Assembly (NCBI GenBank): GCA_963971405.1 | Contig: OZ020489.1 | Coordinates: 31,460,290 to 31,524,289, forward strand | DNA from: Psococerastis gibbosa | Lineage: Eukaryota > Arthropoda > Insecta > Psocodea > Psocidae | DNA length: 64,000 nt | Direction: 5' to 3' | The notes under the pieces: model-generated | Told to the model about the DNA's origin: nothing | The model's input: only the letters and a program-made list of their open reading frames with translations | Databases searched by the model: none | Position numbers and translations under genes: made by a program | In this document: piece by piece, positions 1 to 64,000 of the stretch | Numbering within the stretch: position 1 is the stretch's first letter | How the letters are laid out: each line of letters starts with the position of its first letter

Positions 1-222
1 GCTATAGGCTACCATGAACCTACGATTGTAGCCGAAATCAAGAGAGCCCATATCAGGAGGCTAGAACAAATGCCAGACAATAGGGCTACAAGAGCAGCCT
101 TACACAATGTGCCCCAAGGGAGAAGACGAGTGGGACCACCACGGATGCGATGGCTGGACGACGTCGAGGTGAATCTGGCGATCCCGTGGCGGAGCAGTCC
201 AAGGCCCTTCACCAAGGAGTAA
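1..222 (+). pseudogene. LINE (non-LTR retrotransposon) ORF2 C-terminal fragment
   Basis: Frame 1 of the plus strand is open from base 1 to a TAA at 220-222. It encodes the arginine-rich tail seen at the C-terminus of many non-LTR reverse transcriptase proteins: KRAHIRRLEQMPDNRATR, then a GRRRVGPPRMRWLDD segment. The family motif is GRRRxGRPRxRWxDDV. The 5' part lies outside the window or was lost, so this cannot be a functional protein here. The LINE clade cannot be assigned from this tail alone. The C-terminal motif and the stop are seen directly; the element type is inferred from the motif. Confidence 0.7.
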
Positions 223-684
223 GTTAGTAAGTACTTTAATCATATAGTAGCTTAAGTCTGCAAGTGCTTTGTTCTACACCCCAATGGTGCTCGATCATTA
301 CTCTGAGACACCATGAAACACGAAAACAAAAAAACACTAAAATCGAAGAACACATGGCTAATTCCTGGTCAGCCATTATATATATTATATAAGTTGTTTG
401 TTTTGCTTTTGTATGCTTTTGCCGCTGGCACACAGGTACGTGACTGAGACGTCAACCAACACCGGATTCAAGGCAATATGCAGGCAAGGTAAGGTCTACT
501 TACCACTGAAAGGCATACCGCAGACCTGAAGGGATTACATGTGCAGGTATCTTCTCCTTGGGTATAAAGGGGCGGCTGGTGTTAAGTGTCATACAACACC
601 TGAAAATTTAATGGTATTCTTAGTCTTATATTCAGTGTTGGTCGCTATGCAAATAATGCAATGTTTCAGACACGCATGATGTTA
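223..684. other. no gene recognised
   Basis: The sequence is AT-rich, with no splice-flanked reading frame and no repeat that I can match elsewhere in the window. It separates the LINE tail from the first nested MITE. Confidence 0.5.
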
Positions 685-1062
685 GGCGGGGTTTCCACCG
701 ACCTATCGTTGCAGAATGCACTTACGTTGACGTGGTAGCAGACATTCAAGACTTAGGCCGCGTTTCCACCGACCTCGCATTGCAGAATGCACATGACATT
801 GACGGAAATTTTTGTTTTACTCTATGCCATTGTTAAAATTGATCAATGATCATAGAGTAAAATCACAAACTAAAATTAAAAAATGGCGTCATGGGATATG
901 TTAAGTACAAACATTTTAATAGATTTCTATAAAAAGAATAATTCAGTGTCATTTGCATTCTGCAATGAGAGGTCGGTGGAAACCCCGCCTAAGGCTTGAA
1001 TGTCTGCTATACCACGTCAACGTAAGTCCATTCTCCAATGAGAGGTCGGTGGAAACCCCGCC
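685..1062. mobile_element. composite hairpin MITE: type-B outer arms carrying an inner type-A MITE (756-989)
   Basis: The ends are GGCGGGGTTTCCACCGACC and its inverse, flanked by TTA (left) and TAA (right). The outer arms run through a GCAGAATGCACTTACG segment to the core TGACGTGGTAGCAGACATTC. They are interrupted in the hairpin loop by a second GGCGG element at 756-989. The inner element has its own inverted ends and an AT-rich centre (CTCTATGCCATTGTTAAAAT through GGCGTCATGGGATATG). There is no coding capacity, so it must depend on a transposase supplied in trans. The TWA-like flanks recall PIF/Harbinger MITEs; that assignment is inference. Confidence 0.85.
756..989. mobile_element. type-A MITE, inner copy
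   Basis: This roughly 234-bp element starts GGCCGCGTTTCCACCGACC and ends with the inverse of GGCGGGGTTTCC. It sits exactly in the loop of the outer type-B element. It has the same centre as the inner elements near 7.8, 16.3, 29.0, 32.3 and 49.8 kb. Confidence 0.8.
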
Positions 1063-1699
1063 TAATACATAATGCAATCATCCACTTAGAGAGAAATTTT
1101 TTGACAAATAGAACCCACGTCTGCCATCCCTACAAAGTGCTACTATAAAATTGTTCTGTTAACATTTTTAGCCCCAGGTTAAGTATTATTCTTAAATGAC
1201 ATGGTAGACCCGCTGGTTAGGTTTAGCAGAGATTATTTTACAATTGGTTGGAACATTGGACACATAAAACACCAATTATTGTCTTACAATACCAAAAAAA
1301 TTACCACGAGCCGCCACTGATTTAAAGGAGCCTTGCTGACAACCGCCACTGATGAGTGAATGGAAAATGTTTTGCATTTGCACACACTGCTGATGGATCC
1401 CTTATAATTATAAGGTCAAAATATCAAGCTAACAAATAGATAATTAAGTTACCTACTCATGGCTTTATGATATTTCATTTTAATGAACAAACAATAAATA
1501 AGTGCTTTGTTAGTAAAAAAATTACTGAGCTTGAGCATTGCATTTGCATCTTCTCTTCGGGTTGAACATATCTCAAATCGTTGATAAGGTGCAAGTGGGT
1601 TCCGCTTAATTCTTTTAACTAATGTTAGTGGATTTTATTTTCAAAATTAATTTTTTAACGTTTATTCCATTCATATTCGTTTACATAACAAGTTTTATT
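1063..1699. other. no gene recognised
   Basis: AT-rich sequence with a short repeated phrase GAGCCGCCACTGAT/AACCGCCACTGATG near 1310-1352. No supported coding exon or mobile element was found. Confidence 0.4.
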
Positions 1700-2325
1700 A
1701 ATTTAGCTTTATTGCTTTCCTATTTACCTAGTAAATTTATAAGGAAAGCTTTCTAATGGTCAAAATGTTCGAGTCAGAGATTTCAACGGATTTACACGTT
1801 TTGAGGTCCCAGGCACCCAAAAAAGTGGTTCGCATAATTCACATATATTGTAGTCAGTAGTAATGTTAAGAAAACGCAATGGGTCGCTTGCCTCTTGGCA
1901 GTTAAGTTACCACTCAATTTTCATGAAAAATGACTAAATAATAATTAGGCATGCTGCGGAACTTTTTATGGATGCTCTTCGGGTATGTTTTAGGTGTTAA
2001 ATATAGTAAAAAAAACCAACAGATTGTTTTCTCAAACAAGGATTTGGTTCTGTGCGAAAAATTATAGAAAATTCATGCCCCGTTACATTGCATACCCTGC
2101 CATTATTACTGTGTTGTATTTAATTGGTCAGCACGTTCTAGAATGTAGACTATTCAATCGTCCCATCGATCAGTTCAGTGCTTTGCGATAGGGAAAGGTG
2201 TGGCAACCGAAATTTAACCATAGAAAAATTATTTACTATGGAAGTACTCATATTATCTATCTACTAAGTGATAAATAGGAAAGCATTCTTGAGTAAACTC
2301 GGACCGGTTCTTTATTATTTGTTCA
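1700..2325 (+). repeat. R1 interspersed repeat, internally deleted copy
   Basis: It begins near TTTATTGCTTTCC. It contains GAGATTTCAACGGATTTACA and GTTTTGAGGTCCCAGG, jumps over the TCTG tract region, then continues through CCTGCCATTATTACTGTG to AAACTCGGACCGGTTCTTTA. The same start and end phrases occur in the 37.1-38.0 kb copy. It does not encode a protein. The TCTG microsatellite present in the other copies is missing here. Confidence 0.75.
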
Positions 2326-2329
2326 TAAT

Positions 2330-5300
2330 GTCATAAGACATAAACATAAGACAGAAGACACTCACCTAATGGCATTGCTTAGCATGTTCCGAGGTGATCT
2401 TCAACCGAGCAGGCGCCCTTCAGTGAATTACTTCCTCCCTAAAATTCTATTTGCATAAAATGTTCTCCATGTCAATTGCCAGTTAAAACGTCTCTCCCAT
2501 TTCTTTATTGTAAATGGACTCAAAGTCAAAAATAAACTGTGCCAGCTGTTGTTGACTAAGGATTATCCTTTAAAAATTGCCCTCCATAGGCCAAATTATA
2601 CCAAGTAGGCAAATTAGTGTTGGCTCAACATAATAGAAAATTGTTTACACTCTGTGGTCCAGGCTTTCTCGTGCAAACTTCTGATAAAATCAATTTTATC
2701 TTAACTTATGCGGTACTCAAATAAATTTTTCTATAAAAAAACTCAATAAAATAGAATCATACTGAAATAAGCTTTCACTTCTCAGATCTTACCATAACCA
2801 ATTATTCACTTCAAACTGCCATAAATTTCAGTTAATGTAATTTGTTGAATTAATAAGTGCCCCATGTTTTTAGGAGTACCTAATATATCTGAATAGCAAT
2901 TTGTAACCGCATCATGCGTATATTTCATTGATTAAATCAATTATTAAAAAAATCCTAATTCGAAATGTCTTAACTGTAAGGTATGCTTACGATACCTACG
3001 CAGAGGTTCTGCAATAATGTGCATATATTGTGCTAGTTTCTAGAAAACAGTAATAATAATATTCTTTGTAACTAATAAGTTACAGACTTGGTGGAACCAG
3101 CAGCGACAGTACATGCTGAATTTGTTAACGACGATTCTGTTTTCATGATGGATACATTTTTTGAAGTCAGTGATTTTCATAATCACAGGTACAAACAACA
3201 GTCAAAGGCTTCAATTATGTCATGGAAAATCTTAATTTTATGAACCGAAACATAAAATGATATTTCAAATGATGTGTTTCTGTTTTCTTTAACAGCCCAC
3301 TTAATAATTATTTCCATCTCTCAGTTTCATACGATTTCGGAACGAGCATATTATGAAATGTATCATTTTTTTTCTTGTGAATCTTTCACCATGAAACGAA
3401 TATAATGGTCATAATCAAGCTTTAGCTGAGACATAAAGTATGTATCACTGCTAAGAATTTGAAATAAATCAACTGTTAGGTAATATTCAAATTATCTCCG
3501 GCTATATAATTCACTTAAAAACAAATGAATAGCCGTAATTATAATTTCAACAACAATGCTTCCTGCAAATTCTATCAGAATCCACGCAATGATGAATTTT
3601 TGATTCATTACTCCTGTTGTCAGGCTAAAAAGATTGAGGATTTCAACCAATTCAAACAACGTGTTAAATTAATGAGAAATTAGGTACCTACTAGACCAAC
3701 ATAGTTATGTTCCGTATGTATTAAGGCAGAGCAGAGATTTCATTATATTTTGGAAACAATTTGAGAACAGGTCATTCTGACGAAAGTAATTAATTCCTCG
3801 TTCCACAACTGTTAAGTAATTAATATGAAATTATGAAAAATTGATTGAAAAAAAAATAAGCCTTCTCAATAAATATTCTTTTATAAAGAACTTGTCCAAC
3901 TTCTATATCTGACCACTTTAAATGGCTTTACTTTTTGCACACTTACGATTGCTGAGAACGTGGCCTGTTTTTATAGAGATAGACTGCTTTTTGAGAAAGC
4001 TTGAATAATTAGTACATTTTTAATAAGACCAATTTTGTATAGTTTCTTTTTGGCCGTGGGAGGTAATGAATTTTGTCATAATAATTTAGTCTCCAAATTG
4101 TTTACATAATATTTTGACATTTCAGCCTGATAAGCTTTCAGGGATGCAAATCAGCAGTTCCCGAGTGGCGACATCCAGTCGAAGCGAAGGTGTCTTTAAT
4201 TAGCTTACCGAACGCATATTTCGAGTATTTAACTGCGGCAACTATGTACAACAACTAATATCAACACATTAAAAGGTGGGTTCAATTGCCTGTGTACCCT
4301 TACTTGTCGCAAGTAGCATAGGAAAAGCTGCGTCCTTCATGGCAGACCAAATACCTTCACATTTATTTTACAGAAGACCTTAAAAATCAATTTAATATGA
4401 ATTCGACCGCTGGCAATTGGGCGCATTTGGCAGTGACTGTCACAGAAGGTCGATCTTAAACATCCTGCTATCTTTTATACTTGAATTACGTACCAACTTT
4501 ATCAATTTGTGAAGGATCCAAGAATGAAACCATTTTGCTTATTACACAATCCAATGAAGAGCATTTAGTGAAATGCTTTTTGATTCTCATCGCGAAGAAA
4601 TTGCCATGTTGCATGAATAACAGTTCTTCTAAAACCAAACCCAACTAGGATTGTAGATTCACTAAAAATGCCCATCGCTTTCGTGATCTAGGCATTTTGC
4701 AATAACTCAGAAACTACTACAAGATTCGTGCTGGCTGATCTCAAATTTTTAACGGTTATCTTGATAGTGTACACAGTTAATATCTGAGCCTTAGTTTTAA
4801 ATGATCGTACACTAGTTCTGGTGTGTTCAAACGGATAGCCAGCTTAATAAAAAAGTTACCCATATTGTACTCATTAAAAACAATGAAATCTTCCAATTCC
4901 AATACTTCCAATAATGCCTACGCATTATTCCATTTCTCAAAGTTGTAGAACACGGGGGATATATATATATATATGGCGCTCGTACTAAATACGAAATTTG
5001 GTAGTATATACCTATATACAATAAAACAATAACCTATTCTAAAAATATATAAAAGTAGGCTAGCTACTTTTAGTCCACTGAATTAAAATAAATTAAAAAG
5101 TGCTACTAAAGCTACTAAAATTCAAATTTGAACAATTTTAGCTTTGGTCATTTCTTAGTAAAAAAAAAAACGTATAAATTAAGCGTATAGTTCAAAAGGA
5201 AAACTCAACCAACCAAATAATATACGCAATATTTTCTGGCAAGTGGCCAACTGAATTATTAAATATTTTTATCTTATTGTAATAATTAATAAATTAGAAA

Positions 5301-5890
5301 AGCAGCGCCAACGAAGTCCACTTTTAAGGAACTGTGTCGTAAATAAATATGCTCCAATATTCACACAATTACGGATTTTTAATAAATCCCAAATATATTT
5401 GAGGCATTACAATTCAAACGGAATCTGTTATCTGAAAGGCCAACCCTTTTGCAAAATATATTTTTCCTGGATAACCACAGTTTATAGTCAAAAATTAAAA
5501 TATTACTAATATACAGCAATCCAAATAGGTACTCCAATCATGTATCATTCTAGAACGTCAAACATCAAGATTATTAAGTATTTTATTTTAGTTAACAACA
5601 ACGCCAGCCCCAGTACTATGTACTTCACAAGAGACCAGTATAGCTGGGATAACATAAAGACGTGTCAAATAAAACGATATGATATTTTTTACGAATTGAA
5701 AAAAATCTTGAGTCAAATAATATTTTATGAGGGAGAGACTTAAAGTATCTGTTAAATGGAGAACACAAAATGTCAGCTCAAATCTTAAAATAAATAATTA
5801 AATATTTCAACAATATTTTCTGCTTTCACTTTGTAATATTTCGTCACTGATTAGTTAATAAAATTGAAACACAACTATGTCAAGTATTGC
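2330..5890. other. AT-rich intergenic stretch, nothing recognised
   Basis: No open frame with exon-like features, no repeat shared with other parts of the window, and only short AT microsatellites (for example a (TA)n run near 4960-4976). The 3' UTR of the minus-strand RGG gene may reach in from the right as far as about 5895. Confidence 0.5.
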
Positions 5891-5894
5891 AAAA

Positions 5895-5900
5895 TTTATT
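5895..5900 (-). terminator. candidate polyadenylation signal of the RGG-protein gene
   Basis: AATAAA on the minus strand, about 480 nt after the stop codon at 6381-6383. It is the nearest canonical hexamer that I see downstream. In such AT-rich DNA a chance match is likely, so this is tentative. Confidence 0.3.
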
Positions 5901-6380
5901 AATAAATTTTAGTACTCCTTGATAACAGTTGTGTAATTTTATTATGTAATATTTAAAGATTGTGAAAACTCATGCAACAGTGTTAATATAAATTATTAAC
6001 ACCTTGCTAACTTCCAATTGGTTTGCTCGGGAGGCAGTGAAAAATCTAGTAGTGTTGAAATTTTCAAAAGAACTTTCTCAGGTGTAGACTAGACGTTACG
6101 ACCATCAGTTCTTGATACAAAAATTTTAAAGTACGTAGGCAGACTTCTGTGAAATCCGACTTGTTTTCGGGTTAACAAATGTTACCATGCTAAAATATGG
6201 TAATATGGCACAAAAATTGATGCTGACACTTGGTAGATACTGTGAAATATTACAACAGATGTGAGCTGACCGTTAACCTAATTAGATCCGCAGAAATTGA
6301 AATGCTGACAAAACGGAGGCGTACGAGTAAACTATGGCTGCACTCGGCGCAGGCGCGACACATGGAATGGCACTCACATG

Positions 6381-6451
6381 TCAGTAGGTCGGGTACTTGC
6401 CATACTCAGCTTTTGCAGGGGGGTATGCCGGCGTAGAATACGACGTCGAGT
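6381..6451 (-). CDS. RGG gene terminal exon K with stop codon
   Basis: It follows acceptor TTTTACAG and enters in phase 1. It encodes STSYSTPAYPPAKAEYGKYP, then TY and TGA. Composition and phase continue exon J exactly, which fixes the C-terminus. Confidence 0.85.
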
Positions 6452-9400
6452 CTGTAAAACAAACAGTCCATTATTTCCTGCGATAATAAAATAGAATAGA
6501 TGGCGCCTAGCCATAAGCTAAGTATGGCCAATAGCGGGCAAACGAAGGGGGAAATGTCATAGGAAATGTTTCCTGTGGGGTTGCAAAAAAAGAAAAATTA
6601 GACAAATGAAAAACATAATAAATAGTTTAACAGGCAGGGCTGACAATAGAACTCCAACGCAGTAAGTTCTGCGCACTTGATCTTAATAGCTTGATTTTAT
6701 GACTTTGTTGGGCTTATGGCGAAAACCACCCGCTTAGACAAGGAAACAACTTTTTAGTGTTTCATTGCATGCGCTGTGGCCAGCCTGATTATTTCTAAAA
6801 AAGACAAATCTACCTACAGCAGACCTCCCTAACATTCTTCATAGTTCGGAATGTCTCGATGGATCGGATAGGTCGTTAATGTTGTCCATAAGAGCTGACA
6901 TTGACTTGCGATTAATATCCTTTCAGATGCATAAGCATTAGCTAGCATTAGTTAACAAAATTGGCTTTTTAAATATGAGCAAATATCGCTACTTCGGAAG
7001 AAAAAAAATAAGCATTAGTTAGCATTAGTTAACAAAATTGGCTTTTTAAATATGAGCAAATATCGCTACTTCGGAAGAAAAAAAATAAGCATTAGTTAGC
7101 ATTAGTTAACAAAATTGGCTTTTCAAATATGAGCAAATATCGCTACTTCGGAAGAAAAAAGACTCAACTCAAAAATTATCGATTTCAACTTAACAATGCT
7201 AAAATACATATTTTTTAATATGTATTTTGCAAGAAAAACGGCGTTAACGTAGTGTATATTTTCCGCGCGAGGGCAGTTGTATTTGGCGGGAACTGTCAAA
7301 TTCATTAAAAAAAACTTCAATTTCTGTAAATTGATAGATTTAGAGTTGTGTCCTCTTTCTTCCGATGTAGTAATTTGACTGAAAATTAGTTATAAATATT
7401 CTCACCGTAGCTGGTGGTGGCGTACGATGAAGAATCATAAGTCTGCGGGGCAGTGTAAGAGCTAGTTGCAGTTGTATAACCGTAGCTGTCCGCTGCTGCT
7501 GTAATACAGATACCTTTAGACATATTTCAAACCTCAAGGATTAGTTTACAATAAATGAATTTCACGACAGGGGTTAATTGTTGGAAGGGGTTTCTAGAAA
7601 TATTCTAAGTAATATAGAACCAGCTATAGAGGAATATTAGAAATTGCAATGTGTGCTCGGTGACGTCACTGCTCCAGATATGTCTAAAACATGGATGTTA
7701 TCAGCAAGCAACAACAATCATAAGGTGCCCATTCCACCGACCGGCTAGGGCTATTTACAAAAACGGTGACGTGGTAGCAGACATTCAAGACTTAGGCGGA
7801 GTTTCCACCGACCTCGCATTGCAGAATTGACGGAAATGTTTATTTTCCTCTATGCCATAGTTAAAATTGATCAATGATCATACAGTAAAATCACAAACTA
7901 AAATTAAAAAATGGCGTCATGGGATATGATAATTATAAACATTTTAATAGATTTCTATAAAAAGAAAAATTCTAATTTCCGTCAATGTCATTTGCATTCT
8001 GCAATGCGACATCGGTGGAATCGCCACCTAAGTCTTGAATGTCTGCTACCACGTCACCGTTTTTGTAAATAGCCCTAGCCGGTCGGTGGAATGGCCGCCT
8101 AACAAACGCGTACGAACCTGCGGGTTTTTGGTAGTTGTAGTCATACTGAGATTCTGCCGCTGCACCATATGCACCTAAAAAAATTAAATTAAATTACAAA
8201 ATAACACATTCGACTAAGATTGTCTCCAACCATCTTATTAGTCGATTGGAATCAAGAGGCCAATTTATCTGCTGCCAGTATTTACTATATCCCAAAACAC
8301 AGGATACTGTTAAGAGAAAGACCACCCCAAAATAGGTCAGTTTATAATTTTTATTCAATTTAATACTTAGTTATGAAGATTTGGTCTATTCAAGTAGATG
8401 AGGACTACTCATATTTCATACACCATATTATAAAGTGTTTTTCATTTTACTATGTATGAGATAGTCCTCTGTAAAACTTAAGTATTAAATTAAATACACC
8501 AACCGAATTTGGGGCCATCCAGAGTGTGGCCAATGTTGAATGCTTACGCTTTCTCTAAAGTTGTCTCACGCTTTTGGATTAGGGTAAATTAATGCCAGCA
8601 TCAGTTATCAAGTTAATTCACCAAGAATGATCGGAGCTTCATTTCAGCAGATTCACGTTCTTACAAGCAATTTAGAAAATTTCCAACCAGTTGAGGACAG
8701 CTAGAGACAGTTAGATATTAAAGATAGAACGAGAACGGAATTAGAACCACATTGTCTGGTGATGACAAATAAGATGAAGATAGTGTCACCACCGAGACAG
8801 CTGTCATAATTTTAAAAAATGATTTTGTGGAATTAAGGGCAAAGTTATTTATACTTAATTCTTATTTGTTATGTATCACTTTCACGAAGTCACTGGAGAA
8901 ACTCTCTCATGGATTTGCCTGGTGATATGCTGCCCGCCTGCCCCTACACCAAACTCGCCTCCGTCCAACTCCTTGAATGCTCTAATGGCGAGCCAGGTTT
9001 TGGCCGGTAACTTATTAACAGTCGAATCTGCAAGCTGCTGAGCTTACTACTAAGTTAATATACACTGTGTACACATTGAGAATAAAATAATTTTACAAAG
9101 TTATATTATATAACTTTACAAAGTTATTTTGTTCACAATGTGTGACAGTATGTTTTACTAAGTTAATAGGGAGACTATTGTGTATATGCACTGTGTAGTT
9201 GTAGTATGGCATGTAAATAAATATAGACTTTTTGTGTTCTGTTACTAAGCCAACCTAGCGGAGTTAGGGCTATAAGCCCTCTCTTACAATCATTATGAAA
9301 GCCCGGGACCGCCTGCTTTACATGCCCTCCGAAGAAAATATAGCAAGTGTGGGATCGAACCAACAACCTTTCGGGTGAAAGTTGGAGTCCGTTCCACTAC

Positions 9401-12400
9401 TCTACATGTCACGACCATGCATGTACAGTTTCCTTCCCTTCTCGGGTTCTTTCGGTTGATGGCTCCTCAAATTAAAATCTACGTCTAACACCAGGCTGAA
9501 ATACTTTGAGTGAAATGATGTTCGTTTGAGCAGAGGGACAGGTTGGCTTAAGAACTTGCCTTACAGCTGCAAGCATGTGCAAAAGGGGCACCCGCCATAG
9601 GTTTAGGGATATTATGGACATTGACGAAGGTGCAGGAATAGTTTTAGTTTAGTTTGTAGGCTTTTGTACTTTCAGTTATTGTTTGTGTTGAATTACTTTA
9701 AGATGGAAATGTTTATAATTAGAATTAAATGCCATGGATTTATATACTAAGTACTCGTACGTCTATTGTTTGTTGTTATATGATAAACAAATTAAGTTGA
9801 AAAGAGCACCATCCCAAGTTTTAAACTTCATTCGGTGCCTTAATTCGACCTAAAGCCATCCCAGAATTCATAGATTTGTTGTCTGACGAAATAACAACCG
9901 CATTGTTCACCCTTCCTCCTCCCAACTTTACTGAAGGGTAGGGTTTGGTTTTACGGCGTGGTTACCTTGGGAATAGTCAGAAGCAGGCGGAACTTCGTAG
10001 CTGGCTGTCTGCGGCGGGTACGAAGAGGCGTACGAGCTCCCAGGCTGGGAGTAGGGTTGTGAACTCTGCTGATACTGCTGAGTCGCTGGAGGAGCATACT
10101 GCGAACTCGGAGGGTAATTGCTCCCGTTGTTACTGAAAATTAAAAATTTCAACTAATGACTTCTATGTTCTATTACTAAATTAACCAGGTTTGTTTTTTG
10201 TTTGTTTTGTTTTATGTTTTCAAAAAAAAAAGGTTAATCGCATATAAACAATTTAATGAATGTATCCGATTGACCTCTCCAGTCGCCTCTGTAGGTTAGT
10301 ACCCCAGTGGACTCTTGAGTTACGGCACGTCTCCGATCGCATGGCGTGTAAAGACTCGCACAAGTGCAAGCACGTTACCAACTGGCCATCGAAGGTTAGA
10401 GTGCGTTTGAAATAAGGATTTCAGTTAGCGACGACAGACAATGATCACTGATCTGGCATCACAACTTGGAAAGTTAACATCGTTAAAACTCACTCACTTA
10501 CTCGTAAAGGGTCGCCCTTGAGTCCTAGACTAACTGGTTTAAACTTGTTTTACTGGAAACTAATTATTAGTTACGAGGGGCGGTTCAGAATTTCGTAGCA
10601 AAGAAAAGCCATGCCTATGGTTTAGAGTTTTCTTTGCGAACTTGTATTTCTTCGGGGACCCTCTGAATTTTGAAATCAGACCTCTCTCTCTTATTCATTT
10701 TTTTGGTGTGTATAATTTACCTTCCGTATACATTCCTAATGGATCTCTTTCTTACAGGAATTCAAAATGCCAGCCATACCATGCCATGCATTCATTGGGA
10801 GACCACGTGACATTTTGATTTCTGTTTCTGAGAGGTCCATGTTTTCTAATTGCATAAATAACTTTATAAAATCTTAACTTACGCGTAACTTGCTGGAGGA
10901 GGATAGCTTTCCTGGGTGTAAGCAGGAGCATTATAGCCAGCACTATAACAAAATAAATCATTACTCCTACAGTTCAACAATACAGCACATCAAACCACCC
11001 CGGGGCTGCAGACCGTTATAGCGGGTAGTGTGGCACAATCTAAGTACTGATTTTTTACAGGGTCCAAGTATCCGTTCTGCAATGCAGTATGCTGCAATGT
11101 GTAAGACTTCGATATTTTTTACGTTCCTACTTATCTCTGATAGTTGGCTTACGACTAATGGGAGCCCCCTAAGGAATATTATATCTCCTGCCGTTCCAGT
11201 TAATATATTTCTATGCATTTATGCAACAAATAAGTAAATATTGACTTTTGTTCTATTACTAAGCCAACATAGCGGAGTTAGGGCTATAAAGCTCTCTCTT
11301 ACACTCAACTAGGAAGGCCCGGGTCCGCCTGCTTTACAAATAAGCGAAGAGAGTTCAAATGGTGGCGTAAGATAACTTACTTTGGCTGTGAATAATTTCA
11401 CAAGAATATTAACAGCCGAAGTAAGTTGTAAGTTCTTCTCGGCTGTCTATAGTTTTATGATCGTTCAACATTGAAAAAAATTGTTTGTAAATTGTTCAAG
11501 ATTGGTTATAGCAGAAATCTTACAGAGCTTTATGCCAACTCTACCACAAAATAATAATTTTCAGAAAATTAAATTTTTATATTTTTTAAGTTTTTAACTC
11601 AATTTTTAGCTGTTTTTCCAGCAATCACCATAATGGGCTTGGTAGACTCCGAGTTTGCGAAAAGCGGCTGTCGTTATTCGGAAACTTTTATTATTAGCCA
11701 TTTTCGGAACGGGCCCTACGTCTGATTTTATAGTATAAGTTACCTTGGTTGTTGCTGCTGCTGATGATGCTGTTGTGGAGGTGGTTGGTAACCGTTATAT
11801 GAGGGAGGAGCGTCGAATCGTTGCCTCTTCTGCATGGGTCCAGGTGGAGGTCCTTGGGGAGGGCCCCGTTTAGGTGGGGGACCGCCTTGATGTTGATGTT
11901 GGGGTGGAGGTGCGCCGCCTGCAAATTTAACTACTACAATACCTGCTGATTCCATGAGAGCAAAACATGTTTCAAACTGCGGCAAACTTGGTAGTGTGCA
12001 CAGCGTTGGCAAGGGAACATGGCGGGACATGATAACGCGCTGAGACTTTACGTGCGTGTCGAGTCCTGGTCACCTCCGATTTAATCGTGTGACTTTACCA
12101 TGTTCCCCAAGTGGTTCGGAATCCACTATAATCAGGAGGTCCACCCTGTCAGTCAACTCCCCTCCTCCCCGAGGTGAAGGAGTCTGCCCTTAGGGTGCCT
12201 CAAGTTAATAAACAGACTCACTCTCCCCCCCCCCCCCCCCAGGCTGACAGGGTTGCTTAAAGCAGAAATGGTGAAAGCAGACGTTGGATAACAAAAAAAA
12301 ATACCTGCTATAACAACACAGATTGTGAAAAGTCTGACGAATAACTCATCCTCAAAGTGACTAGTGAAATTAACGACCCTCTTGACATCATCGATTGATG

Positions 12401-15400
12401 TGCGAGTTTTATGTTATTGTTGCAGACGTTCAGTTTCATTGACAAAAGAATGTTACACCTCAGTCTATTATTTGTAATTTTTTTGAAGGACTTTTTATGA
12501 ACCCAGGTTGCCCATTGGTCCCTTGTCTAATGCCAACGACCCCATGTATTTCGGACATTATTTATATTGTTTCCGTATGCATTTTTAGCCATTGGCAAAC
12601 TGGTATACCTGTCATATATGTCAACCTACACCGGCTACAGGCGATAATGGAGAAGCTGAGACAAGCTTACCATTGACGCAATGAAACAGGCGAAGGCACG
12701 ACTCAACCAAGTACAGATACTAGTCTCTGTCTATGATAGATTCAACTGTAAAATCCTGTATTTGTATAAAACTTGAGATGACTACAGGGTGCAATAAGTT
12801 AAAGTTATAATTACCAAATCCTTGGGGAGGTGGTCCTCTTGGGCCCATATTATGTCCTGGTCCACCCCTTCCGGGGGGTCCTCCTCGCCCAGGTCCTCCG
12901 CGACCTGCAATCGTAATATCGGCTGTGAAAACAATCTTGAAGAACAATGGTCTCATTATTTATTTTTTTATAATTGGTTTCAAGCTAGGGCTTGCTTATA
13001 CGCCCACCGAGTTAATTGGTGTTTCGATTGGACGTATTAATATATTAATGGGTTACACTGTCCCTGTAAGATCTTTAGTTCCTCTTTATTTGCTAAGCCG
13101 TTTAAGTTCCACTGAGTGAAACAAGTCAGCATCATTATTGTTGGACCAGAAATTGAAACGAATGAAACGAGGAAAAACGAGGAATTTGTTCAATTTGATT
13201 TTAAAAAAAAGATTAATCACATAGAAACAATTTAAAGAATGTATCCAATTACGGGCTGGAATAGACCAGTTTGCAGAGAATTGGACTATGTGATTAGGCG
13301 GCAATTCCACCGGCTATTTTACTTAATTTGTGATTTGAGATTTTTTGTTGTTTTGTTTTAAGGAGACTATTATGTAGATACTTAACTTATCTATTATAAA
13401 TTAAGTTATAATATGGTAGAGACTTATTAATGATGTCTGCTACCATATTATAACTTAATTTATAATAGATAAGTTAAGTATCTATATCATAGTCTCCTTA
13501 AAACATAACAAACAAAAAATTTCAAATCACAAATTAAGTAAAATCGCCGGTGGAATTGCCGCCTAAAAGGTCGACGTTGAAACTCAACATAAAGGGAAAC
13601 ATTTACCCCATGACCATGGTCCTAAATTTAATAGTTTAATAGTTACCTTACATTTATTGGTGGGGGAAAACGTGGCTAACGGGTATGTTGAATCTGGGCA
13701 TTTCCTTCTGCCATGAAAAGCTAAAGATTCTCCTTATTAGTGTGACAGTTATCTTGAATGGAAGGTATTACTGATATTCTGTATGAATGTAGTTTATAAA
13801 ATTATATCTCAATTTAAACTATAGTTGATATCTGCAGTTAGGTGTATGAGAAGGCCATAGACCCTAATCACGCTGTATCTGCCCAATTTTTTTTTTCAGT
13901 AAAGACTTTATTATTATTATTATTAAATATTTGCACCTTATCTCTTATTTAATAGTTAAAACCTGAGTGAAAGCCTAATAGGCGCTTCAGATGCATTCGG
14001 CAGAGTCGAAAATGACTCACCTCTATACATTCCACCACCCCTATCACCACCGCCCCGAGGGGGTCCTCCAAAATTTCCTCTCATGGGGGGACCACCGCGC
14101 CCCATGCCACCGCGTCCTGCAAATAAAAAGTTAAAATGAAAACTTATTACAAAAATATACTAGCGTGAAAGGGTAATTACCAAGCTATCATATTCTATTT
14201 TAAATGCTTGTGTCTGTATAATAGAAACTCATTGAGTGGAATCCATAGAAAGTAGCAAAATCTTTTTCTTCCTTGAACCTTTAGTAGTTCTAACATTTCA
14301 GCTTTGAAGCAAATACTTCATATTACGGATTCCCCTGATTATCTCGCCTTCTTCTTCCTTCTTAGTGCCGCGTGCGCAGCTTGAACGGGTCCATTTCTCA
14401 CACTCCATCCAGTCTGCTGTCATCGCTTTGAGCTCAACCACAGTTCCCCCCTTTTCTCAGTCAGTTTGTAAAATCTTTCTACGAGTGTTGTCCTCGGTTT
14501 GCTGACGAGCCGACGAGCCTCCGTCCATGTCGGTTCGGGTGTTCTTATCATTTCTCATTCTTTGGACATGGCCGAACCATTGTAGCTGCTTGGTCCCCAG
14601 TCTTCAGTCTTTTCTCTACTGATTCCCCTTGAAGATCTTGCCATATAAAATCATTTAGGATTATTTAAGAAATTTTAATTCAAGTTCATCTAAGTGAATG
14701 CATTGTATACAACTGGTAAAATATTGCAAATTGTAATTTTAACTTTGAAGGGAAATTAAGTTGTTAATATTGGCAAACCTTCTGGCCTTGCCTACATATT
14801 AGGACATTTGCAGTGGCGTGTGAACACTTTTTTCTTCGCTGTGCCGTTTCTTCAAGAGATAAAGTGACGTCACCAGGTTACGCAGAAACCTACCTTATAC
14901 GCCGACAATCTGAACATTAGGGGGTCGTCCTGTTTACTTTTTTTTCACTGGCGTTCCTTATATTTCTAGGAATAATCAATAATAAAATGGTTACTAACCT
15001 CTAAACATGCCGCCACCACCACCACCACCACCCCTGTCACCTCCCCGTGGAGGTCCGAAGTTTCCTCGCATAGGCGGGCCTCCCCCACGCCCAGGTCCTC
15101 CCCGACCTGCAAATTTGAAATTCAGGTTAAATGCAAGAAAAAAAAAACAACTTGTGATCTGCCATGAAGCAGTTCAGTTCATCTCAAGCCATTTTTTAAA
15201 CTTGCCCCTCGGGCGTCGTCACAATGGTCCTAAAACACAAAACAAAAATTTCGCAGTATTATCCTTGCGGACTCGCCAAAAATTCTCTGACCGAGTAGGG
15301 GTTTCAAAAGCTGCCGACGGACGGCCCCAGAAAAAAACTTTATATTATCCATAGCCCTGATCGCCCGGGGAAGTGTATCATATATGTATATCACACTTCC

Positions 15401-16193
15401 AATTGCACTATGGTTGAATTGAGGTGTGGATTACCATTAACATCTTCTTTGTGGCCTCAGGTTGCCCTCAGTTGTTATTAGCTGCCACTAATTAATCTAT
15501 TGTTTTTATATTAATTGACTTTATAAATTGTCGATCTATGACGCAATTCACCAGCGGCATTGCTACATAACGATTTCTTGAAAGAGAAATAAATATTTAT
15601 TAATTCCAAATACCAAGTTCAGTAATCTGTGGGAGGGTAATAACTAATATAATACTGACCTCTAAACATTCCTCCGCCACCCCTGTCCCCCCGAGGGGGT
15701 CCACCGAAGTTCCCTCGCATGCCTGGAGGACCACCGCGCCCCGGTCCACCACGGCCTGCAAGTTAAAATTAAAATAATTACAAGGAATACACTCAGTTAG
15801 CGACCCTGAAATTACTTTGGGGTTGTTAAATTGTCTTTGTGCTCAATGTAAGTTTTACAGGCAGAGTTATTAATATTTATTATTTTAATGCCCGTTCGAA
15901 AAAATCCTATAAACAATCCAGTAGGCTCCCCAGTAGGTAATGGTATCGTCAATCAGACAGATAGTCTACTTTGCGGTTTATCCTGCTGTACTCGAAGGGG
16001 CATTATGCACAGGAAGTAATAATATTGGCTTCAAACCTCTGAACATGCCACCCCTATCGCCGCCACCCCCGCGCATGTAGGGACCCCCACGACCCCTCAT
16101 AGGTGGCCCACGACCTCGGAAACCTCCACGTCCTTGAAACGGTGGTCCACCGCCTTCTTCATTAGGCTTGGATCCACCGTCCGTCGAAATGAC
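6381..16193 (-). CDS. RGG / PQ / SYG-rich low-complexity RNA-binding-type protein (11 coding exons, 5' end unresolved)
   Basis: Eleven minus-strand exons join in phase with consensus GT-AG introns: 16193-16037, 15755-15660, 15106-14999, 14116-14021, 12904-12815, 11918-11744, 10942-10883, 10132-9966, 8174-8118, 7498-7406 and 6451-6381. They total 1170 nt, or 389 aa plus TGA. Order in the protein: four to five RGG boxes (RGGxGRGGPPMRGNFGGPPRG repeats), a Pro/Gln segment with QHQHQ and a poly-Q run, a Ser/Tyr/Gln/Gly prion-like tail, and the end EYGKYPTY. RGG boxes bind RNA, and SYGQ tails drive condensation in FUS/EWS/TAF15 and several hnRNPs. No RRM or zinc finger is visible, so the true family is open and may depend on upstream exons that I could not find. 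Introns carry MITEs, SINE and LINE pieces. Exons and phases are seen; function is inferred from composition. Confidence 0.85.
6931..7161. repeat. three tandem 77-bp repeats in the last intron of the RGG gene
   Basis: Units begin ATAAGCATTAG at 6931, 7008 and 7085 and are almost identical, each running to CTACTTCGGAAGAAAAAA. They lie between exons J and K. The near identity implies recent expansion. Confidence 0.92.
7406..7498 (-). CDS. RGG gene exon J, tandem NAG acceptor
   Basis: 93 bp, phase 1-1, donor GTGAGA. It encodes AADSYGYTTATSSYTAPQ through SSYATTSYG. The acceptor reads ACAGCAGCAGCG, giving three consecutive in-frame AGs that would change only the number of alanines. Confidence 0.88.
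7724..8099. mobile_element. composite hairpin MITE: type-C outer arms with inner type-A MITE (7795-8028)
   Basis: The ends are GGTGCCCATTCCACCGACCG and its inverse, flanked by TAA on both sides (a 3-bp duplication). The outer arms read CTAGGGCTATTTACAAAAAC then GGTGACGTGGTAGCAGACAT. An inner GGCGG element occupies the loop. It is inserted in the RGG gene intron between exons I and J. Confidence 0.9.
8118..8174 (-). CDS. RGG gene exon I
   Basis: 57 bp, phase 1-1, acceptor TTTTTTAG and donor GTTCGT. It encodes AYGAAAESQYDYNYQKPA. A MITE end lies only 18 bp into the following intron. Confidence 0.82.
8340..8505. repeat. imperfect inverted repeat in an RGG gene intron
   Basis: ATTTAATACTTAGTT near 8358 is mirrored by ACTTAAGTATTAAATT near 8476. 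The pairing is imperfect, so it may be a decayed fold-back element. Confidence 0.4.
9070..9150. repeat. imperfect palindrome in an RGG gene intron
   Basis: ACACATTGAGAATAAAATAA is mirrored by TTATTTTGTTCACAATGTGT around a TTATATTATATAAC centre. Confidence 0.5.
9222..9420 (-). mobile_element. tRNA-like SINE, near full length
   Basis: Read on the minus strand it has an A-box-like GTAGAGTAGTGGAACG and a B-box-like GGTTCGATCCC, spaced as in tRNA-derived SINEs. A body follows with TGTAAAGCAGGCGGTCCCGG and CTCCGCTAGGTTGG, then an AT-rich end with AACACAAAAAGTC. The same body recurs near 11.3, 31.6, 38.9 and 51.5 kb. The pol III boxes are seen; SINE status is inferred from boxes plus repetition. 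Confidence 0.75.
9966..10132 (-). CDS. RGG gene exon H (Ser/Tyr/Gln-rich)
   Basis: 167 bp, phase 2 to phase 1, acceptor ATTTTCAG and donor GTAACC. It encodes NNGSNYPPSSQYAPPATQQY and continues to EVPPASDYSQ. Regular tyrosines spaced by S, Q, P and G are typical of prion-like tails. Confidence 0.88.
10883..10942 (-). CDS. RGG gene exon G
   Basis: 60 bp, phase 2-2, acceptor TTATAG and donor GTAAGT. It encodes AGYNAPAYTQESYPPPASYA. It is short, but the phase fits both neighbours. Confidence 0.82.
11240..11340 (-). mobile_element. SINE fragment (3' body)
   Basis: It matches the 9.2-9.4 kb SINE from the AACAAAAGTCAA end through the CTCCGCTATGTTGG part to the GTAAAGCAGGCGGACCCGGG part. The tRNA-like head is absent, as expected for a 5'-truncated retrocopy. 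It lies in the intron between exons F and G. Confidence 0.7.
11744..11918 (-). CDS. RGG gene exon F (Pro/Gln-rich)
   Basis: 175 bp, entering in phase 1 and leaving in phase 2, acceptor AATTTGCAG and donor GTAACT. It encodes GAPPPQHQHQGGPPPKRGPP, then the basic stretch QKRQRFD, then PPPQQHHQQQQQP. A basic KRQRF patch amid low complexity could act as a nuclear signal; this is inference. Confidence 0.88.
11942..12275 (-). repeat. R3 interspersed repeat
   Basis: It is the reverse complement of the 43.3-43.6 kb copy. Shared phrases on the plus strand here include GTTTCAAACTGCGGCAAACT, CCTGGTCACCTCCGATTTAA and GACAGGGTTGCTTAAAGCAG. A C tract (12225-12240) lies inside. Its edge comes within about 25 bp of the exon F acceptor. 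Confidence 0.75.
12489..12675 (-). repeat. R4 interspersed repeat
   Basis: Reverse-complement match to 53440-53640. Shared phrases are CATTGGTCCCTTGTCTAATG, CATTATTTATATTGTTTCCG and CTACACCGGCTACAGGCGAT. It is non-coding and lies in the RGG gene intron between E and F. Confidence 0.75.
12815..12904 (-). CDS. RGG gene exon E
   Basis: 90 bp, phase 1-1, acceptor GATTGCAG and donor GTAATT. It encodes RGGPGRGGPPGRGGPGHNMG then PRGPPPQGF. The first half resembles exons B-D and the second half diverges toward the Pro-rich part. Confidence 0.88.
13297..13563. mobile_element. long hairpin MITE
   Basis: The ends are GGCGGCAATTCCACCGGC and its inverse, with TTA left and TAA right. Almost the whole 267 bp is palindromic. 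The centre AAGGAGACTATTATGTAGAT ... GGTAGAGACTTATTAATGAT is shared with the element at 63245-63462, but the arms differ. It sits in the RGG gene intron between D and E. Confidence 0.9.
13850..13925 (+). mobile_element. retroelement 3' end with (TTA)n tail
   Basis: The phrase CACGCTGTATCTGCCCAA, a T tract, CAGTAAAGACTTTATTATTA and an ATT microsatellite match 54479-54537. Simple-repeat tails of this kind mark LINE- or SINE-type 3' ends. Confidence 0.55.
14021..14116 (-). CDS. RGG gene exon D (duplicated RGG exon)
   Basis: 96 bp, phase 1-1, acceptor TTTGCAG and donor GTGAGT. It encodes RGGMGRGGPPMRGNFGGPPR then GGGDRGGGMYR. This is the third member of the tandemly duplicated exon set. Confidence 0.9.
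14345..14640 (-). pseudogene. LINE 3' end fragment in an RGG gene intron
   Basis: The minus strand encodes KQLQWFGHVQRM, a phrase found near the C-terminus of many LINE reverse transcriptase proteins. It runs on to a GCGCACGCGGCACTAAGAAG motif followed by GAAGAAGAAG. That 3' motif recurs at 48.8 and 53.0 kb. The coding part is interrupted and non-functional. Confidence 0.7.
14999..15106 (-). CDS. RGG gene exon C (duplicated RGG exon)
   Basis: 108 bp, phase 1-1, acceptor TTTGCAG and donor GTTAGT. It encodes RGGPGRGGGPPMRGNFGPPR followed by a run of seven glycines before MFR. The GGT/GGC run explains its 12-bp excess over exons B and D. Confidence 0.9.
15660..15755 (-). CDS. RGG gene exon B (duplicated RGG exon)
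   Basis: 96 bp, phase 1 at both ends, acceptor CTTGCAG and donor GTCAGT. It encodes RGGPGRGGPPGMRGNFGGPP then RGDRGGGGMFR. It is strongly similar to exons C and D in sequence, length and phase. Confidence 0.9.
16037..16193 (-). CDS. RGG gene exon A
   Basis: It follows the acceptor TTTTTGCAG and ends AGAG before donor GTTTGA. It starts in phase 0 and ends in phase 1. It encodes VISTDGGSKPNEEGG followed by RGG repeats ending DRGGMFRG. No ATG precedes it in frame within the exon before the RGG part. Translation therefore starts either in an upstream exon or at the internal ATG of MRGRGGPYM. Confidence 0.85.
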
Positions 16194-16224
16194 CTGCAAA
16201 AACGTTTATTATTTATTATTCTTA

Positions 16225-16528
16225 GGCGGGGTTTCCACCGACCTCTCCTTGCAGAATGCACTTACGTTGACGTGGTAGCAGACATTCAAGACTTAGGCGG
16301 GGATTCCACCGACCTCTCATTGCAGAATGCAAATGACATTTTTCTTTTTATAGAAATCTATTAAAATGTTCGTACTTAACATATCCCCTGACGCCATTTT
16401 TTAATTTTAGTTTGTTTGTGATTTTAGTCTAGTACCATTGATCAATTTTAACTATGGCATAGAGTAAAACAAGAACTTGCGTCAATGTCATGTGCATTCT
16501 GCAATGCGAGGTCGGTGGAAGCCCCGCC
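16225..16528. mobile_element. type-B left arm plus inverted type-A MITE, outer right arm missing
   Basis: The left arm matches the outer element at 685 (GGCGGGGTTTCCACCGACC, then CACTTACGTTGACGTGGTAG). A type-A element runs from 16296 to 16528, its centre reversed relative to the 756-989 copy. No closing type-B arm follows. Its left end lies 31 bp upstream of the exon A acceptor on the minus strand. Confidence 0.85.
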
Positions 16529-17051
16529 TTATGCCCTTATTATAAATTAAACAGAACAACTGTAAATTGCATTCGCATTTTCTAGTTATCTGGTGTGTTC
16601 TTATTTCTGCGTTGTTAATCAAAATTGACACCCAGGCATTTGACAAAAGCGCCTCACGTTGAAGACAGTTATGATTGCAATAAAATCATTTGTACATCAC
16701 ATGTATATGGAACGATGCGATGGCAGAATTTGACTATAAGAGCTGAGGTGACCGTAAAGTTGACTACCGGCATCAAATATTATGTTAGTTATCGCTATTC
16801 CCGGGGTATACAAATGGTAACTAAGGAATAACAAGAGAAATTGCTGCATTTTCAATCACAGTTATTACTTTATTAATCTTTTGTTAAGATGAAGCTATTA
16901 TTTAATTTTTTAAAAAAATAGCAACTATACGGTGTGTAATAAATTGTGTATGCCTACCTTTGAGTAACTTTACTAGTTTCCCAATTACGTTTAATAGCTC
17001 TAGAATAACTGTATCGGTTAACTGATAACTACAAAATAATATACATACCTG

Positions 17052-17075
17052 AATGTTGGAAATTTTGAATATCTG
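17052..17075 (-). other. possible 24-nt microexon or end of a 5' exon of the RGG gene
   Basis: A strong donor CAG/GTATGT lies at the left edge, with a pyrimidine-rich TTTTATTTATTTGTTGCCGCAG at the right. The 24 nt would read IFKISNIQ in phase 0, which fits the phase-0 start of exon A. There is no homology to support it, and it may equally be the 3' end of an untranslated exon. Confidence 0.25.
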
Positions 17076-17183
17076 CGGCAACAAATAAATAAAACCTCCA
17101 GACTCAATTCAAATTATCAATAACGCAATGGAGGAAGAGGAACAGATACAGAAATATAAAATGGCGGATGCCGGAGTGTCTAA

Positions 17184-17320
17184 GGAGCTTCTCCACCGAC
17201 GTCAATAGTCGAATTAATGCTGATATTGACGTGGTAGCAGACATTTTTACACTGTCTTTAATGTCTGCTACCACGTCAAACACGTCAATAATCACAATTG
17301 ACATCGATGGAATAAGCGCC
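17184..17320. mobile_element. short hairpin MITE (137 bp)
   Basis: The ends are GGAGCTTCTCCACCGACG and an imperfect inverse ending AAGCGCC, with TAA on both sides. The core TGACGTGGTAGCAGACATTT ... TAATGTCTGCTACCACGTCA is shared with 24565-24706 and 55843-55984, but the middle arm GTCAATAGTCGAATTAATGC is not. Confidence 0.85.
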
Positions 17321-17324
17321 TAAG

Positions 17325-18160
17325 CGCTAGTGCCAACATTTCAGTATAAAAACCGCGCCATTATTTGAATATATATATTAAATATATCGACAATCGGGCA
17401 CCTCGTCGGTTTTTTTGAATAATTCTAATTTCACAGGAAATATTGAATGTAGAGCCATAAATGGGATGTGATATTTATTTTATTTCTCTCTATATTTATA
17501 TTATTTAACATGAAATATGATTTTTTTGCCTTCAATTAATTTTTTCATAACAAAATAGTCTGTCCGGATTAAGAATGCCTAGCCCACGTTACTTATATAT
17601 CTCATTCGAACTGGCACACTCACTGTCCACTTTTGAAACACCGAAATGTGGAAGATTTTTTTAAAATTTCCTATTCAATTACATGAACGGCTGCTTAAAT
17701 AACCATAGCGTGAAGATAAGATGCTCGCGTCAGATATTGCCTAAATTCAGCATGCCTACTGCCTACTACAGAATTTAGGGCATTTAGGAACATTGGCCTC
17801 TATGCGTCTCATTCATTCTTAAGGAACAGCATTGATCCCAAATTGATTATTATATGACTAATACAAAATTGCCAATACGACCAGTTTAGGCATTTTTATA
17901 GACTATATTATATATTATTATTATATTTTAAATTAGGCCTATTATGACGAAATGCCACTTTTACTCTGTTCATCCAACATTTTATTCACCCCTCTTTGTA
18001 AATGATGAGATTCGGACCATCTTATACTGGCATTGTCATTTTATCTATTTCCGAAGTTGTATGATTAACCGATTATGCTAATAAACGAGATCGCCATTGT
18101 AAACCTACAACAAAGTATGCTGCCCAACACTAAAGCATGATTATCCTTTTGACTTATCCT
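17325..18160. other. intergenic stretch without recognised content
   Basis: AT-rich sequence between the RGG gene side and the gypsy insertion. A TTTTTATACTG box lies on the minus strand near 17343-17353, but no start exon could be supported. The missing 5' exon(s) of the RGG gene may lie here. Confidence 0.4.
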
Positions 18161-18165
18161 ATCTC
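18161..18165. repeat. target site duplication of the gypsy element (left)
   Basis: ATCTC directly before the left LTR equals ATCTC directly after the right LTR at 22409-22413. A 5-bp duplication fits Ty3/gypsy integrases. Confidence 0.93.
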
Positions 18166-18351
18166 TGTTCTGTAGTTTACCCATTATACTATTCTGTTAT
18201 ATCCATTAATTATTGTACAGGATTAAATAATATAGTAATAAATTAATAATTCGGTAAATCGTTCATCCATCTTTATTTATTGTTTACGACCATACAACTC
18301 CAACTAATGGTTTTCCGGAATACGTGGTTCTAGAAAACCACAGACACCACA
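18166..18351 (-). repeat. 3' LTR of the gypsy element
   Basis: 186 bp, base-for-base identical to the other LTR by my reading. On the minus strand it begins TGTGGTGTC and ends CTACAGAACA. It holds an AATAAATAAAG polyadenylation-type motif. Confidence 0.95.
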
Positions 18352-18364
18352 GTCCTCCCCCTTG
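18352..18364 (-). other. polypurine tract of the gypsy element
   Basis: On the minus strand AAGGGGGAGGAC abuts the 3' LTR. In LTR retrotransposons this primes plus-strand DNA synthesis. Confidence 0.85.
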
Positions 18365-18518
18365 TAGAAAAAAAAATAATTGCAAACCTCCTAGGCATAG
18401 TAATAGACAAAGGACAGGGGAGCTCTGCGGGTGCCACAGTACACTAGCAACATACCATAAGAGAAGAAAAAAAAAAAATCACTGCACTCGACAGGCCATG
18501 CACTCGTAACGCGCACTT

Positions 18519-20636
18519 TCATATGTTCAAGCGCTGTGGAGCTCGGCGATTTCTGACAGGACGACGAGCCGCCACTGTTTCTGCAGCAGGCGAAGGTGCC
18601 TCCATCTGCATATTAGCCATCGAAGTTCGCCTTGGAGTGAGCGATTGCCTAGATGTACTCTGCTGCTCGCCAGAAGTAGAGCTTATAATAATGGAATCTC
18701 TCTGAGGAGTGAGCGGTGCTTGAATTACTGTAGTCAGCTGCTCGCCCGAAGTAGTATCCATAATACTTGAATCTCGCTGAGGAGTGGGCGGTGCTTGAAT
18801 TGGAGTAGGACCAGGATTCGCGATAGGCTGCTTGTATGCTCTTTCTTCACGGAGAGGGATGTCCTGTCCCACCGGACGTATTTGACCTCCGTGTCGACGC
18901 CACAGCTCGTTTCCCACCTGCACCGTGTATTGTAATGCCCCATCCTTGCTGATGATGGTCCCAAAGACCCAACGCCGTAACGGCGTAGTGTAGTTACGTA
19001 CCGCCACTTTTTCTCCAGGCTGGAAAACAGGATCTTGGAAAAGGGTGTCTCTCTGCTCTGAGATGGCCCGACCAATATTCGGGCGTAAGATAGTAAGAGG
19101 TGACGATATCTCTCGCCCCAAAAATAAACTTGCAGGACTGTGCCCTGTAAGCACGTGAGGAGCCCTGCGATATGCAAATAAAAATTCTTGTAAGTTGTCG
19201 TATAAATTGTTCTGATTCTGGAGACAGCGTAAAGCTTGTTTCATACTTCCAACATAACGTTCAGCCTGTCCATTGCTTGCTGGATAGTGTGGGGGCGACG
19301 TAAGATGCCGAATACCAAGTTTACGTAAAAATGCTTGGAACTCCGTTCCCACAAACGTCGACTGATTGTCCGAAACTAAGCAAATCGGGTGACCATATCG
19401 AGCAAACAATGTTCTTAAAACAGTAGTAGTAGTATTAGCTGTCATTGAAGACATCGGAAAAATCTCAGGCCATTTAGAATAAGAATCAACCACTATTAAA
19501 AAAATTTTGCCTGCATACGAAGCAAAATCTATATGTATTCTCTCCCACGGTTTTGCGGGGTACTCCCAGTAGTGCACCTTGGGGGTTTTTTGCTGCGTTT
19601 TGTATTCAGCGCAGTTGACACAATTGCGACACAAATTCTCTATGTCTTGGTCAATATTTTTCCAATACACGTATGAACGTGCTAACGCTTTCATTTTAAC
19701 TACTCCCATATGACCCAAATGCAGTTCATGGAGTATTGTGCGTTGTAATTTTGCTGGTATAACCGCACGAATGCCTAGCAATATGCATCCTGCATGCAAT
19801 GAATATTTGCCATCGTGAAATGACTCACCAGCACGTAGTTTTTCAAGAATAGGCATCAAGTCTGGATCTTCTCTGGTGGCCTTCGCCAGATCCACAGGCT
19901 TGATTGGCACAACCTGTAAATGATGGGTTTGGAATTCTTCAACATCATCCAGGTCAAACAAGGTCTCCGATGTAACAGGTAGGCGTGAAAGCATATCTGC
20001 ATTGCCGTTATCATCACTCTTTCTGTATTTCACGTCGAACTGAAATTGTTGCAAGTACAGCGCGTAGTGTAGAAGTCGTGTAGCAGTAATAACTGGTAAC
20101 TTCGCCTTAGGCCCAAAAATATGACACAAAGGCTTGTGATCTGAAACTAGACAGAATCGACGTCCCAACAGGTAACGGTAAAACTTGGAAACGCCCCATT
20201 TAATCGCCAGTGCTTCCTTACAGAGTTGGGCGTAGTTGCGTTCGCTGGGTGAAAGTATGCGAGAAGCAAACGCTATAGGCCTCTCTGAGCCATCACTGAA
20301 ACGATGAGCGATCACCGCCCCAATTCCGACCGGGCTAGCATCCACAGACAAAATTACTGGAAGGTCCGGCCTGTAGTGCACAAGAACCTTCTCTGAAACT
20401 ATCTCCTTTTGTAAAGCTTTCAAGCTTTGGTCGCACTGTTTAGTCCATGTGAATTTTGTATCGTGCTTTGTTAACTCGTATAAAGGCTTGGCTATCGTAG
20501 CTAAATTTGGTATAAAACGTGCATAAAAAGTTACCATTCCCATGAATGATTTTACCTCTTTGGCATTTTGAGGTTTTGGAGCATTAAGTATAGCCTGTAT
20601 TTTTTCATCAGTCTTATGCAGGCCGTCCTTTGACAT
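18519..20636 (-). CDS. pol: gypsy pol, C-terminal part: RT end, RNase H and integrase (N-terminus artificial)
   Basis: A 705-aa frame. Residues 1-60 are the RT thumb/connection (SKDGLHKTDEKI, FMGMVTFYARFIPN). RNase H follows, with Asp99, Glu141, Asp166 and Asp214 as likely metal ligands. The integrase has an HHCC zinc module (His306/His309, Cys339/Cys342) and the catalytic triad Asp370, Asp423 and Glu459 with D35E spacing. The C-terminus is Pro/Thr-rich. The apparent start Met is created at the deletion junction; in an intact element this segment would follow the RT palm. The frame differs from gag-protease by the deletion. The integrase looks intact, so the residual protein is chemically plausible but could not be made as part of a normal polyprotein. 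Confidence 0.92.
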   Translation of the reverse strand: MSKDGLHKTDEKIQAILNAPKPQNAKEVKSFMGMVTFYARFIPNLATIAKPLYELTKHDTKFTWTKQCDQSLKALQKEIVSEKVLVHYRPDLPVILSVDASPVGIGAVIAHRFSDGSERPIAFASRILSPSERNYAQLCKEALAIKWGVSKFYRYLLGRRFCLVSDHKPLCHIFGPKAKLPVITATRLLHYALYLQQFQFDVKYRKSDDNGNADMLSRLPVTSETLFDLDDVEEFQTHHLQVVPIKPVDLAKATREDPDLMPILEKLRAGESFHDGKYSLHAGCILLGIRAVIPAKLQRTILHELHLGHMGVVKMKALARSYVYWKNIDQDIENLCRNCVNCAEYKTQQKTPKVHYWEYPAKPWERIHIDFASYAGKIFLIVVDSYSKWPEIFPMSSMTANTTTTVLRTLFARYGHPICLVSDNQSTFVGTEFQAFLRKLGIRHLTSPPHYPASNGQAERYVGSMKQALRCLQNQNNLYDNLQEFLFAYRRAPHVLTGHSPASLFLGREISSPLTILRPNIGRAISEQRDTLFQDPVFQPGEKVAVRNYTTPLRRWVFGTIISKDGALQYTVQVGNELWRRHGGQIRPVGQDIPLREERAYKQPIANPGPTPIQAPPTPQRDSSIMDTTSGEQLTTVIQAPLTPQRDSIIISSTSGEQQSTSRQSLTPRRTSMANMQMEAPSPAAETVAARRPVRNRRAPQRLNI

Positions 20637-22123
20637 TTTGCAACTAAACGGTCAATCTCGGCCGAAATTTTTGGCTTCAAAGCAAATGGTACTGGTCGCG
20701 CCTTTAAGTACTTAGGACTAGCGCCAGTTTTTAACTGTAATTCAGCACAAAAATTCTTTGCGATACCTGTGCCACTGCTAAAAATTTCCTTGTTCTCCGC
20801 TAACAATTTCTGTAGCTTCGCTTCGGCAGACGGCGTAATTGTAGCGGTTGCATGAAAAACAGGTGAAATTTGCAGACTTTGACACCACTCACGTCCCATG
20901 AGTGGAGGCAGGTTACCTGGCACTACAAAAAGTCGCAAGTTAGCCGTCGAGGCTTTGTAAGTCACAGGCACTGTAACAACTCCTTTAGGTGTGATTATCG
21001 TACCACCATAACCCCGGAACTGAGTCTTTGTAGGTTGCAACGGAGCATTCAACTGTAAGTCTTTGTATAAATGTTCATTTAAAATAGTATGAGCACTTCC
21101 AGTATCCAATTCTAACGATACTGTTTTATTCCCTACTTGCAGTGGAACCATGTAAGGTTTATAAAAGTCATTACTCACGGATGTCACGGAATACAATGTA
21201 TAAATGGGTAATGAATCTTCCACCGCGTGAACCGTTTTCTTTGAAAGGCAGACGGCTGCCACATGAGAGCCGCGTCCGCAATTTGTACATTTTAAGTTCT
21301 TTTTCTTGCAATCAGGAGCCTTGTGCGAGTCAACCATACCGCACCTGTAGCACACAATCTGTTTCCCCTTCGTAGTAGAGGTAGACTGCTTTGACGTAGA
21401 TTCCTTCTTGCCCTGAGTAACTTTATTCTTCTGAAAAGACTTGTTTTTTATTTTATTAACGGAACTAGAAGGTTGCACTAGCAATTCCCGTGTCCCTGAC
21501 GACGCAGATTCAAGAGACACCGCCAGAGCATAAATCTTATCGAAATCAGCGTTATCTTCCTCAAGAACACGATCTAAAATGTGACGATCTCGTAAACCTG
21601 CCACAAAAACATCCCTGAGGACCTCTGATAACACGCTGGAAGCATACTTGCAAGGAACAGCTAAGTGGCGTAAAGATGCCGAATAAGCTGCCAATGATTC
21701 TCCCTCTTGCTGTCGGCGTTTATATAGTGTATGCCGAGAAGGTATGACTAAAGGTGTTGGTCGCAAATGACCTTGCAAAAGTTTAGTCACATCATCATAC
21801 TGTGAGTTTGCAAGCGTTTTCGGATGTAGCAAATCCTTAGTAAGTCCATATAAATCAGTAGGCAAACTATGCATAAACAATTGCAGCATCGTGCTATCAT
21901 CAGTAATGCTGTAAAGTTTAAAAGCTGCACTACATTTTTCAATGTGTAACGCAATGTCGTCACTTGCAATAAATTTATCAAGTTTTGGAAAACTCTTTCC
22001 CCCACCTGTAGCAGGTTGAGCAGGTGAACCTTGCCCTTGGGGTCTAGTTAAAGCCTTCAAAATATCCGACATCGTCTTCTGCATATTCAAATTGGCTTGC
22101 AAAACGTCTTTTAGATCTGTCAT
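20552..22123 (-). CDS. gag: gypsy gag-protease with truncated RT start
   Basis: A 523-aa frame starting MTDLKDVLQANLNMQ, 87 nt after the primer binding site. Residues 1-250 form the capsid/nucleocapsid part. Two CCHC knuckles follow: Cys258/Cys261/His267/Cys272 (one residue longer than usual) and Cys279/Cys282/His287/Cys292. The aspartic protease active site is Asp340-Thr-Gly. The RT N-terminal segment ARPVPFALKPKISAEIDRL breaks off at Lys496. The last 27 residues are out-of-frame read-through after the deletion junction near 20634-20640. Gag and protease look complete, so the particle-forming part may still be expressed. Confidence 0.92.
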   Translation of the reverse strand: MTDLKDVLQANLNMQKTMSDILKALTRPQGQGSPAQPATGGGKSFPKLDKFIASDDIALHIEKCSAAFKLYSITDDSTMLQLFMHSLPTDLYGLTKDLLHPKTLANSQYDDVTKLLQGHLRPTPLVIPSRHTLYKRRQQEGESLAAYSASLRHLAVPCKYASSVLSEVLRDVFVAGLRDRHILDRVLEEDNADFDKIYALAVSLESASSGTRELLVQPSSSVNKIKNKSFQKNKVTQGKKESTSKQSTSTTKGKQIVCYRCGMVDSHKAPDCKKKNLKCTNCGRGSHVAAVCLSKKTVHAVEDSLPIYTLYSVTSVSNDFYKPYMVPLQVGNKTVSLELDTGSAHTILNEHLYKDLQLNAPLQPTKTQFRGYGGTIITPKGVVTVPVTYKASTANLRLFVVPGNLPPLMGREWCQSLQISPVFHATATITPSAEAKLQKLLAENKEIFSSGTGIAKNFCAELQLKTGASPKYLKARPVPFALKPKISAEIDRLVAKCQRTACIRLMKKYRLYLMLQNLKMPKR

Positions 22124-22210
22124 TGTGGCAAAGTAAAAGTACCACGTGCACTAGTAAGTAAGCAATAAGCAAAAACAATCGCAAAATAGTAAATATAGTA
22201 GGCTAATTAC

Positions 22211-22221
22211 CGACTGCGCCA
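22211..22221 (-). other. primer binding site complementary to tRNA-Ser 3' end
   Basis: The minus strand reads TGGCGCAGTCG one base after the 5' LTR. It matches the complement of a serine tRNA acceptor end (CGACTGC, discriminator G, CCA), the primer used by mag- and 17.6-type elements. Confidence 0.88.
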
Positions 22222-22222
22222 C

Positions 22223-22408
22223 TGTTCTGTAGTTTACCCATTATACTATTCTGTTATATCCATTAATTATTGTACAGGATTAAATAATATAGTAATAAAT
22301 TAATAATTCGGTAAATCGTTCATCCATCTTTATTTATTGTTTACGACCATACAACTCCAACTAATGGTTTTCCGGAATACGTGGTTCTAGAAAACCACAG
22401 ACACCACA
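22223..22408 (-). repeat. 5' LTR of the gypsy element
   Basis: 186 bp, identical to 18166-18351. It is followed on the plus strand by the second ATCTC target duplication. Confidence 0.95.
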
Positions 22409-22413
22409 ATCTC

Positions 22414-23110
22414 TTTCCTCAGTGCGTTTTTTCAGTGATGAGGCACTGGAATATTAAATATGGATATATCACAGGCTAAAATCAGAAGGGAAACCACCTA
22501 GACTGCCAATAATCCGTGACACACTCTGCATTGTCTTGCCGAAGACACTGCCATAAAAGCTAACGAATGTTGTTAGGATGTTATTCGAAAGGGCTTGCCC
22601 CTGGAAACGAACAATTTTAACGAGAGCAGAGGATACTCAATTTATGGCTTTTGGCGGTCTAGGTAGGTTACTATAGCATACTAAAAACAACAAAATATCA
22701 CTAAACATTGGTTCTTTTAATGTAACACCACACATTCTCGACACATGGCCGTTGATAACGAGACGATTGTGCCGCGTATTAGGCTATATCGGTGACCAGA
22801 TCCAAGTCCACCTGGAATAAAAAGACACAACTGTCAGTAAAACAGTAAAAAAAGGATGATTTTTTACAAAAACAAACAGGGACACTAGGGTATCCGATAT
22901 ATATATCGTTTGGACCGAAGTCATGGACGTAATTTCAGATCATTAAAGAATGACTTTCAATTTTAATCAATGGTCCATGTAGATTTGACAAGTCTATGAA
23001 CTTCAGTTGCAATCGAACTGTGCCACGGATTAATTTAATACTTCTTTTATGGCACAAGTAGTCTATTGGGTTATTTAATGGCTTTGGGAGGAAACTATGC
23101 CATTACATAT
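22414..23110. other. intergenic, no gene recognised
   Basis: This joins the gypsy insertion to the downstream side of the TLDc gene. I see no exon on either strand. Confidence 0.4.
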
Positions 23111-23111
23111 T

Positions 23112-23394
23112 CAGCCCAGCACCCGCCCAACCCACGCACTACCCAGACCATGGGATGGATCGAGTACCGCATATTGAACCCAGTTTTCTACCAGATTTCG
23201 TGATGTCCGCAGAGGCATTCCTATAGGAATGGCACCCACGGCCACGAAAACTGTGTGAGAAACACAAACAGTTCCACGCGCGGATCACAATTGACTGGGG
23301 TAGCCGTGTGCTGGGTCCAATGTGCGGCAACTCATTCGACAATGTGTTTTACAGAACCTGCCACGCGTGTGCTGCGCGGGTGCTGGGCTCAATA
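23112..23394. repeat. possible inverted-repeat element
   Basis: GCCCAGCACCCGC near 23113 is mirrored by GCGGGTGCTGGGC near 23377-23390. The interior is GC-richer than its surroundings. No target duplication was identified. Confidence 0.45.
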
Positions 23395-24020
23395 TGCGCC
23401 GGACCTAAGACTATGAGCCACGAATCGGCTACCCATGCTCCGAGATATGGCAAAACTGACAGCTGATCGGAGCCACACTAAAAGGGGATGGGAAATTCCC
23501 TCCCGCCAAGGATATTTTTTGGGCCAACTGCCACGTCTTTGAACAATCAAAGCATACCTTGAACGCTCCCAAACAACAACAAATCACATCGTGGCTGCAA
23601 GGCATGTTCTGATTGGTCAATAGACGGTCGTATCAAAATCGTTTGGTAGAAGATGTGGCACCAGCAATTAATTCAAAAAATATCGTTGGCGGGAGCGAAT
23701 GTCGTCACATCTCTCCTATGATCCACTATATATTATATTATATATATATATATATGTATATAGAATGCGGTATGTAGTATTCAGGCCTATAAAATATTTA
23801 GAGGAAAATAAAATTAAACTCACCATCTATTACCATTCTCCACGGGACCAAGCTTCAAACTGTAACACAAAAACTAAACAAACAAACAACAGTCACTAAG
23901 TCCACGACGAGCACAATAATGTTCTCAGGGGTGTACGCATTGTGCACCAACAAAATTAACAATGTTTACAAAAATATCAACTATGTTACACAACGTCAAC
24001 CACTACTAACGTATTTTTTT

Positions 24021-24026
24021 TTTAAT
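24021..24026 (-). terminator. candidate polyadenylation signal of the TLDc gene
   Basis: ATTAAA on the minus strand about 140 nt after the stop codon, next to an A/T tract. Weak support in AT-rich DNA. Confidence 0.3.
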
Positions 24027-24165
24027 AATTCGCAACTAGGAGGAAATAAATACCTGTAAATATCATTTTGTTATGTAACTTAATAAGGGGGCACTATATA
24101 TTATTTTATACAATATATAAGGAGATTCTTTTGCGAGGGAGGGGGGGTTAATTGACTTTTTGATT

Positions 24166-24301
24166 CTAAAGGAAAGCCCAGCATTCCAGAGTTTTCACTA
24201 CGAAGTCCTCTTGGTTAGAAAGCGGAGCATTGTCGTACGTAGAACATCGTTCAGATCGGCCCTGGTATAAATCACCATCAAGCCACAGGCCAAATTTGCC
24301 G
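24166..24301 (-). CDS. Oxr1: Oxr1 exon 5 (TLDc end and stop)
   Basis: 136 bp. The first base completes an Asp codon with exon 4. It encodes GKFGLWLDGDLYQGRSERCS and ends LECWAFL then TAG, the usual C-terminus of the family. Confidence 0.95.
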
Positions 24302-27300
24302 CTGCAACAAAAATTAGGAATGTAAAAACACTGAGTCTAGAGTACGTTAAAGAAACATTCACTCTGCTTTACAAAATACACCCGGAAATTAATAATAAAA
24401 CCTATGGCTAGACTAGGTACGAGCCCCGGACAGAGATGAATCGAGGAGAATATGAAAAGAGTGGCTGCAAACCAATGGATAGATATGCGACAAAAATAAT
24501 GAAGTTAGGACATTATTGTAATTGTTCTAGAGGGTCTCCCCGTCTGTTAACTTAACTCTTACTAAGGCGGCAATTCTATCGACCTCGTTTTGCACCGTAA
24601 GCGTGACATTGACGTGGTAGCAGACATTAAAGACAGTCTAAAAATGTCTGCTACCACGTCAATGTCACGCCCACGGTGCAAAACGAGGTCGGTGGAATTG
24701 CCGCCTTAACTCTTCCTACCGGTACTAGGTGTTTTTTTAAGAAAATTTTTTCTGTTATTTTGCCACTATTTATTTTATTGTCATTGCCGAGGGTCTCCCT
24801 GGCTAACAGCATGTAACTCTTTCCCTACTATCTTTAAAATTATGATTTGTAACTTACTCGCCGGCGCCTATAGCTAAGGACTCATTGTTCCCTTTGATAA
24901 AGTACATATTGTCCCCAGTCCAGTGATATACGTTGAACTCGGGGTTGAACCTAAAGAGCAGAGACTCGCCGGTGCCGTAAAAATAGTCACTCATCTTCAA
25001 ACTGCACGACGTAATGGCACCAAACACCTGGAACAACACAGAATCAATCAATCAACTGACACTGCAGTTTTACCAAATTTCAAATACCGTACTTTCAAAT
25101 TCAATGCAGTGGAAGTTAAATCAATTCGACTATACTCTTTCATTCCACCATATAAAGCATTGAGACATGGCGGACTGGGCCTTGGATTATTTTAGCGGGA
25201 GGGTGGTCCCTCTCCCCCAAGTAGCCTAGTTGATGTAGTCAATTTATATTAAGAACTGGCGGGAGGAAGTTCTGGGGGTCTCCCCCTTGGGAAAAATTTG
25301 AAAATGGAGGGTGCAAAAATGCAAAAAAGTAGGTACGTTTTTAGGCATTTTACATGCATACATTAGACATACGCTACATCATTTAAAGCTTTCAAATTCT
25401 TCTCGCACAGAGAATTTTATGATGGATTTTTTCGTTTTTGTTAACTACAGAAATTTCATAGCATTTTACATGGTGGTTTTCATTTTTCCTCTCAAAATCC
25501 GATTTTATCTAGTATCAAGCCATTTCATTGGGGGGGGGGGGGGGTTAACCCCCATGAACCCCCTTTGGCTACGGCCTTGACTGTATGCATTAGAGCAAAA
25601 CTTTCTATGTAATACAAATACTCATGAACAATAATGTCACGCAAGCGACATAAACTTGGCCATTAAAGTCTGTTATCAACTTTACCTTGACATTGGCAAA
25701 TAAAGATTAAGCACCAATGGAGCAACTACAGCTTTCATTAAAGAAACTAGGTACCTCATTATTTTTATAGTGTTTTACTGAACATTAAAGGCGAGACAAT
25801 GAGAATGTCGAAGGACTGCAAGTCAGGGTAAAAAATAACAAATATTTTTAATTAACTGCGCGTTGTAAAAATTGCTTGTGGTCAAGTTTCCGAAGGTTCA
25901 GAGGCTATTGTAATACTTATTTAAACGTAGCCTACATGAAATGTCTAATGAAATATTAATCCTAGAGCTGTCAAAAATATCAGGACAAACAGAAGTAATA
26001 TTTCCGAGCATTTCGATATGCGATAAGCACCTTGTTCTAACACAGATTGGCCACAATGTTTGAATTTTACTTGCACACTTGGTGAAGTAGTCTCAAGGAA
26101 GGAGTTCATAAACTGTGGCAAATTGGTACAACAGTGCTACACTGGCCGCATGCCATAATATCTAAATGTAGAGGAGCATTTCTGCTATATTTAACGTTTC
26201 TGCGATTTCATGTTAAAATCGACTTAGTACACAGAGCGCATGGTGGGGCAGTTCAATTTGCTCTTCAAGGCATTTTTTATCTATGGTGCAATATCAAATT
26301 GAAGAATATAAAAACAAATCGAACGTCGCGACGGCGATAGTATGTAGAGACCAAATTTAATCACGTGTATCAAGAAACTCATCAGGCGACATAGATAGGT
26401 ATGGGCACAGATCAAACATCCGATAAGACCAGCGTAAACATATACGCTGATTATGTTATAAACGTGTCTGATATAGCCGTCAAGTTAAACATCATCTAAG
26501 ACACTGATATCTGCCGAAAAATTTCCAGAAATAAACCTATTGTATAACAAACGCTGTACAGATTTAAATTTAAATTAATCAGATATGGTGGTTAGCGGCT
26601 AATATAACGAATAAGCAGTCCCCGACCAAGCAGCGGAATAATCGGAGGGTGTGGCGGCAAGTCTGGTGGTGCAGGCTTGTCTAGAAAAAGTCACAGTAGT
26701 GACGGGGCGAGTAGTTGCCGCCACTAAATAAGCAACCACTACTAGGGTACTCTTTTGTCCTGGGGTTGGGAAACTGACCCCGAAGGCGGAGGAACTCAAT
26801 GAATAGTCAACGGCATAAGGATGCAGAAGGCAACGGGAAACCACTGCATTACAATTCCCTAGTATAGTCATCACAACTAAGTACATTCGATACTCTACAT
26901 ACTTGACTTCCTTTTGGGGAGTCCGAAGTACGGTATCTACGTGTTTACAATTTCCCTAATGTCTGATGATCGCCAAACTTCGATAGAAGAGGCATTCGAA
27001 GAAGAAGAAGAAGAATACAACTATTAGATAGCTCCTGTTTGGGTCAGCCACGAAAATATACCACAAACTGCCAACTTATATTTCTACTGTTGATAAGTAA
27101 CATTACAGCTCCCAGCCTATTTATAATTAAGTAGTAGTAGTATGGTTGGACACAGTCCCAGGCCACGGTGTGGGCCCATAGGACAGGGGACCTCCTGATT
27201 ATAATGGATTCCGAACCACTTGGGAAACACAGTGAAGTCACACGATTAGTTCGGAGGTGACCAGGACAAGTCCTACCATGTTTCCCTGTGCACACTACCA

Positions 27301-30300
27301 AGTTATCTACATCTTTGAACCTGCTCTGGTCCGCTGGATTCAACTTGGTAAGGCGGCCGGCTATAATTAGGTACCGGCACATACATTTTATAAAGTAACC
27401 CGAAAAAACAGCAAAATGACAATTCCAAGTGTATAGTAAAGTTATGACAGAATAGCCGATACTAATACCTTTTTGTCCAAAAACATTTACCATCCTGTTT
27501 ATTGTAAACCCCAGTTCAGTAAAGCCAGACCCCTTTTTGCCCACAACAACTTGTGGATGCATACTGTGCAGTAATAAGGAAGAGTCTATATTGTCATATG
27601 GTAAGCATAAAACAAGATAATGCACGTACGTACCAGTGGATACGCTCGCACTTTAATGTATAGTTTCATCTTTATTAATTACATAATTAAACCAAAAAGG
27701 GTCCGGGTTTACTGCATCTTGTTCAGTGGACAGGTAACCAACCGGATAGATGAAAATAAAGTACGGTACGGTACGACAAAAAAATAAGACGTGAGTCATA
27801 ACTGAGCAGGAAACCCGACGAGGAGTGGTTGAGGCTGTGTTTAGCGAAAATCCATCAGTGGTCTTAAGCCGGAACTCTCCGGGGGACCTCGACCGTAATA
27901 TTATGTACTTTTATGGACTAATCACTGATTATTAACAACGAAATGGGCTACTGCTAAGGCGGGCATTCCACATACGTACATCGTCAATGAAAATTATGAA
28001 ATTGAAGGACATTTCAATTTTACTCTATGCCATTGTTAAAATTTATCAATGATCAATTGATCATTGAGTAAAATCACAAACAATGAAACAAACAATCTAA
28101 AATTAAAAATTGGCGTCATGGGATATGACAAGTACAACTATTTTAATTGATTTCTCTAAAAAGAAAGCATTTCTGTATAAAAATTATAATAAGGTTTAAA
28201 TAATAAGGCGACAAAGAAAACAAATACAATTTCAAGAAACAAATGCAAACAAATTTCAAAAATTTGGCGCATACGCTTCAATTGAAAATTGTTAATTTTT
28301 GAAAAAACATATGGAATGGCCGCCTTCAATTTCATAATTTTCATTGACGTTGTACGTACATGGAATACCCGCCTAAGGATGGAGGAGTGGTCAATATAAA
28401 AGATCTTTTTGGCGCCAATCCATACCCGCATTTACAATATTTGGGTTGTTCCTTTTATAGTTAAGAAGCTAAAATTTAAAACGGTGTCAGATTCTCTTGC
28501 TCTGGGGAATAAAGGAGAGTAGTAAAATCACTACATCGCTCCTTGATTTGCCAACTTACTGTTCTATAACTGCAAAATGCTAAATTTTCAGGAGAGCGTT
28601 CCAAAGTTTTTTCCAGTGGTTTTAATCTATGTATCTCCTACACTTCACCCAAGAAATTTTCAATTTTTTATAGGCTTACAGATACGATGATTGGATTTTT
28701 TTATGTAATAAAAATAATTGAACTTTTGCAGTTAAAACAGTTGGCAAATCATGTTAAACATTATTGCCTACGCCCTACATGGATATTTGAAAATTGTGAA
28801 ATTTTGGGAAGATCATGACGACTTTTTGTCGAAAAAAGCAAGTAATTATTTATTGGTTTTTCTTCATCAACAGCTTTGTTGGCTTCAAATTTAAAAAAAA
28901 GGTAAAATGTCTTTGTCTACATTGAGGAAGACGACAAAATGAGTCACCCGCATTAAGGTGCCCATTCCATTGACCGGCTAGGGCTATTTCCAAAAACGGT
29001 GACGTGGTAGCAGACATTCAAGACTTGGGTGGTGTTTCCACCGACCTCGCATTGCAGAATTGTTTATTTTCCTCTATGCCATAGTTAAAATTGATCAATG
29101 ATCATACAGTAAAATCACAAACAAACTAAAATTAAAAAATGGCGTCATGGGATATGTTAAGTACAAACATTTTAATAGATTTCTATAAAAAGAAAAATTC
29201 AAATTTCCGTCAATGTCATTTGCATTCTGCAATGCGAGGTCGGTGGCACGCCACCTAAGTCTTGAATGTCTGCTACCACGTCACCGTTTTTGTAAATAGC
29301 CCTAGCCGGTCGATGGAATGGGCGCCTAATGACAGCGTTTAGACGCCTTTATTGGTTACCCAAATATAGTTCAAGGCAATGATGGAAGTCGGAAGAAGTA
29401 TACGGGTACTGTCATGGCTAAACGAGGAATTTACGAATTACCTGCTAATGATAGTATTTTTCGATAATGAGTTAAATAACAATCCGATTACCGGTAATGA
29501 AATACCTAGTAATAAGATTGACAGACTAAAAGGAAAGTTGAAAATGAAACTCTTCACCAATGGAGCTGAAATAATTTTCCCAAAAACATTTTATAAAAAA
29601 TTACGTATGTGCCAAATTTCCGCTCAATCGGTGAGCTACAAAAAATTTAATTTTCACCTTTCCTTTACCCATAAATAGACGTACTGTATCACACACATAA
29701 GTTGTAAGGTTTTGTCATACATACCATACCTTCAACTAATATTCTAATTAAATTCCCTTACTAATAACTCAGGGCCCCCTATTACACACTGGAATATTGT
29801 TCCAGTAAATATGGGTCTAAGAAAAAATATGGAAAACATAATACCTAATTTCAGATTTAAACCTTACACTTCAGCATAAACAATCCTAATATTTCTTCGA
29901 TCGAATAAATATTAGAGTGTATAGTCAGGGCAATGGAAAAATCCATAAACCTGGCATTCCATATGACGTCACAATCAATTTAGGTTAAAGAAGCATTCAA
30001 GATTGTGGTAATGAAGTGGTTTCGCAAGGCACGTTATTAAACCAAGGAGATCGCTACGATATTGCTCGGCAGACCAATACTTGACATAGGGCCCGTCCCA
30101 TCTGAGACTTACATCATAGCTGCATAGCTCAGATACCGTTCTGGGCACGCGCATACCACCCAGTTAAGCTTTATTGTACGTACAGGTAGGTTCCTCTGCC
30201 GTGGTGCAGCGTTGTGCTTGTGCTGGCCGTAAGGGCTCGTGGGACCCCCTTGATCAAAAACCACTTCATAGGACAGACGTCTGACGAAGGCACAAATGGG

Positions 30301-33300
30301 GCGAGGTTTTTTATTTTTACAACCTATAAAGCTCATTTAAAAACTAAACACTTTTCCCTATGTTTTCTTTCAGCAAGCTTATGTTATTGTCACTCTAAAA
30401 TGAGAGCGGGGAAAATACGGTATCCTTATCATGGCTTCGATGGGCGTTATCCCCCATTTCCGCATATGTACTTGCATGCTACCACTACTAGTAGCAGAAT
30501 CAATTTTGCCAGATTATGATAAAAGAAAAAGAGTGAGGTTGTTTGGCTGTCGCTTCTCAGATTAGAGGAAGTGGCTGGCGTATATACTAGTATATATAAA
30601 TATATAATATTTTGGAATCGCCTCTACCTATCAACTTCTCGCTGCCGGCAGAGGTCCGAGACGACGTTGAATTCTACCACTCACTGTTGACCCTAGTAGG
30701 TCTGGCAAATTATGCATTGCAACAATCCACATTAGTTAATTTCGCCTTACATTTTCCCATTTTGGGGGGTGGGGGGCACCGGTTTTAGGGGGCAGGGGCC
30801 TATGCAATAAAAAAAAGAAAGCAGGCTTCCAGGTGAACTTACGTTGTTTTCCGTGTCTTGGATGACGAGAAGGATAGGACTCTCGACGCGGCCCATCTTC
30901 CTGTAGAGGGAGTTGAGTGAGAACCCATGCTGAGACGTACTGAACACTAGGGTCCACATATACCCCTCTGCACGAGCTGGTAAATGCCGCGCCAACTAAA
31001 ACACAAGCAATACCAATAATATTAGTGATTTCATTCCAAATTAATCATTTATTAAACCACATTATACAGTAGAAAGAAAACAGGTTTGTAAAGAATAACC
31101 ATTACTTCATATATATACAACTCAAGGGAAAACACTAGCTATTTACGTTATGATTTGCAGACATCACAAGGAACAACTGAGATCCTTACAATTCTGTAGT
31201 ATATTAATTCTGTAGGGCAGCTTTTTATGTCAGAATTTTTACGCCCATCTCTCTACATGACGTATGTAAAAGGCGATTTGTCAAAAATGGTTTAATTTTG
31301 AGTTGGAGTTGGTGGTATCACTAGAATCGTCGCATTGACTGCTTGCTACAAAATACAAATGCTAGTTTGGTGCAATACGCGTAATGTATCAAAGAATATT
31401 AGTTAAAATATTACAACCTATAATGTCGAAGAATTGAGATTTTAGAAGTTTTTTGACTCGCCTGCATTTACAGTTTCAAATCGCTTTTGCCCCTTATATG
31501 CATCATTAAAAAACGGGTGTGTGTTTCTACTGGTATTTAAATAAATTGATAATCTACAAATAATCCTTATATTTTCTGGCCATGCTTCGGAGGGCATGTA
31601 AAGCAGGCGGTCCCGGGCTTTCCTAGTTGAGTGTAAGAAAGGGTAATAGAACAAAAAAGTCGACATTTATTTATTTATTTAATCCTGTGGTATAGCACTT
31701 AGATTGAAGGTAGAGCTGCATATACTACCCCTTCAACTGATGAGTGAGGTGGTGGCGTTAGAAGACCTCACGAGCTGCTTCTATTTAATGAATTAATCTG
31801 ACATCTACCGCCAGTCCCCAAATTGGAATAACCTGGCGTCTTGCGTTGACTTAAATTTACCCCTTAGCAAAAGTTTAAGTTTTTAAAACTAAAAAAGGAT
31901 AAAATAATAATCTTCTTTCTTTTCCTTGTCCAGTATAATAATAATACAGTCCCTTTCAAGGGTTATAAGAGGGAAGGAGACTACACAACCTGCTGAGTGG
32001 CATATGGTTCCTAATAAGTTACCGGAACATATGTAAAATATCTACAATATTTTTCCTAAAAACGAAAAACTCTGTAGGATCCAATGACGACTTGAAGCTT
32101 GTGAAGAAGTTGCTTCGGTAGGATCTTATACTGTGTCAGGTTCCGAAAACAAATGTTAGGTTCAGAACCCGGACGCGCTTGATGGTCTCAAGCCAGTTCA
32201 ACACCTATGGCTCAACACCTATGGCGACCAGCTAGGGCTATTTACAAAAACGGTGACGTGGTAGCAGACATTCAAGACTTAGGCGGGGTTTCCACCGACC
32301 TCGTATTGCAGAATTGACGAAAATGTTTATTTTCCTCTATGCCATAGATAAAATGGATCAATGATCATACAGTAAAATCACAAACAAACAAACTAAAATT
32401 AAAAAATGGCGTCATGGGATATGTTAAGTACAAACATTTTAATAGATTTCTATGAAAAGAAAAATTCTAATTTCCGTCAATGTCATTTGCATTCTGCAAT
32501 GCGAGGTCGGTGGAAACGCCACCTAAGTCTTGAATGTCTGCTACCACGTCACCGTTTTTGTAAATAGCCTTAGCCGGTCGGTGGAATGGGCGCCTTAGGT
32601 TCAGAACCCGGACGCACTTGATGGTCTCAAACCCTCAACACCTATGCGTACAGAGATACAGTGTCATTCGCCTACAATTTATATTCTATATACCTGACGT
32701 CTGTGGTCCTCATTTAGGATTTCTGTGACTCCCACGAGGTCTGGTATGAAAAGATCGAGATCAAGGCTGCCAACAGATGAAGCATAAAGGGCGCGTCGTA
32801 GCTCCTCGCTCATAGAGAGCACCTGCAAACAAACCGAAACAAAATATTAGTATGAGGAAATCGGAAATTGTGTAAAAAACATCCCCGCAGGGTGAAAAAT
32901 ATTTCCGGTTCAAGTCATCAAGAAATGTGTAGAATCTGTGAACCACGAAATTATCACAGCCCACTGGGTAAGAAATGTACAAGTAAATAATAGGAATGTA
33001 AAATGAAGGTGTTCATGGTCGAAGTCAGTAAGGCGGGAAGTTGCCGAACTAAGGCTTACTAACCCGGAAACTTTGTCCTAGTAGGCTATGTAGCAATATA
33101 TAGTAAGTAGGCTATGACTGATTACGGAGGTCAGTAATTTGGTAACATTGAACACATTAAAAAGGGGAATAAAATGAAAAATAATGCAATTATTTACATG
33201 AAGGGCAGCAGCGATCATACAAAAATTCTATTGACAATGAAAATGGTAGCAACTAGAGAATAAGGGAGAAAATAAATCCCTAGGTATTTAAACACAAGGC

Positions 33301-34644
33301 GAAAAAGTAAGCTTATGTTCTTGTCACTCTAATATAGTTGTAAGAATAACTAAGATAAGTTATTGGCGATATTCGAAAATACGAATAAAATTTACCTACT
33401 ACAGCCTATGGCTCAAATGAACAATACCTGATAACCTATCACTACAAATTTCTCAGCAAAATTGTTATTTTCACTCGTATTTTTTTTTCATGCTACCAGC
33501 ATCGAGTAAACTAAAGCCTACGATTTCTTCATATCTCTGAGGTACTGACTTTTACAATTTATATTTAAGCCCTCCCTTGGTGTCCAATCCAAGAAACGAT
33601 AACATTTCAAACTGAGGGAACATAAAGACCTTGGCAAAATGCATGCGACAGTGATAGTAAAATGTTCAAAGGTCAGGGATTCCTGAAGCGAAATGTCCAA
33701 AACGGTAATTAAGATAAGCTTATAGGCTAAATGACCCCATACTGTGGCAAGAGTAAACACAGTAAATTAGGCTAAGTATGCGTTTATTATACTTGCTAAA
33801 GCCAAGCCATCTGATAAAAGAGAGGACTGGAAGTGGTTAAATTTTTTTAGGAAAATACCCAGGATTCTACTGCTTCATCAATGAAATTTATCTAGCTTTA
33901 CATTTGCAGGTATAAGACAGAGATCTCCAAATATTACAATAAGTTAACAAACCAGGCCTGGGTATTTGTGAAAAAATGAATTAATTCCTAGTTTCACAGC
34001 CGCACAGATAGGAAAATGGTTGTATAAAAAAAATTGAACACAAAAATACATGCTTCGTAGGAAAGCAGGATAAAGTGCGTTAAACCGATAGTCGTAAATT
34101 ATACGGGTGCATACTAGTAGGTCTTGTCTAAGTTTATTTAGGCAGTTTTTTTTTTTTTTTTTTACGAATTTGTCCAATTTCATATCTTTGCGGCTGTGAA
34201 ACGAGAAATTAATTAATTTAGTCCATAATGCCCAGACCTGCTTTTCTTCAAAATATTTGCAAATATCTGCATTTATTTAGCTAATTGTCAATGGGACATG
34301 ATTAAGGCAGGCTCTTTTTTAAGTTGAAAATTCTCACACACAGTGTAGGCTAGATTATTTAGAAGAAGAAAAACATTTACAGTTTAGTAACATGTAAGCC
34401 ACTTTTTATTTTAATTTTTCAAAGTTTTCCTTTGGTTTTTTTTATACATTGCTACATTACGACAACTAATAGCAAAATTACCAATACGGTACATTAATTT
34501 TCCAAAAGGAATACCTACCTTTGTCTGCATTTTCAAATATTTGGCAAGTTTATACAGCGGGGCAGTAGCTTTGTTTTTCGGTATAAGTCTAATCTTTTTG
34601 CTTTTCCCTCCCTTCATTTCCAAATCTTCCGCCATTGTCTCCAT
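24166..34644 (-). CDS. Oxr1: TLDc-domain protein of the OXR1 / NCOA7 / mustard family (short isoform, 237 aa)
   Basis: Five exons (34644-34519, 32822-32694, 30995-30843, 25027-24858, 24301-24166) join in phase with GT-AG introns to 714 nt ending in TAG. The first 42 residues are basic (KGGKSKKIRLIPKNKA). The TLDc domain fills most of the rest: LPARAEGYMWTLVFSTSQHG, FSLNSLYRKM, SPILLVIQDTENNVFGA, YGTGESLLFRF, YHWTGDNMYFIKG, LWLDGDLYQGRS and the C-terminal LECWAFL. TLDc proteins of this family protect against oxidative damage, and several bind the V-ATPase. The length matches known short C-terminal isoforms that use their own promoter. Upstream LysM/GRAM exons of a long isoform were not found in this window. 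Introns hold MITEs, a SINE and a LINE 3' end. Confidence 0.95.
24565..24706. mobile_element. near-perfect hairpin MITE in Oxr1 intron 4
   Basis: 142 bp with arms of about 65 bp and ends AGGCGGCAATTCTATCGACC and its inverse. The flanks read TA on both sides. It shares the core TGACGTGGTAGCAGACATTA with other MITEs but has its own middle arm CGTTTTGCACCGTAAGCGTG. Transcribed with the intron it would fold into one long hairpin. Confidence 0.92.
24858..25027 (-). CDS. Oxr1: Oxr1 exon 4 (TLDc middle)
   Basis: 170 bp, phase 0 in and phase 2 out, acceptor GTTCCAG and donor GTAAGT. It encodes VFGAITSCSLKMSDYFYGTG and the YHWTGDNMYFIKG signature. Confidence 0.95.
25170..25590. repeat. decayed repeat with G tract in Oxr1 intron 3
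   Basis: It contains a G run (25531-25545) followed by GTTAACCCCCATGAACCCCC and GGCTACGGCCTTGA. Similar G/C-tract plus GGCCGTG/GGCCGCC phrases recur at 44.0 and 61.3 kb. No coding sense was found. Confidence 0.4.
26600..27018 (+). mobile_element. LINE 3' UTR with (GAA)n tail
   Basis: It contains GCAGAAGGCAACGGGAAACC, a phrase common in arthropod LINE 3' UTRs. It ends with AGAGGCATTCGAAGAAGAAG. It lies in Oxr1 intron 3. Confidence 0.65.
27118..27352 (+). repeat. R3 interspersed repeat
   Basis: Shared phrases with 43.3-43.6 kb: GACCTCCTGATTATAATGGA, TCGGAGGTGACCAGGAC and TGTGCACACTACCAAGTT. It is non-coding and lies in Oxr1 intron 3. Confidence 0.75.
27958..28373. mobile_element. type-D composite hairpin MITE
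   Basis: The ends are GGCGGGCATTCCACATACGT and its inverse, with TAA on both sides. The interior has the type-A centre (CTCTATGCCATTGTTAAAAT, GGCGTCATGGGATATGACAA). It also has an inner GGCGGCCATTCCACATAT end on the right only. Its interior is reversed relative to the copy at 35980-36398. Confidence 0.9.
28957..29326. mobile_element. composite hairpin MITE (type-C arms, inner type-A)
   Basis: The ends are GGTGCCCATTCCATTGACCG and its inverse, with TAA on both sides. Outer arms and nesting junction equal those of 7724-8099. It lies in Oxr1 intron 3. Confidence 0.9.
30843..30995 (-). CDS. Oxr1: Oxr1 exon 3 (TLDc first half)
   Basis: 153 bp, phase 0-0, acceptor GTTTTAG and donor GTAAGT. It encodes the conserved YMWTLVFSTSQHGFSLNSLY and the SPILLVIQD strand. 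Confidence 0.95.
31565..31662 (+). mobile_element. SINE fragment, plus orientation
   Basis: GGAGGGCATGTAAAGCAGGC, TCCCGGGCTTTCCTAGTTGA and the terminal TAGAACAAAAAAGTCGAC match the 9.2 kb SINE body. The tRNA-like head is missing. It lies in Oxr1 intron 2. Confidence 0.7.
32156..32647. repeat. direct repeat of about 50 bp flanking a MITE
   Basis: TTAGGTTCAGAACCCGGACG ... GATGGTCTCAA occurs at 32156-32222 and again at 32595-32647, on either side of the MITE at 32225-32594. The two differ at a few bases. Confidence 0.85.
32225..32594. mobile_element. composite hairpin MITE (type-C arms, inner type-A), left end truncated
   Basis: It lacks the first roughly 17 bases of the left terminus. The rest matches 7724-8099, including the inner element at 32282-32523. 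The right end is intact (GGTCGGTGGAATGGGCGCC). It lies in Oxr1 intron 2. Confidence 0.88.
32694..32822 (-). CDS. Oxr1: Oxr1 exon 2
   Basis: 129 bp, phase 0-0, acceptor TTTGCAG and donor CAG/GTATAT. It encodes VLSMSEELRRALYASSVGSL and FIPDLVGVTEILNEDHRRQ, the helical lead into the TLDc domain. Confidence 0.92.
32823..34518. other. Oxr1 intron 1, no repeat recognised
   Basis: AT-rich intron with a T tract at 34147-34163. I see no mobile element or nested gene. Confidence 0.5.
34519..34644 (-). CDS. Oxr1: Oxr1 exon 1 (start codon)
   Basis: 126 bp, 42 codons, ending in phase 0 at donor AAAG/GTAGGT. The start ATG at 34644-34642 has A at -3 and G at +4. A second in-frame ATG lies three codons later. 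Confidence 0.88.
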
Positions 34645-35254
34645 TGTTATAAGTTCCAGTTATAACACTCAATAACACAAGGGTATTTATTAGTTATTAC
34701 TAAAGTACAACGTTAAGCACAAACTACAATAATGTTAAATGCACAACGTTTAAGCTGCAAATACAAACACACTCAATTCAAACTAATGTTCATTGTTATT
34801 GTTGAGTTAATACACTACACATTGTGTTTACACACACGCGGTTGGCCAATCACTATTAATAATTACATAGCCTATACTCGTACAGCGGTAAGACCAGGTA
34901 CTAGCTGAGAAATAATGCTGAAGACGAACCAATTGGGTGAAAAACTATCTGGTCTGTTACACCAATCAGCTGCCACTAAATACGATCTATCACACGTCGG
35001 CAGAGGAAAGTTTATTATCAACTTTTAATCTTAAAACTGATATCTATGCAATAATCTTAAAAGAAAAGTAAACAAGGTAGGCTATTTTAGGGTAACGGCT
35101 CGGCTCAGTACAAGGCCATAAGGCTTATAATTATAATATATAGGGAGTCCCCGGGATACTAAAAAAAATTCTTCAAGATAATGAAGCTACAAATTCAAAC
35201 AAACCGGCCGAATTAAATTTGATTTTTTGTTCAGTAAAGTAAATTTAATCACAT
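34645..35254 (-). promoter_or_regulatory. presumed promoter/5' UTR region of Oxr1
   Basis: Directly upstream of the start codon. A CCAAT box on the plus strand (34846-34850) is the only recognisable element, and no TATA box is evident. The placement is inferred from the gene, not from a motif match. Confidence 0.3.
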
Positions 35255-35655
35255 TAAGAGTGTCCGTCCCGTAGGAAATGGGGACCCCAAAATCCGTTGT
35301 TTTCACAGACTTCTTATTTATAATTTAATTAACAAAGGAAGATACTAAAGCTTTGGGTCGATTTTAGTTGTAGAAGACTACATTATGCATCATATAATAG
35401 GGTATTTTTAATTTTTGGTACCGTAGCTTTTTATTAAAAATAATTCAGGGCTAAAATTTCAACTGAAATAGATACCATGAAAAAACTGCAAAACCAAAAA
35501 TTAATAATATCCTATTATATGATGCATAAAGTAGTCTTCTACCACTTAAATGAACTAATATTTTAATAACTTGCTTAGTTAATTAATTTAAAAATGAGAA
35601 GTATTACATTGCAAGCAGCCGATTTCTTACGGGTCGTACGTACACGACTAACTGC
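35255..35655. mobile_element. fold-back element, family FB2 (decayed)
   Basis: It starts TAAGAGTGTCCGTCCCGTAG. It contains the inverted pair GTAGAAGACTACATTATGCA / ATGCATAAAGTAGTCTTCTA. The right end CTTACGGGTCGTACG is diverged. It is related to 60518-60868. Confidence 0.75.
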
Positions 35656-35979
35656 ACAATTGGTTTTCCACTAACTTAAGACAAGCCATTTTCTAAATGA
35701 CACCATTCACTTTGATTAAAAAAAATTAAGTGCATCCATTTGTATTTAATTTAATTTGACTGTATACCTGTATCTTCAACCATTAGTTCAACTAGAAGTA
35801 GAAGTAAACTGTACAGTAAATGAAACAGGGATATTCTACAAAATTATGTCATTGAGTCCCCCCCCCCCTCCTCCCCCCAAAGACCCAAACTGTGGAAACT
35901 ATGTGTTATGTAGGTTTTACTCAGTTTTACAGAGTTTTATGGTTCAATGTCCCATTCTGGGAAGTAGAAAGCCACTTTA

Positions 35980-36398
35980 GGCGGGTATTCCACATACGTA
36001 CATCGTCAATGAAAATTATGAAATTGAAAGACATTTCAATTTTTCATTGATGGCGGCCATTCCACATGTTTTTTCAAAAATTGACAATTTTCTATTGAAA
36101 CGTATGCGCCAAATTTTTGAAATTTGTTTGCATTTGTTTCTTGAAATTGTATTCTTCGTCGCCTTATTATTTAAACCTTATTATAATTTTTATACAGGAA
36201 TGCGTTCTTTTTAAAGAGATCAATTAAAATAATTGTACTTGTCATATCCCATGACGCCATTTTTTTAATTTTAGTTTGTTTGTTTGTGATTTTACTCTAT
36301 GATCAATTGATCAATTTTAACAATGGCATAGAGTAAAATTGAAATGCCCTTCAATTTCATAATTTTCATTGACGATGTACGTATTTGGAATACCCGCC
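35980..36398. mobile_element. type-D composite hairpin MITE, opposite orientation
   Basis: The ends are GGCGGGTATTCCACATACGT and a slightly diverged inverse; the flanks are TTA and ATA. The inner single end GGCGGCCATTCCACATG lies on the left, and the type-A centre runs in reverse. It is the same build as 27958-28373. Confidence 0.88.
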
Positions 36399-37127
36399 AT
36401 AGGAAAAGCAATAACCTAGTCTTGTGAGAACTGCAGTATCAGGTGAACGGTCGAATCCATAGGAGATGGCTTGTAATAAACCTATTTCCTGGAAGGTCAT
36501 TGCTACCAACGGCCTCTTCTGCAATAATTAAACGAAATAATGCAACAAAACCGAGAATGAACTAGTTTAACGGTCCAACTAATAAATGGGCAAGACATAA
36601 GACGAACAATGACTGACCGTTACTCAGGACTCACTTTAACTACAGTAATTCAGCAGTCTAGACCTCAGCAAAAGGACGATAATAGTAACTTATTTAGGAT
36701 CATTAGATGCGTTGCACCAGCAGGCACCAGGCATAGCACAAGATACTGAGTTAACTTTTTACCGGGGTTAAACATTTGAAGAAAACAAATTTTTTTTGGA
36801 AGCTATTCGAAAATTGTATTTTTTGCATTTTTGACCCCGATAATATTAAATAAAGTTGGTACCTCATGCCATTGAATATATAACACTATAGAATGGTCAC
36901 GACGGTCAAATATTGCAAACAGGCTTTTCTGGTGAAAAACCTACAAACTAGAAAAAAGGTTGGACGTCCCGCTGGTGTCAGCCCATTGTGCAATTCGTCA
37001 GGGTACAACTCGTCACATCTTTACCAGGGACGGTCTAAATACCCTCACTATGCAATACTCTCAATTTCTTCCTGCCCCTTCAATTGGCTGCCTATTTTAA
37101 TAATGGCCAGTGGTATATACTGTATAT
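36399..37127. other. no gene recognised
   Basis: Unremarkable sequence between the type-D MITE and the R1 cluster. Confidence 0.4.
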
Positions 37128-37990
37128 ATTTTATTGCTTTCCAATTTATACGTAGTAAAGGAAAGCTTTGTGATGGTCGAAATTTTCGATTCCGAGATTT
37201 CAACGGATTTACACGTTTTCAGGTCCCAGCAGGAACCCAAAAAAGTGGTTTTTACGAAATGTCTGTCTGTCTGTCTGTCTGTCTGCCTGTGCATCGATTT
37301 CCGGGCAAACTAAGCGGTCGATTTTGATGAAATTTAGCATGTAGGTTTACAAAAGTCATATTTTTTTTTATTTTGGGCCAATTCAATTTGGGGGGGTTTT
37401 ATTCACAAAAAACTCCAAAAAACGTCTAAAAAAATTATTTCTCAAACACGGCTCCAACAAGTTCTTTTAAATTCTCATATATTGTAGTTGTTGTTAATGC
37501 TGACAAATTGCGGGGGGTCACTTGCCCCTTGATAGTTTTTCTTCTGGAGGTAAAAAAATAAAAATAACTAAATTTTAATGAGAAATGACTAAAAAATAAT
37601 TTTCTGCGAAACCTTTCTATCGATGATTTCTACCTTCAGGCATGTTTTAGGTGTTAAATTGAGTAACTAAACCGGATAGGTTGCTCTCCCAAAAAAATAT
37701 TTGATTTTGCACAAAAAATTATTTTTTGAAAAAATGATAGAAAATTCGCGCTCAAATGCCTTGCGTGTCCTGCCATTATAGCTGTGTGGTAATTAATGTG
37801 TTGGTCTGACCTATCTAGAATTTATCTCACTTCCAGTGACATCAGGTGGACAACTCCCCCCCCCCCCCCCCCCCCCGAGATATCGGAAATTTAACAACTG
37901 GAAAATCATTTACCATGAAATTACTCATATTCCCTATCTACAAATGTTGATAAATTGGAAAGTAAACTCGGACCGGTTCTTTTATTTGAC
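37128..37990 (+). repeat. R1 interspersed repeat, near full length, with (TCTG)n and poly-C
   Basis: It starts TTTATTGCTTTCCAATTTAT and contains TCGATTCCGAGATTTCAACG. A (GTCT)n tract lies at 37260-37286, followed by CATCGATTTCCGGGCAAACT. A poly-C run lies at 37856-37876. It ends at ACTCGGACCGGTTCTTTTAT. It is non-coding. A GTCY microsatellite in a short AT-rich repeat recalls DINE-1/mini-me type Helentron derivatives; that is a hypothesis only. Confidence 0.85.
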
Positions 37991-38158
37991 CTAGCATTGT
38001 ACTTCTGCTCAGCATAGGCTTTCCAACAATAGCTTATTTTAGAATTGCAGATGATTTAATTACACTTAATGGATCTACTGTAAAATACTAAATCTACCTA
38101 TTATTATTTTGAAGCCGTATATGAGAGCTTCTTCAAATTCAAATTGGAATAATGCTAA

Positions 38159-38330
38159 GGCGGCTATTCCACTGGTCAATTATACTTCAAATTTGATTTT
38201 GTCATTGACGGAAAATCTTCAATGATACTTTATTTATTTTTACACCACATTCCACTGGTTTTCAACAATTGATCATTTTTGTTTTCATTTTTTTCCAAAT
38301 TTGTAAGTTTGCCCGCAGTCTTTCTCAAAA
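38159..38330. mobile_element. truncated GGCGG MITE (left part only)
   Basis: GGCGGCTATTCCACTGGTCA starts a MITE-type terminus preceded by TAA. A second terminal-like ACATTCCACTGGTTTTCAAC follows near 38266. No closing inverse is found before R1 sequence begins. Confidence 0.6.
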
Positions 38331-38640
38331 AACTAAAAAAGCGGCTCCAACGATTTCTTTTAAATTCATATATATTGTAGTCAATATTAATGTTAATAAA
38401 ATGCGGGAGGTCGCTTGCCGCAAGATAGTTTGCTTCTGGGGGTAAAAAATATAAAAAAAAAATTAAGGAAAAATGACTATAACAAATAATTTTCGATGAT
38501 TTCTACTTTCAAACATGTTTAAGGTGTTAAATTGAGTAACGAAACCGGACAGGTTGCTTTCCAAAAAAAAATAATATTTATTTTTGTGCAAAAAATTATT
38601 TTTTTAAAAGATGATAGAAAAAAACGGTCACGAGGTATGA
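38330..38640 (+). repeat. R1 repeat, central fragment
   Basis: It matches the R1 middle: CGGCTCCAACGATTTCTTTT, TATTGTAGTCAATATTAATG and CGAAACCGGACAGGTTGCTT. Confidence 0.8.
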
Positions 38641-38880
38641 TTTTTGTGAACCTACATGCTAAATTTCTTTTAAATTAACCGAGTAGTTTGCCCAGAAATC
38701 GATGAACAGACAGTGGCAGACAGGCGGACAGAGCGATAGACAGACGTTTTGTAAAAACCACTTTTTTGGGTCCCTGGGACCTCAAAACGTGTAAATCTGT
38801 TGAAATCTCCGAATCGAAAATTTCGACCATGACAAAGCTTTCCTTATATAGGTGCTACGTATAAATTGGAGAGCAATAAA
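38640..38880 (-). repeat. R1 repeat, 5' fragment, inverted
   Basis: On the minus strand it reads CGATTCGGAGATTTCAACAG and GAGGTCCCAGGGACCC. The (GTCT)-type tract is degenerate here. It abuts the plus-oriented central fragment, so the two form a rearranged head-to-middle pair. Confidence 0.8.
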
Positions 38881-38884
38881 TAAA

Positions 38885-39005
38885 GACTTTTGTTGTTGTT
38901 TCTATGACTAAACCAACCTAGCGGAGTTAGGGCTATAAAGCCCTCTCTTACACTCAACTAGGAAGGCCCGGTACCGCCTGCTTCACATGCCCTCCGAAGC
39001 ATGGC
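38885..39005 (-). mobile_element. SINE fragment
   Basis: ACCAACCTAGCGGAGTTAGG, GAAGGCCCGGTACCGCCTGC and CATGCCCTCCGAAGCATGG match the SINE body at 9.2 kb. It adjoins the 5' end of an inverted R1 copy. Confidence 0.75.
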
Positions 39006-39119
39006 ATCCACTCATTACATCACCTTTGAATTACCAACAGATTTTTAGCAATTATGAGTTAAACCAAAAAATATATATATACAAATATACAACCAAATAA
39101 TTATATTGTAAGTAATGAC

Positions 39120-39915
39120 AATTCAAAAAGAACCGGTCCGAGATTACTCGAACATGCTTTCCCATTTATCAGCCACTTAGTAGATAGAGAAAATAAGTAA
39201 TTTCATGGTAAATAATTTTCTTTTGGTTTAATGTCGCATATCTCGGGGGAAGGGGGGGGGGGGGGGTTCACCTGACGTCACTGGAGGTGAGGTAACCTCA
39301 ATAAATTTTGAAATCTATAAAACTCCATTCTATCTAGTGTACGCTGTAACCATTTGGGAAGGGGGGGTCCGGAACCTAAGGACCCCCTCTGGCAATCGCC
39401 TAGGATATCACCTATCCCAAAGTACTGAATTAATCGATGGCATTGCATATTCAAGACCGGTCAGACAACACATTACCCCACAGGAATAATGGCAGGGCAC
39501 GCAATGCATTTGACCGTCAATTTTCAGTCATTTTTTTCAAAAAAACATTTTTTTGCCCAAAAAAAAATACTTTTTTGGGAAAGCAACCTTTCCGGTTTTC
39601 TTTACTCTTTTTAACACCTAAAACATGCCTGAAGATAGAAATCATCGATAGAAAGGTTTAGCAGATTTTTTTTTTTTTTTTTTAGTCATCTTTCATTTAA
39701 ATTTAGATATTTTTATTTTTTTACCCCCCGAAGCAAACAATCATGGGGCAAGTGACCCCCCACATTTTATTAACATTAATAAGGGCTACAATATATGTGA
39801 ACTTAAAAGAAATCGTTTTTGAGAAATAATTTTTTTAGACATTTTTTTCGGAGTTTTTTTAGAATAAAACCCCCCCAAATTGAGTTAGCCCAAAATAAAA
39901 AAAAATCGTCCCGAG
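39120..39915 (-). repeat. R1 repeat, 3' two-thirds, inverted, with poly-G
   Basis: The reverse complement of 37.4-38.0 kb, from AACCGGTCCGAG through a G run near 39250-39266 to CCCAAATTGAGTTAGCCCAA. It faces the plus-oriented copy that starts at about 39925. Confidence 0.85.
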
Positions 39916-40053
39916 GTGTGATATTTATATGTAGTCTAAGGAAAGCTTTGTGATGGTTGAAATTTTCGATTCCGAGATTTCAACGGATTTACACGTTTTG
40001 AGGTCCCAGGAACCAAAAAAGTGGTTTTTACGAAATGTCTGTCTGTCGCTCTG

Positions 40054-41371
40054 TATGTACATCCCAAAAGAAATGAGCCTTATTTTTTTCCGGACGCGAG
40101 TGTACATTCCGGCGCGCTCTGACGCTTGGGGCAGGTGGTGGAGGGTCTTAGCTTCCATACGCGGCCGGTGCCTGTCGGCTCTGAGCTCTCGGAGCGGCAG
40201 GACGGGTGTTTCCGTGAACGTCTATTTTCAATTTTCGACACGGCGCGATGGAGTCAAAAATCGATCAACGCTACGCAATTAAATTCTGCTTCAAACTCGG
40301 CAAGAATGCTACCGAAACGTTTGGAATGCTTCAGGAGGCCTTCAAGGATGATTGTTTATCGTACTCGCAAGTTAAAAAGTGGCACAAAGCATTTAAGGAG
40401 GGCCGGGAAGAGGTGGCCGACGAACCTCGGTCTGGACGACCGTCAACCTCCCGAACCGACGAGAACGTGCAGCGAGTGCGCGATTTTTTGAACGCCGATC
40501 GTCGGTTCAGTGTTTATCAAGTAGCAGATGCCCTAAACATTCCGAAATCGACAGTACATCGAGTCATTTCCGAGGATTTATCGATGCGGAAGGTGTGCGC
40601 CAAACTTGTGCCGCGGGTGTTGACTGACGAACAAAAACAGCTCCGGGTGGTTCGGTGTGAAGAACTCTTGCAAATGTGCGAAGATGACCCGGAGTTTTTA
40701 AACAAAGTGGTAACAGGTGACGAAACATGGTGTTTCCAGTACGATCCGGAGACGAAAAGGCAGAGCGCTGAGTGGCACACCACCGCGTCACCCCGGCCGA
40801 AGAAAGCTCGGATGAGCAAATCCAGGACCAAGACAATGCTCGTCGCCTTCTTCGACGCCAGGGGGATTGTGCACTACGAGTTCGTACCACCCGGACGCAC
40901 AGTGAATGCCGCCTTCCACCTGGAAGTCCTCAAAAGACTCAAAAGAAAGGTCACAAGCAAGCGGAGCGCGATCAAAAACGACTGGAGTTTGCACCACGAC
41001 AACGCGCCGAGCCACACCGCGTTCATCGTGACCAAGTACCTGGCCCGGATTCAACTCGGCGTGGTTCCCCAGCCTCCCTACAGCCCGGACTTGTCTCCCC
41101 CGGACTTCTTTTTGTTTCCGCGGTTGAAAAGTGTGCTAAAGGGCAAGCACTGGGACTCGGTTGAGGACATCCAAGAGAATGTCACAGCAGCCCTCAAGGA
41201 CATCCCTAAGGAGGCCTACCAGGAAGCCTTCCGGACTTGGAAGACCCGTCTCCAAAAGTGCATTGATGCAGGAGGATCCTATTTTGAAGAATTTTGAGGC
41301 GTTGTAGCGATCTGCTGAATAAAACTATTTTTTTTTGAAAAAGGCTCATTTCTTTTGGGATGGACCCTGTA
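40054..41371 (+). mobile_element. mariner (Tc1/mariner) transposon with intact transposase, nested in R1
   Basis: Inverted ends share CATCCCAAAAGAAATGAGCC (left from about 40060, inverse at 41343-41362). TA lies at both borders (40054-40055 and 41370-41371). The right terminus has an extra outer CAGGGTC, whereas the left outer bases TGTA do not match it. One transposase frame fills the interior. The element is visibly GC-richer than its AT-rich surroundings, suggesting recent arrival, possibly from another species. Confidence 0.95.
40248..41297 (+). CDS. mariner transposase, full length (349 aa)
   Basis: DDE/D transposase that cuts the element out and inserts it at TA. The N-terminal half has two helix-turn-helix parts for TIR binding: about residues 8-60, with the WHKAFKEGR phrase, and about 80-110, NIPKSTVHRVIS. 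The catalytic triad is Asp158 (TGDETW), Asp251 (HHDNAPSH) and Asp286 (YSPDLSPPDFF) with 34 residues between the last two. This is D,D34D, diagnostic of mariner. The frame is uninterrupted and of normal family length. It starts at ATGGAGTC, 192 nt inside the left end, and an AATAAA follows at 41318. The linker motif and all three aspartates are present, so activity is possible. The subfamily cannot be fixed by eye. Confidence 0.95.
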   Translation: MESKIDQRYAIKFCFKLGKNATETFGMLQEAFKDDCLSYSQVKKWHKAFKEGREEVADEPRSGRPSTSRTDENVQRVRDFLNADRRFSVYQVADALNIPKSTVHRVISEDLSMRKVCAKLVPRVLTDEQKQLRVVRCEELLQMCEDDPEFLNKVVTGDETWCFQYDPETKRQSAEWHTTASPRPKKARMSKSRTKTMLVAFFDARGIVHYEFVPPGRTVNAAFHLEVLKRLKRKVTSKRSAIKNDWSLHHDNAPSHTAFIVTKYLARIQLGVVPQPPYSPDLSPPDFFLFPRLKSVLKGKHWDSVEDIQENVTAALKDIPKEAYQEAFRTWKTRLQKCIDAGGSYFEEF

Positions 41372-41689
41372 TGTCTGTCTGTCTGTTCGTCTGTCTGTCT
41401 GTTCATCGATTTCCGGGCAAACTATTTGGCCGATTTTGAAGAAATTTTGCATGTAGGTTCACACAAATCATACCTCGAGACTATTTTTTTTTATTTCGAG
41501 CTAACTCAATTTGGGGGTTTCATTCTCAAAAAAAATAAATAAATAAAAATAATGTCTAAAAATTGATTTCGCCAAAACGGCCCCAACGATTTCTTTTAAA
41601 TTCACATATCTTGTAGTCGTTATTAATGTTAAAATGCAGGGGGTCGCTTGCCCCTTGATAGTTTGCTTCTGGGGGTAAAAAAATAAAAA

Positions 41690-41997
41690 TAACTCAATTT
41701 TCATGAAAAATTATTAAAAAATAATTTTTCTGCGAAACCTTTCTATCGATTATTTCTACCTTCAGGCATGTTTTAGGTGTTAAATTAATTAACGAAACCG
41801 GACAGGTTGCTTTCCCAAAAAACCATTTGGTTTTGAGCAAAAATAACTCAATTTTCATGAAAAATTATTAAAAAATAATTTTTCTGCGAAACCTTTCTAT
41901 CGATTATTTCTACCTTCAGGCATGTTTTAGGTGTTAAATTAATTAACGAAACCGGACAGGTTGCTTTCCCAAAAAACCATTTGGTTTTGAGCAAAAA
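41690..41997. repeat. exact 154-bp tandem duplication inside R1
   Basis: The unit from AACTCAATTTTCATGAAAAA to TTTTGAGCAAAAAT occurs twice in a row (41690-41843 and 41844-41997) with no difference that I can see. Confidence 0.9.
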
Positions 41998-42229
41998 TTT
42001 TGTTTTTTGAAAAAATGATAGAAAATTTACGCTTAAATGCATTGCGTGCCCTGCCATTATTGCTGTGTGGTATTGTGTTGGTCTGACCTATCTAGAATTT
42101 AACTCATCTCCAGTGACATCAGGTGCTACAACCCCCCCCCCCCCCCCCGAAATATCGGAAATGTAACTATAGGAAAATTATTTACCATGAAATTATTAGT
42201 AAAGTAAATTCGTGTCGGGGTGGTACTAC

Positions 42230-42455
42230 CCGTGGTACAGGAGTTTTCAGGTTGCATCAACAGCCTCCTGTTTAACCTATCGACAGTCAGGGAAGACTGC
42301 CGGGACCGCCGGCTTTACATGCCCTCCGAAGCATGGTAGTCAGAAGATAAATAATTATACCACTAGAAAATTTTGGCATTCGGGTGGGACTCGAACCAGT
42401 CACCTTGAGCAACAGTTCGCTGCCAAGTATCATCTTAGTTCGCGTTTCTATAGAA
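42230..42455 (-). mobile_element. SINE, second subfamily (tRNA-like head differs)
   Basis: The body GACCGCCGGCTTTACATGCC and CTCCGAAGCATGG matches the common SINE. The head side has a B-box-like GGTTCGAGTCCC on the minus strand and different flanking sequence. It may be a SINE with a different tRNA-like head. Confidence 0.6.
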
Positions 42456-42459
42456 TGGA

Positions 42460-43310
42460 ATCGTAAATGCAGGGGCCTTTCTATAGTGTTATATATTCAA
42501 TGCTCATGCTTATTCATACCAACCGTTAGAATCAAACAGAAGTTTTTGAATTTGAAACCTTTCTCTTGTATTCCAATAATTTATTAATTATTTTAACACG
42601 GTCATGTGACACCTTACTATTGCGGTATTAAAATATAAACCCCGGTATTATGTGAATCCCAAATCGCCACAATAGGGCTCAGACTGGCGATGACAATTCT
42701 CAATTATTGTACTTGAAGTCAAATTTTCTAAACTTCCTACAGCCAATTGGAATACAGATATTTGCAACAAAAAATCTCTTCTAGTTGGGCATAGAACCCA
42801 AAAGCTTCCGTTGATCATTTCTATTTCACTACGATCTAGAGCAGTTGGGTCAAGTTACTCTTTGACAGTATCCACGAATTCGCTGATAAACAATATACTG
42901 TACATAGGTACATAAGAGTACAGTATATGCTTTCCATACAATACATGCTACTTTTATTTTTTAAACCGGATCTAAAGGTAGGGGGAGGTCTGAAGGAAAC
43001 AATCGGGATTAACATTGGGAAAGAGTATCCCCAGAGTTTGCTTGAAATAACTTGTATTTGTACATAATAATACAGTAACGGATGAACGGTTGAATAGCAT
43101 TGTCATTATTCCACAGGATATACCCGTACATGTTTAAACAGACCTCAACGTATCAATTTCCGCAGCCTTCAGCTAACTGTTAATTTTCTTAAATAACAGA
43201 CTAGGAAGCACGATGTGAGCCACCTAAATATAAATATCTCGTTCAGAAACTGGAAATCATTAACTATCATTAGAGTTCTCTCTATAGGAGGTCCATACCA
43301 TGATGTTGTT
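42460..43310. other. no gene recognised
   Basis: AT-rich, with no exon-like frame or repeated segment noticed. Confidence 0.4.
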
Positions 43311-43315
43311 GTTGT

Positions 43316-43640
43316 TTCTAACGCCTACTTTCAGCATTTCTGCTTTAAGCAACCCTGTCAGCCTGGCGGGGAGGAAAGGGGAGTTGACTGACAGGGCGGA
43401 CCTCCTGATTATAGTGTATTCCGAACTACTTGGGGAACATGGTAAAGTCACACGATTAAATCGGAGGTGACCAGGACTCGACACGTACTGATACTGCCTA
43501 AGCGCGTTATCATGTCCCACTATGTTCCCCTGCCAACGCTGTGCACACTACCAAGTTTGCCGCAGTTTGAAACATGCTCTGCTCTAATGGATTCAACATG
43601 GTATGGCCATTGGTCCAGACCATGATGAAACTCTGGTACA
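43316..43640 (+). repeat. R3 interspersed repeat, longest plus-strand copy
   Basis: It starts GTTTCTAACGCCTACTTTCA, contains GCAACCCTGTCAGCCTGGCG and CTGATTATAGTGTATTCCGA, and ends near AATGGATTCAACATGG. It aligns with 11.9-12.3 kb and 27.1-27.4 kb. Confidence 0.8.
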
Positions 43641-43974
43641 TCTTGCAACAATGAGTACTCTAAATGAGATGCAGTGACCTCGCATGCGAACTCAGACTAT
43701 TGTTAAGTTATTAACCGTTTCAGCACACTAATTACATCTAGCACCAAGACAATTAAAATTAAGATAGGCGGGATTAATGCTAATCCCAGGTTAAATGGGA
43801 GGGTAATGCGGTTTTAAGCTGTATATGAGATATGGCGGATTACATAATACGCCTAGACCCTTAAGGATGGGCCTACCCAGAGGCGACAACCGTCGAATAT
43901 ATTATGGTACGAACTTTGTGCGAACTACGCAATGTTCAAAATTGCAAGGGTATTAGAAAATACAGTGCATAAAG

Positions 43975-44310
43975 GACAGTGGCGGCGCTACGGGGGTGCT
44001 CGGTGGGGTCTGCCCCCCCCCCCCCCGAAAGTTTCTCCACCCTGGGCCCCCCACTTTTGAAATATTTTACATGTTATATACCCTTTATGGTAGCAGAATT
44101 TTTCTAATTAAAAAACGTCAGAATTAAAACTGGTTACAAGTTAGTTAGCAAGGATTTCTCTGTTTCAGAAAATATGTTAACATAGTATGAGATATATAGT
44201 ATTTTTGGATCATAGATTTTGCCTTGACCTACGCGTTCACCTGTCATAATATGGACGATGAGCATGACCTCTTCTAAGCAGAGCTAGTCAAGGCCGCCGT
44301 CTAGGTACAA
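43975..44310. repeat. poly-C-containing repeat
   Basis: GGCGGCGCTACGGGGGTGCT is followed by a C run at 44016-44027, and a phrase AGTCAAGGCCGCCGTCTAGG closes the stretch. The layout resembles 25.2-25.6 kb and 61.3-61.4 kb. Confidence 0.4.
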
Positions 44311-44639
44311 CGAAGTTAAGAAACTTATTATATGCATGTACAATACGTTTATATAAAAAAAAACATGTGGCGCCGGCCTATGACATCATAACAAAAAATT
44401 GCATGCCAGTCTATAACATCATAACAAAAAATGGTGGTGTCAGTCTATGACATCATCACAATGTATGAATTTTGGGCTTGAAGTCAAAAGTGACTACGTA
44501 AAAATAGGGGTAATATTTTTAGGAATGAAACTATGATTTAACTGAAAAACAAATCAGGGTAAAATGCGCTGGTAACAGTACCCTTTACAAACAGACGTTG
44601 GTCAAAGGACACTTTACAAAAGTATTCAAAATCGTATCC

Positions 44640-44776
44640 GAAAAGGGGAAGCTGCGATGGCATAGAGGCAGCAAACTGAACTACGACATAGGAGGGAATG
44701 GCCCAGCTCTACTATGCGTCACGGCGTCAAATGGCCTAACAGCCAGCGTTGGCTGAAGAAGAAGAAGTGTCTGAAA
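44640..44776 (+). mobile_element. LINE 3' end with (GAA)n tail
   Basis: CGTATCCGAAAAGGGGAAGC ... TAACAGCCAGCGTTGGCTGA ends in AGAAGAAGAAG. The simple GAA tail matches the other LINE ends in the window. Confidence 0.5.
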
Positions 44777-44779
44777 AGG

Positions 44780-46840
44780 TACAGAATTCCATGAAGGCCA
44801 AAACAGAGCCCGATGATACATTTGCAGTCAATTATGGGCGAGGACCGAGATGGGACGAAAATAAATAGCAAACTATTTGACTAATATTGATTATTTGAAA
44901 TTTGAACACTTCCACAGGTTTACTTAAAATTGGTAACTTGGATCTAATTGAAACTCAGCTATGGACACCATGCGTAACTTTCCATTCAACTTAATTACAG
45001 GCCAGAGGCAGGTTGATAACCCTAGATTAGGGGACCAGGTACGGCCAAAACATTTATGAAGATATGAGCAGACGAATACATTATATATTCTAATGCACAA
45101 GGCTCAGCGCAAAGATTCAGTCGTATTCGTATTATGGTTTTTGACAATACGAATGCCATGGGAGTAGCTTTTTCAAAACAACGAAGAAACGACCAGAGAA
45201 TAACGATTACGAAACTTTGGGACCGTCTTGCATATCTAGCAGATAGGAGTTCCCGAAAGAAGGTGGTTTTAGCCAATAAAAATTGAGAAAATATAAGAAG
45301 TTGATCAAGTGGGTCTGTTAACGTTCGTCATAGTTACAAATGATACAGAATTATTAGATAACTACTATAATAATAATATAATGACACATCCGCCTTATTA
45401 AACAAAAAAAGCAGTAATATTGATCACATACATAAAGATTTGATATTTTTTTTAGTTTTGTAATAAAACACCAATGCGGCTATTAAAGACGATATCCCGA
45501 CAAGACATAGAGCATGGATATTTCTAGATCCTCGAATTTCGGTTAACTATAAGAAGTATAAGATATTTATGTTCCTCTCGTAAATGGAGGAATCGTTAAA
45601 TGTCTAAGTAATTATCTAGTTAACAATCATTAAATACATTTACCCATCAAAATATTATATATGACCTATAAAAAATAAGTGATCATGTGTATATATTAGT
45701 TTCAATAGTTTGAAGGCACGAAAAAGTTACTATAAAAAGACAAACTCAAAGTAGGAGTAGGAGTCGTGACAGCAATAAATGAGGTTGATAGCATCAAAGA
45801 AAAGTTAAATATGAATTATCGTAGTACCGAATCTCCTGAAATTTTGCGCAGACTTCCATAATTTCATTGCATGCCCTGAATGTCAATTCAATCGGTTTGC
45901 CAGAATTTAATTTCTGAGCATCCTTATTACTTTCTTCGTTGCTTTACCGTGATGCAATAGGGCATAATAATTATTACTCGGTTGCATTTCAATGATAATA
46001 AGAGAGCAACCAGTTACGACTAGTCAGCCCCGGTTTAAAGCCAATAATAGGATTGAACATCAGTGGCAAACGAAGTCACACCCATCCTGTTTCAAATGAT
46101 TTAAGAGCTTTCAATTCAATGACAAAATAATCAAACGCATCAGTTGGTAGCACCAGAGAAATGAAACCGGTTATAGCAATTTATTCAATTTGGCAACCAA
46201 TTAAAACGTTTAGATCTACAGTAACAACACCGATGACAGCTGAGAGCTCAGTGTTAAGCTAGGCGTTCGGGTCATGGAAATAGCCCTGGAGTAACTTGTC
46301 CCTTTGCCCTTTTTTATTTTAGTTTTTCTTACACATAACAATCATAAAGTACAACTTGACTGATGCGATCATTAGACGGTAATGTAGGCTGCATTTTGAA
46401 TACCAACACCTCCCCCCCCCCCACAAATGAAACAAAAATGGACGCCAGCAGGCAAAAGAGGAGTTATTCAAAAGAGAAATAATGTTACACTGTAACTCTC
46501 ACAACTATAGCAGCACTTGAAATAATCTGAGAACAGTGCAACAGCCAGATAGCAATTAATTGAGGTACCGTAAAAACGGGTGAATAGGGACACATGACGG
46601 AATCGGGACAAAACTTTGCCCCCCCCCCCATGTGGATTCAACACCATTTCGCATTAAATATTTAATCATTTTAAAGTTTCACTTTTGTCGTGTGGCACAA
46701 GTATGCCCCCCTTTTCAATTGTTTTAAACAGCAGGTCATCTTCCCAGCCGGATGCACGCACAGCCTCCCTATAGCAAGTGCCCACACTAAATGACATCAC
46801 TATGTATTTGTATCATTACGACCTTGGAATCGGTACCAAC
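44780..46840. other. no gene recognised
   Basis: AT-rich sequence with short poly-C tracts near 46411 and 46620. No exon or mobile element could be supported. Confidence 0.45.
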
Positions 46841-46845
46841 TATAC

Positions 46846-47208
46846 CACGGTCACGGTCGGAGGTACACAATAAACATGTACCATAAAAATTGTAAATTAA
46901 AAAGCTAACGCCTTTTAATGGCACAATTATAAAACAATAATGAACCATGTAAAGTTGTTCGCTGGTAGCCTTTTCAGCCATTTAGGCCTAGCTTTTAGGT
47001 TGCATTGTTTAAGTCTCTTCGAAATTCACGGTCACGGTCGGAGGTACACAATAAACGTGTGTACACCATGAAAATCGTAAATTTAAAAGCTAACGCCCTT
47101 TAATGGCACAATTATAAAAACAATAATGAATCATGTAAAGTTGGTCGCTGGTAGCCTTTTCAGCCAATTAGCTTTAAGGTTGTATTGTTGTAGCCTCTTT
47201 GCAATTGA
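46846..47208. repeat. tandem duplication, unit about 181 bp
   Basis: Both units start CACGGTCACGGTCGGAGGTA (46846 and 47027). They run through AAAGCTAACGCC and GCTGGTAGCCTTTTCAGCCA with scattered differences. It is older than the 154-bp duplication. Confidence 0.9.
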
Positions 47209-47209
47209 A

Positions 47210-48760
47210 CATGTGTACAAGTAGGTAACTTGTTAGTTGTTGGAAACAAATACGCATTTATTATTAAACAATAGATCGCATTGATTAAGTAAGGTTCTCA
47301 GTGGCCAGTGTTCAAGTTATGGCAGCGAGGTGTTTCAACTAACACATAATAATGGATACCAACATGGGATGAACAAATTATTGGTTCACTTGCGTGTACT
47401 AAAAATAATGCACAGTTGCGTACTGGCTTAAATTAGTTGTTTATACGCTTGGCGATTTGTTATATACAGCCCCTACATACTTTCATAGTTATAACACTAA
47501 CAAAGGAAAGCTGATGGTCCGGAATAATACAACTGAACTGTGAAAGGTCGATGTTGGAGACTAAATAAAAATCCTGCCCGGCCAGGGCCCACGCAAACCT
47601 AATAGGGTTACTATCTCTTATATTATTGAATTTCAGGGCCCACCTGCCACGCCTCCTATGATCAGCTATTGAAAAGACAGAAGCCCCCTGTTTTGTTTTT
47701 TAATAAATTTGAATTTATTGGCGGGAGCATATATCCCATCTTTCCTAAATAGAACTCTAGGTTGTTGTACCTGCCCGCATTAGTCTATTAATATCAGATT
47801 AGGCGCAGATCCCTCTGCGCACTCGCTCTGTAATTTCAGGTTCACAACCCACGGTACTATAATGGTGAAGCAGCACTTAAAGAGCCGCTCTATAAGGAAA
47901 AATTCTGTAAATATACTAGTTGACGCAATAGCACTCTACTATTATTAATGCATTTTTAATGGGCTAGGATGGACGAATTAAAATTAAGGAAAATTAAGAT
48001 AAATGGCTGATGCCGAGTTGAGACGCATTAAAAATTTGTGCAGTGCAGGCATGCACTACCCCGACCACAATAGGTTGGCATTTAGAACATTTTGTTTATA
48101 TGAAAACTTGCATAAGCAGAACACCGAATTTCAATTTTTATAAGTGTTCCAAATGCCATCCTATCGTGGTTGGGTAATGGAACTATCTCTAAATAAACGA
48201 CAGCATATGCGCTGCAATGTAGGCCCAACACTCATCTGAGTTCCATATTCTTCATTCGGTATTTTCCCTGAATTCTTGAAAATTATTGATTACCATTATC
48301 GAATAAATATTGGAACGAATAAATATTATAATGTGTAATCAAGGCCAATACTACAAGATCTTGTAATGCTTTCTCAATAGTTTCTGATAATTTAGGACCA
48401 AATCTATAACGATGGACGATACAATATATTTATAAAATATAATATATAATAGCAGCAACTGTGGTTTATGCGCAACTATAGGATATTTCGGGTGGGCCCC
48501 AAGTAAACTGCACGGTTGCACCATGTTCCAATAAAAGGTGATTCCTTGCCAAACCGTTACAAACGGGGACCCACTCTTCTCAATAGTTTCTGATAATTTA
48601 GGAACAAAACAATAATACGACGATACAATTTAGCAGCAAAGTTCAGAGTTCTGTGATTTATGCTCAACTATAAGATATTTCGGATGGGCCCCACGATTGT
48701 TCGTAAATTTAACTGCACGGTAGCACAGGGACCCACTCTTAGCGAGAGCATATTTGACAA
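47210..48760. other. no gene recognised
   Basis: The phrase TCTCAATAGTTTCTGATAAT with neighbouring bases occurs twice (48372 and 48578), as does TATTTCGG(G/A)TGGGCCCCA (48484 and 48675). A diverged duplication is likely. No coding exon was found. Confidence 0.4.
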
Positions 48761-48764
48761 AATC

Positions 48765-48870
48765 GGTCAATCTTCTTCTTCCTCTCTTCCCTCTTGGTGC
48801 CGCGTGCACAGCGCCCCAGACCCATTTATTGTACTTGACCCGGTCGGGATCTGCCAATCATTGGTAGAAA
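48765..48870 (-). mobile_element. LINE 3' end fragment
   Basis: The minus strand reads GACCGGGTCAAGTACAATAA, GCACGCGGCACCAAGAGGGA, then AGGAAGAAGAAG. It is the same 3' terminus as 53.0 kb and 14.4 kb. Confidence 0.65.
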
Positions 48871-48874
48871 ATAT

Positions 48875-49748
48875 TTGCATTGAGCTTAACATTAAACTCG
48901 TCAAGAAGTTCTAATCATTGTACCACGGGTAAAAAAAAAGTCATTTATAATACAATAATATTGGAACTATTGATCCCAATATAAGTGAGGAAACATGTAC
49001 TGTATATCGGGGAATATTCCACATGAAAAATGTTTAGCTGCGACGAAAGTCACGCAATGGGATTTCAGACACGCGAACTGAATCATGTATCTGCGGAAGA
49101 AGTAAAGCAGCATGCCTAATGGTATGCGTCAGGCTAGAATCTACATGCCGTGCAGCAGGTAGGCATCATGACGCAATGTTGCAGTCAAGTAGATAAGAAA
49201 ATAAATGAACGGTAGTACAATAGAGGCAACTTTTAAACAAGCAAGATAGAAAGAAACAGAAATCAACGTACAATGCAACTGAAATCAGAATTAAAGAACT
49301 CATTCAGGTGTAGGGAATAAAGAAGCGCTGAGGAAGCTGGTATCAACTATTCGAAGTTGAAACATAAAAAAAACATTTCTCCGGAATATAATAGCCGCTG
49401 GAGATGAAAGAATAACGGACAGCGCATGAAAGACAACTGAGATGTAATCCGCACCAGAAACGAGATAGGGGAAGAGATTGATGTTGAAGAAAAGGTCCTT
49501 GGTTGCAAAACGAAAGACCATGACGAGCGCTGCACAAAAGAGTCGGTAGACGCAAACTGTGCAGCTAGAGGAAGAATGGAAGATGCAACTAGGAAAGAGG
49601 TCAATGAAACATAATACAAAATGAGAATTAGACCGCTGAAGGATTGGAGGCATCTGAATTGTCTTTAGGACTAAAAAATGTGAATTGCACAGTATGTGCA
49701 ACTATATTGCACAAAAATTAAAAAAAAAAGTAGTTGATCTTGTGCATA
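48875..49748. other. no gene recognised
   Basis: Purine-rich on the plus strand between 49320 and 49680, which leaves long hydrophobic open frames on the minus strand without recognisable domains or splice context. Confidence 0.4.
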
Positions 49749-49749
49749 G

Positions 49750-50081
49750 TCGGGGTTTCCACCGACCGGCTAGGGCTAAATACAAATACCGTGACGTGGT
49801 AGCAGACATTCAAGACTTAGGCAGGTTTCCACCGACCTCGCATTGCAGAATGCAAATGACATTGACGGAAATGTTTGTTTTACTCTATGCCATAGTTAAA
49901 ATTGATCAATGATCATAGACTAAAATCACAAACTAACTAAAATTAAAAAAATGGTGTCATGGGATATGTTAATTACAAACATATTATTACATTTCTATAA
50001 AGAGAAAAAACAAATATTTCCGTCAATGTAATTTGCATTCTGCAATGCGAGGTCGGTGGAAACCCCGCCTAAGTCTTGAAT
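49750..50081. mobile_element. composite hairpin MITE (type-C arms, inner type-A), right arm truncated
   Basis: The left arm has the type-C CCACCGACCGGCTAGGGCTA and the core GTGACGTGGTAGCAGACATT. The inner type-A element runs 49820-50069. The right outer arm stops after AAGTCTTGAATG. Confidence 0.85.
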
Positions 50082-50521
50082 GGCCCCCAGAGAATCAAAC
50101 GTATATTTTCTGGGGGGAAGCTAATGTCCTTTTATATAGGATTATATCTCGCCCCACAACAAGCATATAGATTTCAACTGATAACGGTAGATTTGGGGTA
50201 TAACGAAATATATAATTATTTCAATTCTTCAGGGCCTATTTTACTTTTTTCAGAAGCTAACACGGAAATCAGCTGAACCGCCCATATCTGGCGAACGGTA
50301 TTGCAAGGGCAGTGCTAATGTCTGCATATAACCGCAAATGTGGATAATTTGTGGTCAAGAGATCGCCATCTGAAAAACTAGTCCCTGAACCCAATCTACA
50401 TTTTCTTTTGACCTTCGCTAAAAATTTCAAATTTATTTTTTCAATCGCTTATCTCGCACTCTCAACGCCGAGTACACAATCCAATACCACAATGAATTTT
50501 TGGGAATGATCTTTCGTATAG

Positions 50522-50589
50522 GCAGTTTTTCTTGATTTGTGCATTAAAAATTGATGAGATTTTTAATGCACAAATGAAGAAAAACTGAC
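50522..50589. repeat. palindrome, possible decayed MITE
   Basis: CAGTTTTTCTTGATTTGTGC is mirrored by GCACAAATGAAGAAAAACTG around ATTAAAAATTGATGAGATTT. It is followed by AGTGGAATACCGCTATAGG, which recalls the GGCGG MITE termini. Confidence 0.7.
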
Positions 50590-50784
50590 AAGTGGAATAC
50601 CGCTATAGGAAAAAACAATCAAAACATCGAGTTTCGACGTAATTTCACTATGGCTGTATACATTGTGAATTTCAGTACGAAAAGATAGATTTAAACTGTA
50701 TGGATCGAAATTAGGTGATTCGCAACAGGAAAAATAATGGATTTTTACAACATAATTGATGGTTATTAACAATTCCGCTTTATA

Positions 50785-50890
50785 CAATTCATACGGACAC
50801 AATACAAATAATGTCCGAAATCCATGGGGTCGTTGACATTGGACAAGGGACCTATGGGACACTATAAGTAGGCCTGGGTCCATAAAAAGT
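50785..50890 (+). repeat. R4 interspersed repeat fragment
   Basis: ACAATACAAATAATGTCCGA, GGGGTCGTTGACATTGGACA and CCTGGGTCCATAAAAAGTC match the 53.4 kb copy. Confidence 0.75.
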
Positions 50891-51435
50891 CATTAAAAAA
50901 ATTACAAACTACAATTATACACGAACAAGAGTATCGTGCTCGTATTTATATTAATATAGGCACTAGACTAGATACGTAAGGACTAGACAGACCAAAAAAA
51001 ACTGACTCTAAATTTAAATAGTGATCACATCGTGTCCTATTTTTATCACTTTTGTGTGAAACAGAGAATAGTGACCAAATCGTGGGAAATTTTTTAGCCT
51101 AAACAATGACAAACGATTCCGTCATAGAAGCATGCTTTCGCGCATTAGTAATCTCATAATGTGATTCACCGTTGTTTACTATGATAATGATGACAGCCAT
51201 ATCAATACTTAATTGTCTATCATTTACGCAAATTTCTCATATTTTTTTCATGCTTTTGTAAAGTACCAAGCGTCATGTATCAATAATTACCTCATGCTGT
51301 TCTGGGCTGCATTGACAGCTTATAGTAGGAATAATTAATAATGGCCCTTGGTATCAGACAAGCTTTATTTTATTCCAGACAAAAAATAACTAGCTAATTG
51401 CTTCGAATGGCGTCAACAGTATTCATAATATTACT

Positions 51436-51632
51436 TCTATTACTAAGCGCAACCTAGCTGAGTTAGGGCAATAAAGTCCTCTCTTACACTCAACTAGAAA
51501 TGCCCGGGACCACCTGCTTTACATGCTCTCCGAAGCATGGACAGAAAATGTAGCAAGTGTAGGACTCGCACCAAAAACCTATTGGGAGAAAGCCGGAGTC
51601 CGTACCACTACTCTACATGTCCTGACCAGCTC
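51436..51632 (-). mobile_element. tRNA-like SINE, near full length
   Basis: It matches the 9.2-9.4 kb SINE over its whole length. The minus strand has A-box-like GTAGAGTAGTGGTACG; the B-box position is degenerate (GGTGCGAGTCC). It is followed within a few bases by the Penelope-like insertion. Confidence 0.75.
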
Positions 51633-51689
51633 CTATCAGAACTGCTAGTAACTGCATAAGCTTTCACGGCCGGAGTCAAATGAAGAGCC

Positions 51690-51730
51690 TCGGTGGCTCC
51701 GTAGCGACTCACTCGCTACGGAGCCACCGA
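51690..51730. repeat. perfect hairpin, 18-bp stem and 5-nt loop
   Basis: TCGGTGGCTCCGTAGCGA, loop CTCAC, then the exact inverse. It lies upstream of the ribozyme-like core in the same insertion. Confidence 0.95.
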
Positions 51731-51760
51731 AGTACAACCTTCGAAGTCTACGCAGCGCCA

Positions 51761-51791
51761 CTGAAGATGTCGACCGCAGATGTTGACGAAA
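51761..51791 (+). ncRNA. hammerhead-ribozyme-like core
   Basis: CTGAAGA (the CUGANGA box), one extra T, stem II GTCGAC / GTTGAC with one G-U pair around CGCAGAT, then GAAA. Stem I and stem III are poorly formed, so catalysis is doubtful. Confidence 0.5.
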
Positions 51792-52117
51792 CGTTTGGAA
51801 GTTCACTTTCAATTCGACCACGGCCCATCACCCCGGATTCTACTGGTTCTTCAATCAACAGAACTGCTAGTGTTTGGATATTTTGATGGGCTTTTTGGCA
51901 GGCTCTTTCATGTACACAGTCCATTGAAATACCAGCAACAGGATGCGCAGTGTTCAGATTTATCACTTTATTTATCTCAATCGTGTACACGGCCATCGCA
52001 GCCATCGAACACAGCAGCAGAAAACTAGTCAAAACAGCGAATTATCAAATATGCACTGTTACGGGATTTTACCAACGTTTTTTTTTAGATACTATAAATA
52101 TACACACATACATATAT

Positions 52118-52175
52118 ACAGTATGCCAAAATGAAGAACCAGTAGAATCCGGACGGCAGTTACAGTATGCCAAAA
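52118..52175 (-). mobile_element. 30-bp 3'-end insertion of the same Penelope-like family, with 14-bp target duplication
   Basis: ACAGTATGCCAAAA at 52118-52131 and 52162-52175 brackets 30 bp. The reverse complement of those 30 bp contains CCGGATTCTACTGGTTCTTC, the 3' end of the 51.65-51.86 kb element. It is an extremely 5'-truncated copy. Confidence 0.8.
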
Positions 52176-52189
52176 GTCAAAAGTGTAAT

Positions 52190-52372
52190 GAACCATGAGA
52201 CACAAGGAAGAAAACCACCAGGGAGGCCGAAAGTTACACTGGCAAGAAAGATCGCCAGAGATATGAGAAGTTTGGGGCTCTCAACGCACACAACAGGACT
52301 GTGTGGAAAGTCTGCTGTCGTGCCGTCGACCCTCCATGAGGATAAGGCGCAGTAAAAGTAATTAAGTAAAAC
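52190..52372 (+). pseudogene. LINE ORF2 C-terminal fragment
   Basis: The plus strand encodes GRKPPGRPKVTLARKIARDM RSLGLS, split here by a space at residue 20. This is the RRxRGRPRxxW...DLRSLGL type tail of LINE proteins. A frameshift separates it from the original end (DPP then MRIRRSKSN). Confidence 0.65.
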
Positions 52373-52964
52373 GTATACATATATTATATATGTAGTATAA
52401 TACTATTGTATAAATATAAACAGAAGGCTGCCCTAAGGCTATGCAGTAGAATCCTAATGAAAATTGAAAAAGCTAATACCGTGATAATACGATATGACCA
52501 GGAAGGCCGATAAGAAGACATTAACTATTCAGAAGACCTTCAAGAACCGTGTTACAAACTATATTAGGCCATTTTACAGACATACAATTATTATAATTTA
52601 GATAAGAAAAACCACGAAACTATCAATCAAACGTGACAAGACTTATAAATAGTTTTGAGATTGGAAGAAAGAATAATGATGAATCAGAAATGACAATCTG
52701 ATCGAACGTGGGTGAACGAAAGCATAAGCGCCACCTCCCTCGCTTCTCAGACAATGTAATCGAGATTACTAATCGATCAATACGGAAATGAGTTTAGCTT
52801 AAATTTCAATTTCAAATTTTATAATTTGTTGCTAATTAAACCTTGTACAGATTGAATTACCCCCCACCCCCCAGATTACAGCAGTGCAAGGGCGTCGCCT
52901 GCTTTCGAGTTAGTCAGGGAGAAGGGGGAAGCAGTATTTATAATAACATAATATTTATAATCAA

Positions 52965-53070
52965 TCATAAATCGGCGTCCGGCCGGGTCAAGTACAAGAA
53001 AGGGGTCCGGGGCGACGCGCACGCGCACTAAGAGGGAAGAGGAATTAGGTGAAGAAGAAGAAGAATATTC
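52965..53070 (+). mobile_element. LINE 3' end with (GAA)n tail
   Basis: GGCCGGGTCAAGTACAAGAA, GACGCGCACGCGCACTAAGA and GAAGAAGAAGAATA. Same terminus as 48.8 kb and 14.4 kb. Confidence 0.65.
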
Positions 53071-53439
53071 ATAATAATGAACCTAATGAAGGTATGTACT
53101 GTAAATTATTTTAATTTTAATTACACTTGTTAAAAAGTGAACTCCAATAAATTTATTAAATTTAACATGTTCTTCTAGACTCTAGAGAGGGGGGGGGGGG
53201 GAGCTGTGTCTACGCCCAGATATAGCACGCTGAGTCTGGCTCGTGCGTGAAATTAAAAATACTAAGGCCTACGTAGTCTAGGTTTAAAACTGCGTCACTG
53301 TGAGTTATAAATTTTGTGTAGACAGTACTGCATGTTCAAGTCTTCAAGATTGTGTCAGTTATGTAGCCTACTGTGTTATTGTTAGGTCGAAAATGGACTG
53401 GTATCTGTAGGCTACATGCTTCCACCTGTTACACTGGGC

Positions 53440-53640
53440 CAATGGTAGGCTTGCCACAGCTTGCCCATCATCGCTTGTAGCCGGTGTAGGACTGTAGGTT
53501 AACATCGAGGACATATACCAGTTTGTCAATTCTTACGGAAACAATATAAATAATGTCTGAAATCCAAGGGGTCGTTGGCATTGGAAAAGGGACCAATGGA
53601 CCAGGCCTAAGTTCATAAAAACGTCCATTCAGGACATTAT
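53440..53640 (+). repeat. R4 interspersed repeat
   Basis: CGCTTGTAGCCGGTGTAGGA, ATACCAGTTTGTCAATTCTT and AAGGGGTCGTTGGCATTGGA match 12.5-12.7 kb in inverse. Confidence 0.8.
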
Positions 53641-53644
53641 TAAT

Positions 53645-54474
53645 ATGGGTCCAAAATTGATTCGTGAAAACAACTTTCTCCTCATTTCCTTAATTTTCCA
53701 CCGACTGACCTCAGAGAGGGGCCCATGATTAGCATAATCGGGCTTAATTTAGAGATTTAGAGAATAAATAGGCTTACGAGATGCTGTTTAATATTATCAT
53801 ATATACCCGACAATCGCAGCTTTTCGCAGTCACTCAGCTCACAAAACATTGGGCGCGTAGTTTTTGGGAAGAACTCTACCCAGGATGCCCTTCTATTCAT
53901 TAAACGCAGTTGAACAAACCAACCTATTCAATTATTTCCAATATAATAATTTTATTACAGTCGATGCAGATAATATTCACCCTTGGCACAAAAACATCGA
54001 CGTGGCAGACAGAGCAGGGGATTTCAACACAGAAATAATGACAGAAAAGTTCTTACAGAAGATTTCCCGGTACATGCAGCTCTTCTGACAGACGTTACCG
54101 CCATAACTGAAGGCAACAAGCCATTGTGAAGCAGCCAGTGTGAAACGAGTCAAGGTTACATCTGCACATTAGCCTATGAACCATCCCACAGCTTTCATTA
54201 CAAGGCAAATACAGAAAAAGATGGAAAATAAAATAAAACGTTTTTCGGGTCGATTTTTTTTGCAACATGAAACCAAAAAATTGAATGTTTTTATGTTGAA
54301 AAACTCTTTTGATATACATAACTTTAGAGACAACCGGACACACACACTACTCGTTTTCCGAATAAGCCAAATTTCACAGGAATAGTCAAATCAAGTAACA
54401 AAAGTGTGTTACACACTACAGTATCAATCAAAATGTTTAGGAAAACGTCTCCATTCCACTAATTTTTCAATGGT
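53645..54474. other. no gene recognised
   Basis: An open frame at 53864-54088 (74 codons, plus) contains NIDVADRAGDFNTE but has no recognisable domain or splice context. I do not call it a gene. Confidence 0.35.
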
Positions 54475-54478
54475 AGGC

Positions 54479-54537
54479 CCTAATCTCGCTGTATCTACAT
54501 ACTTTTTTTTCTTCAATAAAGACTTTATTATTATTAT
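54479..54537 (+). mobile_element. retroelement 3' end with (TTA)n tail
   Basis: TAATCTCGCTGTATCTACAT, a T tract, CAATAAAGACTTTATTATTA. Same terminus as 13850-13925. Confidence 0.55.
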
Positions 54538-54740
54538 CGATATTTCCTGAAAATGTGATTATGTAAACCTATAAGGTTTTTCTTCTGCGTGAGTCCACTA
54601 AATACGAAATAAAAAATAACAATTATGAATAATCACTTATTGTCTTAATGAATGGGCGGCATATGGGGACGAGGATTTCCTTCAGAGACTTTCACTAGGA
54701 AACCATTGACCAGTCCTCAAGCACAGTATACGTAACTGTT

Positions 54741-55192
54741 GTTGGAACCGCTAGAAGAATTAAGAGTATTTTGTGCATTTTAAAATAATCAGTATTTAAG
54801 GGCTAGTATGGAAACATCCAAGGTGTAGAGCTTGAGGAGCGCCGGACAAGCCTGCATGGAGAAAGGCATTATTATTATCCTTCTTTGTGCAGCAGCGGCC
54901 ACTATTACAATTTGGCTTGTCCTGCTGGAACGGATCAGTCGTGAATGGGGCCTTTAGATAGGTCTTACGTGTTGGAACCGCTAGAAGAATTAAGAGTATT
55001 TTCTGTATTTTAAAATAATCAGAATTTAAGGGCTAGTATGGAAACATCTAAGGTTTTGCCACTGAGGAGCGCCGAACAAACCTGCATGGAGAAAGGCATT
55101 ATTTTTATCCTTCTCTGTGCAGCAACTATTACAATTTTTTATCCTGCTGGAACTGATCAATCATGAATGGGGCCTTTAGATAGGTCTTACGT
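54741..55192. repeat. tandem duplication, unit about 230 bp
   Basis: Units start GTTGGAACCGCTAGAAGAAT at 54741 and 54971. Both end GGCCTTTAGATAGGTCTTAC GT, split here by a space. Point differences and a small deletion in the second unit show some age. Confidence 0.93.
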
Positions 55193-55842
55193 GCCAACTG
55201 AGGTCCTCAGCATGGCATCCAATTCATCATAGCCACCATGCCGGAACATTTAGCCTTGTCCCAAATTCTCGCATATGACAATGTAACGAAATATACTCTT
55301 CACTGCTATTATTATTGACGAATAATTAACTAATCGTGCAGGACCAAGTACCTAATTAAAATCCTCCTAGGCACTACAACCAGCTGAGGGTGCAGTCCTG
55401 AGGACTCGTGAAAGATTCTCTCATTGGACCATTGCACTATTTGGGATGTCGTGGTAGCAACATGCCCTGCAGCTTCGCTTTTCTCTTACCGGCGGAGGTA
55501 AGGTACCCATTAGGGATGAGTGGACCCGGCCCAGGTAGAAAATTTTTCCATTTTATCTCGAGTCACAAACTTACGTTTCATAGCACAACTGTCTATTCGG
55601 GTGCCAAAGTACCTAACAGGCGAATAAAATCTCAAAAGCTTGATTAGCGATTAAAGTAATGCTCAAAATAAGACTTGTACTACAAAATATTGAAGTAATT
55701 TAAAAGCTAGTAAGCTAGGTACTAATAGAAACTATACGTCAGATCAGGCTAAATTAAATTAATAATGGCGTTTATAATAACATTTCAAAATTAAATTTAG
55801 ATACTGTAAGTGCACTAAATTAATTATAAGATATTGTAATTA

Positions 55843-55984
55843 GGCGGGGTTTCCACATACGTCAATGGTCAATGATAAATGTGGTATTGACGTTTTAGCA
55901 GACATTAAAGACATACTAAAAATGTCTGCTACCACGTCAAAACCATATTTACCATCGACCGTTGACGTGTGTGGAAACCCCGCC
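55843..55984. mobile_element. short hairpin MITE (142 bp)
   Basis: The ends are GGCGGGGTTTCCACATACGT and its near-inverse, with TTA on both sides. The core GACATTAAAGACATACTAAA AATGTC (split by a space) and the following CTGCTACCACGTCA are shared with 24565-24706, but the middle arm is different. Confidence 0.9.
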
Positions 55985-55989
55985 TTAAA

Positions 55990-57340
55990 TAAAGTTGATG
56001 ATCGAAGAATACACCTGTTTTTGCTACTTGCATTAAAAAAAATTCTATTATGAAATAACTGAGTGAGTGCTGCAATGAGCAGTGAAGTCAAAAGTCTGAA
56101 TGAGGAGTGCAACGTACGAGTATTCTGTTACACAACGCAAGAATGTGTAATCTCACTAGCCTGCGTTGGCAGGTTAAAAAGAGACGTAAATAACCAAATA
56201 TGGGTGTAAAGGGCTCAGAAAGTCCCCCCCCCCACAATAGGGATGAAAAAATATATATTGAGTTTGATGTATGGGGCAGCCAGCGTCTGCAGCGATATAA
56301 TATCCATTTCAATAAATAATTCATGGTCTGATACAGAGGAGTGGCAAAAAGTTGGCAAAAAACAAATTGGCAGGCGCATGAAAAGTGACTAAACTACGAA
56401 GTAACATTGCTGAAGGCCATATTAATAGGGACAGGTACTGCATATAATAATGTCATGCCTTCAATGACACATTAAACTAGCCAACAGTGTACAATAGAGG
56501 TGTTGAGTCAATTATTGAACCATTTGGTGAAAATACAAGAAATTAATACCTTACTGAATTCAAGATGTGGCCTTGCGGGCGATTGAGCAATAAGCGATTT
56601 CATGCTGACATGGACAAAGGCTGGACGGACACTGCAAGAAATTTCGCGAAATTTCGAACTTAAACTGGATTGAAATCTTTCACTCTACCCCGCGCAAATT
56701 CGCCTGCAGTGAAAGTCCAGCCTAAGGCGCGATCGGGAAAAACTTACCAGGGTTAAAAAATATTTTTGGCGAGCTGAAATGTCCCATCCCTCCTATATAG
56801 GACTCAGGGATGAACGACTGTGGTCTTTATTAAGGACTTCTTTTGGCGAATTGGATTAAGCTTCTAACAATTCATATAGCCATAACTGATGAAATAAAAG
56901 ACCAAATCCATGAAAAGCGTTTAATATTTAATTATGGCACTAATAGCCTAACTGTAAATTTTGCGTAATAAAACTCAATTAAAAGTCCCTAAGGCAAGTT
57001 ACCTGGCTCTCAAGTTGAACGGGAGTAAGAATTTCGTCACATGAAAGGCCAAACAAGTGAAACAACCCTAGTACCCGTAGGCTACGGCTAATTTCACGAC
57101 AGATCTACTGTTAAAAAGGCTCAATTTAGATTCCATTTCATTAATATATTTCTAAAATCATTGTCCAAAATTTTAACCAGCTTCTTTCTTTTTCGGGGGG
57201 CTTCGACCATCAACGGAAATCCGATGCATTGGAACAGGGTAAAATTTGGCAACAGTCCCTCGTAATTAACTATCCGACAGTTGATCGAAGTCTCGCTTAA
57301 AAGGGCAAGGAGAAGATTTCTTAAATAGGTAATAAATTAG
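55990..57340. other. no gene recognised
   Basis: AT-rich; no exon or repeat match noticed apart from a short C tract near 56225. Confidence 0.4.
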
Positions 57341-57342
57341 CG

Positions 57343-57402
57343 GGATTCGAACAGATGTCGTGGATCATTAGCTTACGCTGAGCCACAGGGGCCGGTAATA
57401 CT
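57343..57402 (-). mobile_element. tRNA-like SINE head
   Basis: The minus strand reads CCCCTGTGGCTCAGCGTAAG (A-box-like), then TGTTCGAATCCCGCTAAT (B box). No acceptor-stem closure is visible, so a functional tRNA is unlikely. Confidence 0.5.
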
Positions 57403-58009
57403 TGTTTCTAAATTTGCCTTTCAGATTTTTACGTTAACTAAAAAACTGAATACTGATCTTGAGGCTAATGAATGTTATAATTTTCCAGTTTGGTTGGCAT
57501 TATTTTTGGAGCCTACCATTTTAAGTCAATTTGGCTTGGCTGGAGCCCTGGAAGGACTAAATAATTGCTTTGTAATGAGGTTGGTAGTTTTAGAAGACAT
57601 TCCAGGAGAAGAGCACGTACAGCAATCAATGGGGAAGTTGACGAGTTGAAAAGATAAGAAACTGCGGAAGTAAATTAAATTCTTCAGTCCCTGATTTGAA
57701 GAGTGTGCCGAAGCACTCCCCCAGCAACAGGTTATACCAGAAACAAGAACTTCGGAGTTTTTGGAGAAAAAAGAAAAATCATCCACTTCCCCACACGCCA
57801 CCAGTCCACAAGTTCAAATCACAAATTCCCTGGCCTTAGGGATATACGAAAAAAAACCTAGTACTTCAAAAAGTATGAAAACGAACCAACTATTTGTGAT
57901 CAACTTCAGGTGAAGTACAACCAACTACTCACTTAATTTCTATGCAGAGTTAGGTAATGTGCACGGTAGTCTAAGACAAAAGACAATCCTTAAGAAGTGT
58001 TATTGGTAT

Positions 58010-58165
58010 AGTAAAACTACGCTGAGTTAAGCTAAATGCCACAGCAGAAAAATCACGGTAAGTCGACTGAGGCATACTGAGTAAGTGTTATAAATAATTA
58101 ATAAGAAGACTGTTCATCACGTAACTTCAGTGACGTGTATGGGGTCAACTCAGCGTAGTTTTACT
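58010..58165. mobile_element. short MITE with 18-bp terminal inverted repeats
   Basis: GTAAAACTACGCTGAGTT (58011-58028) is matched by AACTCAGCGTAGTTTTAC (58147-58164). There is no coding capacity. It belongs to a family different from the GGCGG MITEs. Confidence 0.8.
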
Positions 58166-58169
58166 TCTT

Positions 58170-59490
58170 CAAGCTACAGACGGCTGGCTTGTTGGCAGCA
58201 ACATGTGGCATCGATGCCTCCACTTACTTACTTACTCCCCTCGTAAACTAATGAACTGCATAGCGTATTCGATTGCCATACTGTTTGCGCAGGTGTGACC
58301 TTATCCCACAAACAAACAAACAAAATTGCCTACTAGTACTAACAGGACACATATACAGACGGTAAAAATAATTTTGACATCCTCTGAATATAATAAAACT
58401 CGAATTACCCGAATAAATTAGGAGCGGACCCAATTCGGATAATTAGATATTCGAATTATTGGAGTTTTTCCAAAAAGGATAAAATGTTGTCAAAAATTTC
58501 GGTACTGTACTAATACCTTTTTTATTAAATGAGTATAGAAACTCAAAAGAAAGTAAGAGGTTTACAGAACATCACGTTCAAAGTAACAATAAGCTATTTG
58601 ACTGATTTCATCACACATTTTTTGGCATCCCCTAAATTAATATCGTAGTCTGAAAACGACTCGGATGATTGGAGTTCTAGTTCTACTAAGCTATATTAAT
58701 AATGGTAAAATTACTACAGCAAAGTTCCCACCTTAAAGATGACGTTAACTCAATAAAAACCAAACAATAACAGGAGCGGTAACAATAGCAATGGTCATAA
58801 AACATGACAACTCTCATGGCACGGGCAGAATTATCCCGGGAATTTGGCCAGAATTTGCAACCAATTGTTTCAAAATTTGAAAAGGGGCCAACAGCGTGTG
58901 TAACCAAGCAACAACAATAATGGACACTAGAAAATACCAGTTGACATCGCCGAATTGAAATCAACGAAATATTCGTATTATATGAACTACAAATTCGCAC
59001 AATTTGAAATTCACCACGCACAAACACTGCTAATATATCGGCAACCGACTCTCAAAATTTCGAGCTCAGCTCTCCGAACACGCTGACAATCGCAACAACA
59101 CTGACTTTATTTTCGGCCGTTCGCGTAGCAAATTGTCAACACGCTCATACTCAATAAGCTAAACAGAGTGAATTCCTCACGCTTAGAAGAACGCGGTTAT
59201 GGCGTGAACGCCATAAGAACGTGTTTTGGTGGGAATTGGTCTGGAGTGAACATACTAGAATAATGTTGTCTGGGTACTTGGTATATTTTCAGATACCTAC
59301 TGGAGGGGTTTTCTTATGTTGCAAATTGTTAATGTCTGTAGATGTGAAAGATTAAAATTGTAAATGAAGCGACGATGTAGAGTAAGGTGGAGATCAAGCC
59401 CACTAGTAAACGTAGGAAAGAATAAAAGCACACAAAGCTCAAGGTGAAAAGATTACTTATGTGGGTAATATAGATGGACTTCGCCTACTT
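58170..59490. other. no gene recognised
   Basis: No supported exon or mobile element. A weak inverted ACGCGGTTATGGCGTGAACG/CCATAAGAACGTG phrase lies near 59200. Confidence 0.35.
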
Positions 59491-59494
59491 ATAT

Positions 59495-59900
59495 ATTTTT
59501 GCCTTCCAATTTATACGTAGTATAAGGAAAGCTTTGCGATGGTCAAAGTTTTCGATTCCGAGATTTTAACGGATTTACACGTTTTGAGGTCCCAGGATCA
59601 CAAAAAAGTAGTTTTTACGAAAAGTCTGTCTGCTGGTCTGCCTGTCTGTTCGTCGATTTGGGGGCCAACCAATCGATGGATTTTGGTGAAATTTGGTATG
59701 CAGGTTCACAAAAATCATATCTCGGGATTATGTTTTCTATTTTGGGCTAGCTCAATTTTGAGAGATTTGATCCCCCGCTCAAAAACGGCTCCAACTATTA
59801 TTTTTAAATTCACATATATTGTAAATGTTATTAGTGTTAACAAAATCCACTGGGTCGCTCCCACCCTGAAAGTTTGGTTCTGGGAGAAAATAAATATGTT
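59495..59900 (+). repeat. R1 repeat, 5' half
   Basis: CTTCCAATTTATACGTAGTA, CGATTCCGAGATTTTAACGG, a short degenerate TCTG tract, TCGTCGATTTGGGGGCCAAC and CGGCTCCAACTATTATTTTT. The 3' half is absent. Confidence 0.82.
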
Positions 59901-60074
59901 CATGCGAAAATGTCCACTGCTGCACGTGAGAGTTAACTGCGCATATCGTGCTTTTTCCTCATTATTGAAATATCGTATGTTATCATATCAAAATTATAGA
60001 GGCACAGAGTACCTAATTACCTTTGTGGAAATCCTCGAAAGGAAGACATGGACAAATGGATGGAAGGTGTGGAA

Positions 60075-60155
60075 ACTAAGAGGGCAACGAATTTGGTGCT
60101 GTGGGCAACATACCACCCCGGCAAGGTGGGGACTCGTGTTCGAATCCGTCCATTT
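60075..60155 (+). mobile_element. tRNA-like SINE head (plus strand)
   Basis: GGTGCTGTGGGCAACATACC followed by CGTGTTCGAATCCGTCCATT gives a B box at tRNA-like spacing. There is no full cloverleaf. Confidence 0.4.
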
Positions 60156-60517
60156 TTCCATTACTTTCTTTCTCTCACTCATTATTGAAGGGGTACAGGC
60201 ACTAAGCATATGCATTATAATATCAAATCGTACTCGTCAGATGTGAGTTGTGCAAGTACGTAAGAAAACATTCTAGAAAAGCAACAGTTTCATAATTAAT
60301 TAAATGACACCATAACAGTCCCTGTTCACTAGACGGCACCATTACCAACAGCTGTTGATGATATACAGCACTGTTAGTGTCAACAAATAACCAGCTTTAT
60401 GTACAACAGAAATTCCAGAAAGATTGCAAATGAAAGCCAATATTTTAAAATTAGATAAATCGCCAAAATGTTTCGAGTATCAAGTCAGCATCGACATCTG
60501 AGAGAAATGCCGCACAC

Positions 60518-60868
60518 TAAGAGTGTACAGCTCGTAGGAAATTGGCAGCCCGAGATTTAATATTTTTCATTTAAATAACTAAGCATGTTATTAAAGATTT
60601 GGCTCATCAAGGTTGTAGAAGACTACTTCATGCATCACATTATAAGATATTTTTAATTTTCGAAATTGTAGTTTTTTCAGAAACATGCAAATATTTTATG
60701 AACAATAACAATATCGATTTTATAAAAAAACTACAATTTCGAAAACTAAAAAGTAGTCTTCAACAACTTTGATGAGGCAAATCTTTAGTATCATGCTTAG
60801 TTAATTAAATAAAAAATAAAAAGTATTAAATTTCGGGCTGCCGCTTTCCCACGGGCAGTACACTCTTA
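60518..60868. mobile_element. fold-back element, family FB2
   Basis: TAAGAGTGTACAGCTCGTAG at the left and CGGGCAGTACACTCTTA at the right. Inner inverted segments are GCAGCCCGAGATTTAATATT / AAGTATTAAATTTCGGGCTG and AAATTGTAGTTTTTT / AAAAAACTACAATTT. Related to 35255-35655. Confidence 0.88.
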
Positions 60869-60904
60869 ATAATTTAAGAAAGATAAACCTACGAAAAGGT
60901 AGAA

Positions 60905-61160
60905 CACATGTTATGTCCCGCGTATGGGTCAAGCCGCGAGGGACGGACTCGCATTTACCATTCGTCAAAGATTGGGGGGTCTCAGTCACGGATGAGTTGG
61001 AAACTGACCTTCGCGAGTTGGGAGTCCGTAGATGGTGGAGTGTTGTACAATACCGAGATGACTGGAGGAGTGAGATGTCGAGCAGGCTAAAGCTCATCAA
61101 GGGCTATTATGAAAGTTCATCACGGGCTGTAGAGCCAGAAGAAGAAGAAAGAAAAAGTCA
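60905..61160 (+). pseudogene. LINE ORF C-terminal fragment with (GAA)n tail
   Basis: The plus strand encodes a KPRGTDSHLPFVKDWG then LETDLRELGVRRWWSVVQYR DDW segment (split by a space). It ends in an EPEEEE run from AGCCAGAAGAAGAAGAAAG. The inverse of the same region occurs at 62985-63080. Confidence 0.65.
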
Positions 61161-61304
61161 CGGAAGTAAGGGACACTACGGCGATGACCTTGAACTAGGG
61201 GTATCATCGCAATGCCTTATACAAGGGACTTGGACGGTCTAGTGACAATTTAGGAGTAGCTAAGTTTGTGCTGTACCTCGACCAGATATTGGCCTAGTGG
61301 TCGT

Positions 61305-61442
61305 AATCATGGCCGTGCCCAAAGAGGTCCGGACCCCCCCCCCCCCCCGAAATAATTTTTTCATGTAAGCCTGTACTGTTTGAAGAATTCATCTAGTAAT
61401 TCATTAATAAATTTCGTTAAAAATCAAAACCTGGGCACGGCC
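61305..61442. repeat. poly-C-containing repeat with short inverted ends
   Basis: CATGGCCGTGCCCA at the left and TGGGCACGGCC at the right, with a C tract (61326-61342) after GAGGTCCGGA. Possible small element. Confidence 0.5.
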
Positions 61443-61700
61443 TTGGTCGTAATCTATATATATATATATATATATAAATGTTATGTTGGTTTGTGTACGC
61501 TTCAAAAACTCAAAAAGTTCTGCACCGATCGAGCTGAAATTTTAGCATGATATATAATCCGCATCAAGGATTTTTTTATCTAATTGTTGCATCAGTCACA
61601 TATCCGCGACCGCGAAAAAAAAAAACGAGGAAAACAAGTCATGCGAGCCCCGAAGGGGCGAGCTGCGTAATTTTCAATAGAACCACGTTAGCTCCGCTTG
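61443..61700 (+). repeat. (TA)n plus conserved repeat segment
   Basis: A (TA)n run (61446-61474) leads into GTTATGTTGGTTTGTGTACG, CACCGATCGAGCTGAAATTT and ATGCGAGCCCCGAAGGGGCG. Segments with CCGAT...GAAATTT also occur in R1. It is probably part of a non-coding mobile element. Confidence 0.4.
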
Positions 61701-61704
61701 TAAA

Positions 61705-62980
61705 TATATAAAATTTAAAAGCTCCCACATGGGCTAAATCCGGAAAATGAAAACGGAAAGAATGGACGGGGATATAGGAAATCAATAACTGGCTCATTAC
61801 TCTAAGATCGACATTTCCTGTAAATTTGATTACATACACCCTTAAGGGGTTTCCCCTCGGGCTGTCTCTTAATTACAACTGTATTTATCTACAATTACCG
61901 TACGGTGCTGCCATCTAACGTATTCACCACATAACAAAGTTGCCCATTATAGGGCATGACTGATAGTTTTCCATCACTATATAAACGATCCCAGGGCAAA
62001 TGCATTAATCAAAAAGTCGATTGGCAAATGATTACAGAGTTATTTGGATAGAGCCATTAAGATAAGAGATAAACAACACATTAGGTCCCATACAAGGAGA
62101 ACTCATATGAATAGAAATCACCACAGACCATACAAGGCGAAACTTTTAATTCAACTAAGGTAGTGTGGCAATTATAAACAATTTAGTCGGGTTTAATTGT
62201 TATCTTTGGCGCCAAACATGTCTTATTTAGGTTACTTCTCCCATGTGAAGCGGCTAAACTTTTCGTACCTAAAATGGCGCTGGTTGCCTTATTAACGTAT
62301 GTTTTCGTCCGTTTTTAAAATCTCCCAGAATTTTTTAAAAACTGTTTTCCACTATTCATGAAATCGTAAGTCTTTTTTGCATTTAAAATGGGTAACAAAA
62401 ATGTCACATGAATTTTTAATTAGTCATAAATGGCTCTGGTTTAAAATGTAAAAGATTGAAAATGATATTTAAAAAAAAAAAAAAAAATGACCTGAAGAAG
62501 AGACGAAAAGCATCCAAGACATCATTAAGAAGAAGCTTGTCCTACCATTATCAGTTTTTATGTTTACAAACTCAAATGTCACAGAAAAAATTAATTGCAG
62601 AGTCATCAATGGGATCGAATAATGTAAAAGAAATGTTGCTCCACATATTGATCACGTAGTATGTGGCTGTCACTAACACAATTATTTGGTGTTTTGTAAG
62701 GTAGGGACCTAACCTAACCTTTTTTCCAACGTTAAGCAGGTTAAGCAGCCTAATTCAAAGGAAAGTCTATGTGTCCAACTGTGAACGAAGCTGCTATGAA
62801 ACAATGTGCAAGTAGGCGTCTCAATCACCCATTGTTAGGAACCAAATAGATTTGAAAAGAGATGAAAAATAATTAATTACGCTACACCATCCCACCACTT
62901 CTAACCTCCATTACCAACGCTTTCTTATGGGATGCCTAGATGACACGTTCAATTTTTTAAAATGTTTTAACATCTACTTC
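61705..62980. other. no gene recognised
   Basis: AT-rich; an A tract near 62470. No exon or repeat match noticed. Confidence 0.4.
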
Positions 62981-62984
62981 TGGC

Positions 62985-63080
62985 TCTTCATCCCTTGATG
63001 AGCATTGGCCTGTTCGACAACACCCCTCCAGTCATCTCGGCTTTGTATAACGCTCCACCATCTACAGACTCCCAACTCGC
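62985..63080 (-). mobile_element. LINE fragment, inverse of the 61.0 kb copy
   Basis: The minus strand reads GCGAGTTGGGAGTCTGTAGA, TGGTGGAGCGTTATACAAAG and CGAGATGACTGGAGGGGTGT, colinear with 61010-61080. Confidence 0.75.
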
Positions 63081-63244
63081 GAACATAAATAAATAAATAA
63101 GCTTATGAGTTGCCAAAAGACAAAGTCAAAAAACGACATCACTTACAATTTAAAACATAAAACAACACCCGAGAAACAAGCAGTCAAATTGAAAAGGAGA
63201 AAAAAAAGCATCTTATCGATTTGTCAAACGGATAACACGGCTAA

Positions 63245-63462
63245 GGCGGCTATTCCACCGACGTCGTTTTTCATTGTGCATGTGCATGACGTGGTAGCAG
63301 ACATCATTAATAAGTCTCTACCATATTATAACTAAATTTATAATAGATAAGTTAAGTATCTACATTATAGTCTCCTTAAAATATGGCAGAGACTTATTAA
63401 TGACGTCTGCTACCACGTCATGCACATGCACAATGAAAAACGACGTCTGTGGAATAGCCGCC
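63245..63462. mobile_element. hairpin MITE with second palindrome at its centre
   Basis: The ends are GGCGGCTATTCCACCGACGT and its near-inverse, with TAA on both sides. The arms carry CGTTTTTCATTGTGCATGTG and the core GACGTGGTAGCAGACATCAT. The centre matches that of 13297-13563. Confidence 0.9.
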
Positions 63463-63546
63463 TAAAGTGATATTCCGTTACCATATCCATCCCATTGTCC
63501 CCAAGGCCTAAAGGGTAGCTCGGGGCGCTAAAATATCCTGTCTTCC

Positions 63547-63565
63547 CAAATTTGACACTCAATGA

Positions 63566-63599
<34 letters not shown>
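63547..63599. repeat. long poly-A tract
   Basis: A run of about 30 or more A after TTTGACACTCAATGAC. Either a microsatellite or the tail of an old retrocopy. Confidence 0.7.
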
Positions 63600-63679
63600 G
63601 CTAAAAAGAATAAAACATAAAAACACAAAAACATTGAACTGTACTGCACAATAGTAGAAAATACGTAAAACCATACTAG

Positions 63680-64000
63680 TTCCGAATGTTTTTTTTTTTT
63701 TTCGTGTCCAAGCGCGTCCAAAACTGGGCGAAATTCATAGCCGCCACATTGGCCTCCCACAGGTCTTCAGGTGTGCAGCGGTGGGGGCAAAGGCTGCACA
63801 GGAACAGGTTCTAAATCTTGGCGCTGGCCGCATGCGCAGAGGGTGTCATTTTCATCGAGCTGACCCTATCTAGCCCTGTTGGTCTTCGTACGGGCCGCAC
63901 CAGAGCGTATTTGGTTTAGGGTCGCCCATGTCCGCCAGTCGAGATTGTCGAGTTTTTTTACTATTCCCCCTGGGGAGACACAGCGCGACGCCGCACTAGA
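63680..64000 (-). pseudogene. LINE ORF2 C-terminus with 3' A tract, degenerate
   Basis: The minus strand encodes LDNLDWRTWATLNQIRSG, then a TLCACGQRQD zinc-knuckle-like segment, then in another frame CTPEDLWEANVAAMNFAQFW. This is the usual C-terminal layout of jockey/R1-type LINE proteins. An in-frame TAG and a frameshift break it. An A run follows on the minus strand. The 5' part runs out of the window. Confidence 0.75.

What the first reader, a model, noticed from the sequence alone, without database searches (positions are those of the whole stretch)
685..63462. Hairpin MITEs with constant ends and constant core but exchangeable, always self-complementary middle arms
At least eleven elements start GGCGG(G/C)...TTCCAC and most reach a common TGACGTGGTAGCAGACAT core. 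Between these two shared blocks the arm sequence is unrelated from element to element: CGTTTTGCACCGTAAGCGTG at 24.6 kb, CAATGGTCAATGATAAATGT at 55.9 kb, GTCAATAGTCGAATTAATGC at 17.2 kb, GGCTAGGGCTATTTACAAAA at 7.7 kb, GTCGTTTTTCATTGTGCATG at 63.2 kb. Both arms of each element still pair with each other. Point mutation cannot replace both arms in concert. A mechanism such as snap-back synthesis, hairpin-templated repair or template switching that rewrites one arm and copies it to the other would be needed. I know of no named MITE family defined by this modular pattern, but I cannot search for one.
Basis: partly seen in the sequence, partly recalled or inferred. Interest (0 to 1): 0.85.

Follow-up and report, generated by a model that had tools for sequence, protein, structure and literature searches.

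The report
Harbinger MITEs with a shared centre
These hairpin-shaped repeats are small, gene-less relatives of a known kind of cut-and-paste transposon; their arms look exchangeable because arm sequences drifted step by step and because a short hairpin centre seems to have come to lie between the ends of several related transposon families.

Summary
The pattern is real: constant ends, a core at a nearly fixed distance, variable arms between. The elements are PIF/Harbinger MITEs: 3-bp TWA target duplications (35 of 63 pairs match, permutation p 0.00015), GGCGG-NNN-TTCCAC ends, and a coding relative in the same genome with DDE_Tnp_4 transposase, MADF/Myb-like gene and such ends; the seven window MITEs examined keep the start of that MADF gene. 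Two claims need correction. Arms are not unrelated: 15 clusters are linked far better than shuffled arms and form two ladders. Pairing is not universal: the 17.2-kb exemplar pairs at only 0.60. Within a family the arms mutate independently and keep fixed differences, so per-copy arm rewriting is not supported. Instead the same arms occur with and without the core; an H-arm + core family (518 + 522 sites) has its junction at the same point in both arms, as if the centre had been exchanged. How both arms changed together in deeper lineages is inferred; homogenisation of inverted-repeat arms is a known process. Modest novelty.

The parts
682..1065 (+). Composite element, outer arm class A with core, inner core-less ends at 753-992; MADF-gene start (MASWDMLSTNILIDFYKK) from 883
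7721..8102 (+). Composite element, outer arm class B with core on both sides, inner ends at 7792-8031; MADF-gene start from 7911; TAA on both sides
13294..13566 (+). Element with arm class G; degenerate core (3 mismatches) on the right side only
16222..16531 (+). One-sided composite: outer arm A with core on the left only, inner ends at 16293 and 16531; TTA on both sides; MADF-gene start on the minus strand
17181..17323 (+). Short hairpin, arm class C on the left, a different arm on the right (middle identity 0.60), core on both sides
24563..24708 (+). Short hairpin, arm class D, core on both sides
27955..28376 (+). H element without core; MADF-gene start (TTG in place of ATG); matches right end of L057 and leader of L062+L060
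28954..29329 (+). Composite element, outer arm class B with core, MADF-gene start from 29139
32225..32597 (+). Composite element class B, left outer end missing, core on both sides
35977..36401 (+). H element without core; MADF-gene start on the minus strand
38156..38174 (+). Lone end of the same type; no partner end paired with it
49746..50072 (+). Composite element class B/A, outer right end missing; core on the left
55840..55987 (+). Short hairpin, arm class E, core on both sides (GG replaced by TT in the left core)
63242..63465 (+). Element with arm class F and core on both sides

Best explanation
They are non-autonomous PIF/Harbinger elements (MITEs) that would be moved in trans by a two-gene Harbinger relative of the kind present in the same genome. 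Shown by sequence: a 14-base end (GGCGG-NNN-TTCCAC) in TWA target sites duplicated over 3 bp; a coding relative with transposase, MADF gene and such ends; MITEs that keep the end, a piece of the 5' leader, the start of the MADF gene and the other end. Inferred: the ends are constant because the transposase cuts there; the distance of about 46 bases to the TTGACG boundary is kept by the protein-DNA complex, while the arm letters drift. Arm pairs stay alike over long times by occasional homogenisation in the few copies that found new families, not in every copy. The core belongs to a hairpin centre of about 42 bp (TGGTAGCAGACATTAAAGACAGTCTAAAAATGTCTGCTACCA) that has come to lie between the arm pairs of several families, most likely by template switching or gene conversion at the TTGA(C/A)G boundary during gap repair or replication. 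This gives 'constant core, different but self-pairing arms' without rewriting an arm.
For: Target duplication: 35 of 63 outer pairs match over 3 bp (permutation mean 22.2, sd 3.3, p 0.00015); only length 3 gives a signal (z 4.9); five pairs share a rare triplet (TAT twice, ATA, CAA, TAC). Coding relative: L057 has a DDE_Tnp_4 exon (97.1 bits, cut-off 24.8), a MADF exon on the other strand (33.3 bits, cut-off 22) and a right end CATTGACGTTGTACGTATGTGGAATGGGGGCC; the stretch leading up to it matches the H MITE at 87% over 195 columns (E 6.6e-54). L062+L060 has the left end TTAGGCGGGTATTCCACATACGTCAATAGTC and a leader that matches the H MITE over 45 columns at 82% (E 9.5e-6; layout). Start of the MADF gene: in 7 of the 7 window MITEs examined, out of 14 loci. 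Drift of arms. Shared centre: in 17 short hairpins of 8 arm groups, between groups arm 0.54, loop 0.73, whole centre 0.83 (116 pairs; shuffled loops 0.40); within groups 0.91, 0.90, 0.94 (20 pairs). Exchange: L021:1411-1559 has both arms identical to an H MITE over 51 bases behind the TWA but the core centre. Genome-wide this H-arm/core junction occurs 518 + 522 times at up to 1 mismatch (control 0); the 100 listed places form 41 pairs 47 apart, 3 other pairs and 12 singles. The same arm without core occurs 1,164 + 1,178 times. The A-inner arm with core occurs 534 + 540 times at up to 3 mismatches. Core presence changes at least 4 times on the arm tree.
Against: 28 of 63 outer pairs do not match over 3 bp; 17 of these are TAA facing TTA. 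No single copy was shown with both ends and both genes: L057's left end and L060's right end were not seen. Of 12 transposase places opened (each a few kb only), two show an end of this type that fits the element itself and a third a similar end; nine do not. The arm tree rests on 45 columns with 11 of 40 inner branches starred, and the 4 changes of core state were not compared with shuffled labels and cannot tell gain from loss. The loop between groups (0.73) is clearly less alike than within groups (0.90), so the centre has some age of its own. The equal-arm-difference argument is one base in one element. Within B elements the two arms are slightly more alike than arms of different copies (0.928 against 0.919, p 0.019), so some homogenisation is not excluded.
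Confidence: 0.78

Rival explanations
1. Divergence in place: all core-bearing elements descend from one hairpin; ends, core and loop are held by selection for binding, the arms drift and are homogenised now and then, and the core was lost several times. No exchange of centres.
For: Arms form ladders with intermediates; the distance is constant in 90 of 100 listed arms; the centre between groups has itself diverged to 0.83.
Against: The H arm is identical over 51 bases on both sides in an element with and an element without core, and both states occur hundreds of times or more; the coding relative's ends lack the core; the unpaired loop is more alike between groups than the arms.
Confidence: 0.2
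2. One reading: snap-back synthesis or hairpin-templated repair rewrites one arm and copies it to the other in single elements, making new arm classes at one stroke.
For: The two arms of an element are alike (mean middle identity 0.93 in 47 elements) while classes differ (0.40); homogenisation of inverted-repeat arms by template switching is described for short repeats (PMC8604942, passages); a slight within-element excess in B (p 0.019).
Against: Private changes are in one arm 64 times and in both 4 times in B, 24 and 1 in the E-type set; arm differences are shared by 7 of 9 E-type copies; the arms grade into each other.
Confidence: 0.1
3. Independent MITE families whose ends and core resemble each other by chance or convergence.
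For: Mean middle-arm identity between classes (0.40) is about that of shuffled loops (0.40).
Against: Core 0.04 expected in the window against 18 found; reversed controls 0 genome-wide; arms linked above shuffles; shared loop; shared MADF-gene start.
Confidence: 0.02

Closest known systems
PIF/Harbinger MITEs (Tourist type; mPing with Ping/Pong)
   Same: 3-bp TWA target duplication, short terminal repeats, two-gene coding relative, internal-deletion origin (PMC2836001, PMC2213677, PMC12595863, PMC9710019: passages seen)
   Different: Here a hairpin centre is shared across several arm families, many copies have a second pair of ends inside the first, and the exact core alone occurs 25,576 times in a 409-Mb genome
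CMITE of corals (PMC2872659; abstract and Discussion read)
   Same: Internal region more conserved between families than the terminal repeats; a short end motif kept in all families
   Different: CMITE is piggyBac-like with a CC(C/T)T terminal motif; here TWA sites, GGCGG ends and a Harbinger coding relative, and the shared part is a hairpin centre with a junction at a fixed point
Template switching between inverted-repeat arms (PMC8604942; passages seen)
   Same: Would keep two arms alike
   Different: Described there for short repeats in yeast genes; here homogenisation in single copies is rare
Pack-TIR birth by gap filling or FoSTeST (PMC8277862; passages seen)
   Same: New sequence placed between existing terminal repeats by template switching, then amplified by transposition
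   Different: The filler here would be the centre of a related MITE, not host sequence

Membership tests
PIF/Harbinger superfamily | 3-bp TTA/TAA target duplication | tested here: met
   35 of 63 pairs match, p 0.00015, signal at length 3 only; 28 of 63 do not match
PIF/Harbinger superfamily | Short terminal inverted repeats (14-25 bp in PMC2213677) | tested here: met
   GGCGG-NNN-TTCCAC at both ends
PIF/Harbinger superfamily | Coding relative with DDE_Tnp_4 transposase and the same ends | tested here: met
   L057 (right end) and L062+L060 (left end); no copy was seen with both ends
PIF/Harbinger superfamily | Second gene with Myb/SANT/MADF domain | tested here: met
   L057:3947-4180:- PF10545 33.3 bits over cut-off 22; its start in 7 of 7 MITEs examined
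PIF/Harbinger superfamily | Moved by these two proteins | not testable with these tools
   needs an excision assay
MITE | Short, no complete gene, terminal inverted repeats, high copy number | tested here: met
CMITE (piggyBac-like) | CC(C/T)T terminal motif of piggyBac | tested here: not met
   ends are GGCGG in TWA sites
Superfamilies with 8-9 bp target duplication (hAT, Merlin, Mutator; recalled) | 8- or 9-bp target duplication | tested here: not met
   no signal at 8 or 9 bp with either boundary, z -0.4 to 1.1

The most novel reading that the evidence does not exclude
New MITE families are founded by centre exchange: a hairpin centre of about 42 bp travels between elements and takes the place of the internal region between the terminal repeats of at least three Harbinger families, with the junction at the same base in both arms, after which the hybrid amplifies to hundreds of copies.
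Probability: 0.5. Interest if true: 0.55.

Novelty: new variant of a known kind. Interest (0 to 1): 0.4.

Why it matters
If centre exchange is right, this genome offers many natural recombinants with mappable junctions for asking how MITE families are born and how inverted arms stay alike, questions usually out of reach because the parents are lost. Here a coding relative, core-less MITEs and core hybrids coexist. The set also separates, within one superfamily, what must stay (end, distance) from what may drift (arm).

Tried and rejected
8-9 bp target duplications: one locus (24,563) looked like one, but 63 pairs gave no signal. Core as an obligatory binding site: the coding relative's seen ends and the H MITEs lack it. 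Transposase families with open frames of 375, 382 and 384 aa (two of the opened copies with a THAP gene, one also with a YqaJ-like gene; recalled as ISL2EU-like): no end of this type fitting the element itself in the stretches opened; L050 holds an inserted hairpin MITE. L055 and L056 (one family, L056 with a MADF frame): no such end found in the stretches opened. Inner ends of composites as plain nested insertions: 21 of 27 read TTA...TAA, not a 3-bp direct duplication; left open. Full-text search with six strings of core and end: 18 papers, listing only, none on transposons by title; Repbase or Dfam could not be searched. The host species was not identified.
Full report
1. Observation. The window lies at G000:C14:31460290-31524289 in a 409-Mb genome of 68 contigs. 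The core TGACGTGGTAGCAGACAT is found 18 times with up to 3 mismatches (0.04 expected) and 25,576 times exactly in the genome, against 0 for the reversed pattern. In 301 kb of window and fetched stretches there are 145 cores with up to 4 mismatches; for 131 an end TWA-GGCGG-NNN-TTCCAC was recognised upstream, in 120 of them 45-48 bases before the core. Genome-wide, 4,849 arms hold exact end and exact core; of the 100 listed, 90 have 29-32 free bases although 20-50 were allowed. So ends, core and distance are constant. The sample is not random: ten 10-kb stretches flank the window, the other stretches were chosen at core matches on contig C1.

2. Arms. The 122 arms of normal length give 15 clusters at 80% identity. 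Mean identity between classes, left arm to left arm, is end 0.69, middle 0.40, core 0.93 (730 pairs); the two arms of one element give 0.93, 0.93, 0.94 (47 elements, pairs picked by best match). But the clusters are not unrelated: a spanning tree over the 15 has summed identity 9.45 against 7.20 +/- 0.16 for shuffled arms, largest 7.77 of 200; its weakest link (0.50) is no better than chance. A maximum-likelihood tree of 43 representatives out of 180 arms (core-less arms with a shortened middle were left out by a length filter) shows two ladders, D to A-inner to A to A' to B, and F to C to E to H, with 11 of 40 inner branches starred on 45 columns.

3. What they are. Over 63 outer pairs the three bases on either side match 35 times (22.2 +/- 3.3 by permutation, p 0.00015); lengths 1, 2 and 4-11 give nothing. 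Sites are TWA, with C before them in 47% of 126 flanks. That is the mark of PIF/Harbinger (PMC2213677, PMC2836001, passages). A search of the own genome with PF13359 scored 150 of 220 candidates, all listed as above the cut-off. I opened 12 of these places, each a few kb. In L057 a DDE_Tnp_4 gene is followed by a convergent gene whose first exon is a MADF domain, and then by CATTGACGTTGTACGTATGTGGAATGGGGGCC, the right end. The stretch leading up to it matches the H MITE at 87% over 195 columns. In L062+L060 the same transposase family starts behind a left end TTAGGCGGGTATTCCACATACGTCAATAGTC, with two hairpin MITEs inserted behind it, and its leader matches the H MITE over 45 columns at 82%. 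L059, of the same family, has a similar end, TAAGGGGGATATTCTAC, before its transposase; no partner end was found in 6.3 kb. The other nine places show no such end belonging to the element; ends outside the stretches cannot be excluded. In the seven window MITEs examined (of 14 loci) the internal part reads MASWDM.STNILIDFYKK or close, the start of the MADF gene (L057: MASWDITSTTILINFFKK), once with TTG for ATG. So the longer MITEs are internal-deletion relatives of a two-gene Harbinger element.

4. How the modular pattern arises. (a) Arms of inserted copies mutate independently: private changes in one arm against both arms are 64 to 4 in family B (20 of 26 elements could be oriented; all four in L038) and 24 to 1 in 9 E-type elements. 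In the E-type set arm differences are shared by 7 of 9 copies, the other two being E'. A slight excess of likeness within B elements exists (0.928 against 0.919, p 0.019), so rare homogenisation is not excluded, and over long times it is needed. (b) The centre, with its mostly unpaired loop, is shared by hairpins with different arms: between groups arm 0.54, loop 0.73, centre 0.83; within groups 0.91, 0.90, 0.94 (17 hairpins). (c) The same arms occur with and without core. L021:1411-1559 has both arms identical to the H MITE L019:2267-2693 over 51 bases behind the TWA, including one base at which the two H arms differ, and the core centre after TTGAAGG on both sides. L022:6700-6847 has arms like the right end of L057 and the same kind of centre. 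Genome-wide the H-arm/core junction occurs 518 + 522 times, the H arm without core 1,164 + 1,178 times and the A-inner arm with core 534 + 540 times. The first 100 H-arm/core sites form 44 pairs, 41 of them 47 apart, and 12 singles. On the arm tree the core changes at least 4 times; the count cannot tell gain from loss and was not set against shuffled labels. The H case reads best as gain, because the coding relative lacks the core.

5. Mechanism, and what is inferred. Shown: superfamily, deletion origin, graded arms, shared centre, hybrids at hundreds of sites. Inferred: that the transposase complex holds the end and the distance (a subterminal 9-bp site of the Myb-like protein is known for Harbinger3_DR; PMC9710019, passages); that centres were exchanged by template switching or gene conversion at TTGA(C/A)G, a route like Pack-TIR birth (PMC8277862, passages); that arm pairs are homogenised now and then in founder copies (PMC8604942, passages). 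I cannot exclude that exchange is rare and that the core persists mainly by selection.

6. Known or new. It is a Harbinger MITE group. The nearest precedent I found for a core more conserved than the terminal repeats is CMITE of corals (PMC2872659, abstract and Discussion read), which belongs to another superfamily. Six strings of the core and end were found in 18 papers, by their titles none on transposons; four topical searches were seen as listings apart from the papers named here. Repbase was not available.

Noticed in passing
63 outer pairs in window and fetched loci: 17 of 63 elements have TAA on one side and TTA on the other; such A/T swaps of the middle base are far commoner than middle C or G (2 of 63). 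It may reflect how the TWA site is cut and repaired.
   Followed up: partly
window 682-1065, 7721-8102, 16222-16531, 49746-50072; L016:483-883: Nested ends: an outer arm plus core is followed by a second, mostly core-less end of the A-inner class (76 composite arms in the sample, one a chance hit). 21 of 27 inner or nested-context pairs read TTA...TAA. Some copies have the outer arm on one side only.
   Followed up: partly
G000 genome-wide: 150 scored DDE_Tnp_4 matches in many open-frame sizes (375, 382, 384, 328, 364 aa and others); of the opened copies L050 and L051 have a THAP gene and L050 also a YqaJ-like gene beside the transposase.
   Followed up: partly
window 40218-41297 and 18519-22150: A mariner-like open frame of 359 aa and gypsy-like open frames of 710 and 532 aa (the names are recalled, not searched).
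   Followed up: no
window 33949-34244, 35309-35602, 60518-60868: Other long inverted repeats with different ends, apparently other MITE families.
   Followed up: no
L018:7613-7780, L021:4805-4972, L062 (H'-type hairpins): One arm carries about 20 extra bases that the other lacks, in several copies: another shared arm difference.
   Followed up: no
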